A DNA stretch of 64,000 nucleotides from Watersipora subatra (lineage: Eukaryota; Bryozoa; Gymnolaemata; Cheilostomatida; Watersiporidae): the NCBI RefSeq assembly GCF_963576615.1, contig NC_088717.1, positions 52,367,026 to 52,431,025 of the forward strand, read 5' to 3'. The notes under the pieces are model-generated. The model had not been told where the DNA came from and did no database searches. It saw only the letters and a list, made by a program, of their open reading frames with translations. Made by a program: the position numbers and the translations under genes. This document shows, piece by piece, positions 1 through 64,000 of the stretch. Position 1 is the first letter of the stretch, and each line of letters starts with the position of its first letter.

Positions 1-158
1 GAACAGTCTACATGGACAAGTGGACAGAGAGTGACCATAAACAGTCTACATGGACAGGTGGACAGAGAGTGACCATAAACAGTCTACATGGACAGGTGGA
101 CAGAGGGTGACCATAAACGGTCTATATGGACAGGTGGACAGAGAGTGACCACAAAACA
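1..158. repeat. 38-bp minisatellite, about four copies
   Basis: A unit containing ACAGTCTACATGGACAGGTG recurs at positions 3, 41, 79 and (with changes) 117, so the period is 38 bp. The array begins at or before the window edge and ends about 17 bp after the coiled-coil gene's intron starts. Confidence 0.9.
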
Positions 159-174
159 TAAAAAATGACCTGAC

Positions 175-2737
175 CTGATACATAGCTGCTAACTGGGTTT
201 CAGACCTTTCTTCCTGTCTTTCATTCCTGTCTTCCAGTTGAGAGATATACAGCCTCATGTCTTCCACCTCCTGTGCCCGGCTCGCTACCATGTCTTGCAT
301 CCGCTCCATCTACAATCCATAGATGTATACGCCATTATTCTGGAAGCCATAGTGTTAGAAGATGCATACATTATGATTGTGGGAGCCATAATGGTAGCAT
401 CTTGAAAGCAGCCAATCGTTAAAAGACAACCTACATTCAGAATTTTGCAGCTGTCCATCAAGCCTATTCGCATATCACTATTTTATTAGACAATGCTATC
501 ACAAGTCTATACTCACATGAGTTTATGAAGTTGTAAGAAAACAAGAATATAACTTGGATACATCTATGGAATTACCAGTCTGCTCAATAATAAATACATA
601 ATCACAAGTCTTTGGAACCACAGATCTTCTTTAGAATAAGTCAATGCTATCATTTGTTACGAAGAGTGATGAGAGAATATTCAATTCTGATGTTACAAGT
701 GGTTATATCTTTAGATATTATTATTATACCCTGATTGCTGTCTATGCTCTCTGCTAAGTGATAACGTGTATAAACCTCTTGTTCCCAGTTATTCACAGCT
801 ACTGAATGTAAAATGGTTTGCTTATTACCCTACCAAGATCCTACTATCGTAATCAAACACTATAATAAATAATACGATACTCTCACGCCTGTACTGTTTC
901 ATTTCTATGCTGTTCGATACAATTCCATCACAAAAACGTGTCAATGTGACTACACACTCAATTATTTGGGGAATGTCCATGTACTTCTACATAGTTCTAC
1001 GGTGTTGAATGGGTAATAAAATAGGTTTTTGCATAAAAAACAATTTTTAATTGGCTAAGTTTCTTTACCCAATAAATTTGAGTAACTTAAGCTAGTCTAA
1101 ATCTTTACTATAATAAGAGCTGTTATTATAACTTAACTCAACGTTAAGAAAAAGATTGCATCATGATCTCTCATGATATCATGATCTTTAAGTGTGCTAG
1201 CTGAAGCGTGCTATTTTATCCAATCAGCATTAAAGATTGGTAGTTGTAATAAGTATAACTACAAATTATCCCATTTTATAGCAATATACCCGCATGGCCT
1301 AGGCCCTAGGGGATAGACAAGCCAGTTTGCAGACCTGGAGGTTCTAAAGTGGCTTTTTTGTCCGTATGACTTTATTGCTATAACTGGACACACGAATGAC
1401 AGACAAACACTGATATTTATATACTGGATATAAATTGTTTCATACCATATCTATAATAATATGTTTTGCATCTAAGCAACTATCAGCCTAAACCAACAAG
1501 TCAAGGTTCATGGTAACATTTGGTAAGTACAACAATTTAACAAGTAGCGTAGACCGGGGTTACATTGGCAGTTTTAAATTTTTTTTTACTAAAATACAAA
1601 TTTAATTAATTCAACTGATTAGTTTTATATTGTCAATACTTTTTTCACTGTATAACTATTACTATAATGATTATAACTTATTATTATGATGATTACCTGC
1701 AATTATCTTTGTAAAATATGTTGTTACTATTAGCTTCTTACTTTCTGACATTTTGAGTGGCCAAAGTTGCCCTATGAACTGTCAACTTTGGCTTAAAACT
1801 GAAAACTCATTGATAGCCAAAGTTACTCCGAATGTTGGGTAACTTTGGCCCCCCCCTATATTTTTTGTGTATTTCTAAATTGGATCATTATCTGAAGTTT
1901 TGAATAAGCAGTAACTGTAAGAAATATTAGGTTCTTTATTTACAAATTTAAAAAATTACTCAAATACTATCTGACTTACGTACCATCGAAAATATCGATC
2001 AAAAACAGCCAAAGTTACCCTGTTATACGGTACACAAATAAAATGCTGCTACTTTCAAATAACCCACCTCACTCTTAAGTTCATCTGCCAGATGTTTGGC
2101 ATTCTCATCCTCTTGTCTAAGCACTGACACTTCTTGTTCAAGGCTGCCAATATTGCTGAGTAATGACTGCTTCTCTGCACTGTAGTCTTGGACACTCGTC
2201 TGCAGTTGCTCTAACTCACTAGTCAAGTCATCGAGCTTTGCATTCAATACAGTTTTAGCCTACAATAAGCATTTCAGAAAATTCACTTTTGACAATCAAT
2301 AAATTATTTCAATGATTTGCTTCACCACTCAAATCATTTCAATGATTTGATTCGCCACCCAAATCTCCAATGGAAAAACAAAACTAATCTAAGAGACTTT
2401 GGTTTGTAGTCAAATGATTGGAAGTCTATGATATAATTTTGTCCTAGAAGGGGCATGGTTTTAAATGGTTTCAAAAGATGTGCCTGAAAAAAATTACCTG
2501 ACAAAAAATTGAATGAAGCATTAGAAACATGTTTGTTTCCCAATCTTTTCGAAATATTCATAACTAACCGTTTTTAAGTGTCTATTCTCTTCAGTAAGGG
2601 TCGCGTTAACCTCTTCCCCTTCTCTTACTTGCTCCTCAGTCAACTGAAGTCTCTTTGTAAGCCAATCATTGGCATGCTCAAGAGACTCCCTATGATTATT
2701 ACTATTGTACATATTTATGTAGTCAAGCCAGGAAGAG
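175..2737 (-). CDS. Coiled-coil protein, partial (three internal exons)
   Basis: Three minus-strand exons join in frame at phase 0: 2737-2569, 2259-2068 and 309-175. Each has an AG acceptor and a GT donor (GTTAGT, GTGGGT and GTCAGG). Together they encode about 165 residues, rich in Glu, Gln, Lys and Leu and with heptad-like spacing, for example LTEEQVREGEEVNATLTEEN and LDDLTSELEQLQTSVQDYSA. This indicates a long continuous coiled coil. The first exon begins with a non-coiled stretch containing SSWLDYINMYN. The donor after the 175 exon shows that the gene continues left of the window, and its 5' exons should lie between 2738 and about 5600. No family-specific motif is visible, so myosin-tail-like, golgin-like or KASH/CCDC-type proteins all remain possible. 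The exon structure is fairly secure; the identity is not known. Confidence 0.7.
1018..1440 (+). mobile_element. tRNA-derived SINE-like repeat, plus orientation
   Basis: It shares several blocks with 18080-18475: TTGAGTAACTTA, TAGCTAGTCTAAAT or AGCTAGTCTAAATC, TTTACTATAATAAGAG, ATGATCTCTCATG and ATTAAAGATTGG. A degenerate tRNA-like segment with GGAGGTTCTAA follows, then a tail with ACTGGACACACGAATGACAG. Reverse-oriented relatives lie at 11840-12357 and 63620-63976. Confidence 0.65.
1553..2021. mobile_element. Short inverted-repeat element (MITE-like)
   Basis: The left end GGGGTTACATTGGCAGTTTT is matched in reverse by the right end (read inward) GGGTAACTTTGGCTGTTTTT. Internally there are further GCCAAAGTTAC / GTAACTTTGGC hairpin pairs (about 1817-1851). 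No coding capacity is seen. Confidence 0.4.
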
Positions 2738-5676
2738 CTAAAAGTAAAATACTAAGTCTTAATGCTAATCAATGCCATAAAAGAACCTTACATTAAATGC
2801 CTTTCATCTAAATAACATCGAAATTGCATAATGATTATCAACTGGTGAGAGCTGTTGAATTCTAACAAATCTAATAATAACTTGTTCTGCCAAGTTTTGG
2901 TGCATTAGTTAGCTGACATTTTAAGGATTTTTTCACATTTAAACGCGATGCCATGTTATGATGAGTTCGCTGGTAGACACACACACGCACAAATATCTGT
3001 TGCCTAATGTTATCAGTCAGTATCAATTGACTTGTCATTAACTAGTTTAATTTATCTGCTCATCCGCTCATCATATGTACGTCGCTCAATAACATACCTT
3101 ACTGCACAAATTTGACATTCTAACTATATGACACTTGTATTAGTACTTCTGCTGTCTACTTGTTTGGATGTGATTGGTAACTCACAGAGTTGCCTTTTCA
3201 AAAGCTTAAAAAACACTTTTGCCTAGTGGATTCTTGTGAAAACAAAACTTCTGCTGGGATTTGTACAGACTCTTGCTAAATACTTACTTTTTAAATACCA
3301 GATTCACATTCAGTTTGGGTAGAGTATTGAAAAGTTAGGGCTAATGCCAGCAAACAATTTTTTTTGAAAGCTGAACGGTGATATATAGACCTTGGATGTC
3401 ATTTTAAATTCAACCAATAGTGGTATATGTTCAGTTTGAAGCGCTATTACAAAACAAAGGTTAGAAAACTGGCTACTTTTCTCAGAATTTTTAGCATGGC
3501 TTCATTTTAATTCGATTTATCATGCAATAATTGGTAATGGTGGAATCATCAGAATGCATTAGAAGAAGCACAGAGTACAGAACACTGTTAGTTCCAGGGC
3601 AGTATAATGAGTCAGCTGCAGCTCTTTTGTATTGCATCCAGCAGCTTGAATGCCGGAAAGCATTGGGCATACTTTGCCGCATCTAGCAAAAATAGTGAAA
3701 CGATGATCTTACAAGTGAGAGTTGTCCTCTCTTTCTCATACTAAAACCTCTTTGCTGGTTTACTAGATGTCATTTTGCTCGCTAAAAAACTTGTAATACA
3801 GCACCAAATAAGACACACCAAGAGGCTCGTGATAACATTCCGTTACAATACTGTGGTGAACCAATACAAATAGCTTTACTTCACATTTACTATTGCGCGG
3901 TTGTATGAATATATCCTTGAAAAAAGATACAAACAGAGAGTTAAGCCAGACTACACGATATACAAAATACACACCTAATATGCACTAACGACATGACGCC
4001 CAAAGCTTAAAAGATCCATAATTGAAAAGGCAACCACAAACATAGTAGAAACTCCAGGGCTGAGGGAATCCATAACAGAAAATGAATCAATGACCCGCCA
4101 CGAACCGCCAGAGAGACATTGGAGACATGTCAGATGATTACACGTTTAAAGATCTGCCAGACGCGCCCTAGACACCAGGAGTTAATCACGAGCTCCACCC
4201 TACATGTCTACATCATGTATATCAGCTGGAGACTTACACAAACAAGATATCTTCGAACACCTGACATAAAGCATCGAACTTTAACACTCAACTTACTCCC
4301 TGCATGCTAGCCTTCCCACATGCTAGACAACTGTAAAAGAAAACCGCTGCAATAATGCAGCCTTTTTCCTGAGTGCCTACTGAGGCTCTCTTTCTCTTGC
4401 ATCTACAAAGCATCTTTTCCTGACTATAGAACCTCATTTTTTATCATCAGCTGAGCCTCTATATCTGTGGACTGGCATGACTCTCGTTTGACCAATGAGA
4501 TTCACAGCCGTACAGAACTAAGCAGAAGAACATGGACGACCCTTTGAGGAAGGATGTAACTTTTATTGGCTATTTTAACCTTTTGTCATTTATATTGTTT
4601 TCGAATTTTGTTAGTGGGATATTTTAATAATTTGCCATAAAGAATGATCTTTTACTGGTAAATATCAGTATTGCTTATACTAGCTTCACACTTTAACTAG
4701 TAAATGGACCAGTAATAATCAATTTAGTTCCCACAAGCTAAGCAAAAGTCTGCAAACTAACCATACTCAAAATAGAAAAAGATGATAAAGCAAATTCAAC
4801 ACTGATGTTATGTGTAAATTTGGATCAGTTATACACAACAAAATTTTTTCCTAATTACTCATAACAGCGCGATAAACTTTTAACATTGGCCATGTTACCA
4901 AAGTTTATGTAAACCAGGCCTTCAACTCAGGTGTGGTAAATTAAACCAAGACTTGGCTAATAAAAGCATGTAGCTTACAAAATCATATATATAATCATAT
5001 AATTACAAGCCGTAATGTTAAGGGTTACAGAAATTTCAACACCTTCAAAGTTTAACTGACGAGGTCAAACGAGCTGCCTAGATGAAACAACATGGCTGAA
5101 GCTTTCCAAAACTTTGCAACTACAAAGGAAAAAAAAGGAATATATACTCAGTGGCCAAACAAAAGTATTTGGTAATTAAAAACGCCTGGTCATTGCAATA
5201 TATCAGATATCGAATGACTCAGAATGACACATGAATTAATGTAAAACTTCAACGACTAAAAACCTACATGGACTCAAGCAATTACTTTGTAAATAATTCT
5301 CAGCAACTCAAATGATACACACAGCGTTAGTGCAATTTCATCGTGAAGACAAGTTAGCAAGCGCTAAAATGCTTGATAACTTTGTCCGTGTATCCAGCTG
5401 AAAGACCTTTATTTTTGTTTTTCGCACACTTAGACTCAGCATCATATACCTGGGTTTCGCATGCGAATGTATTACGGTTAGTCGAAGACAAATGTCGATA
5501 ATACGGTATCAGGTAGACATTGATCCGCGATTTACTGACGTTTACGGTACAGTATATCATTTACGTTTATTATGCGTACATGTGTCGAACAATCCAAATT
5601 TATTGACCCTGCTTTACTGTTACACTGTTATAGAAACTAAGTCTAGGTCAAGACCGTTACATAAACAAATTGAGGC
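2738..5676. other. Upstream region between divergent genes
   Basis: This should contain the missing 5' exons and promoter of the coiled-coil gene (minus) and the promoter and 5' UTR of the fusion gene (plus). I could not place an exon with confidence. The interval 3575-3685 on the minus strand has an AG acceptor (TTTTTGCTAG) and codon-like composition, but its frame is ambiguous. No TATA element or CpG island stands out. Confidence 0.35.
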
Positions 5677-8600
5677 ATGGCGCTCGGGCACCGCATCTTT
5701 TACGACTTCGACACTGTTGATGAAAAGACACGTGATATTATAGCTTCACACGATGGTAGCTTATGTAAAGACGTGGGAAAATTGTTAAAATATTTAAACA
5801 CGCAAATAATCGGACATGATTACGTATTTCAAGGTCCCTTTGGTCTTAGAAAGGGTAAGTGCTTCTAAATGACTGATATGCCTGTAACTTTGCCATAAAC
5901 TCATTACGCTCGCTACCCTAATTCAACCAGCTTTTGACCATTTTGCCACGTTTTGAAACTTCATAGGCTTTAGCCTTTTATAGGTGTTAGTATTTCATGT
6001 TTTCTTTTTCCTCCAATATAGTTAATCTTTTGTATGGCGTTTTGTCCCATTTTCTAGTTCATTGTGCTGGACGTATTTCACAAAGACTTCTTGTCCTTAC
6101 ATTTTGTAATAACCACAATGTACAACTAAGTGAATTCTAGGTGGCATTTTTACCCATTGCGTTTTTAGTTTGTTTGAAAAAATCGGCGAGTTTGCTATTT
6201 CATGATTATTGCAAATTTATTGAGTCACCCATAAGAATCAATGAACTATATATTGGAATCCTGACATTGTCTGAGACGATTTTTAAAATATTAATTAGCA
6301 TCTTTTATTATAACTATTCATTTCCTCAAGACCCTATTGTAGGCTATTCCTATTTATAATCTGCATAGGTAAAGTAGATTGCCATTCGTACCCTTTGGAT
6401 AATTTCATTGAGCTTTTATATTCATGATTTTGGTTGTCAAAACTACAATCAAAATTAGTTATTGTCAATTGACTTGTTTTAAATATGCATTTTAATGTGA
6501 ATAGTGAAGTGGTGAGAAGGTGTCTCACATCCTGGAAAGTTTTTGTAGAACTTTATAATCAGATCTTAATTCATGATCACCTCAACATGTAAATCTTTCA
6601 ACATGAAATTAAAGCGAGTACTTGTTTCAACATGCAAACAGGTGTATATCTACAACTGTTCTCGATTTTCCTTAATTGTGTATAATGACTTTGAAGAATC
6701 ATAGTTCTTCAAAGACATTTTATCACACACGTTTAACTCGGAACCACACGTAAACAGGAAAGATGTTTGAAGATATCATAGCCTACTTATTTTTTAATCA
6801 ACGAAAACCACAAACTGGCAGGCCTACGAGTGACGATTTCAAAATATTGTTTTGTTTTTCAGTGCTCTACGCAGACTATGTCGCTTCAGGGAGGTAAGTC
6901 TACCCTTCCCCCATCACTTCTACCCACTCACCTAACCAATCAAATCATGTCCTTGTGTCCGTTATCTTGTCTTTATTTCTATTATAGATCCACTGCGTTT
7001 TATTTTTACTGAGCTTTTAAATCCATATGTTTAGTTGCCACAACCACAATCTAAATTAGTCTCATCGATTAAAACGTTTAGCAAATGCGTTTCAGTAATA
7101 ACGGTGACATGGTGGGAGAGTGGCTAATAACTGGTTAAAATGTTTTATTTAAAATCAGATCTTAACTAAATGATCACCTCAGCATGACCATTTTTCAGTA
7201 TGGAATTTAAGCAAGTATTGGTTTTAACATTCAAAGTAAAGTAACTTGTGTCATACAATGTTCGAATTACTCGGTTTCAATTGATGTACATGGTTTAAAG
7301 ACAACAATATGTGCCTACTGATAACCTATTTTGACAACTTCTACAGACACAACGATAAACCTAACTTTAATACTCCTAGTTGATCGTTGTACTTTTACAC
7401 TCTAATTGTTTATACTATGCTGGTAATTTTTCACTTTTAGCTCCTGAATAGATTTTTTCCAGTTGTATGCTAATAGAAATATATTTTTAAATGATGTCTT
7501 TGTTGAAAATTGATATTTTTCTTTAATAACAAAGTATGTTTATGCTGACCTATATTTTTCCAGCTGACCGATTTTCATTGCAATGACTGTAACTGTCAAC
7601 ACACTTTTGCAGGTCTCTTAAGTTCCTCGAGGATTACATAGCCAAGGAAGTTCTTCCTGCTTATGGCAACACCCACACCACTACTTCTGTCACAGGATTC
7701 CAGTCTACACTTTACAGACATGAGGCTAGGTAGTAGATACTTGTATTCCGAGAGAGATGGAGGCAAGGAGTACAATCTCTTGCTTGACTTGCATTTTGGC
7801 TATTCGTTTGATGTGATGGTGAAAGTATAGCAGTTACTACTCAAAGTGCTATTGTTATGTTTTTAGTATCGTCAAGTTAGGATTTTTCAACTTTGAATTT
7901 AAGTTTTTTGATATTTCCCAAAAGTTCTAGTCGGACTTTGTGTTGATTCTTTAAGTATTACAGCTTCTATCTCAAGCCAAATGGCCCTGACAGTTATTAT
8001 ATTGTTCATGGGTTATAGTTTGAGCTTGTAAATTGAACTGCCTTTTCACTTGATGCTGTAAAATGAACAGAAAAGCTGGTATTTGTTTCGAAACCCTATA
8101 TGAGCTGGCTGGACACGTACTAGAATGCACCTTTTGCTAGAGTCCTTTGCTAGACTAAAATATCGGAAGTGAATGTCCCTAACCATTACGTCATCAATGA
8201 GAATGTGTGATGGTAGTGTACCACCGTGCGTGCAGTATTCTTCACTTCTATTATTTTTCCTTTTAATACATATCTTACTAGAGTAACTTTCTATAATGTG
8301 AGCCGTGAAACCAACTACAGTGATTTTATCGGTCACACAACGTCGTTATGCGTATTTTAAGTGATGTAGTGACTATGAATATGATTAATCCATTGAATTG
8401 AAAGTAGTGTGGCTTAATGGATTTGCTTGCTGCCGTCAGAACTGGAGGTGCTGAATTCAAATCCAGTGCGAAACGCATTCTTCGTTTCTAAAACTTTATC
8501 GCTATTACTGGACACACAACAGACAGACAAATGACAATTACTGAGATTTATTTTTATAACTATACATTGTAAGATATATTTTTTTATCCTTTAGAAGTAG

Positions 8601-11600
8601 TACTTTTGCCTTTCTTCCACATTTTGAGTGATATAAGAGCATTGATCTTGAAAATGAACACTGCATAGAGATATAATCCTAGAAAGTATATGACTAACAT
8701 GGAAAAATACAAGATACTGAGAGAGAGATAGGTAGAAGGTAGCTGCGGGGCCATAGCCAACTTTTTGTACATGTGTGATGGCATGGTTACTCTTACATAT
8801 GCACTGCTACTGCACCGTCGTAATTACAAGGAATTTGTGTTAATCGAATATTGTAACAGTTTTAAAGTCTGTCGTTGCTCCGAGTTGTCACTAAATGAAG
8901 ACTTTCTGTATTTATATTTTTATTGACGAAACAACGACAAGTCTGCACTTATTCCGAAGTTAAAAATTATAAATTGCTAATTAATAGAAGCGATTTGCGG
9001 TTGCCTGAATGTGAAATGCTATTCTCTCAGGTTCTTTGAAGTGTTACGCTCACTGCAGGTCAATAGTGCGGGATTGTGTGAATGCTAGTGAACACGATGC
9101 TGTGATATTCTGTGGAACGGGATGCACTGGGGCAGTTCGTTTGCTCATCAATGCCCTTGACCTTAGTAAAGATTCGTCACAAACACCAGTTGTTATAGCT
9201 GGTCCATATGATCATCATTCTACACTACTGCCGTGGAGAGAGTTGACAGAAGATGTAAGTGCTTCATTCTATTGTCTTTGGCCATATGCGCACAGTTGTG
9301 TCAACTCTTGCTGCCTAATGATTGGTTACACTCTGTTTACACTGCCACAGGATATTATATTCCTGCGACTTTAGGAATCTTTGTATTGTTTTAGTGATTA
9401 GCAAACCAAAACTGCTTCAAACTATTTATATAAAGTTTATATTGTAGCATCCTAACATAGTTAATTAATTCTGTTAAATTATTATTCACTATCTAATAGC
9501 GCACGGATGATCTAGTTGAAAAACTATTACCTTAGAGAAAGACTGTATCAGTTATGTTGGAGAACTACGGAACTCCAATGATTATAAGCTTTTGTGATAT
9601 TCATTCAAAAGTTCATTTGAATAGGATTGCTAGTTTTTAGAATTATTGGAATTATAATACATTAACACAGTTTATTAACGAAGCCAAGTATTTCAAAGGA
9701 AAATGCATTGGAAAATGGAGTATGTACTGTAAAATCTCTATTTGAACGCCACCTTCATTTGAGTGCCACCTCTAATGAACACCATTATAGAAGAAGTTTG
9801 AAAAATACAATGCCACCCTTTAATTGAACACCACCTCTATTTGACCACCACTCTAACACTGTATATCTGAAAAGATTGATCGTCACAGTCATCAGAGCCA
9901 CACTCTGATTTGAAGTTACTAGAGTCTAAACCCTATTCAGATTCAGATACGTCCATAATATAGCTTACAATTTTACCTGAAGACTAGAAAGCGTTTTGAT
10001 GGACGATGAGAAAACTCTTCTGGAGCACCGTACGTCGTAACAGCAGCCATTGATATGATGTATTCTAATTTTCAACAGTAAAAAAAGTCTTTAAAAAGAT
10101 TAAAAACATAATCTCCTTTTTCAAACTAAGTTTTATGGTTTTTTTAAACTATGAACACGACACCGTTAAAATAATTAATGGCAGTACCACACTTAACTCG
10201 CTCTGATATTTCGACGCATACGAAAAATGATTTTGCAAAAATGCTGAGGCCGATGGCATTAATATCAGTCCGCCCGAAGGAGAGTGTAAAATACATGTAT
10301 AGGCGACATTAGCATCGCTTTGCCTATAAAAGGATTAAATTTATTTTCTCAAAATCCTGATGAGCTAGTTGAAAAATACAGCGCCACCCTTTATTTGAAT
10401 GTTACTTCTAATTAAATGCCCCTATTATAGGGGAAGGGTTGAAAAATAGAGCGCTATCGCATTCAAACGGAGGTTTTACGGTAGTTATTGTACCTTGTTA
10501 CAAGGTTGACTTGGCAGTGGTTGGCCCCAGGTTTATTTTTGCTAGCATTGTATTAAAACGGTTTTTAAAAGCATTTCATATCTTTAATAAAAACCAAAAC
10601 TGCAATTACAGTTGATTGTGAAAAGTTTATTAACTGCATCATGACTGCAGCTGGTATGATCGATTCTGATACATAAAAATAAAAGTCATGGCAATACATG
10701 TATTAAATCGATTTCATTTAACAACAACTATTTTTTACATTGTTAGTTTATAAGAATGCAAAAAATTTGGATGGTAAATGTCTCAGTCATTCAATTTATG
10801 CATAGATATAACACTGATTCTTGGTTCCATGGAGATCATTTCAAATAGAAAACAATTAACTTCGGAATCAAAATTTTGGTTTTTTTATAGTTATTAATGA
10901 CTGATTAAAAAGTTGTTTAGTTCGTCAAAAATGTTTATATCTTCTTCTATCTATGTATATATATACAGTGCTGTCAGAAATTATGAGACCACCCAATAAT
11001 TCTCGCCTTTGTTCAACTTTGCACCTCTGCTGGCACCATATTAATTCATTCATTTGCCACATATTGTACATCATTAGATGCAGAATTTTCTCCTTGTTCT
11101 AGTAAAGTAAATCAGGAGTCTTTCATTCTTTTACAGCATTGGTGATAGAATTAGTGTCATCAAGTTATCTCTTCAGTGTCCGACCACATAGCTTGTTAGT
11201 AGTAAAACGTGATGTCATCACTATGTGTTGTGCATTCTGTAATCTCACAAAGTCAAATAGTTTGGCATAAAAAAATAAAAAATGAATAAAATAATAAAAT
11301 GAATAAAAACACGAAAATATCTTTTCATTTTTTTATTCATGTCAGTTGCATATGCCTTTCGATTGAGATAAAAATAAGTATGGATTGTTATGTGATGGAA
11401 ATTTGCTTCATATTAATCAGTAAAAAATTCCGCATCTAATGGTATATGGTTTATGATAGTTTTTGTAAAACTAAGCCAGTAAATCATTGCTACCACCTTG
11501 TCTCTTAAAATGTGAGGTGGTCTCATAATTTCTGACGGCACTGTATATCTGTTTTGGTCTGTCGTATGTTCAGTTGGAGCAATAAAATATGCACGCTTGC

Positions 11601-14600
11601 AGCAGTTGCTAGCGTTGGGAACAAAACCCGCTGCGCAGTGGAATTGAACTCTAAACACTGGTTTGGCAGGCCGATATACTAACCACGCGATCACCTTGCC
11701 ATACTATGGAATATTTGTGGATATACTTAGTATACCTGCCAATTTTTAATGGCGCACAGAACTGCCAGTGTACTAGAAAAAAGTATGTGCCAGGCTTCCC
11801 AAAATGCTATAAATATATGTATATCTAGCATAAACTTTATGTATATAAATCTCAGTGTTTGTCTTTTTGTAAAACCCTGTGTCCAGTTATAACTATTAAA
11901 ACTAGCAATGAAAAATCTGCGTTGCACAGGATTTGTTCTTGGAACCTCCAGATCTAGAGGCAGCGAACTTAACCAAATACATGGAAATACAATGATTACA
12001 TTGGTTGAGATAGTCATGCTTGAAGAGCTTGTTTGGAGTTAATAAATAGCACTGTTGACCAACACAGTAACGATTGTTAACCTGGCCCAAAACGAGGGTA
12101 TTGTTTTAGTAAAAATATTGGTAAAGATCTAGCTTTACAGGTAAGTTACTCAAATTTATTTGGTAGTTATTAGGGAACATTCAGCTCGTTAAACTCATAA
12201 TACAACATATAAATAATATAATATAATAATATGTACTTATATAAACAAACACCTTCATTTAAAAGTTACAATGGTAAATGTTGTATATGTTCATTAAAAA
12301 TAAATTTCTGGGCAAAAAAGTTGTTGTTACTCGTGCAACGCTGGGTAATCAGCTAGTATCTTTATATGAAAGTAAACATACATCTCAAACTTTATAAGAC
12401 ACATTTTATCAGGCTGTAAGGTTGCAAGAAGAATTTAGCATCAAGTGCGTGTAGTAAAACTGTCGTCAAATGCAGTCAGTTGCTTGTCATTTTATTTGAT
12501 GAAAACTGTTAAAATGTTATGCTAACAGGGTACATATATTCTGAAATAGATTTTCAAGATTCTTATGACAGTATATAATAGATTTGTACCACCTTTCACT
12601 GCATCATCGTTACAGCTAAATGTTAGAAAGTTATCAGTTATGTCTTTTTGCACACTGCCTCTGAATTGGGCTGCTGGCCAAAGTAGTTCATGGCTTTCAA
12701 GAAATTCTTGCAGCAGGAGAGCTTTCTTTTACGGGTTTCTTGTTTTATAATTAGGAGTTATCCTACCATATTGAAATTGTGACTGAATTTTTATGTCTTT
12801 ACTGTGCTGCCGTGGCCGATGATGCATTTCAGAAATTTTCCTTTTTTTCTCATGGTTCTAGCGTGTGCCATGAAAAAAATAGTGTGCCACAATTAAGAGA
12901 ATACTCGGACAAATACAAAAGGACAATAATACAAAAAGGCAATCATACAAAAGGGCAATCTAGCCTAACCATGTGTTGGTTAGTGCCTTATTGTAGTAGG
13001 TCTATATATTTCACAATTTAATAATAAATGCTATAACATAATTGTAGAAGATACATAGTTTTTTCGTCAACTGTCTGTTTCATGATTATTTAATCACGAG
13101 GTTACCATACTCGAGTTCACTCTCTACTAGTAGTCTAAATACTACATTATACACGCAGTTATTCTCGACAGTTTCTAAGGTGCTCAAACTAGGTCGACTG
13201 TTATTATTCTATAGTTCAATTTATCGTATCAGAGTTACATATCTGTTGTAATTGTAAAGTTATAACTGCATTTGTTTGACCAGGTGCACCAAGTCAGTAT
13301 GACGGATGAAGGATTGTTTAACATGGATCAGCTGGACATACTTCTGAAGGTAAAACAAGATATTTGTCGTGGTGAATAGAGTGTCATTTCTCTTTGTTAT
13401 ATGATGGCTGTGAGAAAGTGCTGTCAAATCGTTTATGCCATGTGAAACCTTGTCACACGCTACAGACTGGTTGAACCTGAAATGCCAAAATCTATATTCT
13501 TTACTACATTTCCACTTTTATATTTGTTGACATGCTGCATGACTACCTTCCTTGAATTACAGGCAAGGATGGTGTGTAATGTTCTTACAGGTGAAGGTGG
13601 TGTGTAATGGTTAATCCAAAGAAAATATCTCTTCAAAAACATTCACCATCTTTTAGTAGTCTAGTTTATGGTTTTACAATTCTTTGTATAAAGCTTCTTT
13701 GATTGTTATGTGTTATTATGACCTTTTGCTGAACTGTAGCGCTTCAAAGACTCCCAACGAACTTTAATAGGCTGTATGGCTGCTGCCTCGAACATCACCG
13801 GACACATGCTGCCGGTAGATGACATTACAGTTCGTCTCCACAAGGCTGGAGCAGTTGCATTGTGGGATTATGCAATGGCTGCTCCTTATGTCGAGCTCAA
13901 CATGAATCCTGTATGCCAAGGGTGAGCATGTTGTGATCTATTGTTGATGGTTGACTGTAAGTGTGAGTGTATGACACTCGAAGATGAACTTTCAGATGAA
14001 CTGAAAGTATCAGCATTATTCTATTGTGTTCAAGATGCAGTCTTGCGTATCTCTATTCTGTCGATCTTTTTGTAACTATAGACATCATAATTGCACTTTC
14101 GTTTGATCTGAGCATTTTAACCACGATCAAGTTTTATCGATTTTAATCTTAAAACACCCTGGTAGTCAGACAACCTCAAACATCAAAAACGATAGCAAAT
14201 AATTGAAAAATAGTAGGAATTTCTGATAAAATCAACTAAAGTTTTATATAAGCTCATCTTTAAGACCAGGTTAATGTCTCTGAAAATATGCAACCTTGCT
14301 GATGATTATCCTTGACTATTATCGTACTTTTCGGACTATAAACCGCACCCCTTTATAAGCCGCATCTGCTTTATTTTCCAAAAAAAGACGGTAATGAAAC
14401 AATACATAGGCCGCACCTTTGTATAAGCCGCATAACTCAGGACGGTGCTTTTTAACACGGCAGCAACTTTCCTGTTTAAAATGGAGCAGTGCCTGACGGC
14501 ACTGTTTTGTATTAGCGGACGCTTTTTAACCTAGTGCCTAACGGAAAATTATACCGTTAGGCATTGTTTCGTATTTTCATTCACCGCTAGAGGCGCACTA

Positions 14601-17600
14601 ATCGGAGATTCTGGTTAGTGCGCCTCTAGCGGTGAAAGAAAAAGCCACAGAATAGCTGCACTCCGTAAAAAAAAGTAGCGGCTAATAGTCCAAAAAGTAC
14701 GGTAGTAGGTTTTCATGCAGTGAGCATAGCGACACACCCACATATGGTACTGCAATGTCGTAATGGGAACAGCCATGTCACTCTCATTCTGTCATGACTC
14801 AGTGTTGCTGTTTTGAAATGAAGCACCCTTGAGATGAGCCATCCAAATGCCATGGAAATGACCTTTGCGACCTTAGGGCATAGGTCTTGCCTTCTTGTTA
14901 CTTTAAATGCAGAAACAACAACTGCCATAACGTGTCGCACAACCATCGCTCTATTATATCACCCTATAGGAATACGATCTCCTTGTGGGTCTAGCGTAGC
15001 GCATGGGCACCCAGGTGTCGCCCCATTATCGCTGTATATAAACTCAGCATATGAGCCATTGTCAAGCATAATACTGATTTTACTATCAAACAATTGATAC
15101 ATTAGAATGTCTGTAAAAATATAGCCTCGGGCTGACAACATTTCAGCAAAGGTCGATGATAATAATTGGATTCATGCAAACACAATCATCGTGATAAAAT
15201 TGTTTACAATTGATCTCATACAGGAAAATGTTGCTCATGAAAGGCTGATGCTAAAATACTGATCCAAAATGTTCGCAAAAAGTAGTCAAGTTTTTGCGAA
15301 GCTGCAAATATAGCAATTTAATATTTTTAATAAAACACCTTAAATGATACAAATAAAAATAGACACGCCAAACAAGTCATGTGTTGTAATTCTCTTGAGG
15401 TTTTCTTTTTTGCAAGGTCACAGCGAGAAGTTTGGAATTTGTCAATGGTTAAAATTCGACATGGAGTCCATTATGAGGGTAAATCTTAGGAAGATCATTA
15501 TACCTTCACATTTGACCATGATCAATCCTTTAGTAGGTCAGCATAATAATGACCATGGATGGATGGCTATATGACATGGAATATCAGAGGGTTTATCAAG
15601 CTCATCAAATGTGCCATGGACCTTTTCTGTTAAAGGTTGACTTACAACAAAATTCACATGACAGTTATTTGGTATCAAAAGTTTAACCATGTCTTACTCT
15701 GTTGTGTTGTAGGTGTCAAATATGTGGAAATGTTATTACAAGCTCTTAAAAGCTCAAACAACGAAAAGCCGCCGTAGATTGGAATCCGTTTATTTCTCTG
15801 ACGTAGCCATGACGGTTTGGTTATTGTCTTGTTATGTGATGTTCTCACGTGAATTGAAAGGCCAATAAAAAGCTCAATATTATCTTATCGTAACACTAGT
15901 TTATGACAAACACTTGGTGTTTCACCGAAGACCCGTATCAAATATAGATGCTCGCTACTTTACAGTTTTGTTTCGGCTTGAACTAATCGTCAAGTCGTAA
16001 TCTGATCATGTGACCCATACTTCGAAAATAATTTTTGCAGTGCTTTTCGATTATCACAGGTGACCAACAGGCTCGACCAACAGGCTCGTCATGGTTATCA
16101 GACAATGATATGCACTCTTTTGAGGTAAGGTTAAAAAATTAAATGATTTTTTACGTTAACTTATAAGATATCACTGCTAGAAGTGACAGCATTACAATGA
16201 CGATAAAACGGACTCGTAGGAACAATAGACATGGTTTTATTGAATGCGTGAAGTATATTTGTGAAAACATTTCGACGAATAAGGTTTAATGAAAGTGTAA
16301 ACAGAAACCATCTACCACAACTACGTCACATTTGAGCCGTTTTGGAAAGAGAATCCAAACTACGGCGGTCTCTTGTGGCTGCGATTAACTGTTCGTTTTT
16401 TAGCTTTTAAGAGCTTGTAATCACATTCCCACATATTTTGCACCTACAACACAACAGAGTAAGACATGGTGAATCTTTTGATATCAAATAACTGTAATGT
16501 GAATTTTGTTGCAAATCAACATAATTTAAACTAATACATGTATTTTCAAAACACTTTAAAACACCTCTTTAAAAAGAATAAATAACTCTTTTAGCCATCT
16601 TGCACTATGCTTCATTGAAAAAGAGGCTCAGCAAATCTCCATTACTAATAACAGGCATGATGACCTAAATTTGTTGATATCAAATAACTGTAATGTGAAT
16701 TTTGTTGCAAGTCAACCTTAAATGCAAGTGCATTCCAATTATAACTAGAAATTCTACAAGCTTACTTACTATCAGCCAATATAACTACATGTAATCTACT
16801 TTTTGAACTTGTTTAAATAATGTCACTTTTGGTCCAACTGGATTACTTCTGTAAGGTGTTGTAAGTCGGTGGGGGGGGGTCCGGGGGTTCTCCCCGGGAA
16901 ATTTTATAGTATAATTAGTCAAAATGGTGCAAATCTAGCACACTTGGCTCCCGATGGGGCCCATGTTCTAACAGCAAATTTGACATTATAAACCAGTTTT
17001 CTAAATATAAAACTGTTTATTAAGATTGTCTTTAACAACACAGTTTATTAAAAATATAATGTGAATGAAAGCTGCTAAAGGGGTTGGCCACAGCTAGCAT
17101 GAGGTAGAATTATCACCATGTACAATGCTGAATGGTGTAGGAGACGAATGATCTCCTATGAAATGATCTTCAAAGCATAGCAAATCTACATGCCAATATA
17201 ACTCAAATAAACTGTCATAAACATGTTTCAAATAATAAAAATATGTTCAGTAACTCTGTTCCTGACTTTTCGGACTTCATATGCAGCTCTAAGAATCAAT
17301 ATGATCCTATCGAGATTGAATGACAGCTTTAGTCTGACTACGGCTGACAGCCTAAAAAGTGCATTTTCTTTCGAGCATAACGGTTCAAATTGACAAAATT
17401 AAAAGTTAATATGAACTTTGAAACATTAAAAATAATGTTTGATTTAATTTATCTGCATATTTACTTCTGGAGTTAAAAAAATTGATCGCGAACGATAAAA
17501 TTTAAAGTGACCGCGATGATTTCCGGTTTAGCTAGATGTCAAAAAAGGTGTAGTATTTTAGTTATATCTTCTGCCACAGACATCATTGACGCATATTTGT

Positions 17601-20600
17601 ACGTTTGTTTGATTGGCCAAAAATCTTTTTTCTAACCAATCAAAAATATTCTTCTGTAATTTAAAAATAACGATACAAGGAATAGATAAAATTCAAAGGC
17701 AAAATAACTCACGTTGGGTGCCTAACAACGTTATAAATACGGGAGTTAACTCCGTCGGGTGTGAATGAGTGGAGCTCTCGCAGGTCACATAAAATGACGT
17801 GTGGGCCACTTGTGGCCCGCGAGCCATGTGTTTGACACTTGTGTTCTAGAGCACAAAACATAAATCCGAAAGTTTACGGGTGGTTTTATTTTTGCGGGAG
17901 GGTAATCTCCTTTCCGGGAGGGTCCCACAAAATCCGGGAGAGTTGACATCTCTGTTGTAAGTTCATAGGAGGTTGTAAAGGCACCCAAGCTGACCACGAT
18001 ATCATCAACATGCTTAATGTTTTTTGTACAATAAATTTGTACACAACACCTCATGTTGCAGATGATATTTGCTGTGTTATACACTTACTAGTTCAATGCC
18101 CGATGTTTTATGGCTTATAAAGTACTTACCCAATGAAGTTGAGTAACTTATGTTGGTAACTTTAGCTAGTCTAAATTTTTACTATAATAAGAGCCGTGAC
18201 TATCGCTCTGAAGCCAGCATTAGGAAAAAAGATTGCGACATGATCTCTCATGCAATCATAATCTTCAAACGTTCTCCCTGAAGTGTGGTGGACTAAACAA
18301 TTGTCATTAAAGATTGGCAGGTATATAAGTATGTGCACAATTATTCCATAGCAGTGCTAGTTGGATGCGTAGTATAGTGGTTAGCTCGCCTGTGTGCAGA
18401 ACTGGGGGTTCTAAGTTCAACTCCATTGGTCATACAAATGACAGACCTTCGCATTTATATATATAGATGCTGAATCATTTTGACAAAAGAAATGTGGGAC
18501 ATAGATTCGTCTATTATACACGCATTGTGATAACCCAGGGGTCTGCAACCTTTTCCCCTCAAAGAGCCATTTGGACTCGTTTTCCACCAGAAAGAACGCA
18601 GTGGTAGCCACAAACACCCTTTGATATTTTAAATTAAAAAATACATAAATACTACATGTAATGTTTTTGTTTAGCTTTTATACCATGTTTACAACAATGA
18701 AAAGGTATGGCGTGTATAATGATTTAACTGCTGAGAAAAATAATTACATTTTTGCAAAGAACAATAAAATAGCTAATAATAACTTGGTCGTAATGTGAAA
18801 ATATTACGTTGTTTGTAAGGTTACTTTCAAGAAAAATTGCAACTTCATGTTTAGTTCAGTCCTTTTAACAAAATGCCTAATTTAAGTTGTAACTGCAGCA
18901 AATGTCATTCATGCAGCAATTTCTGCTCAAATTAGCCTTACGCATCAGTTTTGAAATGGCCTTTTATTCTCATTTCCCTCTGGATATTTTTTAGCAAAGG
19001 CTGCGTGATTATTCTGGAAATGTCTTGCGACATTTGACTTTTTGTTTGCAAATTGTTCATTACACATTAAGCAAACTGGCAAACCACTCTCATCAGCAGT
19101 GAAAGCAGACGAATCAGCCCACATAGGATTAAATGTTCTATTTTCCTCTGTCACTTTTCTTTCCTTAGTATTCGCCATAGTTTGCCTACCTGGAGTAAAA
19201 AAAATCAATAAGTGTCGTGTCGGCTGGTGTAAGTTTGGCAGTTTTATTGGGGCATAAATAATGACGCATAACAAGCGACAATGTTTGATTTATCACCATA
19301 ATTACAATTTTCTAAATTATATTACAAAATCTAGTGATAAAACTTCAATATTTTTATTATTTACTCAGCATATGGTAACTAAAGCAAAAAATCCAAAGTC
19401 AGAGGGAACCGCAGTGAGGGGATGAAAGAGTCGCATGCGGCTCCGGAGCCCCGGGTTGCTTACCCCTGTGATAACCCTTCCAACATGCCTTGTAGTGACA
19501 GCCAGCCATTTGTTTACAAGGATGCTATGTTCATATCAACACACAAGTTCCTTGGAGGGCCTAGTAGCCCAGGCATCTTAGTTGGCAAGAAAAACCTTTT
19601 CAGGAATCCTGTTCCAGCTGACTGTGGAGGAGGAACTGTCTTCTTTGTAAGGAGAGAGCATCATACCTACCTGAAAGAGGTAGGTGATCGATCCATATTG
19701 AGAGGTGAAGATCGGATCACTGCTAGAGTCGCTTTTGAATATAAGTTTGGGTCAAATGCTCGATCTCTCACTCTATTACAGAGGCATCTCTTAGACTTAC
19801 ATGGATTATTAAAGTGTAGCGTTAGTAAAGTCTGGGTAGATATTTGCCAAACAGGTTATGGTACAGATAATTTCAATTCAGAGTAAACCAAATATTGACA
19901 TTCGAAGTTAATCCGTTTGGATGTTTGTTTCATGTATGGAAATCGTCGTATGCTGGAGCACATACGGTATTCACATAAGAATACATTGTGTTTCGTTAAA
20001 TTCGTTCAACTGCTCAACTTCATGATAAATACTTTTGGTAGTTACATATAGAATTAAAACAAAAGCGTTATATAAAACTAAGTAACTAAATAAATTAAAT
20101 AATAATCAGTAAAAGAAGTATTTTATTTTCTCATATTTTATTGACTTTTACATGAAAACAGGTGAATCCTGGTGTAGCCTTGGTGATGCAGGCGGCAGAC
20201 ACATTTTATGTAGAGGTTGCAGTAGACTTAGCAGTTGGGCTACTTGAACTTTCAATTCTACTAACTTATTCATCTAATTTTGGTTTACTATTTGATTTTT
20301 CCAATTTTATCTTTTAGTATTATGGTCAACTTTTCCACTTCACCGGTTTCATACTTTCTTCTTCATAAAAATATTTGGGAAAAACTAAAATGTAAAAAAA
20401 TTGGTCCAGAGATGTATGCTCATGTTTTGATATTGTTATTTTAATTTCGAGAAAATTATTGCCTTTTTCCCTTTTCACCACATTTAATATTCATACTAGT
20501 TTTGCCCCAAATTCCTCAAAAGAAATATATGATATAAGGTTTAACATTATTTGAACACCGTGTAACCGAACTTCATAAATGAGGTTTACATACTTGTACT

Positions 20601-23600
20601 GATTTACAAAACTATTGTTTCAAAATACTCTGGATAGCATCGGTTAAATCTGTCAAAACAATTTCACATCATATGTCAATAAATTTGTATGTTGAAGTGA
20701 TTGCAAGGCAAAGTTTGACTTTACACCAGCAATATTCTTCAATCGGTCAGCTAATACCCTGCCTACACTTCTATCTTATGTATCTGATCTCTTCATCGAT
20801 CCTTATTATGACTCCTTATTGGCGTGTTACGAGCTCAGGAATTTCTTTAATTCAAAAACAAAAAATCAATTTTGATTTGCTTTGCTTTGAATATGGATAC
20901 GATACATATAATATTTACAAATCAGTTGTATTCAAATACAACCACAGTTGTGTAGTAGACTACTAATACTAGCCACTAGTTGAGCTATATACATGTCTCC
21001 ATCATATGAACATAGTAATGGTAAATTGTAATAATAATGGTAATAGTATTTATTAGTACTAATGACTGTAGAAAATGGAGAGATGTTGTGTTTGATTCAG
21101 ATAGAGACTCGAGAAGAAGGTGGTACACCAGATATAATCGGCTCAATCCGCGCTGGGATGGTCTTACAGCTGAAGAGAGCCGTGGGTGTCTCTAACATTG
21201 CATTCCGGGACCGCGCTTATTACAAGTGAGCTGATAATAGCCTCCATGTTTGACATATTTCTTTGTTTTCTTCTCTGATCTATTCCGACAAACACAGATT
21301 GCTTTTTGTAAGTGTTTTTGATTTAAAGCTTGTATTAATGTTGCAATGTGCTTGAGGAAGGAATTTTTGGAAGCTGCTATTTTACTAATGATCGATGTCA
21401 CCTTTGTCATCCAACATCCACGGAGGTTTATTGATTTCTTGCCTTACCTGCAAATAGTTCAATCAGCATGTCACATCCTCCGGCCCCTCAGCCCCACCTA
21501 CCCGCAATCCAAGGCATCAACACCCACCAGTCAATTTATTTGTATGTAGGTAGTCATGGTATATCAGGCGCACGATTGAATTTTTTCGGACACCCAATTG
21601 ATGGATAGTTTGGGTGTCGTTATTTAGTTTTGCAGTCTTTATCTCAGTTTATTATCAAGTTCATTTCATGACTGTTTGTAAGCTCTCTTGCTGCTGTAGA
21701 AAGGCTTATGATGCGTGGAAAGGCATCTCTGAGCTGGTTATTCTAGGAAGTGACTCTGAGCGTCTGCCTGTGTTCAGCCTCCTCTTCAAAGTAGGAAATA
21801 AGGTGAGACGACTCCATAGTTTGTGTGTAAATGGTTGGTCTGCTTCCTCTGCTGAAAATAGAGTAATACGTATCTCATACAAGTTGAAAAGTTTGTAGTT
21901 GTCTGCTCTATGTGACATGTTGGTCCTTGGTACTGACCTTGTTGTGATGTTGCAAGGTCAATGTTATTATATTGAATTGCATTTTATACTCCTTCACCTT
22001 ACTCTGTGTTTTGAATTTTTTTGCTTATATTTTTTTCAAATTTATATTAGGAAAGTGTTTGGCTAATGAAAATTTGTAGTATATACTATTACTATACATA
22101 CTATTACAGTACAATGTATATTCTATAGAATGGCTGCAGCTCTGGTTTCTATGCCTCGTTTTTCATGATCAGCCATATATTAAAGACTTACTATTTTTGT
22201 TCTATCCACTCTTACATATTGATACTTTATTAAAGTTAGTTTTTATTGGTATATTTTCCAAAATTTTCCACTTTGCTTGCTATAACTTGAATATCTTTCG
22301 ACAGACTAATTTCATGAACTGAAAACCGAAGGACACAAGGTTATGAACATATGATTAGATATGAACAAGGTTTTGAGAGATTATTGCATTCTATTCTCTC
22401 ACATGGTAGCAGCCTACTAAACCTATTTGAGCTCTTAAGAATATAAAGAGACGAAGTGCCTCTGTCTACTGATGCAGCGTTCTTGTAGTGAGACAATTCC
22501 CATCTGCTTTGTTGGACATCTTTTGTTGGACATTGAGATAACTCTATTGGCCTGCTGAAACTACTTCCTTCTACGTATTGAATCAACTCCATCCTTTGTG
22601 GCCTAGTAGATTTCATAGATGAACATCTAGCACTCAGCCCCAATAGCGCTGGTGCGTGTTAGTCTTTTTAATCGAAGGAGCAAAGGTTATTTTACTTCAT
22701 TGTTGTAGTGTCAGAGAGCTTTCATATTCTTTACATATATTGGAAACTATTTTAGTTTCTGGCACGAACAGATGTGATTTATAAGGTTATCAGAGGCAAT
22801 AAGAGTCTGTACATCATATGAATTAGATTGCCTTTCCTAGTAAATTAATTCTTTACTTTGTGGAGCTCTTTTCTATAGAGAGGGTGTTTTAAACCCGTGG
22901 TATCCAGACTGAAAACCGTGTACCCTAGGACACTTATTTCGCTAGTATTTAGTTTCGTGAGTAGCACACAGAGTAAAATTGCGCTGCAACTTAAGTTCGC
23001 GGCTCTGATGAACGCGAAAATATAGTGATGTGAAAATAAAGACAGCGGAACAAACAATTTCATTCCTCAGGTCCAGTTCGCTAGTAAGAAAAGATTTTCA
23101 ATTTGGGACTAGTTTGTATTTGTAAACCGCAGGTAGAAATGTGTGGGTGTGATCGATAATTCAATTTGATCACTTGCTGGCATTTGCTTTATGGACTATC
23201 AATGACGTCTAGGTCCCTCCCGCCGTGACTTTCACATGTCTTTCACACTCAAGTCCCAAGAAGAAGTAAATAGATAACAACCAACTTCACAACCAAAACT
23301 GTATAACGTGGTTGGACCTGGTGAGGGTTGATATTGTTTTGGTTGGTAATAAAGTTTATCACTACAATAATTATTACTCAATTTTATGACTTCACCTACC
23401 AGACTTTCATTCTCATCAGTTACTACAAATTTGGTGACTAAACTGATATCATCATCTTAATTTGCTTTGCCATGCTGCTCAATTGGTGTATTAGCTATAA
23501 TGAGTTTACCAGAAATTTCCCATTGAGCCTAACCACACACGAAAATTACCTGCATTTTTATTATGACGGTTTTATTGTGGATATCAATGAATAAAGCTAT

Positions 23601-26600
23601 TTAACTTCGCGTTTTCGCTCGTTCATTATGATAGTTTAGTTTCGATCATGAAATTTTCGCGAGAGGATGACTCCGCGAAAGTTTGATGACACGAATACAT
23701 AAGTGTCCTAGGGTAGGACATTCTATGTTTCATTGCATAATTCATCATATAAAAACAAACATTGTGTTTTTATATTATTACGCTAGTTTTTCATTGTGAC
23801 ATATATTGACATATTATTGACATATTTCCAGCTTGATAGTTCTTCTGCGTTTAGCAAGCTACTTCAAGTTAGGAGGAAACTAAATAAAAATATCAAATCA
23901 CATGACTTGTTGTAAACCAATCAAATTTGATATCATTGTATAGCTAGCAGATTACTCATTTTGGCCTAAGAGTTTGCCACTTGAATGCATATCTATGGTA
24001 GGGCAACTCTACAAAACTGTTGTTGCAAATACGTGTATATCACTTTGGGTACTGTGGGGATAACAGCGAATGTTATTATAAATTTGTATTATTTTATTGA
24101 GAAGAATTTAGACTTGAAGGTAAACAATAAAATTAGCAATATTTTAGCCAGTAGAATCTTCTAATTATTTGCAGTTTCTTCACCACAACTATGCGGCTGC
24201 TCTTCTAGATGACTTGTTTGGCATACAGTCAAGAGGGGGCTGCGCGTGTGCCGGCCCGTATGCACTTGAGTTGCTCGGAATTGGTGAGACTCTAGCTAAG
24301 AGATTTGAAGAAACACTAATGGAAGACAATAGGTTGGACAGGACCCATCTGAGGAGGGTGAGGGAGCACTCAGACAAGGAGATTCTCAGGTGCACTTCTT
24401 AAAAATTGTGAATGTGGTTGGTGCCGTTGTCTTAGTTGGCAGTTATAGTTGAAGTAAAGGAAGGTTTCTAGTCGTCCAGGTCAGTCTCACTAAGTTTTGA
24501 GACAGTTACATTTTGTCAAATGAAAGTCTGGCATGACTAAATTGTCAATAATCACCATCAAAGGACGGCAGGCCATTATGACTAATAGTAGGCTGAATAC
24601 GGCTACGGTACAAACAACCATGGACAAACAAACAACCATGGACAAACAAACATGGACAATTCATTTTGTAGAGATACTAATACTCGATTGTTTGCCATGT
24701 TTGCGTATGAGCAGTAGCGAAGGTCATATGAAAGTTATGATAGCAAAGGCCACTATTATAACTAGCTACTAACAGGGTTATCTATAGACTACTAATGCGT
24801 AGTGTTTGATTTTTTAACAATATATATTTCTCAAAGTACATGTATGTCATCTGTGGATCTGTCTGCATGCTGGCTATAGCTATTAAAACTTTGCGTTGTG
24901 ATGGATTTGAACTCACGACGAATGCATCGACAAGTTTCTTTTCCGAACACTACCACATACCCCATGCGCACGCTAATTATTTTAGCAATGTGCCCACGCG
25001 TTACGATGCCTATGTTAAGAAATATTTTTCGTAAGTTTTAATTACTATATCTAGGATCAAGGCCAATTCTTCTCACGCAACTCACTTGTGTTGATTGTTG
25101 CCAGTATTTGGGCAAGCCACATTTGATGTGCGGGTGTTATCACACCAAATGCTCCAATTACATCCGGAATTACAGTTGCTCCTACATGCCAGCACTTTTT
25201 TATCTTACTGATGTATATATTCTTCAGTAATTAAACCCAATTAAACTGTCTTTAACAATTACATATATATATGTACTAATGGAATGCCCAGCATTGCACA
25301 GATACTAAAAAACAGTTTATAAACAGTTGCAGGTAATATAGTTGCTTGCCCTTAGCCTGGCACATTGCCAATGGCTGATTTCAGTAAGCTAGTACTTTGA
25401 GTACTTACTAATAAGCCGTGAAAGCAAGCATAAAATGACGTAGTGCCTCGCAGAACAGTATGCGTATTTCCACCCACATAGCGACATATCGCCTCGGAAT
25501 TCATTGTATATATATATATATCTATACTAGCTGCATTACCCGTGTTCGAGAACAGATTTACGTAAAGCAATAGTTTTATTGAGAGTTGTCTTTCATACTG
25601 TAAAACAACTCCAAATATGCAATCTACTGAAATTTTTGTTCTGATCTGACTGCATACACATATGCAGTTGTACATGTCAATAATGTTGGAGAGACCAATG
25701 GAAATATGCAATGTGTTTTACAGCTAGTCTACAATGCATCAGTCTCGAACCACTCAAATCGGAATTTTGCTATTTTTTACACAGAACTGATAATGAAATT
25801 GACATTGCTAGGCAAACTGACGTTCTTCAAACTGGCAGTATTGAAAAGTTTTACATATTTTAAGAAATTCTAGAAAATATTTTGCTATTGCACTGCTTAG
25901 CTATCGCCAGCATTTATTGAATTGAGACTTCTGCATGCTTGAAACACTAATCATGACTCACCAGTTCTTCGTCTATAGCCTGTGTTTTGACATGGTATAT
26001 ACAAACTGTGCAGCAGTAATGCGGTTGAAGATAAAATTTATTATCAATAAAATCTACTATATAAACTAGATATATGGCCTCTCGCCTTTCCAATGTAAGG
26101 CATTACATCTGAAGCATTTTGGGACATTCGTCCCATAGAAAAATTCGGCCCTACACTGTGTTGCAGGACTGTAGTCAAGTGCGAAGTTTTCTGTCCATAC
26201 ACGGCGCCTGATAACAGCTGCTGTAGTTAGTGCATCTCGCTGTTGTCGCCGTTTCATCTGCTCTGAAAATTCAGCTCACCAAGCAGCTGTCGTAGCTAGT
26301 CCATCATTGTCTTGTCGCCGCTGCATCTGCTCGGATGTTTCTGCACGTCTGGCCGATGTAGCGGCTGCTCTGAGCCGTTTGAGTCACTGCTGGGTCGGCT
26401 CAGTAGTCTCTGCACTTTTAGCGGCTGCAGCATCTATTCTGGCCTGCTCTCGATGTACCTGTGTTTGTTCAGCGGTTTCTGCTCTTCTAGCAGCTGCTAT
26501 TCTGTTTTGTTGTAGGCGTAGCTGTATTTGCTCTGCAGTTTCTGCACTTCTAGCAGATCCAGTAGCTATTCTGTTTCGTTGTAGGCGTAGCTGTGTTTGC

Positions 26601-29600
26601 TCTGCAGTTTCTGTTGCGAGATGGTGTGCTTTTTTGTAATATATACACTGCTCGCTTTCTTCTCACCATCGCCTATCGCAATGCTCGGAGTGCCCGTGCA
26701 AGTTCTGTAGTCGCTGTAGTTCTGTAGTACTCGTAGCTAGAAAAAAAGTAAAAGTAACTCAGCTGTGGAAGGAAATGAACATGTTTACTATCACAAACAG
26801 TGGCAAATCCAACGTTTTCAATCCTTTCACTGAAGTAGACTCATTCATGCGCTTTCCATGGTCGACCGCCGTAAACACATTTTTGCGACTTTCCCAGCAA
26901 TTGCTAGCAACTAAATTTTATTATTCATTGATAACATAACCAACGATCTTTAAGACTTTCATAGTAGTGACAGTGTTGTCCAAAGATTTCTCTATAAAAT
27001 TAGCCTAAAATCTAATTTTTAAATCTTTGTTTGAGAATTTCCAACTTAAAAATGAAGATTTTTTTGTGTGAGTTCATTAAATTCGTCCGAGTTAAAAAAC
27101 AAATAACTACTTATGTTGATGACATTATAGCCATTTCAGATTTTTGTGATAACACAGATAAGTAAAATGCACAATGTATAAATACAATGAATTTTTTTGC
27201 ATAGCAGTGCTTGTTAACACATTGGCAAAATCTACTATATAACCAAAACAAACGTTCTAGATGGAGTTTCAAATTGAAAAAATATCATGAAGCAATATCG
27301 GCAAAATGGCTGGCAGTAGGCCGATAGCTAAATTTGTACATGGACGCAAGGGAAAAGGTTATGTAGTAGAACTGTGGCAATTCATAGGCAATACAACATT
27401 GAATAAGACGTAGGCCTACTAACCTTTTCGATGTAGAAATGTAGTAGGTGAGAACTGCGTTTTCCAGTGACCGCAAGAAACCTACGTTCGCGTGACCTTC
27501 TCGGTACACGTTGGCAGTAAATATTAATCGCATGTAAATTACTATTCATTAATTTATTTAATGATTAGTACATTTGTATACTCAGGACAGTGCTATTTAA
27601 CACGGCAGCAATTTTGCTGTTTCAAACGCACCAATGTCGTTGGGCGCCGTAAAGAAGCGCGCTAACCAGATATGACGTGTGCTGTGTAAAAACGATGAAT
27701 AGGTTATGTATAGTGGCGTGTACTAACCGTAGATTCTCGTTAACGCGCCCTAGATACCGAGTAGCGGCTAATAGTCAAAAAAGTACGGTACTCTATAAGG
27801 TGGACACTCAATCACACAGACAAGGATTGCCGTTTATATAGTAGATATATAATTGTTAGAAACAAGAGTTTAAAGAAGAATAATAAAGAAATGGCACTCA
27901 ACGCATCAAGTGTAGAATATAAATTTGTTTCAGAGAGATATAGATCTGTTACCATCAAGTGATCATACATAGACATTAGACATACGTACGTTGTAGGCCA
28001 GGATTTGTGAGACTCAACTTCTCCTATGTTATGACCGAGGAACAAGTAGACTTCATCATTGAAGCTGTCAAGATGGTTGCCACAGTTGGTTGGAAGCTGT
28101 TGCCACGGTGAGAGAAACTACCTGAAATGGCGTTAGTTATGGTGGTACAATTAGTTAGAAGGTCTTTTTATTAGCTTCTCAAGCTGTTAGTTTACCACAA
28201 ATGTCACATATATATGATTTGTTAGTAGTGAGTGTTTCACATATCTGTTTCACATATCTGTTTTACATATCTGTTTCACATATCTGTTTCACATATCTGT
28301 TTCACATATCTGTTTCACATATCTGTTTCACGTAGCTGATAAAGTTCATCATGTTGATGTTGTAACCAATTACAGGGAGTTGGGGCTGATGTATCCTGGG
28401 CAAAATACTGGCTATATATATATGGACTAGCTGTCCTGCTCGGTAATAAAAAGTTTTTGGACAGAAAATTGATTTGTATTTAATATATAACAACGTTTGC
28501 CGTTCTAACTTTCAAACTACATATCATGATATAAGTGTTTTGTGTAGTTGAAATAATTTAAGAGCGAAAATGGAAACAACTGTAAAGGCTTTCAAACTTT
28601 GTCAAACGACTTTAACTTTTAAACTTCATATCATGAGGAAAAGGTTTTTGCAGGGCAACTAAATTAAAAATAAATAAACCACTGTCAAGGTTTTTAAACA
28701 TCTGTAAGTTTAAAATTTCATAACTTGAAAAAAGTGTTTCATTGAAATAAATTAGAAGGAAAAATAAAAATGTAAAAGTGTTTAAACGTAAATGTGAAAT
28801 AATTAGAGAGTAATGGCTAAATATAGTCTATTTCATATTTTACGATTACAATAAAAGTTACTTGGTATACAATTATATGATTTCAGTTCGTTTCAGTGTT
28901 GTCGTTTGAAAGTATCGTAGGCTATAGACATGCATAAAGTGGTATAGAAACTCATAGTCATTATCTAATGCAATCACCTTCTGGTAAAAATCATTAAAAA
29001 TAGTACAAAAATACTATGTTAACCTTGATAACTATAGGTACTTACAATGACTTTAGTGCATTTTGTGGTTATGATCTGCAAGATAATATAACATTACAAT
29101 GTACTACGCGGAGAGTTCTCACCTTCGTGACAGACATGTAACATAAATGCTGAATCTAACTTAAATGAATTTAGTTTACTAAACACATACTTGAAGGAAG
29201 TTTTAGTATGTATTTTACAAAGCTGTGCGATATGGGTTTTCTGCAGTTCGATACGATATGCAATAAATATTTATAATATCGGTATTCAATAAGATAATTG
29301 CATTCCTAATGACTAAATAATAATGTTAGTTTTCGCAGTGACATAAATGAACACTATATTGTAATGAAACCAAATGTTAGAAAACAAATGTTTTGAAATG
29401 GAAACAATCACATTATTGGTGTCTCGTTATGTCATATGAGTGGTGAGCATGGCGATGCCCAGGATTTCGTCCATTTTTAATTAAATAGACTGCAGGTGAG
29501 TGTTTAAGAGGCTGGTTCTCAGGAACTAGATAGAGTTTTGAAACTTGATATTTTTAATGACCTGGAAGACACAGCATTTGCATGTGAATTTTGGATGAAA

Positions 29601-32600
29601 TCAGCTGAAAAACATGGAAACAGCGATTACACAGACTAACAGCCACACAAACGCAGACTGACAGACACACAGCACACACCAACAGCCACACGGTCCAACA
29701 GCCATACACACCAACAGCCACACGGACCAACAGCCACACAGACCAACAGCCATACACACCAACAGACATACAGACCAACAGACATACAGACACACAGACC
29801 AACATACATACAGACCAACAGACACACCAACAGACACACAGACCAACATACACACAGACCAACAGCCATACAGACCAACAGCCACACGGACCAACAGCCA
29901 CACAAACAGATCAACGAACACAGATCAATAGACACACAGACCAACAGGCGCAGACTGACAGATACACATTGTAGTGAAGTAGTGTCTATCAATATCGATA
30001 CAAGAGTTGGTCTTCACTGCTGCCATATAAGCTGATTGGTGTATAATAATGTCTTTCATCATGCTTTCAGATATCTTTTCAACCCGACTACAGGTGAGTG
30101 GAAGGTTAGACATCATGAGATATTCACAGACAGGAGGTGGTTGGGCTACATCTCATATGCGGAGGGGGAGATATCATACCCTGACAATACGCATGACCCT
30201 AAGGCTGCCCCTGGCTACAAGGAAGTATTGGATGAGGCCACTGCGGTCCTCACCCAGTGCAAGGTAATGCATTTCACTCTACCCGTATTAAATATATGGG
30301 GGTCATCTGAGAGGTCATGCCTGAACATATTTGGTTTCTGTTGTCATTCAGTCGTTCCCCATAAATGTAGTTTTTAATTTCATGGATTTGCTGACGTTTA
30401 ACATTTACTTGTATTCCTTGACCTGATATCCCTTGATTCCCTAATATTCCTTGACCTAATATCCCTTGGTTCCCTAATATTCCTTGACCTAATATCCCTT
30501 GGTTCCCTAATATTCCTTGACTCAAATATACTTGAAACACAGTATAGCCGTTGTAGTTTGAGCAGTCAGCTGAAAGTTGTATTTTAAAACAGCTACATAG
30601 ACATAGAGATTATCTATATGCTGTTGTTTAAAACAGCTACATAAATATTGATATTATCTATAGTATGTTCATCAAATCATTTGCTGCTGCTGGGAATTTT
30701 TACTAACACAAATAAATCATAGAGAAATAATCGTTTGTTTTCCAAGATAAGTTTTAAAAAGTAAATATTGAGTAGTAATAACTGCAGTTCACATTTATTT
30801 GCCTAGAAAATTCATGTAGATAGTAAATTTTTAAACTGAAGTATCATGTGCCATTATGCATTATTTACTCTTTGGAAACCTAAACAGGCCAACTTCCCCG
30901 ATCCATTTTACTCCCGAATTTATATGTTATAAAACACTTCACAGTTTTACATTTTCAATTGTTTGCTTTTTATTGTACAGGGACTCTATTGATTTGAAAA
31001 GTTACAATTAATGACAACAATATCCAACATTTGTGGATCTTTGCAGACCTTAACTTCGTTCGCTAGCCATTAGCTCATTGAGTAACAATTGTGGAATATG
31101 ATTTTAAATTTTAGTTGCTTATAGTAGCTGAGTATCCTCAAACTTCGCTATGTATGTGTGTATTGTACCAGACCTGTTACGATTATTTCACTGTTGGTGT
31201 AACATTCTTAGCTAATCTCAAAGATAATGGAAGTATTATTGTGAGTTTTGCTATAACTATATTTACCAAGAGTTAAAATCCCGTCTCATACCAACGAAGT
31301 CAGTCATATAGGTTACAAACACCCGTTAGTATCCTCTCAATTTTATTAGCCAATGAGCCCGTTGTTAGTTATCTAAAGCATTATGGGTAGTGGCTGCTAA
31401 GAAGTGGCTAACAAGTTGAAGATGTAAACGAAAAAAACGCATAAAATCGGCAATGCTGACCTTGAATTCGTTTTCTTAAAAGACAATTTTGAGCTGAGTT
31501 ATGTTCTTGTTAGTTCGCTGAAAGCGTTAGCGATGGAGATCTAGAAAGTAAATGGTTACATCATTTCTGTCAGCGGAAAGCTTTGCATCTGATAAGCGTC
31601 ATAACTCAAAATTTATAACTTGCTCATGATTGATTGACTAGCGCCCAGGCCATCCTGCACGCCGTGAGAGATCATCATGTGTTATGTATGTGCATAATTA
31701 TTCCTCCATGCTGTAAGGTGGTCGAGCGGTGCGATAGTGTGCCTGGCCGCCAAGCTGTATATCCGAGTTCGTTTCCTTTGCGATAGATTCTTTTTCTAAC
31801 CTCTAAGCACGGCTTCAGACAGACACGGCTCGTATTATAGTAAATATATGGTAGTAGTAGTATAATAGTAGTATATACATGTACACTTACATAAAGTATA
31901 TTGTGTAGGTAGCAGTACAATCTATAACCGACAGAATTTGAAGGTATAATTGTGTAAAGGGGTAAGTCAAGGTGACAAATCGCAATTTGGTTTTGGCATA
32001 AGTCCAAATGCGTAAAGATTACTGCTGTATCTAATTGCTACATACTGTGTAATTCCACCTTGTACTATCTATACAAACTCTAGCTATGATCTGACTAGTG
32101 GTAGTCTGGTCCGTACTAGACTGTTAGGAAACTTGGAATTGGCTGTATGATTTTTTTAGTCATCGTCTCATGGCTCAGACCAGCGGATCATGTTTGGTGA
32201 CACAGACCTTCTTTGGTTTGTGCTGCCGAGTGAAGCCAATGATCTGCTGACTGGCAAACTGCAACTGCCTCTTCTCAAGCAACCCGTATTCACACCCAAG
32301 AGATATCACAGTATGTGCTCATACCATATCTCTTATATCTCTCAATCATACTTCTGACCACCCTTTATTTCATTTTAGCCTCAGCTTCTGTAGCACTCAG
32401 GGCACAACTGCAGCGTAGGGGTTAAAACATTTAGCCCAAAAACTATTCATATGTTATGAATCCCAAGCTGGTTGTTGGTGTGTCATGAATGATATGCAAC
32501 TATGGAAATGCTCATGTGATACATAGCATTCTGCCAAGTGCCAGCATGCTGAGCAGCGTGTGTGTGTGTCACTAAAGAGATGAGAATGAGTCATAATCTG

Positions 32601-35600
32601 TGTTCTCATGAGGGATTACATATCAACATCTTGATTGAAATCTTCATCTAAGTATTAAAAATCCTTTAAAAAACCCTTAAAAGCCTATGAAAGTTTATAG
32701 TTCAGGCCTTTACGCTGAGAATTAATTTTCAGTCATTTTAGAAGAATTTTATCACCAGAATGTACAATGTTGCGTTACGATAATTTGTAGTCCACCAACC
32801 CAATCTAGAACAGATTCTACGCTAGATTCTAAACGTCAATATTCATATTACCAACTAAGTTTGACTGTCTTTATAGAGTTCATCATATTCCTAGAAACAA
32901 TACTGGCACACAATGCTACCTCTTGGCCGTTCCATAAAATACTATCCTTATCTGTTTATGAAAACAAAGGTTCTCCCGAATGCTCAAAAATTTGATAGAA
33001 CCAACCGTAGAATTTATTGCATGCATCTTATATTCGGACAGAGCCATTGCTCATCCTGTACAAAATGCTTGATAGAATATCGACACACAACTGTGACTGG
33101 AGCAAGACCATTTCACATGAAACATAATAACCTGTACAATGGAGTCACTTTTCCCTCCATCATGTGTTTGGCTTAATGTTGATTATATGATTGTGTTGAT
33201 TTTTCATTTTGCATCTTATCATATCCTATTTAACAGTGTTAAAGATTATTGATGGCAGTTTTCTTGTTATTTTTGGCTTCTATTGCCGAGTCATAAGTAA
33301 TCTGTGCAAACATTTCAAGAAAAAATTTCACCTTCAAAAAAACATATCTCAATACTGATCTGTACAAATGCACATCACTGAAAAGTTAGCGGGTTTTGCC
33401 GTCACGATGTTGCATAATGAATTTGTAAAATTCTCTGCTCATTTTATCTAGAGTTGTATGAGATGCCATAGGATTTAACAAAAACAAAAGTTAAACAGAC
33501 TTTCTGACACGACTGTAAGGAATCGGCGAACAAAGTTTGTGGACAGGCCCTCAGCAACATACTTTTCTCCAACTTGGTTGTATTTTAACATAAATACTTT
33601 GACTTCAAGGTTGCATACTCTTTTGAAAGTTGATTACTTTTAGAAAGCTCCATCGTCACATAAGATCTGCCCTGCAATCCGCAAGCCGTTCAAGTAGTAG
33701 TTCAAGTAGTGACTTTGCTCTCATTATTTTTTATACTTTTTTGCGTTCTAGTGACATCCTTACGACACAGACAAATCAGGCTATTCAATCGTGTAAATTA
33801 CTCTTTCAGGTCATCACCAGGCTGGAGACACGAAAGATTTGAAGTGCATCTCTCAAGCTGCAGCACCAAGCTCTGATGAGACTCGACCGGAGAGCGTTAA
33901 ACAAGCTTGTCGTAAATGGAGGAAGGTGCCGAAGCCCCTTATGACTCTCATGATTAAGGTAGGCCACTTGTACAGAATGTGATGTCTTAACGCTATAATA
34001 AGTATATTATACTAGCTGTGCCCCCCACGGCGTTGCCCGGGTATTAAAGATCAGCTTATAAACCATTAAATGTGATGAGAGTTGCCTACCACTTGTTATT
34101 AGCCTGGCACATTGCCAATAGAAAATGGTATTAAAAATCAGCTTATAAACAATGAGAAGTGAGGAGAGTTGCCTACCACTTGTTATTAGCCTGGCACATT
34201 GCCAATGGAATATAGTATCAGAAATCAACTTATAAACAATGAGAGGTAGTGAGAGTTGCCCGCCACTTGCTATTAGCCTGGCACAATGCCAATGGAAAAT
34301 TCCAGTAAGTAACATGACGTTGCATCAGCATTGTCCAGCTACAGCTACTCTAATAATATATATAGCTGGAGGGACACACATACTTTCACATATTCCGTAA
34401 AACCTCTAATTGAACGCCACCTCTATTTGAACGCCACCCTGAGAGAAGGGTTAAAAAATAGACCGCCACTCTTCAATTGAACGCCACTTTCATTTGACCG
34501 CCACTTTGACATTATTTGATTTTTCAGAGCCCATATTATCAACTGATCAGTAGAAAAGTGTACATAAAATCGTATTTATGAATTGTTTATATCGATAACA
34601 GTTAATTCTCTCGTTGTCCTATTCCAGATTTTCGTTTTTTTCATTAAAACTTTGAAAGCAACATCGTAGCAATAATCAATCACGGTCTCAGGCTAGTAGT
34701 AGCTCTCTGTTTAGCGCGATCTTTCTACTTCGAATTAGCCTACATCTATAAAAAAACAGCTTAAATTTACGATGGTAGATGAAACGTGGAAAGCAACGCT
34801 ATAGAAATAACTACTAACTATCTCAGGCTAATAGTAGTTCCTTGTTTAACATGGTCCTAATACTTCGAAGGACATGCATATAAAAACCGGTTTGCAAGTT
34901 TTAGACCAAAGGTTATACGTTTAGCAAACAAACTTTTAGCACCCGTGCTAAATGGAGCACGTGAAATTTTTGCTCTGCCAAAAAATTGTTTAGATGCTAA
35001 TATCGACTGGTTCGGCAGTGCAGAAGAAAAGTTGAAGCCAGAAGATACGGTGGAAGGTATTGGACAACTAGAAGATGTTCGTTCCATCGAAAACAACAAT
35101 CAGAACGCAGCTATCCGAGCAAACTATGGAAATATTTTTTGGATTTAAAAACGTTGATTCTTGTTTCTGCAGTAAGTGTCATTCGTTTATGTCACTTGTT
35201 TATGAAAATGTATTTGTATCATTTGATAGATTATTGTTGTATAACTTATTAATATGCAGATTTATAGCATGTTATTTAATAGCATTTTGCAGCTATCTTA
35301 ACACGGCTTAAAATAGATCGATGTCCATAACTCCACTTCTATTGCACATAAAAAGCTAGGTTTGGCTGCAAACTGTAGCAAATATATCAGTGTGTGCAAT
35401 GAGCTATTATGCAATGATATTAAATATAGATATAAAATAAAAATATGTCTTCAACTTTAGAATGAAATGAAAATTGAAAATGCCAACAAATTGCGAAGAA
35501 GGACACAGGCTATAATAATATCGCTAGTCTATTGCAAGCAATAGATATCAACTGGTAGGGATATTTCTCGATTTCTTGATGCATATTTGTTAAGATATAT

Positions 35601-38600
35601 TTGACAAGTTAGAGGTAAGTTAGCATATTTATTGCATTCAAAATGTTTAATATCGGTCTACTGGAAAGAGGGCAAAATATAGGTGACATTCGCTTCGCCT
35701 GTAATAGGGCTAAATTTATCTTACGAAAATTTTGACGAGCCATTGGAAAAATAGACCGTCAGCCTCTATTTGAACGCGCCTCCAATTGACCGCCACCATC
35801 GAAGAGAGGGGTTGAAAAATAGAGCGCCATGGCGTTCAATTAGAGGTTTTACGGTATATGTATAGAAGATTATAACATCATTAAAAGAATGTGGCATATT
35901 TTATAGATTTGCTCATTTTTAGGCTATTAATGATTTTGGTATGATTAAAGACGGGGATAAGCTACTCATATGTCTGTCAGGAGGAAAAGACTCCCTCTCT
36001 CTTTTGCATGCACTGAAGCAATACCAGCATGTGGCCTCCAGCAAGGTCAGTTCATTGTTTTATTGACATAGGCCAGGGGTCGGCAACCTGCGGCTCCGGA
36101 GCCGTATGCGGCTCTTTCACTCCCTCGCTGCGGCTCCCTCTGACTTTGGAATTTTCTCCTCTTGTTACCATGTGCCAAGTAATTCATAAAAATATAGAAG
36201 TTTTATCACTAGATTTTGTAACATAATTTTTAAAATTGTAATATGGTGATAAATCACACATTGTCGCTTGCTATGCGTCATTATTTAAATTATGTTGTAT
36301 TATTAGTACCTTATCACATGATCGTCGTGTGACTAACATAAACGTACCAAAAAATGTACTAACTGATTCGCGCGGAAGGCCAGACCGCTACGAGTTACCT
36401 TCTGATATTATGTCAACGAACTGGGTTAATTAAACAATTAGAAACCTAGTAAGGCTGGCCAGCCACTTAGGTCTGCAATATCGTCAACAACACTACTGAC
36501 AAACAACAATACTAATACACGTAGTATACTTTATAACAATTTATTCACCAATAAAACCACTGAAATTATTTTATTGTTCTTTGCAAAAGGGTAATTTTGT
36601 TTTCTTAGTTAAATCATTAAATCAGTTTAATTCTCAGTTAAATCATTATACATGCCACAACTTTACGTTTTATGATGTAAACATTGTATAAAAACATTAA
36701 AAGCTAAACAAAAAAGTTACATGTGGTATTTATTTTTTTAATTTGAAATATGAAAGGGGGTTTGTGGCTCCCACTGCGTTCTTTCCTGTGGAAATTGGGT
36801 CCAAATGGCTCTTTGAGTGGAAAAGGTTGCCAACCCCTGGCATAGGCCTTTCGCTTAGATTTTGGCACCGTTCCTCTGGAGCCAAACAGATGATGGGACA
36901 TGAAGGAAATAACAAATAGAAGCCTTTGGTTTGAAGTTATTGCTATGAAGTAGCGATCAGTAGGAGACTACAAGAGCCTATATTCACTTAATGTGACCTA
37001 TATTCACTTAATGTGACCTATCTTTACTTAATGTGACCTATATTTACTTGATGTGATCTATATTTACTTAATGTGACCTATCTTTACTTAAAGCACATAA
37101 ATTAGTAAGTACTGTTTCAGCATATTCAGGTTTTTCAATATATTGGCTTTCAAATGAGCCATTGTTTGACATGGTGAGACAGACATTGGTTGGTGTTTAT
37201 ATGATTTCCCCAGAGCTCTACCGCGGAAATCTTCAATGGTATTGGCTCGGAGATTGTGACATCACAATTTTCATATTTGGTGTTGTGTGCTCTTACTGCT
37301 TATTTTATCGCTTACCACTTATATATTTATCAACTACGAAAATGCCGCTAGTGGCATGCGAAGGAAGGACAGTTCCAGAGAACCAATGAAGATGACAAAG
37401 GAATCAGTGTCATTAGTTCTCCATGTACAGATTATTTTTATGATAAATAACTGAGATTCCAAGCACCATACTATATTTTCCCGATGATATTATGCACTAG
37501 CCCTCTCTTTTTATTGTGATGTTGAGGGGCACGACTAAGGCTAATTAATTTCAAGCGTGCATGATCTCACAAGGGTGAAATTTACATATAGTCCTAGGGC
37601 CACGCGGTTGCAGGTCACAATTTATTCGATGTGATTTCATTACCTTTACCACCATGGGTGGTTAACAACCAGGTATGTTGTTAGTAGTCACTTCTGTTTT
37701 TGTTTAATTTTGTTGTAGAAGTCAATTTAAATAAATCAATCGTTTGGGTTGATTCACTGCACTCCATGATTGTTCAAAATAGAGAAGCTTATTGTAAATA
37801 ACTTAATCTGCCTATAAGCTAGTATCATATACAGAATGATTAATTTAACTGTCCAATACACCTGTTTTCTATTTTCCAAATACTGTAATTTTTTTTAATA
37901 TACGGTATAATCAGTATCGTCATTTTTATATTTTTTTCTGTTTGATATTTAACTACTAATTAGTTATTAGTCAAGCTATTAATCATTTCTGTATGGGACA
38001 AACAATGCCATCATGTAAAACAATGTGATAATAATTACTATAAATGTTTAAAATGAACGAAAGGATGAAAAAAGTTAACTCTAACAATCACCTGAATTCT
38101 ATTAACCCATAACATGTGTTTGTATTGGTCGGGCGTTAGCACGATCCCTGGGCATGGTTGATTATCTACAATGTTAGTTTATTATTAGCGCTCTCTGGGT
38201 TTAAGAGCACCGATTATCACAAAAAAGCGCAGCCTCAATAGCAGCGAATGGGATCGACGATTTAAGGCTAAATGATAATTATGACATCACATTGGGGAAA
38301 CAACAACCAAGTGTTTTTTTATTCCAGGACATACTTTTGACACCCTATCTTTCATAGTTTTATTATTCTTTGTGTATTGAATATAGGCTCATTCGAAAGC
38401 CAAAACTCTTATGTACTGAAATATATGATAAAAGTATTTATGTAATTGATGTGCTTTAATGTGACCTATATTTACTTAATGTGACTTATATTTACTTAAT
38501 GTGACTTGTATTTGCTTGATTTAACATATAATTACTTAATGTGACTTGTATTTACTCGATGTATAGCAACCTGAGACAAGCTCGTCACTAAATGAAAATA

Positions 38601-41600
38601 AAAAAGCTCATGTGCTACTTTTGAAAGTCCCATGAACCATATCATCAGAGTAAACTTAGCTTTTCATTGGACATGCGATACTTTAACCAAATTTGTTGAC
38701 ATCATCTCGGTTACGTCGGTGTCTGTTTGATGGTCTTTTGATGAAATAAGCCATTTTAGCTAACTTGCAAATATAAAATATGTTTTACTGAAATTTCAAC
38801 GATAACTATCACCCAAAGTTTTAATTGTAAAACAGCAGTACAGGTAAACTCTCTACTTAGGCTTTATTTGTGCAAAGTTTAAGCAAGTATTTGATTCTAC
38901 ATCCAAAGTAACTTTTAACATATGACAATTAAAAGTTCTATGAGGCATTGCAGTTCTTTAAGTAAAACTGAAAAGGCTTAAGATCAAACTTGAAAAATAT
39001 AAACCAACTAGCTGTACCACCCGGCGTTGCCTGGATAATAAAAAGTCTTTGGACAGAAAATTGATTTGTCCTTAACATATAACAACATTTACCATTATTA
39101 CTTTCAAACTACATATCATGAGAGAAGTGTTTTCTGTAGTTGAAATAAATTAGGAGAGAAAATAAAAACAACTGTAAAAGTTTTCAAACTTTGTCAAACT
39201 GTAACTTTCAGACTTTATATCATGAGGGAATGATTTTGTGCAGAACAGGTTCTTTTCTTAGGAGGTATTAGACAATGTGTAACTTCTGAGAATACATGTA
39301 TTTAACAGATTAATATGTATTGATTGTTAATACATGTATTTAACAATTAATGTTAATTGCAGTTCTTTAAGTAAAACTGAAAAGGCTGAAATTTCAAACT
39401 TGGAAAATATAAACAAATTAACAAGCTGTGATAGTTTAAATATTATGTATTTTAAGTTAAAATAAGTTACAGTAACGTACAATGTATATCACCTCTACCT
39501 TTATTCAGTAACGTACAGCGTATATCACCTCTAGCTTTATTCTTAACAGGGAGTCACCTTCAGCATGGCTGCTGCAACAGTGGACCCAGGCTCTACGGCG
39601 TATGACCCCTGTCCCCTCATACCGTATCTAGCCGAACTAGGAATACCTTATTTCTATGAGCAACAAGGTAATAATCTATGGAGATGTTTATTATAGTTAT
39701 TCTGTGGATCAAAGCTAAAAGTTTGGCATTAAATTCTGGTAAACGGTGCGCATTAGTTCCAAAGACTAAAAAACTTCTGTTGCTTTGACCTGTGTATGAT
39801 GGGAGCAGGTTTCTTTCACTTGTCACTACCTAAAAATTACGAGTCAGCTTTTTTGGACTCGCACAACATAAGCAGTTAAAGCCTCTACGAGTCTTTGACT
39901 TTAATGGTTTTGTTATGTCAGCTCACTTTGTTAGTTTCTCTCTCTCCAGGAATCATGCAGCAAGCAGGCAGCGTCGAGGGAGGGTGCGACTCTATATGCA
40001 GCTACTGTAGCAGGATGAAACGGGGCAGACTGTACAAATGTGCACGGCAGCACGGCTACAATGTACTAGCTATGGGTCAGCATCTTGATGATTTAGCTGA
40101 AAGGTGAGCTCCGACTGTCTGAACAAATATATGAACTTAGGTGAAGGTCAGAGGGAAAGGGTGTTTGTACGCAGCTGAAACGTTGTGCGCTGCTTCACGG
40201 TTCTTAAATATTGGCGGCGGATGGTGACGTGGTGTGTAATTCTACAGAAGGCTGGTAGAATATAAGTATGTTATTAATTTTAGAATTAGAAAATATGTTC
40301 CTAGTTTTTATTTTTGTATGTATTTGCTAGGGTGACTAAGGCTATGGTACTTTGAGAATTACTTAACAGACGGGAAGAGATCAGTGTATTCATGCCATAC
40401 AGCCTAAGGCTGCGGTCTGCTCAATCCAGCTTTCACATTTTCTTTAATTCCATTTACATTATGGATGGGGCTATTACGACATTCCGTTTTTTTAAATTAA
40501 AACATTAATTATAACATAAAGTAGGAGTAATATACATGTACATACAGTAGACGCTACTATAACGTAAACAATTCGCTCCATGAATGTTTGCATTATAGGG
40601 AATTTACATTAGGAGAACAGCAAAATACATGTAAATTGTCTAATCCGATCCAAGATCTTTTTAAACTCACCCCTTTGGCAATGCTGGAAGGAAAATCTTC
40701 ACTTAACTCTTTTAATTTGTGAGCTGTACTGTAACTGCAGAATTATTGGTTTGCATCAACAACTTTTCTCCTTTTTTATGATCAATCTCACTGGTTGTAT
40801 AGACCATGGTTGCGGTAAATTTACAACAAGTTAATAGGGACTACACATTTTCTACGTTCATTTACAACGATTCACTTATTTTCTCTTAACAGCAATCTAT
40901 TCTGCAAAGTATGACTAATAATAAATATTTTGCACGTCTACAATAAGACAAAACAACAAAATCTTCTTACTATAAAAAGCAGTTCTACCTGTTCGGCATC
41001 TATTCCCTATTCAGGGTGAAGGTTAGGATAAAGATAATTTTTCGACAATACTCCAACTCATGACATTAAGTCTAGTAGACCAACGTTGTAACACTTGAAC
41101 CAATCGATCGCCTTTGTATTTATCAACGATGCGCAGCTATCCTATTGGTCTTTTTGTTGACACACAACGATTTACAACAACAAACTAGAATGTCACGAAT
41201 GTAATATATAATGATATACAGAAGGCGTTTTTTCTCTTGCGATTGCAGCGAAATAAACTAACAATCAGATCGAATTTGAAAACTCGCCCGACTTGACACC
41301 TTATGTTATATGGAATTCTTTACGTTGTAGGAAGCAAAAGCGTCACAGAAAGTTTTTACGTTATCTGGAATTTATGTTATAGGAGGTATACGTTATAGGA
41401 GGTATACGTTATAGGAGGTATGCGTTATAGGAGGTATACGTTATAGGAGGTATACGTTATAGGAGGTATACGTTATAGGAGGTATACGTTATAGGAGGTA
41501 TACATTATAGGAGGTATGCGTTATAGGAGGTATGCGTTATAGGAGCGTCTACTGTACTTTGAGTTTAACATGTGCTTTCTACTATGATCAATTTTGCCGA

Positions 41601-44600
41601 ACAAAATTTATAATTGATACTTTAGGTGTTTTGAGAAGTACTGGCTATCTTTAGCTGCGCCAATACACTTCATCAGACCTTTCCAGACATGTTACACGGG
41701 TGGATCTGAAATATTACAAAACAATCAAATTTTACATTCTCTGTTTAATGCAATCTTGTATGACGGAAACCTTCTGAGACATTCATAGAGCATGTCTTTT
41801 AGCCAAAATTTTTGGGTGCAAATTTGAAGTTGAGCTAAAATGTTAGGACGAGTTTCGTTGAGCTGCTGTTCAGAAACTTTCAGAGAAACTTGTAAGATTT
41901 GTTTGTATCTGATGATGATTTGCATTTTAGTATTTATCATTAATCAGAGAAAGTAATGGAGTAACAATAACTAGATCTAATTTCTATTGTCCACCCATAA
42001 TGTTAGAGCGCTCAGGCTTGAGAGATTTTGTACCAGGTTTAAAGGATGTTTATGGCGGCATTGATTCATTCATGGCAGTAAACCTCATTTGGCCTTTAAA
42101 AGTACAAGTAGTTTTATTTAGATAGCTCTAATCTATAAAATATTTAAGCATTTATATTTATTTAATCGGTACATATAAATATAATATTTCTCAGTTTGTG
42201 TGTATATGTGTGTATGCATGCGTGTCCAGCTATAGCTGTTAAAATCTTAGAATAAAGAATCTGTATCGCAGAAGATTTGATCTCAGACTCTCCTGCGCGC
42301 CAGTCCAAAGCCATACTAATTTGGCTACACAAGCTTAAGAGCTTCCTAGGCGGTATTCCTGGGAGGAAATATGCAATGGCTTTCCATTACTATGCAGGGT
42401 GGTGGCATAACGTCATGAGAAGCTGGTAGCTCTTATTAGTAAACTTACTCAAATTATCTATTGGCAGTGTTCCAGGCTAATAGCAAGTGGCAGGCAACTT
42501 TCACTACCTCTCATTGTTTATAAGCTGATTTTTAATACCTGGGCAACGTCGGGTAGCGCAGCTAGTATAAATGTTAAAATGTATAATATATAAGTAACGA
42601 GTATATAAATGTATAATATATAAATACATGTATATAATATATAAATATAGTAATGGAAACATGTCTTTGTGGAGAAGAGCTAATGATAACCATAGCTAGT
42701 TGTTTCTGCTCTGCTTTGGAAGGGACCTGTATGTGTTTTATTACACTTTTTAACGAACTTTTACTAAATATATATGTTTGGAGTTGTTATAAGACACAAT
42801 TTTTATACTAATGTATGAAAGCCATTCAAGAAATGAGGTGAATCGATAAATCTATTTCTCAAAGTATGTCTGTCTGTCTGTCATTCCGGCTATAGCTATC
42901 ATTAGAATAGCTGTAGGTGGACAACAATGCTGACACAACATCATGGCCTACCACCATTAGAAGCCTAGCGCCTATTAATTAGCTTATTAGAATTACTAGC
43001 TTTCTTAGTTTATAAACTGATTTTTAACACCCGGGCAACGCCGACAGGCCCAACTAGTTGGTATATCAAAAGAAGTTCTATTATAAGTAGCTTACAATTT
43101 TTTTCAACATAATTTCCATGCAATGACACACGCTCTTGTCATTGAGGTACCAGCTTTGTATGCTTTTAGTATGGAAATCTTTAGATTGACTTTTTAAAAA
43201 GTTGCTTGCTGCAATCTTAATCTCATCGCCATGATCAAGTGGGTTTCTCTCAGAAACTCAGCAACAGGCCCAAACAGGTAGAAGTCAGATGATTCAAGAT
43301 ATACATAAATTGAAATATCTTATGCTGGTTCAAGCGTGTGCTCGTGATTCCTAGTGGAGTGAGTACCAGTAGTTCTGAAAGGGTATGACTAATATCAAGG
43401 TAATATAAGGAAGAATTTTTGATAGTACATATTTAACAATCCTTAAATTCTTCACATTTAAGATTTGTCATCACATTAAGAGTAGAAACGGAAGCCACCT
43501 TCAAGGCAACATATTCTTAGTACCTACTCTCAAAGTTCAAAACAATGAGGTCAAAGAACCGGGGCACCGTTCACGCTTACTGTTTCTCATGTAAAAAGAA
43601 GACAGAACAAAGACGAACAAAGACCAAGCTGATGTTCAACGGGGCCAAAATGGCCAAAGGAAAATGTCACAAATGTGACACAAGTACAAGCGTGTTTATC
43701 AGGTAGATGGAAGTCTTTACTTGTCTCTTGCTGTCCTGCCGTACTTATTGATGCAATCTATTCGTTTGTCTGGACGATCATTAGTCTTATTGTATTGTCG
43801 GCACAATAAAGTAAGGGAGCAGCTTTTCACAAGGTCTTCATTTTTTTTGAAGTTCTACATTCATTATCAAACGGAGCCGTTATTCTCGTCGACAATCGAA
43901 AAAAAGAAGAAGAAAAAGGACTAGAAGTCTCAAGAGAATCAGTCGACGAAAATCATCATCTCCCACAGCACACAGGGCGACGAATCGCAGGCGAGTGAGG
44001 TTCGCAAGAAGAAGTTCGTGCAGAGCATAAATGTCTGTCAAGATTTTTATGTATTTTTTATTTGTTTTACTGCGCTAGCTAAGATGCAATAAATATAAAG
44101 AAAATAAATCAATTGTGGATGTCATCAGGGTTGCTTTTCTGTTCACAATTAGTCTTTGTGAATGTCCAACTTTCTCATTAGTAACACCTATTTATTGTTA
44201 TTATTAACACCTATTTATCAATGATTGCGATCATTCTATTTATGTGTATAGCATTGTTGACATTGTATAGCATTTACCAACTAAATATTGGTTAGAAGGA
44301 ACTTAGTCAAACCAAATAAAAAGAACTACCATCTTGAATGATAAACAATATGACAATGTATTAGATCCCAGCTGTGTTCATAACGCTTTCTTCCGCCAAC
44401 TGATTTGCTTTGGTAATTTTGCTTAAAGATTAAATGCTAAAAAGCTTAAATGCCTACTATAACAACTATTGTGAACCGTTCTCTCATATTTGTTATATAT
44501 ATAAGGCTCATATATAAGGCTTTATGAATGGTTGAAATCTTCAAATATTAGTTTAAACGGCCGTGAAGGTAGTCATTAATAGTTTACATAAAAACTAAGT

Positions 44601-47600
44601 TTTTGTAAGATGTGTAGTGTTACTCAGAAATGGAACATTGAAATTATCCCTTCACCCTTTAGTTTTATCAAGTAAAATAAACTGTTTCTACTTTCTGTTA
44701 AAAACTTAAAAGCATATGTTTTTTCCGAAAAAAATATATGTCAATTTTTTGTTCACAAACATCCCCATTTTAAATTTTATGTTAGTGTTTATTTCAATTT
44801 AGAACTGCCAGCGTACAGTGAAATCTTTCAGCGGGTAAAATTGTTTGCATGTAATTATAATTACAGCTAAGCATTGCTCATACCTACTTACACGTACTTA
44901 TACTTGGTTTCACGTTCATACAATATTCAAATGAGGTTATACCAGTATTCAGAACATAAATTTATAGAACGTTCTTGGTTAACCTAAAGGAACCCTGTGG
45001 AAAAGTTCCCTCAACTGTAGTTTATATATTTACTAGGTAAATGCCCGGCGTTGCCCAAGTATTAAAAGTCTTCGCAGAAACTTTTTTTTTATTCAGCATA
45101 TAACACCTGTTACTATTTTAACTTTCAAACTTCATATCATGAAAAAGTGTTTTTGCGCAGTTTTAATAAATTAGAAAAAATAAAACAACTGTAAAGGCTT
45201 TCAAACTTTGTCAAACAACTAACTTTCAAACTTCATATCATGAGAAAAATGTTTTGTGCAGGTCAAATATTGTAAATTAAGAAATAAAACAACTATAAAG
45301 GTTTTTAAATGTAAATGTGAAATAATTAGCTAGTAATAGCTAAATTAAGTCTGTTTTGCTACGATTGCAATGAAAGATGATTTGGTAATGATACAAAAAT
45401 ATGAATTGAGAAAACAAAATAAAAATTCTGAATACGTTAAACTAATAATAACTAGAGATGCCCTGATTCTAATTCACCAGCCGATTCAGATGCCGATCCA
45501 ATATACCGATTCTTATTGAAAAGTAATCCGATTCAGATCTTTTGTGTTACATAAATAGTTGTTCATTTTATTATGCAAATATAAATATAATGCAAAAAAT
45601 ATAAATATTAATTTATTTGTTTGTATTTATGGAAAAAAATATATATACATACACGTATTCACATACTGACAGACCGTGCATGTAGTAACAAATCAGTCCA
45701 TGTTTCTTGTAATTTGTAAATCAAGGTAATTGCTGTAAGTGGTACAGTTCTCTCTGTGATAACGAAGTCTCTCTTCTATTGCTGGATGAACTGCTGGGCC
45801 TGTACAAGTTTAGAGCAAATCAATGTTTCTTTTAATTACCGTTAGTAATTCAATTTTCTCAGTAAGAAGTCTCTTCTATCACTATCAAATATCAATGGAG
45901 CCAGTCGTACTGAAGGGGTGGACTCACTTGCCACAGATGATGGAAGACAGGCTAAATACCGATAAGCCACTATGGTTACCGTTTTGTACGATACAAACTT
46001 TCGTAATGCTAGTAAATAGAAATATTACACTGCATTCTTGTCTCCCATCTTTGTTATCTTGTACGTGATTGGCTGCAATAAATCGTATCGCTGTAATTTG
46101 AAAATACCACACTTTGTGATAACGTCCTGACTAAAGCAAAAAGGTTTCTCAGCTGTAGACATGAAATAAATTGTGTGGCAGGCCCGAAATTCATTAGGTA
46201 AAAGTATGGAGCTTGCAGCTGATGATTTATATTAGTGTAGCAGGCTAAAATTTGGTTTTCTGCTAAATATTTTATCTGTAAAAAGTATCGGAAGTTTCAG
46301 ATTTTTCAGAAAAGATCGGCCGATTCAGATACTTAACACCCATATCGCCACCGATACCGATTGCCGATACCAAAATCGGGGCAACTCTAATAATAACAAT
46401 TTGTGCATAAAAGTGTTTGTGTGTATAAAAAAGGTTACTGTTCCATCAAAACTTTGAATACTATGATACTGGTGCCTCTCGATACTAGTACAAATGTAAA
46501 AGTGAGATATTAGGCTGTCTTTGTCTGGTACTTTGTCTCACCGACTAGAGGGTGAATGTAGAGGCTATTTTTACTCGCGATAATACAATTGCCGCGTAAA
46601 AATTATTAGCCTTTACCGATTTAGCAATCGAACTTTACGAAAACCGGAAATAGAAGTGTAACGGTACATTTGAATGTAAAATGGCACATTTAAAAATTAT
46701 TAATTTAACAAATAGGTAATGGTTGCAAAAAGTTAGTTTGTAAACAATTTCAAAAAGTAAAAAAAGCAAAAGGTAATATTACTTGATAATCAAAAGTGCA
46801 CATTTAGCCTGTGCATATGGTATATGATACCATATACCGCTAATAATGCTAAGAGCTATAGCTCTGCAGTTAAATGCATGGTTTGAAACTTGCGGTTGCA
46901 ATCTCCTAGAGTTCAAATCCAGCATGAAACGGATATTTCATTGCTAAATTTTAATAGGTATAGTTGGACATACCAAAGCAAATACAAACTTTAAGATTTA
47001 TGTATATAGATGAGGATAAGCTTCTTGTATTATATGAACGCAATTGTGTGTATGCTTACAAACATGCTGTAGTTTAATAATCACTCCAAATGCTGTGGAC
47101 TTGAATAATATCCTTCCTGCTAATTCTAACACCACAGCATCACCTTGTTCATGTGAATATCATCATCTTATTTTATTTGATGTCGACACTCAAAAGCTAA
47201 GCAAGCGGTGTCAAAACAGAAAAAACAAATGCAAACAGATAAAATCACATGAAAAATTTTGATGAAAGGAAATAGAGATCAGGACTTATGACTAATTCTA
47301 TGAATACCTGTGATATTGTAGATAGTACCTGTGATATTATACATAGTACCTGTGATATCATACATAGTACATGTGATATCATACATAGTACCTGTGGTAT
47401 CATACATAGTGACTATGATATTATACATTTTACCTATGATATCATACATAGTACCTGTGATATCATACATAGTAACTATGATATCATACATATTACCTGT
47501 GATATCATACATATTACCTGTGATATCATACATAGTACCTGTGATATCATACATAGTACCTGTGATATCATACATAGTACATGTGATATCATACATAGTA

Positions 47601-50006
47601 CCTGTGATATCATACATAGTACCTGTGATATCATACATAGTACATGTGATATCATACATAGTACCTGTGGTATCATACATAGTAACTATGATATTATACA
47701 TTTTACCTATGATATCATACATAGTACCTGTGATATCATACATAGTAACTATGATATCATACATATTACCTGTGATATCATACATATTACCTGTGATATC
47801 ATACATAGTACCTGTGATATCATACATAGTACCTGTGATATCATACATAGTACATGTGATATCATACATAGTACCTGTGATATCATACATAGTACCTGTG
47901 ATATCATACATAGTACATGTGATATCATACATAGTACCTGTGGTATCATACATAGTTCCTACAGTTTTACACATAGAGCTGCTAGTCTCTCCAATACCTG
48001 AGCATAATTATACTCATATTATGCATCTCGGAATGGATATGGTTGGTTTGCTACATATCCTCCATATAATTTTAAAAGATTGCTAAAAATTTGGCCGACC
48101 TTTCATGACCTTACTCGCTGAACCTTATTTCCTAGACAGCAAATATTGTTAATTATTTTTAGTTTCATGATGTCAACTTTCCATAACGGTCTTCTGCGCA
48201 CGATGAAGGCCAATTATACAGTTAATGAAGGGGACCTCAGAGTGATACGCCCTCTCGTTTACGTGAGGGAAAAGACTTTACGAGACTTCGCTGAGTCGCA
48301 AATGCTGCCAGTTATAGCAGAGAACTGTCCAGCATGTTTTGAGCAGCCAAAGGTATGTTTCACACTACATTATGGTATCTAGTTAAGACACAAATCTGCT
48401 ACTTGGCGCACTCTCTTCAACCCTTGTTGTTAGTCGGGTGTATTTTGAAGGATGCTTGTAAACTGAAAGCTCAGTTTTATTTCGAAACTTGAAGGAATCA
48501 TGTCTGTTGCCAGTTATGTATTTGCCGACTGTTTTGGACTCACAAGAGAAACATAAGAGATGGTATGGTATAAAGGTAATTGAGTTTGATATGTGGTAAA
48601 GTGAAGGGGCTTGATAAATACATCAGCTCGGTTGACAGGTTGACATTCAGAAGGGCTCTGTTTTTCATCATCAAAAAAGATTAAAAATCCATCATTATCA
48701 GTACGTCAGCACTAAAATAACAGTTTTATTTTGAGTGCGTTTATTCATATTTTTGGTCGTTGTCTGTCTGTCCGTCCGTTCATTCACTTTTGGTCACGAA
48801 GCAATCTTCATTCTCTGATTGTCACAATTATGCTGGGATTTTGGCCAGTATGATTAGCTCAGTTGGTTAGAGTGTCAGTTTAATAAGCTGAATGCCATGG
48901 GTTTGAGCCCCATCTTGGCCAACATTTTAGTTGTCTCTTTTCCAATTCCTATGCAAAGCGCTTTTGGCTAATCAACCACATCTTGTGGTTGATTAGTTCA
49001 TTTGGTTAATGCGTCAGTCTAATAAGCTGAATGTTATGGGTTCAAGCTCCATATTGGCCAACATTTTAGTCATTTTTTAATTGCATGTTTAGAATTTTGT
49101 GATTGCGTGAAAGTTTGCACACTTAAAGCAACTGCTATTCTAACACAAAAATAAAAGGCTAAAATAATAATAATATATATGTTAAAACATCAATGCCGCT
49201 CTTTATTATTCCTGACAATATAATATTGATGTAAAAGTCACCTATTATTAAGTAATTTTTAACTAATTTCAAAGAAGCTGAATTCAGATAAAACAACTAC
49301 AAAGAAAATTTTTAATCTGTCCAATAAGGACCATCCATTTTAATCTGTCCAATAAGGACCATCCATTTTAATCTGTCCAATAAGGACCATTCATTTAAAC
49401 GGATCAAATATACATAAACTATTTGTCGTTTATCAATTACGTAGGCTTTTGAACGGAGAGAGTTGTAGGTATCATTTAAAATGATCAATAGTAATCAAAA
49501 AGCCATTGGGGATAATCCTTTGTTTTAATTTTATTTATAAGCAAACTGTACCATATTGAAGCTAATAAATACCATAAATACTATATGTACCAAAACGTAA
49601 TAATCATTTACAAGATTCGAGTCGATAAAATGATGCAAGCAGTTGCTCTCTTTTCTCAATAAAACTACTTATGATAATCTTTTGTGTTATTTTTAATAAT
49701 AAACAAACTGAATGATGCCGCTAAGATGTAATTATAGCTGTCTGGTCTATCTACCACAATGGACATATATTCTATGCAACTGTGTGCTTCTTTGCTAATG
49801 TGCTCATAGTTTATCATGTCTACTAAATCAAGTCCTGTCTGCAGGAGAGACACAGGATCAAGCAGTTGCTCGCCAGCCAGGAAGTGATGTTTCCAGACCT
49901 TTACAAAAGTCTTCTCTCTAGCCTCAGGCCCCTGATGGCCCTCAACTCAAGTGAAATGACACTATTTAAGTCTATATCGAAACCCAACTTTGTAACTCCT
50001 GAGTGA
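5677..50006 (+). CDS. Cysteine-desulfurase-like aminotransferase fused to TtcA-type PP-loop tRNA thiolase (19 exons, 915 aa)
   Basis: Exons: 5677-5854, 6863-6893, 7613-7729, 9059-9254, 13284-13349, 13740-13921, 19496-19679, 21101-21225, 21700-21802, 24175-24389, 27997-28107, 30071-30263, 32160-32310, 33810-33958, 35923-36045, 39550-39667, 39950-40103, 48163-48352, 49845-50006. All introns are GT-AG, the phases agree at every join, and the total is 2748 nt. Residues about 1-500 are a class V PLP fold: GNTHTTTS, the PLP lysine in STHKFLGG (about K274) and RGGCACAGP (about 414-422), where the second Cys aligns with the SufS persulfide cysteine. Residues about 503-667 are a less recognisable segment. 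Residues about 668-915 are a TtcA-like ATPase: SGGKDS (686-691), CSYC (764-767), [10 protein letters not shown] and CPAC (854-857). By family knowledge the first half would take sulfur from cysteine and the second would thiolate adenylated tRNA. Sulfur transfer between them is inferred. No clear mitochondrial presequence is seen, so a cytosolic site is likely. Confidence 0.88.
7730..9058. other. Intron 3 of the fusion gene with a SINE
   Basis: Only a tRNA-derived SINE fragment (about 8395-8570) is recognised; the rest is unremarkable AT-rich intron. Confidence 0.5.
8395..8570 (+). mobile_element. tRNA-derived SINE fragment
   Basis: A tRNA-like head with box-A/B-like parts (GTGGCTTAATGGATTTGCTT, GGTGCTGAATTCAAATCCAG) is followed by the tail CTATTACTGGACACACAACA and GACAGACAAATGACA, as in the other SINE copies of the window. 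Confidence 0.6.
9725..10484. mobile_element. TIR element family 'GTAAAACCTCTATTTGAACG', copy 1
   Basis: The left end reads TACTGTAAAATCTCTATTTG followed by AACGCCACCT motifs. The right end reads GGAGGTTTTACGGTA, its approximate inverse. Subterminal GCCACC/TTTGAAC motifs are repeated in both ends. The interior shares a segment (GACATTAGCATCGCTTTGCC) with the longer copy at 34395-35856. No intact ORF. Confidence 0.7.
10966..11543. mobile_element. Tc1/mariner-like non-autonomous element
   Basis: The terminal inverted repeats are CAGTGCTGTCAGAAATTATG and its inverse (CATAATTTCTGACGGCACTG), about 28 bp with one mismatch, extending into GAGACCACC. Both ends abut TA, the Tc1/mariner target. Length 578 bp, with no transposase ORF. 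Confidence 0.85.
11548..11702 (-). mobile_element. tRNA-derived SINE head, minus orientation
   Basis: Read on the minus strand: CAAGGTGATCGCGTGGTTAG, then a box-B-like GAGTTCAATTCCACTGCGCA. This resembles a tRNA promoter, followed by the GACAGACC-type tail. It starts just outside the Tc1-like element. Confidence 0.55.
11840..12357 (-). mobile_element. SINE-like repeat, minus orientation
   Basis: AAATCTCAGTGTTTGTC, CCTGTGTCCAGTTATAACTA, GGAACCTCCAGATCTA, TAGCACTGTTGACCA, GTATTGTTTTAGTAAA and AAAGATCTAGCTTTACAGGT are all shared in order with 63620-63976. It ends in the GTGCAACGCTGGGTAAT module near ACTAG-type DNA. Confidence 0.75.
14321..14704. mobile_element. Palindrome-rich TIR element, copy 1
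   Basis: The left end TATCGTACTTTTCGGACTAT matches, inverted, the right end ATAGTCCAAAAAGTACGGTA, with GCCGC motifs next to both. Inside is a perfect 20-bp inverted repeat (arms 14581-14600 and 14616-14635, TCACCGCTAGAGGCGCACTA) and a 10-bp hairpin TGCCTAACGG / CCGTTAGGCA near 14535-14563. No ORF. A truncated relative lies at 27583-27790. Confidence 0.8.
15634..16718. mobile_element. Harbinger-like foldback element with doubled right end
   Basis: AGGTTGACTTACAACAAAAT at the left is inverted at 16674-16718 (ATTTTGTTGCAAGTCAACCT). The flanking TAA on both sides fits the 3-bp TWA target of PIF/Harbinger elements, although TTAA is also possible. The left arm to about 15840 pairs with 16310-16520 inverted (shared landmarks TTACTCTGTTGTGTTGTAGG and TTACAAGCTCTTAAAAGCT). 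A second end-like copy near 16470-16520 means the right end is duplicated. No transposase. Confidence 0.7.
18080..18475 (+). mobile_element. tRNA-derived SINE, plus orientation
   Basis: It begins with an ACTAGTTCAATGCCCGATG module and carries TTTACTATAATAAGAGCC, GATTGCGACATGATCTCTCA and ATTAAAGATTGG as in 1018-1440. The tRNA-like head at 18366-18425 has GCGTAGTATAGTGGTTAGCT (box A) and GGGGTTCTAAGTTCAACTCC (box B). The tail is CAAATGACAGACCTTC. Confidence 0.75.
18536..19468 (-). mobile_element. hAT element 1 with 8-bp target duplication
   Basis: The ends CAGGGGTCTGCAACC and GGTTGCTTACCCCTG are inverted repeats. Both sides are flanked by TGATAACC (18528-18535 and 19469-19476), a perfect 8-bp duplication diagnostic of hAT. 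It carries a transposase remnant on the minus strand. It lies in intron 6 of the fusion gene, its right end 27 nt before exon 7. Same family as 36074-36839. Confidence 0.93.
18945..19178 (-). pseudogene. BED-type zinc-finger N-terminal fragment of a hAT transposase
   Basis: From the ATG at 19178 on the minus strand the frame reads [16 protein letters not shown], then [20 protein letters not shown] and NNHAAF. This is a C-x2-C ... H-x4-H BED-like finger, as found at the start of hAT-type transposases and domesticated ZBED/GTF2IRD2-like proteins. The frame stops at 18945 and no DDE/RNase-H region follows inside the 933-bp element, so it is a relic. Confidence 0.7.
19680..21100. other. Intron 7 of the fusion gene
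   Basis: AT-rich intron. No repeat family or exon recognised. Confidence 0.5.
21803..24174. other. Intron 9 of the fusion gene
   Basis: No exon is recognised. A minus-strand open frame at 22341-22643 has no family match that I recognise and no splice context. The interval contains two similar phrases about 770 bp apart in opposite orientation (CCTAGGACACTTAT near 22925 and AAGTGTCCTAGGGTA near 23701), so it may be a degraded element bounded at those points. Confidence 0.4.
24838..25010 (-). mobile_element. tRNA-derived SINE fragment, minus orientation
   Basis: CTATAGCTATTAAAACTTTG, then GATTTGAACTCACGACGAAT: a box-B-like segment read on the minus strand, in the same order as in the other minus copies (11840 and 42170). 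Confidence 0.5.
26066..26640 (-). pseudogene. Helitron N-terminal fragment
   Basis: Translated on the minus strand the region gives several copies of an AETAEQ-x-Q-x-RLQ-type repeat, then [15 protein letters not shown], and [16 protein letters not shown] before a stop at 26066. The repeat and the C-x2-C-ALHW-GE motif recall the region before the Helitron-like N domain in animal Helitrons. The frame is interrupted and no Rep or helicase domain follows, so this is a relic. The Cys-rich plus-strand ORF here is its shadow. Confidence 0.5.
27583..27790. mobile_element. Palindrome-rich TIR element, truncated copy 2
   Basis: Shares CTCAGGACAGTGCTATTTAA and CACGGCAGCAA with the 14.4-kb copy, and the right end GTAGCGGCTAATAGTCAAAA followed by AAGTACGGTA. 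The left third is missing. Confidence 0.75.
28234..28332. repeat. 14-bp tandem repeat
   Basis: About seven copies of TTTCACATATCTGT, with one T-for-C change, in intron 11. Confidence 0.92.
28427..28860 (+). mobile_element. 'CTAGCTG...TTTCAAACTTCATATCATGA' repeat, copy 1
   Basis: Begins CTAGCTGTCCTGCTCGGTAA and contains AAAGTTTTTGGACAGAAAAT, AACTTTCAAACTACATATCA and GTAAAGGCTTTCAAACTTTG in the same order as at 39008-39357 and 45033-45350. No ORF. It may be the 3' part of a retroelement. Confidence 0.7.
29628..29975. repeat. Degenerate ACAGACCAACAGCCA minisatellite
   Basis: About 20 imperfect copies of a 15-17-bp CA-rich unit. It opens three long Cys/Val-rich minus-strand frames that are products of the repeat, not genes. 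It sits about 95 bp before exon 12. Confidence 0.9.
30411..30531. repeat. 33-bp tandem repeat
   Basis: Roughly 3.5 copies of a unit containing CCTTGACCTAATATCCCTTG, in intron 12. Confidence 0.9.
30532..32159. other. Rest of intron 12
   Basis: Contains one SINE-like copy (31685-31860). Otherwise AT-rich, with nothing recognised. Confidence 0.5.
31685..31860 (+). mobile_element. tRNA-derived SINE
   Basis: TAAGGTGGTCGAGCGGTGCG, then a box-B-like TCCGAGTTCGTTTCC, followed by a GGCTTCAGACAGACACGGCT tail. The head resembles a class II (Ser/Leu-like) tRNA start. Confidence 0.55.
32311..33809. other. Intron 13 of the fusion gene
   Basis: No exon, repeat family or RNA gene recognised. Confidence 0.45.
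34012..34310 (+). repeat. 87-bp tandem triplication of a SINE/retroelement end
   Basis: It starts CTAGCTGTGCCCCCCACGGC then GTTGCCCGGGTATTAAAGAT. Then three copies follow at about 87-bp spacing of a unit with ATCAGCTTATAAAC, GAGAGTTGCC and TTAGCCTGGCACATTGCCAA. The same unit occurs once, inverted, at 42430-42570. Confidence 0.85.
34395..35856. mobile_element. TIR element family 'GTAAAACCTCTATTTGAACG', long copy
   Basis: CCGTAAAACCTCTAATTGAA at the left is inverted as TTCAATTAGAGGTTTTACGG at the right, with repeated CGCCACC/TTTGAAC motifs in both subterminal regions. Length about 1.46 kb. The interior holds a plus-strand open frame around 34921-35148 ([18 protein letters not shown] and [10 protein letters not shown]), with no ATG and no domain I recognise; it may be a transposase relic. 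It ends 66 bp before exon 15. Confidence 0.8.
36074..36839 (+). mobile_element. hAT element 2 (same family, opposite orientation)
   Basis: Ends CAGGGGTCGGCAACC and GGTTGCCAACCCCTG, flanked by ACATAGGC and GCATAGGC (7 of 8 bases). The interior (GCGGCTCCGGAGCC, TTTTATCACTAGATTTTGTA) matches element 1 at 18536-19468 read in reverse. The transposase region is deleted. The left end is 28 nt after the donor of exon 15. Confidence 0.9.
36979..37091. repeat. 20-bp tandem repeat, array 1
   Basis: Five to six copies of CCTATATTTACTTAATGTGA with minor changes, in intron 15. Confidence 0.92.
37100..38450. other. Intron 15 interval between two related arrays
   Basis: AT-rich. No gene recognised. It is bracketed by two arrays of the same 20-bp unit. 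Confidence 0.45.
38455..38563. repeat. 20-bp tandem repeat, array 2
   Basis: About five copies of the same unit as at 36979-37091 (ACCTATATTTACTTAATGTG), more diverged, in the same orientation 1.4 kb downstream. Confidence 0.9.
38950..39417 (+). mobile_element. Retroelement-like repeat (copy 2) between 57-bp direct repeats
   Basis: 39008-39357 begins CTAGCTGTACCACCCGGCGT and contains TGGACAGAAAATTGATTTGT and TTTCAAACTACATATCATGA, as in the copies at 28.4 and 45.0 kb. It is bounded by direct repeats 38950-39006 and 39360-39417, both starting CAGTTCTTTAAGTAAAACTG and ending near AAAATATAAAC. Confidence 0.7.
40545..41554. mobile_element. TA-flanked TIR element carrying an end minisatellite
   Basis: CAGTAGACGCTACTATAACG at the left is inverted at the right as CGTTATAGGAGCGTCTACTG, each next to TA. 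Length 1010 bp, no ORF. The right end contains a 16-bp array (41388-41548) whose unit is the inner part of the terminal repeat. Confidence 0.85.
41388..41548. repeat. 16-bp minisatellite inside an element end
   Basis: About ten copies of GTTATAGGAGGTATAC (some with TATGC) directly next to the terminal repeat GTTATAGGAGCGTCTACTG. Confidence 0.95.
42170..42570 (-). mobile_element. SINE plus 'CCTGGCACATTGCCAATGG' module, minus orientation
   Basis: CCAGCTATAGCTGTTAAAAT, then a tRNA-like box-B region (GATTTGATCTCAGACTCTCC), then TTGGCAGTGTTCCAGGCTAA, TTTATAAGCTGATTTTTAAT and the ACCTGGGCAACGTCGGGTAG end next to CTAGT. Confidence 0.65.
42840..43060 (-). repeat. Second CCGGGCAACGCC-type repeat end, minus orientation
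   Basis: TCTGTCTGTCTGTCATTCCG, CTATAGCTATCATTAGAATA, then TTATAAACTGATTTTTAACA and CCCGGGCAACGCCGACAGGC ahead of CTAGTTGG. It is a shorter relative of 42170-42570. Confidence 0.55.
43545..44030 (+). CDS. Small DUF5679-like zinc-ribbon protein with Arg-rich tail, nested in intron 17 (two exons, 111 aa)
   Basis: Exon 1 is 43545-43702, with ATG in the favourable context AACAATGA and donor AG|GTAGAT. Exon 2 is 43853-44030, after acceptor TTTTTTTTGAAG. They join in frame (336 nt) and end at TAA. The N-terminal part contains [10 protein letters not shown], a basic turn, [10 protein letters not shown] and KCHKCD: two CxxC knuckles with the spacing of DUF5679, a short zinc-ribbon family I recall from archaea, large DNA viruses and some mobile elements. 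Exon 2 encodes a tail made mostly of Arg, Lys and Ser (e.g. [20 protein letters not shown]), like protamines or viral core proteins. AATAAA lies 58 nt after the stop. The gene sits inside the 8-kb intron between exons 17 and 18 of the fusion gene, on the same strand. DNA condensation or nuclear packaging is a guess from composition. A viral or Maverick-type origin is possible but unproven. Confidence 0.62.
44088..44093 (+). promoter_or_regulatory. Candidate polyadenylation signal of the nested gene
   Basis: AATAAA lies 58 nt after the stop codon of the nested two-exon gene, and a second copy starts near 44103. The close spacing supports a short independent transcript inside the host intron. 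Confidence 0.5.
45033..45350 (+). mobile_element. 'CTAGGTAAATGCCCGGCGTTGCCC' repeat, copy 3
   Basis: The end module is followed by AAAAGTCTTCGCAGAAACTT, ACTTTCAAACTTCATATCAT and GTAAAGGCTTTCAAACTTTG, in the order of the 28.4- and 39.0-kb copies. Confidence 0.7.
45453..46389. mobile_element. hAT element 3 (different family) with 8-bp target duplication
   Basis: TAGAGATGCCCTGATT at the left is inverted as AATCGGGGCAACTCTA at the right. Both sides carry ATAATAAC (45445-45452 and 46390-46397). Subterminal CCGATTCAGAT/CCGATACCGAT motifs repeat at both ends. Length 937 bp, no transposase. Confidence 0.9.
46835..47015 (+). mobile_element. tRNA-derived SINE
   Basis: GAGCTATAGCTCTGCAGTTA, then GAGTTCAAATCCAGCATGAA (box B), then AATAGGTATAGTTGGACATA, like the tail of other copies. 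Confidence 0.6.
47318..47959. repeat. 21-bp minisatellite with 273-bp higher-order period
   Basis: About 30 copies of ATAGTACCTGTGATATCATAC with recurring variants (ATAACTATGAT, ATATTACC, TTTTACCTATG, GTACATGTG, CTGTGGTATC). The variant order from about 47400 to 47670 is repeated 273 bp (13 units) later. Because 21 and 273 are multiples of three, long open frames appear on both strands. They are repeat products, not genes. Confidence 0.97.
48848..48923 (+). other. tRNA-Ile(AAT)-like sequence, copy 1 (probable pseudogene)
   Basis: TAGCTCAGTTGGTTAGAG is a good D arm. TCAGTTTAATAAGCTGA gives an anticodon stem and loop with AAT. ATGGGTTTGAGCCCCAT is a paired T arm, and CTTGGCC closes the 3' side. 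The 5' side reads GGCCAGTATGAT instead of a plain 7-base strand, leaving extra bases before the D arm, so a functional tRNA is doubtful. Confidence 0.6.
48968..49062 (+). other. Hairpin plus tRNA-Ile-like sequence, copy 2 (degenerate)
   Basis: A perfect 13-bp inverted repeat with a 3-nt loop (48968-48980 and 48984-48996, CTAATCAACCACA) runs into a second tRNA-like copy: GATTAGTTCATTTGGTTAAT, TCAGTCTAATAAGCTGA, ATGGGTTCAAGCTCCAT and ATTGGCCA. It is more degraded than copy 1; the two derive from one duplication. Confidence 0.6.
49313..49400. repeat. 28-bp tandem repeat, three copies
   Basis: TTTTAATCTGTCCAATAAGG followed by ACCATCCA, three times, in intron 18. Confidence 0.93.
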
Positions 50007-52480
50007 CCAGATCACTTTGTTTAGCTATTTATTATCCCTGCAGTCATTTTATGGTGAAAAAGTACTTCAACTTTCTAGTTTTGTCTCCAAGTCATTATCA
50101 TGTACACCTGACAGCTGTTCTAGGTTAATTTATGCAAGACAATTTCATCTAGACGTAACCTCTGCTATGTATGCCAACATCACGTTCTGTTGTAAAGTGG
50201 AAACCATCTGTATGCGAGAGCAAAGTCGTGAAACTAGAAGAGTTTTTGAATTTATAATATTTTTATAAAATGGCAACATTTTAATTGTTTTTGATGCTCT
50301 AGAATGGCCTAGTTATTTCATACAATGTTTGATGATGCTGACAGCTAAAAGATTGACAAACATTTTTATAAATGAATATATCAGTTATATATCAATTCCA
50401 AACCCATTCAAAGCATGGAAACACAATGAATACTGACAATAAAAAGATAAAATGTGGGCTATTATTCTATTTTTCTAGGATAAAGGCTAACTTTTATGAT
50501 TAGCCTTGTATATGTCATCATGCCTTTGCTAGTTGAAGACAGCTGTATTATTATTAGTATGTATTATTGCTATTGTATCTTCGTTCAGCTTTTCCTATTA
50601 GGGGGAGCCACTGCAAATCCTCTTCCTTCTATAGGATTTAACGTTATCATTTGCTCATGAGATTTTTCATAAGAGCAGTTGTAGTCGGATGCCCTTTCTA
50701 ATAGTCTCACACTACCGATGGTCCTTGTCTGTCTCACCAACCTCCTGATCATTAGTCAGCCCACTAAACATGGCAGCTCTTTATTATTGCTTTTCTATAT
50801 ACTGGCTAATCGTCTTTTTATAATGAATACAGATTTTTGTTGGTTTTCTAAAGTTTTCAGAAAATTATATAGTTAAGACTTGGAGAGTAACACCATGTTA
50901 GTCATTATAGTATTGTTACTTCTAGCATTCTCACGATTATCTTGAGTATTAGTGATTTTGTGAAATTTGAAAAAACAACTGTGAATTCCCTGCATGTTAG
51001 AGAGCTTTCCTGAGCTCCTAGTTCCCTATATCTAACTTTAACAAGTAGACAATGGGTATAAGACGCTCTCTGTGCCACAAGTGTAAGGTAACTCGTGTTG
51101 TACTCAGTATTATGTTATAAAAACTAACCTCCGTTTTGTATGTTGTTATGCTAACAAAGAGGCGCTGTACAGAGAGAGTTATATCATCGAGAGAGCCCAA
51201 CTAGGCCCAATATGTTCCCCATATACTTCCTGTGGCATAACTCTCTCTGTACAAATTATGTGTAATTAAGAAACATGTTAAAATTCCTGCTCATAATAAA
51301 GTTAGTAATTAGTCGTACCGCTAGTCTATAAAATATATTCTGCCTCATAGTCGGATAAAAGTGGATATTTGGTTGTCGTTACAGTTTAATCGAATCTCCC
51401 AGAACAATGTATGGAGGGGCAATGTCACCAGAATTATAAAAAGGCCATATTCGCACACCCTTAGTTACATCGCTCTCTTCATACATAACTCTGTTTGTTG
51501 AAATAGTCAGTGCAAATAGTTTGCGATGGCCCAATGAAAGGATTTACATAGGTGCTAAGGCTTTCTTGCTATGTATCATTTTGGCATGAAGCTCTCACCT
51601 AATTAGGTTGATATGGAATTTTTACCGCTCAGTTATTTCTTAAACCCGGTTGATCTAGCGACAGCTTTTACGTGTCAACCGTAGCATACCGTAGTTAACA
51701 AGTGGAGACTGTCAGACAAGAGAAGACAAATCCTCATACGTGTACGTTTTTGCTTTCAAGTTTTCTATAAATGTTGTAAATGTTCAAATAGGAACCATGC
51801 ATTAAGCATGAGACACGTGGGTTGATAACTCCCATGTTTGTTCCGGTAACTGGTAGGAAAGTATTGTTCTGTGATGAGTTTATGTACAGATTTACTCTGA
51901 CAGACAAAATTCTTATATTCAAAGTTCTAAACCTCGTGGTTGTATATGAGAGATAATCTAGACACACAAGGCAGTTTCGTGTTTTGTTAAATTTTTTTAA
52001 TCCCGAAGGTTTGTACTATATTTCTGTTTGAGTGCCACTTATAAACATGAAAGAGTTTCGATGCAAATATTAGAATAAATGTGTTCAAAAATGTGAAAAA
52101 TTAGAATGGAGTCTATAGTGAGATATGCAGTCAGTCGCGTAACTACTCTGATAAACAATGATAATTATATGTATCTGCTACCTATCATCAAAAGGGTTAA
52201 AGATATGCTATATAAAAAAAGTTACTCGCGCAGATGCAATGTTACCGTAGACACCTAACGCCAACCAAATAGACAACAACCATGAATAATCTTATTCATT
52301 GACACGCATTTATCACAACTTTCAGTGATAAAATCAAAATAATCTAGGTGAGCATGGGTATGTTGGCTGCATCTAACGGCGTGTTAGTCAGTCGTATTTG
52401 CTGACTTGCCACCTCACTTTGTTGTTATTGTGATCCCTTTGATGGTATAAAATTTGCAGTTATAATCATAAGCTGGTTGT
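50007..52480. other. Intergenic region between convergent genes
   Basis: Holds the 3' UTR of the fusion gene (plus) and presumably that of the IgGFc-domain gene (minus). Around 51160-51260 a CTGTACAGAGAGAGTTAT / ATAACTCTCTCTGTACA inverted pair is visible. No other gene recognised. Confidence 0.5.
50438..50443 (+). promoter_or_regulatory. Candidate polyadenylation signal of the fusion gene
   Basis: An AATAAA hexamer lies about 430 nt after the TGA at 50004-50006. It is the first clear consensus downstream on the plus strand that I noticed. AT-rich DNA makes chance hexamers common, so this is only a candidate 3' end. Confidence 0.35.
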
Positions 52481-55400
52481 CTAAAGTTGGAATCCAATAG
52501 GGAAGGCGTATGACTCTCGGTCTGCCCGACCATAGAGACGACCATAGAACTCGGCATTAGATGTCGTGGTTATAGTGTGGCTGCGTCCACTCTCTATCAG
52601 AACAGTAGTCGTCACAAAGCTCGAGCTCGGAATGTTGTCCCATACTGCACCAGAGAGGGCCTGACCGTTCAATCTCACATTACCTGTAATAGCAAAATTA
52701 GTTTACCAGAAATTTACTTCAACTGACAAAAATTATCACAAGCTCGCAGTGAAGGCGAAATGTAAGTAGATATGAATATTGAAAATGTTAAAAACTGTTT
52801 TAGGTACATCAAAAGTAACAATGGGGTGTATAACAGTGCATCATGGTAAATGATCTTTGCAAAATCGTCAGGTACAAGTTTTCAACCAACAGTCACCCTG
52901 ACTTAAAACATGAGTTTAGCGAACAATTACATAGCTGTATAGACCTGATTCATTAAACTGACAAGTTTCATCTAAGAAAATATGAACATTTTGGTCCTTT
53001 TTGCTCAAGCGCATGAAATATGTAGTGGCATCGCCTGTGAGGAGCATTCAGTCACATACCTTGCTGTCCGTTTGCTATAACGATAGTGGCATAGTTTATG
53101 TAGTCGGCATTCTCAACACGGCCGCCGCTGTACACAGGAGTGATGAATGTAGCAGATCGGATGAAGTTGCTGCTAGATGGAACAACAAACATGGCTGGAT
53201 CAGCCTCCTCAGGGTTGTCCTTTCCATCTTGTGACTTCACAAACTGGATGACCATGACCGGAGACGATGAGGTCAAGGTTATCCTTGAAGTTGAGCTGAA
53301 AGAGTATAAATCTGCTTATAACAGCTAACTGTGATAACTGACTGGTGGTAGCCGTTATAAACAGTCCAATAATAGAATCTTTGAGTTGGTTGAACAGTAT
53401 TCTACATGTACATTTTATGTTCTGATTTCTAACACAGCACTTGATCCAGATAATCATCAGGTCAATCTATTCCCACTCATAAATTACACAATTCAAACAT
53501 TTGGTGTTGCATAGATATTTGTTTCGTCTATTAAAAAGTATAAATAAAGTATTTGTTTAATCTTATTCAATTATTATTTGTTTTTATTAATATTATTTAA
53601 TAATATATAAATTTTATTTATTGTTGTTATTTATTCGTTATATATATATATATTTGTTCAGATTTAACACAATTATTATTATCTTTTGTTTTTATTAATA
53701 TCATTTAACATATAAATTTCATTTATTTTGTTTGTAATTATTATTCATTGTTAATAAATTATATATATATAATTATATGTTCAGCTTTATGTAATAATAA
53801 ATAATAATAAAAATTAATAATAAATAATAAAAATTATAAAAAATAAAATAAAAATTTAATAAAAATTATAGTAATTTAATCGTGCGGTGCCCGTAAATAG
53901 AACTACTACACTGTATTCCTAGACTGTGGCTGACCAATAGCTTTCATCCAAGTTGTTTTGGGAAATGTAACGCTTTGTTTACGTACTGGCTAGAACAGGA
54001 AAATTTCTCACTGATGTTCTCATCGATATAGCTCAGGTAAGATTATAGATTACATACATGTATTTATATTTGTGATAAAACCTGCAGTTTTTAAGTTTTT
54101 TGCTGATGTGTTGGACTGAGATACAGTTGTCATGACCGTTAGAAAATATGTAAACAGTACTGTCAGTTTAATTTAAGAATTTAATTTAAATCAGCTTATA
54201 TTTAAGAAAAGATAAATCAAAACCCATTCGAACATGTAACCTTCCCATAATTGCAGATATTGATATGACGAGCATCCATAGATCTGACCACTACCCTTGA
54301 CAACAAAACACGGGGGAAAGTTTGTTTAACAGAGTCATGCAAAATTTGATCAGTGAAAGGTTTGTAGCATGGCCTATAGTTCGATCATTTGTAGCCTTAG
54401 CTCATAGGTTCGTTACATTCGTAAACCAAATCAACTCAAAAGCATTAGATTTGTTGCACACGCACACTTGTGTATCTGTGAGGTTACATACTAAAGTTCA
54501 AATGCAACCTGGAGTCTATTTGTACATGTTGAAAGTTTATCAAAGAGGCGTGATATCAAAGCGTGATATGGTGTTAATCACTTACGCCAGCTGGTACTGC
54601 CAAAAGTCTCCAGCGTTTGGAATGGTCCCGATTAGGTTTCCGTTGACGCGGATCTGTGTGTTGGAATTCCTCGCAACTATTCTCAAGACATCACCAACAG
54701 TTCTGAATGGGAATGGCACCACGTAGAAGGTGCTGCCGTAGGATACTGCCAACATAAATTTTTTTATGAATATAAAGGTTAATGTAAAATTGTGTTATAT
54801 ATTATTGTTTTTCTTGTTATACAGATTTGCACAACTTACCGGTTGGTAGCATCTGCTGGACCAAATGGTCACGAGATCCGGACAGCTCTATTTTAGTTCG
54901 AACGTTTCCAGCGAAAACAGCAACTCTAATGCTTGATTGTATTCTAGTACCCGTCAAATCTCCGTCACTCTGGCCCTGGTAAACTTGGAAGCGCTGCAGT
55001 GTAATGTCAAAGCGATCGCCAGAGTTGTAAGTTCGGCCATTTGCAAGAACTGCGATGTCATTACGGTTGCTCGGCAGAGTGATTGTCACCTGCAAGTCAA
55101 ATAGGTAAAACATTTCATATCATTAAGAACCTTGCTGCAACAAAGCTATGTATCATGCGATAGCTGCCTTCACTACAATACGTGTTACTTACAACGGTGT
55201 TGTCAGATGTAGCAACGACGGCAAACTCAGTTGGTAAGGTTGATGGCGACCAGTGGCAGGTGTAATAGTCGGTTCCCAGTGTATTCTCGGGATAAACAAG
55301 GAAAGCATCGTTGGAAAACTTCTCCTTGTTAACACCATACACGACAACATCAGCGTTGGCCCTGAAAAGAGATACCAAAGTATGTTTTCATCTTTGATTC

Positions 55401-58400
55401 TCATTGGGTTTTATTCCTGATTTAGCTCTAAGAAGGACTTTACTATGTGTGTGAAGATGGGAAAATGTTGTTTGAAAGGTAATCACACCACCATCGTTGA
55501 TCGTCACCAGATACAGCAAGAAATTCTGCTGCAAAATCTAATCGAGGAAAATGAGTGGATGTCCTGTTAGCGCAGCTCGTAATTCCTTAATTGGAGTTTT
55601 TGCTCACAACATTGATACATGGTGACGTGAATGAGATTTGTTGCGTGTAATGCTTGGCGTAAGTGTTTAGACATAACTCACAACTTTGTTTTAGACATAC
55701 TATAAAGACCATTGTGAACTAATGCATTATTGCCAACTAATGCATCACCGTGAGTTTGTTGTGGTCATTGTTCTGTGGCTTCTAAGGCCATTTTTGGTCA
55801 TATAAATTTTTCGGAATAATCATGTCATATGCCTTAAATATAATAGTGTTTAAAAACTTCCAAGAGCATCTTTAAAAATATTTATGTAATTGCTAGAGGC
55901 TATGATAAGATAAAGTTATAACCCGATAATTCAGAAAAAATAAGTCTTTTTTAAGCAGTGGTAAAGAGATGTTCAACTGCGACTAGAGCATGTCTGTCTC
56001 TGTCGAAAGACCACTACGAAGCCTCTGGTCAAATTGTCAAGTCATTTGCTTGAAAATAATTATAGCCAATCCTAGCACATATTTTCAAAAAACTCTTCAC
56101 AATAGTTTATTGAGCTAGTCAAACATCCAATGCTAAATGTATTTATATGCAATTTAGGTATTATACCTAAAATGCATATAAATACATTTAGCATGGGATG
56201 TTAAATGAATAATATTGACAAGTACTTTTAGCTGAGCCGACCTTTGTCAAAGATGCATCGGAACCTCATCGTTTAGTATAATAATGTTTATTATTGCACA
56301 TTTGCTCTTGCATGAACACTGAATGGTTAAGTGTGAACAATTGTCCAGAAGATCAGCAATTTGACAGTGCGATGCGAGGTCAAACTATAAGAGGCGCACG
56401 AATAATTCAACAGAAAAGATTGTTAACAAGTTACACATGTATGGTTAGCTATCAGCTATGAAATTAAGGAAACACTCATATATAGATAGATGAGTATTAC
56501 ATGCCGCAACTAGAATGCTGCATATCGTAGTAACTAGGAAGTCTCAGAGAAGAAGTATAACAATCTCTTTTACGTAATCAATCAAACCTAGCACTTACCC
56601 TGGTACAACGTTTACACTATAAAAAGCATAGATGTTCACATAAAGACAATAAAACAGAGGCAATGCAGTCTCAACTGTAATATCAGCTTGGTGAAACAAC
56701 TCGCTCTGAATCGAGGAGTTGATAGATCATTGACTTATCTTTTGTGCAATCTTGGCGGTAATAGACTCAAGTTACCAACTGCTCTATTCCTAGCAATACT
56801 GATGAGCACTAAATCAATCCTAAACACTGGTGACCATCAGGGTTTCAACTTTTTGACTGGCTCATCAAATTTTTTTACAAAAATATTTTTTATTCCAAAG
56901 ATAAAATAAAGTTGTAATAACAGAAAAATAGATATAAACAGTCAAATGGCTTGATCTTTGGTTGGTAAAATCTGGTTTATCATGTTAAATAACCACCATT
57001 TTAGTGAGCTTTTTAGTTAAATTTGATAGTTAAATTTCACATGACATGAACAAAACTAAATAATATTGGCTTTTAAGTTTGCAAATTCTTTGATTCTGGT
57101 AACAATATCAGTAGCTATTGTTTTTTATAATATTCCTTTTCAAATGTGCAAATTAGCTCCTAGTCAAACTAGCTATAACTAATCTCTTTGCATAATGACT
57201 CAATTTGTCAAAGCCGTAAGCTCTGTTAATACGTAAGTTGTTTAATTTACCATCATTATCTTGGGAAAATAATATATAGCTTCAATTCGCCATTTGATGA
57301 TTTCACAGCTCTATCAAGCATATAATATTTCAGCTAGTTACTACTAATAGATAGGAATTCATGGAATGTAGTGGTGATCATGTCAAACCTTCACTGCTGC
57401 GTCGAATGGCATGATGCCATTCACACCTTACTTTCATTGAAGGTTACTATGAGATACGAAAGTGTGGCTATTTGGTTTTTACCCCTTTTAAACTGTTGAA
57501 GCTTTCTCACCTAAAGGAGGAGACGTCCCTAGTAAACTGCAGTCCCTAGTAAACTGCAGTGAAAAACATTTAAACTCAGTGTGAACAAGCTTTGGAATGT
57601 ATTGCTAACTTGCAGGTTGTCATGTGGCAAATATAAAGTGCTCCTTCATGATGGCAACACTCGAATGAAATCCTGATATTGCATTAGTTATTGTCGATGT
57701 CTCAACCTTGCTGTGTGCAATTCTGCCCGAGTTAACCTAAAACCATCTCGCGTATCAGTTCCATAAAAAGGATATTCAGCTGATCCGTATTGAGAGAAGC
57801 CTGACACATGGCCATAGACAAGTGAGAGACCTTCCCAAGTGCTTTAGTATTACCTTCGCTACTCTCTCCGAGCACCTATATAAACAAGCAAAACGTCAAC
57901 ACCCCACCTGACATAGATGCCGTTTCCAGTAGTGTTCTGTCCTTTCCCTTTTAGGCGTGTAGCCAATCCGTAAGCCTGTACCTCTCCCGGCTGTATCTCA
58001 GTCATGATGTTGTAATCAGGGAATGGGAAGAGAGGTGTGCGTACGCTCACAGTGGCAGCCTGATTTCCCACAACAGCTACATAAAGCTCGAGGTCCAAAT
58101 CTTGCGGGTACTCTACGGTGTTCTCCATGTAAGCCAAGTAGAAATTGGTGCCGGAGCTAAGGCCATCTGCATAGCATAATTAATTTAGACGCATGCATTA
58201 CAGACCAGAAGGATTTTTCACAATATATGAAAGTCTTTCCATGCTAAGATCATACCAAGTCTGGTTTAGGAAACACCTCAGTTTATCTCTCTTTTAAAGG
58301 CTTCTTGAATTACCTATAGATGCATTATATATTAGTTATGCAAGCGTTACAAAGTTTGCTAGATGAAGACATTATTTCAAAGCATATAAAGGATGCGCAC

Positions 58401-61400
58401 CTCCACAATCTTCATCAATAGCACCATCAACATCGTCATCAATTCCGTTACATATCTCTTCATCGATTGTTCCGTCACAGTCATTGTCAATATTGTCTCC
58501 TTCTCCCATCGTGGTGGGTGTGCAACCCTGCCTAACCAGTCTCATACCTGACAGCAACAGAGTACTTCATTGACATATTATGGCTTTTAGCAAATGTCAC
58601 GAGGGCCTTAAAATCTAGCACGTGCTTTGCTTGTCACTCTGCAGTCATTTCTCTTTGGATTGTCTGGCATACACAAATGCATGTACAGTCATACCTCAGC
58701 ATACGAGCTTAATACATTATGGGACTGAGCTCAAATGTCAATGTTCTCGCACCTCGATGCAACATTTCCTATATAAAATAACTAAATACAATTTAATCCG
58801 TTCCCTTACTATAACAAGCAGGATATTACGATGGAAAAATGGGAATTTAACTGTTGTAATTCAGTACCTACGTTCACAAACTCGCGGAACAATTATTTAT
58901 TTAGTGGCCACGATCTGCAATAAAATGTAACATTACTATGTACAATACTGTGTGGAGTTCTTACCTTCAAGACAGATGTAGTGGCTAACCGTGGTGTGAG
59001 AAAGATTTGACAGCAATACATTCAGTATACTAAGCTTTTGTGAAACTATGTAGCAAAACATAATTTTAGTTTTTCACTAAATTTACCTTTAATTTCCCCT
59101 TCATCTTATAGTTCTAGTTAGCTTTTATTGGCTTGGTATTTTTTGCCTCGTTTTCACTATAACATTTAGCTAGACTTTTTAAATTTTTCTCAAACTGATT
59201 AGACAAAAAATACCGATCGACGCTGTTCTCATAATTGGCCTCTCGCACACTTGGCCGCTTATTGGTCGCAAAGAGAACTGGCCTGTATGCTCATATTTCA
59301 AAGTTTTCTCATATCTCAAGGTAGACTTGCTTGAAAGGTAGACACTTGCTTGAAAGTTTGCCCATATCTAAATTTTATCATATGTTTGAGCACACATATG
59401 CCGAGCTATGACTGTATTATTTACTAAGCATTCCATAATTGATACAAAGTTACTAATCATATGCGTAACTTCAGAATCGAACTATCACAATTTATTATTG
59501 AAAAGCTATTTAAGAAGTCGATACGTCAGAGCCCTGATTATGTATGCTTGAAACTTTAAAGAAAATTATCAGGGCGGCAAATCACAAATACGACCATTAC
59601 TCATAGCCTTAGAGCCAGATGTTCTTGTTAGAAATTATCAGGAGGAAAATAGGTACAAAATATGTGTATGTCATCTATCAAAATATCAAACTTTCCACCT
59701 CTATTGGGTTGGCTGACATTCATTGTCAGATCTATTAACTCATCCTATTCATGCTGTCTCTGGTCTTACCTAATGGCAGTGCGAAAGATTCACGGTTGGC
59801 TCGGCCATACATAAGAGCTTGGAAATAGACATCAGCGCTGACATGTGACAGCGAGTGTCTCCCAGGGTTTGCTATTTGCACTGATGTGACAGCATATACA
59901 ACACCTAAAACAAAAATTAATTGAAATTATTGATTCACTTTCAGACACTAGAATTACACTAAACTAATGTATACTTTGACTATCAGCGTGAACGTGTTTA
60001 TAGATGTCTATGTATTCAGAGTTTTATCAATTATGTTGCATTACAGACACTCATTACAGACTCTTCGCTTACCATTTTGCGAGGGCAATGTTACCCAGGT
60101 TGGGCTAGGGAGAGACCCCCCATCCAATCGCAGTCCACTGATCTGAGACTGCTCTATCGCAATCATCACAAATGTGTCAAATGGTAGAAAACCTCCGTTC
60201 ACCCCATCTGCCTGACCAGTCCGAGGGGTAATAAACTGATAATTCCTTGACCACTGCTCTACTGGAGGTATGAGCTAAAAATTACAAAACATGCAGTCAA
60301 AAAACACATCAAGCTTACAAAAATTATCAATCATGTGACTACAGCTCATGGAACATGTAATAGACGTAATCAGTAAATGCAGGCATTGAACATGTTGCAA
60401 TGTTCTTTTCTGTGTTATGTTTGGAGTACTCCTACCATACATTATCGGGTTAAATGCTATTACTCCAAAAAGTACACTGGTAGGCTCATGTGCCGTAAAG
60501 AAATTATTATGTATAATAATCATGTGCATAATTATTCCATAATATGGCTCGGTGACGCAGTGGTTAGCGTGTCGGCCCGCAAAGCTGAATATCTGAATTC
60601 AATTTTCATGTGATACATTTTATTTTTTAACTTTCTTAGCGTGTCTTCAGACAAACAGATGAACAGACAGATGGACAGGCAAATGGACAAACAGATGAAC
60701 AGATGAATCGACATGATTCTTATCATAGTGAAGATTAAAGTAAATGCAAAGATAATTTTCAATGTTTTGTAAAAAGGCTGATGTTAAACAATTGCGGCCT
60801 CTGTAACGAAAAGACCTTTAGGTCATTATTTTTTTCTGTGGAACTTGTTACTTGGCGTCGGCTAATAGAGCTGCTTAACTGAAATAGATGCCTTGAAGTT
60901 ATAACAATAGTCTAGACATTAAAAAAGCACCAGCTTTATTTCCTCATAATTTTGACCTTTTACTATAAATAATTCTGGCAATATATAATAATAATAATAG
61001 GTAGTTCTGATTGCTTGCCTCAATTTTACGAGCCTCTTTTAGAGCCAACCAAACTACCAAATTTCTGGCCATACCATCACAGTAGAACTCTGAGATACGG
61101 TTGCCCTAGGATATGTTTTTTTTTCAGGTTACCATGGGGAATATGATGTTTGCCCGGCCTCTGGTTATGATATTTTACTCCTCTTTACGATGAGGCCAAA
61201 AAATACTAAGATGTTGATACGCTATTGGCTAAGCCCTCCCACAAAACCTGAGGATAATATGAGACGCTATCCATTGCGTACAGTGAGCTACATGTAAGTG
61301 AAGAAATAGCTGAAAGTTGCGTAGTTTTTTTCTCATCTGAGTGTTTACGATATCGTAATTAAGTTGCGCTTTTTAGGGCTTATATCGTTTTGGTTCGTTA

Positions 61401-63333
61401 GCCATGACTCTTAAAGTCACTAGTGATGGAAAAAGGAAAAGCAAAAAATTTTTACTAAGAAAAAGGTTAAGAAGTAATGAAAAAAACTCAAAGAAAGGTG
61501 AGATAGAACAAACGTTATCGGCAGAAATAAGGAAAGCTATCGGCTGCTTTAAAAACCTTTGATAGATTTATTGCACAGAACACCCAGAAAAATTGCCCCA
61601 AATTATCTTATGGACAGTATTGATGACAGGCCCATGGGTCATTTTATAAATTAAAGTTTGGCCAGTTTCAAAAATCGGGCTTCTTTGCATAGCTAAATCT
61701 TCAAATAAAAGCGTCAGAAACCAAGGTGTTAAGTGACCTCACCACACGACTATTTCACCTTACGATCCTAACCACGGGACGGATAAGCATAATATTTCAA
61801 AGTTATACTGTATTTGGATAATTGTAGGCCTACATGGCACGAGCTGGCAATAGTTTTAAAGCCAGCCCAGTGAATGATAAAGTTATTCTTAAAAGCAACA
61901 TGAGTAGTTGAGAATTAATACAATTTAGTTTGTTGTCTATCACAATTATGTAGTGTCATTATTTTTCCATCTCTTTTGACTATTGGAAATTCCGTCTTCC
62001 AATAACGATTATGAAACATAATAGCGCGCAAACACTGATAAAACTGCTTTACAATCTAAAGAGCATCTCGAGTTCGGCTATGACCCTTTGACCCTGTCAC
62101 AAGGGCACAGGCACAGGTAATGTAATGGCTGTTGGCATAAAGAGTTCATTCATACTTGACAATGTTAGTAGGTTGAACCAACTGAGATCATTTCAGGCGA
62201 GATATCGAGTGACAATTTTTAAAGGGGCAAAAATTTCTGCTTGTCAATGCGTTTCAGTAAATCAGTTAGCCCTACTGTGGGTGACCGTATGAAAAAGTGC
62301 TTGCTTTATGCGCGGCGGTATTGCTAGGCTTATAAAGAACAGACACCATCTATAGCCGCATCGTTTGGTTACATAATACCAACTCTTGATGTGTTTAAAT
62401 TTAATTACGGTGTGCTAAACAACTTTATTGCATAACTAGGTGAATGCCCGTAATCTGTCTGCACGCTTTTTATAATTAGACAGCCATAAAGGTTAGTTAA
62501 TTCATAGGGAACAAAGTTGTAATAGTTACCATCATGGCTGGGTCAGCAACATCTATGTCTCTCTCATTGGTCGTTTTCACATACTGAAAGACCTGAATTG
62601 GACGCGATCCATCGAAAAAGCCATATTCGTTTGATCCAATGTCAACCCTCACATAGTCACCTGAATTGTAATCATAAATCTTGAGCCATAATATCTCACT
62701 ACACTCCTGAATACCCTGACAATGCGATCTTTAGAAGAGTTGGATCGCTATGGACTAGGGCGCAACCGTATTACTAGTGCTGCCTTACTTTGTTACTCAC
62801 TATAAGGTACGTCATGCATTGAATTACACTGTAAGCTAATTCTTTCACAAATATAATATTATCAATAGCATTCCAGCTTTTGGTCAGAAGTCCTATCATT
62901 TTGTTATTGCTGAACAGAACGAGTAGACATCAGTCATTTCAGCACAATGGCTCAACTTGGCATAAATATTACTGGTTTTAATTTTTTGAATTACTAACCA
63001 ATACAAGGAAAAAAATTTGTGTACAAAATCCTTTTTTTTGGTTCAGGCATGTTGATGTACCCATAGACTCATATTTCTCTAATGCAGGAAACCTACCTGC
63101 ATTAGCCAAGTTCTCGGTGGACGTTCTGCTCAATCCACTCGCAGTTGTGATGGTTATTTCAACTCCAGTGTTGGGCGCTGAAGCTGTTATGAAGAAGACA
63201 TCACCTCTATCTCTTTCTCTTGGAATTGGTGCCGTGACAAATTGAAGTCCCCAAGTGGAAACTGGTGCTAGCTGATGCACCAAGTGATCTCTTGAAGAAA
63301 GGTTAACAGGATCGACTCTAGCTCGTACGTTTC
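52481..63333 (-). CDS. IgGFc-binding-domain protein with MopE-type metal-binding insert, 3' part (11 exons)
   Basis: Minus-strand exons: 63333-63097, 62660-62530, 60274-60073, 59904-59770, 58547-58401, 58166-57908, 55361-55193, 55089-54840, 54745-54586, 53295-53060, 52683-52481. All are GT-AG and join in frame (about 708 residues to the TAG). The 5' end lies right of the window. Two related units are visible. The first runs from NVRARVD and SSRDHLVHQLAP to YGRANRESFALPL. The second runs from NVRTKIELSGSRDHLVQQML to YGRADRESYAFPIGFQL. They resemble the IgGFc-binding N-terminal domain of mucus/FCGBP-type proteins. Between them, exon 58547-58401 encodes DNIDNDCDGTIDEEICNGID and a matching DDDVDGAIDEDC, an Asp-rich repeat typical of the MopE-type putative metal-binding motif. 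Secretion and a role in mucus or immunity are inferred from the family. No VWD or TIL domain is seen before the stop. Confidence 0.85.
53560..53880. repeat. A/T-only low-complexity tract
   Basis: Almost pure A and T with TATATATATA runs and repeated TTTTTATTAATATTATTTAA-like and AATAATAAAAATTAATAAT-like strings, in an intron of the IgGFc-domain gene. Confidence 0.9.
55362..57907. other. Large intron of the IgGFc-domain gene
   Basis: No exon recognised. A near-palindrome is visible at about 56130-56200 (AATGTATTTATATGCAATTT / AAAATGCATATAAATACATT, flanking TAGGTATTATACCTA), which could be an isolated hairpin. The rest is unremarkable. Confidence 0.45.
58401..58547 (-). other. MopE-type putative calcium-binding insert
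   Basis: One phase-1/phase-1 exon encodes two Asp/Cys-rich loops (DNIDNDCDGTIDEEIC, then NGIDDDVDGAIDEDC). Because the phases are symmetrical, the exon could be lost or duplicated without a frameshift, which suits a shuffled module. Calcium binding is what the family predicts; it is not shown here. Confidence 0.75.
58548..59769. other. Intron of the IgGFc-domain gene
   Basis: No exon seen. 58690-59420 contains an inverted pair GTACAGTCATACCTCAGCAT / ATGCCGAGCTATGACTGTAT, the likely ends of a degraded inverted-repeat element of about 730 bp. Confidence 0.45.
58685..59416. mobile_element. Degraded TIR element
   Basis: TACAGTCATACCTCAGCATA at the left matches TATGCCGAGCTATGACTGTA inverted at the right (some mismatches), with TA at both outer edges. 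Subterminal CTCGCAC / CTCATATCTCAAG motifs are repeated inside. No ORF. Confidence 0.6.
60275..62529. other. Intron of the IgGFc-domain gene
   Basis: Contains the SINE at about 60515-60710. The rest, including 60720-62520, shows no recognisable gene or repeat apart from a CTAGGTGAATGCCCG end-module trace at about 62438. Confidence 0.5.
60515..60710 (+). mobile_element. tRNA-derived SINE
   Basis: GGCTCGGTGACGCAGTGGTT then AGCGTGTCGGCC (box A region), AGCTGAATATCTGAATTCAA (weak box B) and a GTGTCTTCAGACAAACAGAT tail running into ACAGATGGACAGGCAAATGG repeats. Similar in plan to 31685-31860. Confidence 0.6.
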
Positions 63334-64000
63334 CTGAAATTATTGCTTACACATTGTAGATTATGTCACCAACATTAAATTAGAATGCTACAAAGCTTTT
63401 CTAGCAGCAGTTTTTGATCCTTCAATTGTGCATTGCTGGCCAGAAATGTCTTCTTTACAATAATCACTTTGCCATTAAGAGGGCTATGCTTTAATTAAGC
63501 CATGTACGTGTAAGTCTTAAAGCGGGTAATGAAAAATGGCAAATTCACTAAGCAACCTCTCCAAAAGACAACTAACTCTTTTCATAGCCAAAGTAAATTG
63601 AGTATTCGTAATCTATATATAAATCTCAGTGTTTGTCCTTTTGTTAAGGACTGTGTCCAGTTGTAGCAATTAAAATCTAGCTATGAGAAATCCGCAAAGC
63701 ACTGGATTTGATCTCAGGACCTCCAGATCTAAATTGGGATTCATTGGGCAAATCAAATAGTCATAACACTGGAAGATAAGATACTCTAGCGTAAGGCGCT
63801 TGCTTGGGTTGATAACTAGCACTGTTGACCATTACATGTAATGATTGTTAAGCTGGCCAAAACTGGTGTATTGTTTTAGTAAATATTTTAGTAAAGATCT
63901 AGCTTTACAGGTAAATTACTCCAATTCATTAAGTAAGTATTCTACTACCCGTGCAATGCCGGGCAAATGGCTAGTTAAACGTATAAATGTTATTGCTGTT
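63334..64000. other. Intron of the IgGFc-domain gene to the window edge
   Basis: No further exon of the gene is recognised. The right half is a SINE-like copy (63620-63976). Confidence 0.55.
63620..63976 (-). mobile_element. SINE-like repeat, minus orientation
   Basis: AAATCTCAGTGTTTGTCCTT, GACTGTGTCCAGTTGTAGCA, GATTTGATCTCAGGACCTCC, TAGCACTGTTGACCATTACA and AAAGATCTAGCTTTACAGGT match 11840-12357 in order. The end module CCCGTGCAATGCCGGGCAAA precedes CTAGT. Confidence 0.8.

Follow-up and report, generated by a model that had tools for sequence, protein, structure and literature searches.

A putative sulfur relay in one chain: a SufS-like desulfurase half and a TtcA-like thiolase half share an open reading frame in the bryozoan Watersipora subatra

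Introduction

Cysteine desulfurases form a persulfide on a conserved cysteine, type II enzymes rely on partners, SufE and SufU among them, and in the systems covered by these reviews the sulfur destined for tRNA passes along chains of separate proteins (PMC5372739, PMC5372745, PMC8300815). The thiolase TtcA holds a [4Fe-4S] cluster on three cysteines; its PP-loop is thought to adenylate the base, and an iron has been proposed as the sulfide carrier (PMC5372739, PMC5372745, PMC8300815).

Two described systems bear comparison with the locus reported here. Like that locus, YrvO-MnmA of Bacillus subtilis combines a dedicated desulfurase with a tRNA thiolase, the two genes lying 31 bp apart, and an artificial MnmA-YrvO fusion replaces a parasite's own plastid MnmA, as MnmA alone also could (PMC10219651). 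DndA-DndC, which acts in DNA phosphorothioation, likewise combines a cysteine desulfurase with a PP-loop Fe-S protein (PMC10853773). In krill, a transcript named TtcA was reported with a sinusoidal expression pattern (PMC3714250), which hints that such genes may be expressed in animals.

Here we describe an animal gene in which both functions may reside in one polypeptide. The window analysed is the whole stretch of 64,000 nucleotides from contig NC_088717.1 (positions 52,367,026 to 52,431,025), and its positions are used throughout unless another contig is named.

Gene structure

The fusion gene occupies 5677-50006 (+) in a 784 Mb genome (783.7 Mb) and consists of 19 exons forming a single open frame of 915 codons (Table 1). 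The first-pass annotation had joined nineteen exons without a phase conflict into 915 codons, and an independently rebuilt model bears this out: the exons join in phase to give 2748 nt, that is, 915 amino acids and a TGA stop, and all 18 introns are GT-AG.

Table 1. Exons of the fusion gene, with the evidence for each
Feature	Position	Strand	Evidence
Exon 1 (aa 1-59/60), ATG	5677..5854	+	GT donor, frame, match to bacterial N-terminal-half family
Exon 2 (YADYVASGR)	6863..6893	+	Frame, splice sites, own match to bacterial relatives
Exon 3	7613..7729	+	Frame, splice sites, own match to bacterial relatives
Exon 4 (GPYDHHS, H161/H162)	9059..9254	+	Own match; H161/H162 invariant in 83/83 relatives
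Exon 5	13284..13349	+	Frame and splice sites only; 22 aa, match alone E 2.3
Exon 6 (D239)	13740..13921	+	Model, own match, residue conservation
Exon 7, PLP lysine K274 (THKFLGG)	19496..19679	+	Model, own match, residue conservation
Exon 8 (REEGGTP)	21101..21225	+	Model, own match to bacterial relatives
Exon 9	21700..21802	+	Model, own match to bacterial relatives
Exon 10, putative catalytic loop RGGC417AC419AGPY	24175..24389	+	C419 aligned with SufS loop Cys (RAGHHCAQP); both Cys invariant in 83/83
Exon 11 (R471)	27997..28107	+	Model, own match, residue conservation
Exon 12, C-terminal extension of desulfurase family	30071..30263	+	Model, own match to bacterial relatives
Exon 13, end of N-terminal half (LLWFVLP) and linker start	32160..32310	+	E 0.010 against bacterial family; codon use of tail coding-like, 0.025
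Exon 14, linker plus N-terminal helix of the TtcA domain ([15 protein letters not shown])	33810..33958	+	Frame, gain in TtcA profile score, codon use
Exon 15, PP-loop SGGKDS	35923..36045	+	Own match, frame, alignment
Exon 16	39550..39667	+	Own match, frame
Exon 17, C764xxC767 and GQHLDD	39950..40103	+	Own match, frame, alignment
Exon 18, RPLVYVRE and C854PAC857	48163..48352	+	Own match, frame, alignment
Exon 19 and TGA stop	49845..50006	+	Own match E 0.004, frame

Each exon was searched singly against a small custom set of some 109 proteins, with composition correction off. In a 934-residue version of the model, 16 of the 19 exons match bacterial relatives individually at E<0.01; the others are exon 5, which is too short for a match of its own, exon 13, and a candidate for exon 14 that has been discarded (E 1.2). 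Two of 174 decoy pieces, open and bounded by AG and GT, also matched, and these were identical in sequence and spanned the real exon 9, which accounts for their matches; with both removed the count was 0 of 172.

The discarded candidate, 34871-35076, has weak splice sites and was rejected as a dispersed repeat. A whole-genome search with the 934-residue protein gave 49 scored matches among 2802 candidates, and because at least 31 places outside the window and outside a second desulfurase gene match this piece or its surroundings alone, at 51-83% identity, it was assigned to a dispersed repeat. Several searches used the 934-residue model or its C-terminal half, and conclusions were drawn from matches outside 34871-35076. 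The open piece of the repeat, 34861-35145 (+), is easily taken for an exon of the fusion gene; no Pfam family was found in the repeat. The exon 14 adopted in Table 1 has a good acceptor and donor, restores 915 codons, had no second match anywhere in the genome in a whole-genome search, and lifts the TtcA profile score from 189.5 to 195.0 bits while moving the start of that match from residue 683 to 647.

Several other features lie in or beside the gene. The intron preceding exon 18 contains a minisatellite (47305-47960; 31 copies of a 21-base unit), and the last intron has two tRNA matches (Rfam RF00005; 48855-48913 and 48987-49060, +), neither of them called by ARAGORN and both perhaps SINE-derived. 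A weak zinc-finger match of the Spin-doc type, below cut-off, is intronic at 18945-19289 (-) and is possibly a transposon-derived piece. Adjoining the fusion gene on the minus strand are exons for IgGFc-binding domains (PF17517; 54817-55387 and 62978-63346), and an open piece at 57859-58179 matched no family.

The junction between the halves

The earlier proposal that one frame fuses a desulfurase-like and a TtcA-type half holds at the junction, where the linker is coding-like and TtcA homology precedes the earliest probable start codon for the C-terminal half. The bacterial N-terminal-half family ends near a WFxLP motif, which exon 13 carries. Beyond it the linker codons are open, and in a small codon-use test, trained on the other exons of this gene, the fraction of open intron triplet runs scoring as high was 2.5% (residues 593-617), 0.27% (618-646) and 0.8% (618-661), and residues 647-667 came out weaker, at 7%. 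The in-frame methionines closest to the start of the thiolase domain are M662 and M665. Upstream of both, homology to the TtcA profile starts at residue 647, and a query that included the PP-loop aligned residues 653-661 with TtcA starts. We infer from the sequence that the fusion is transcribed as one mRNA.

The halves could instead be two genes, the first ending in exon 13, which stays open for about 15 codons beyond its donor before a stop, and the second starting from its own promoter at M662 or M665 in exon 14, both of which lie before the PP-loop. This arrangement is quite improbable, because the 44 codons preceding M662 are open and coding-like (0.8%), TtcA homology begins upstream of that methionine, and splice phases agree across the junction. 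That the gene has decayed or results from an assembly join is highly improbable for a locus with 19 exons free of frameshifts and stops, intact catalytic residues and GT-AG splice sites.

The desulfurase-like half

Motifs of the N-terminal half, in the 915-residue numbering, are STHK with K274 and RGGCAC with C417 and C419. Both the PLP lysine and the persulfide-loop cysteine claimed for this half were located, the former as K274 and the latter as C419, which aligns with the catalytic cysteine of the R-x-G-x-x-C loop of SufS. The alignment of relatives comprised 84 rows, of which one 33-residue fragment (L081) was dropped; in all of the remaining 83, C419, K274, H161/H162, D239 and R471 are invariant. 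We take K274, H161/H162, D239 and R471 to be the PLP lysine, the stacking histidine, the aspartate and the substrate arginine, respectively. A SufS fold, as in type II desulfurases, was predicted for a bacterial relative of this half.

The fusion misses the NCBIfam cut-offs for SufS (125 of 475 bits) and DndA (36 of 480), and two bacterial relatives likewise fall under that for SufS (119 and 126 bits). The label "cysteine-desulfurase-like" thus stands as regards the residues, the loop cysteine and the predicted fold of the relative, and the half is neither IscS nor SufS proper. Judged by its sequence, it is a member of an uncharacterised type II, SufS-like cysteine-desulfurase family with catalytic residues intact, and it probably strips sulfur from cysteine.

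In a tree of 45 of 85 rows, the fusion is a long branch next to another long branch (80/74), a placement that is not trusted. Viral contigs searched with the N-terminal-half alignment gave 11 pattern matches and no relatives. Among phage records, 30 had a match; the 20 that were listed, at 22-33% identity and none covering 80%, look like ordinary hits to desulfurases or TtcA.

A second gene of the N-terminal-half family lies on contig C2 at 33867777-33876268 (-) (loci L114, L116, L122 and L123). It has three long exons, shares 45-50% identity with the fusion across residues 37-436 and 33-35% from about residue 455 to 556, and retains [10 protein letters not shown]. In about 56 kb downstream no thiolase was found, the one chance match covering 16 residues at E 5.5. 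A possible donor precedes the stop in its last exon, so that the gene end is uncertain, and the gene is apparently unfused. The presence of such a copy in the same genome implies that the desulfurase domain does not need the thiolase.

The thiolase-like half

All four motifs attributed to the C-terminal half were found between residues 686 and 857: SGGKDS (686-691), CSYC (764-767), GQHLDD (790-795) and CPAC (854-857). Pfam places a PP-loop family at residues 680-848. The NCBIfam TtcA score is 195 of 272 bits, below the cut-off, and three bacterial members of the same subfamily score 202-220 bits; the cut-offs of TtuA (46 of 450 bits) and NcsA (32 of 500) are missed as well, and TilS scores 56.

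TtcA-like matches in the first bacterial samples (24 of 41 and 185 of 193 genomes; 25 aligned) are mostly 28-38% identical to this half. Among 50 sampled Pseudomonadota genomes one match reached 45%, and among 398 two reached E<=1e-45; in the Pseudomonadota class to which one of these two belongs, 118 of 369 genomes carry a relative at 45-60% identity. In a midpoint-rooted tree the C-terminal half joins 22 proteins with the ENCPAC motif (20 of the best-scoring of the 118 and two others), apart from 25 TtcA-like rows, with support of 100/100. All 47 aligned proteins keep the PP-loop, the two cysteines of CxxC and the last cysteine without variation, and the marks of the subfamily are ENCPAC (E/D-N/S-CPAC) and, mostly, QHLDD. 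Because of this placement and the shared motifs, the half was assigned to a separate TtcA-like subfamily. What had been called a TtcA-type thiolase therefore keeps the PP-loop and the three cluster cysteines and stands in a clade apart from TtcA, below its cut-off: as far as homology goes, residues from about 647 to 905 are a TtcA-like Fe-S PP-loop thiolase and not TtcA proper. The half probably puts sulfur on RNA, and since it lies apart from TtcA, s2C32 is only a first guess at the product.

In a six-frame search of the genome beyond the fusion gene no thiolase match was found at E<=0.01, all six matches being exons 14-19; this search is not very sensitive to exon-split genes, and a six-frame search of the genome with family PF01171 gave no matches, missing even the fusion gene.

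Bacterial relatives

The bacterial relatives of the two halves were not found together. Homology to the C-terminal half (E<=1e-3) was absent from the fetched flanks, whose lengths ran from a few hundred bases up to 10 kb, of all 80 loci of the N-terminal-half family. In 41 of these 80 genomes, 24 had a TtcA-like match and 17 had none, the best E being 2.5e-37 and none near the ENCPAC level. Conversely, a relative of the N-terminal half (E<=1e-45) was found in none of 78 ENCPAC genomes, out of 118, while both control genomes were positive, and none occurred in 13 fetched stretches around relatives of the C-terminal half. No bacterial operon prefiguring the pair was thus found in the sampled genomes: the fusion joins two families that the sampled bacteria keep apart, and bacterial-type proteins appear to have been joined in the eukaryotic lineage.

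Neither half has a fixed partner in the bacterial loci. The 108 neighbours of N-terminal-half relatives fell into 93 families, the commonest of the 25 families listed being AsnC/Lrp-type with four occurrences; the ten neighbours of C-terminal-half relatives included three lipid A acyltransferases and four without a match, the rest being single. Just upstream of one relative of the C-terminal half (L131:19-2259, 45% identical) lies a Cys-rich protein, by eye resembling an Fe-S oxidoreductase subunit.

Four N-terminal-half loci lie on plasmids. On a Rhodococcus plasmid (L001:5944-10289) the relative is followed 1.2 kb downstream by a metallo-beta-lactamase (MBL) protein with a rhodanese domain, on an Aminobacter plasmid directly by an MBL protein, and on a Sagittula plasmid by an FAD oxidoreductase and then, two genes on, by an aminothiazoline-carboxylate hydrolase; the Deinococcus plasmid locus has no MBL, rhodanese or aminothiazoline-carboxylate hydrolase. 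MBL-rhodanese proteins are linked to persulfide oxidation. These neighbours hint at cysteine breakdown or persulfide metabolism, and four loci prove nothing.

Proposed mechanism

The reading that we slightly favour is a single enzyme, composed of desulfurase and TtcA-like halves, in which a persulfide on Cys419 would feed the fused tRNA thiolase. The N-terminal half would move sulfur from L-cysteine onto Cys419 as persulfide, and the PP-loop of the C-terminal half would use ATP to adenylate a tRNA pyrimidine. A [4Fe-4S] cluster on Cys764, Cys767 and Cys857 would then relay the sulfur through its open iron to the activated base, so that the thiolase half would act as the covalently attached acceptor of a type II desulfurase. 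Desulfurase activity, cluster binding, intramolecular transfer, an RNA substrate and the C32 site are what we infer on this model. Because donor and acceptor, separate in the bacteria examined, share one gene, one molecule may carry the complete relay of sulfur to RNA. Counting against it are the lack of a link to thiolases in the bacterial N-terminal-half family (17 of 41 carriers searched gave no TtcA-like match), the plasmid neighbours, the apparently unfused animal copy and the scores under the NCBIfam SufS and TtcA cut-offs.

Some of these observations would suit fused halves that work separately, the first breaking down cysteine and passing its persulfide to small thiols, the second drawing on the general sulfur supply: bacterial N-terminal-half genes occur without a thiolase, three of the four plasmid loci have MBL, rhodanese or cysteine-yielding enzymes nearby, and the animal has its apparently unfused copy. 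We regard this as unlikely, as the C-terminal half was found solely in the fusion in the six-frame genome search and type II desulfurases are described as needing an acceptor partner.

Improbable, too, is a desulfurase half whose main task is to build or repair the [4Fe-4S] cluster in the attached C-terminal half, in a role of cofactor assembly and not of supplying sulfur to the base. E. coli TtcA is described in reviews as needing IscS for its cluster (among PMC5372739, PMC5372745, PMC8300815), and the published [LIM]-[DES]-[WF] tag of cytosolic Fe-S assembly, found on over a quarter of its clients or their adaptors (PMC10623007), is absent from the fusion, which ends in TPE. One desulfurase per thiolase would, however, exceed the expected need, and Pfam found no scaffold domain.

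If the single-enzyme relay is correct, some animals might thiolate their own tRNA (s2C32 or a related base) in this way, bypassing Nfs1, Urm1/Uba4 and Ncs6, a proposal that is offered tentatively. The protein is probably cytosolic, no organelle signal being apparent by eye at its start.

Comparison with known systems

No description of such a fusion was found in the open-access PMC literature, in agreement with the first-pass annotation, which knew of no functional account; relatives are probably present as predicted proteins in eukaryotic databases. Were the covalent donor-acceptor enzyme real, sulfur transfer would become an assayable one-protein problem, tRNA thiolation outside the Nfs1-Urm1-Ncs6 route would be predicted in animals, and two uncharacterised bacterial families would gain a testable function.

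Compared with SufS and CsdA, where identity in the structural matches is 22-25%, the N-terminal half belongs to a family with an extra invariant cysteine, Cys417, two residues before the catalytic one, and with a C-terminal extension of about 100 residues, and it is fused to its putative acceptor. The C-terminal half shares with TtcA the PP-loop, the CxxC, the HxDD motif, the cysteine at the third cluster site and RPLxYxRE; it differs in having ENCPAC where TtcA has PCNLCGSQ and mostly QHLDD instead of HHRDD, in being fused, in its score (195 of 272 bits) and separate clade, and in that its RNA target is putative. Closer still are the ENCPAC-type proteins of one Pseudomonadota class, 45-60% identical in 118 genomes and with all motifs in the 22 aligned, but, unlike in the animal, no N-terminal-half relative accompanies them in the 78 genomes tested or the 13 stretches fetched.

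YrvO is a type I desulfurase, and YrvO and MnmA, unlike the two halves described here, are separate proteins in nature. MnmA is moreover described as free of Fe-S clusters (among PMC5372739, PMC5372745, PMC8300815). DndA and DndC are also separate proteins, and the fusion's DndA score is 36 of 480 bits. A desulfurase and its own tRNA thiolase are therefore known as separate proteins that have been fused artificially, and what appears to be new is a natural desulfurase-thiolase fusion, predicted from the genome of an animal.
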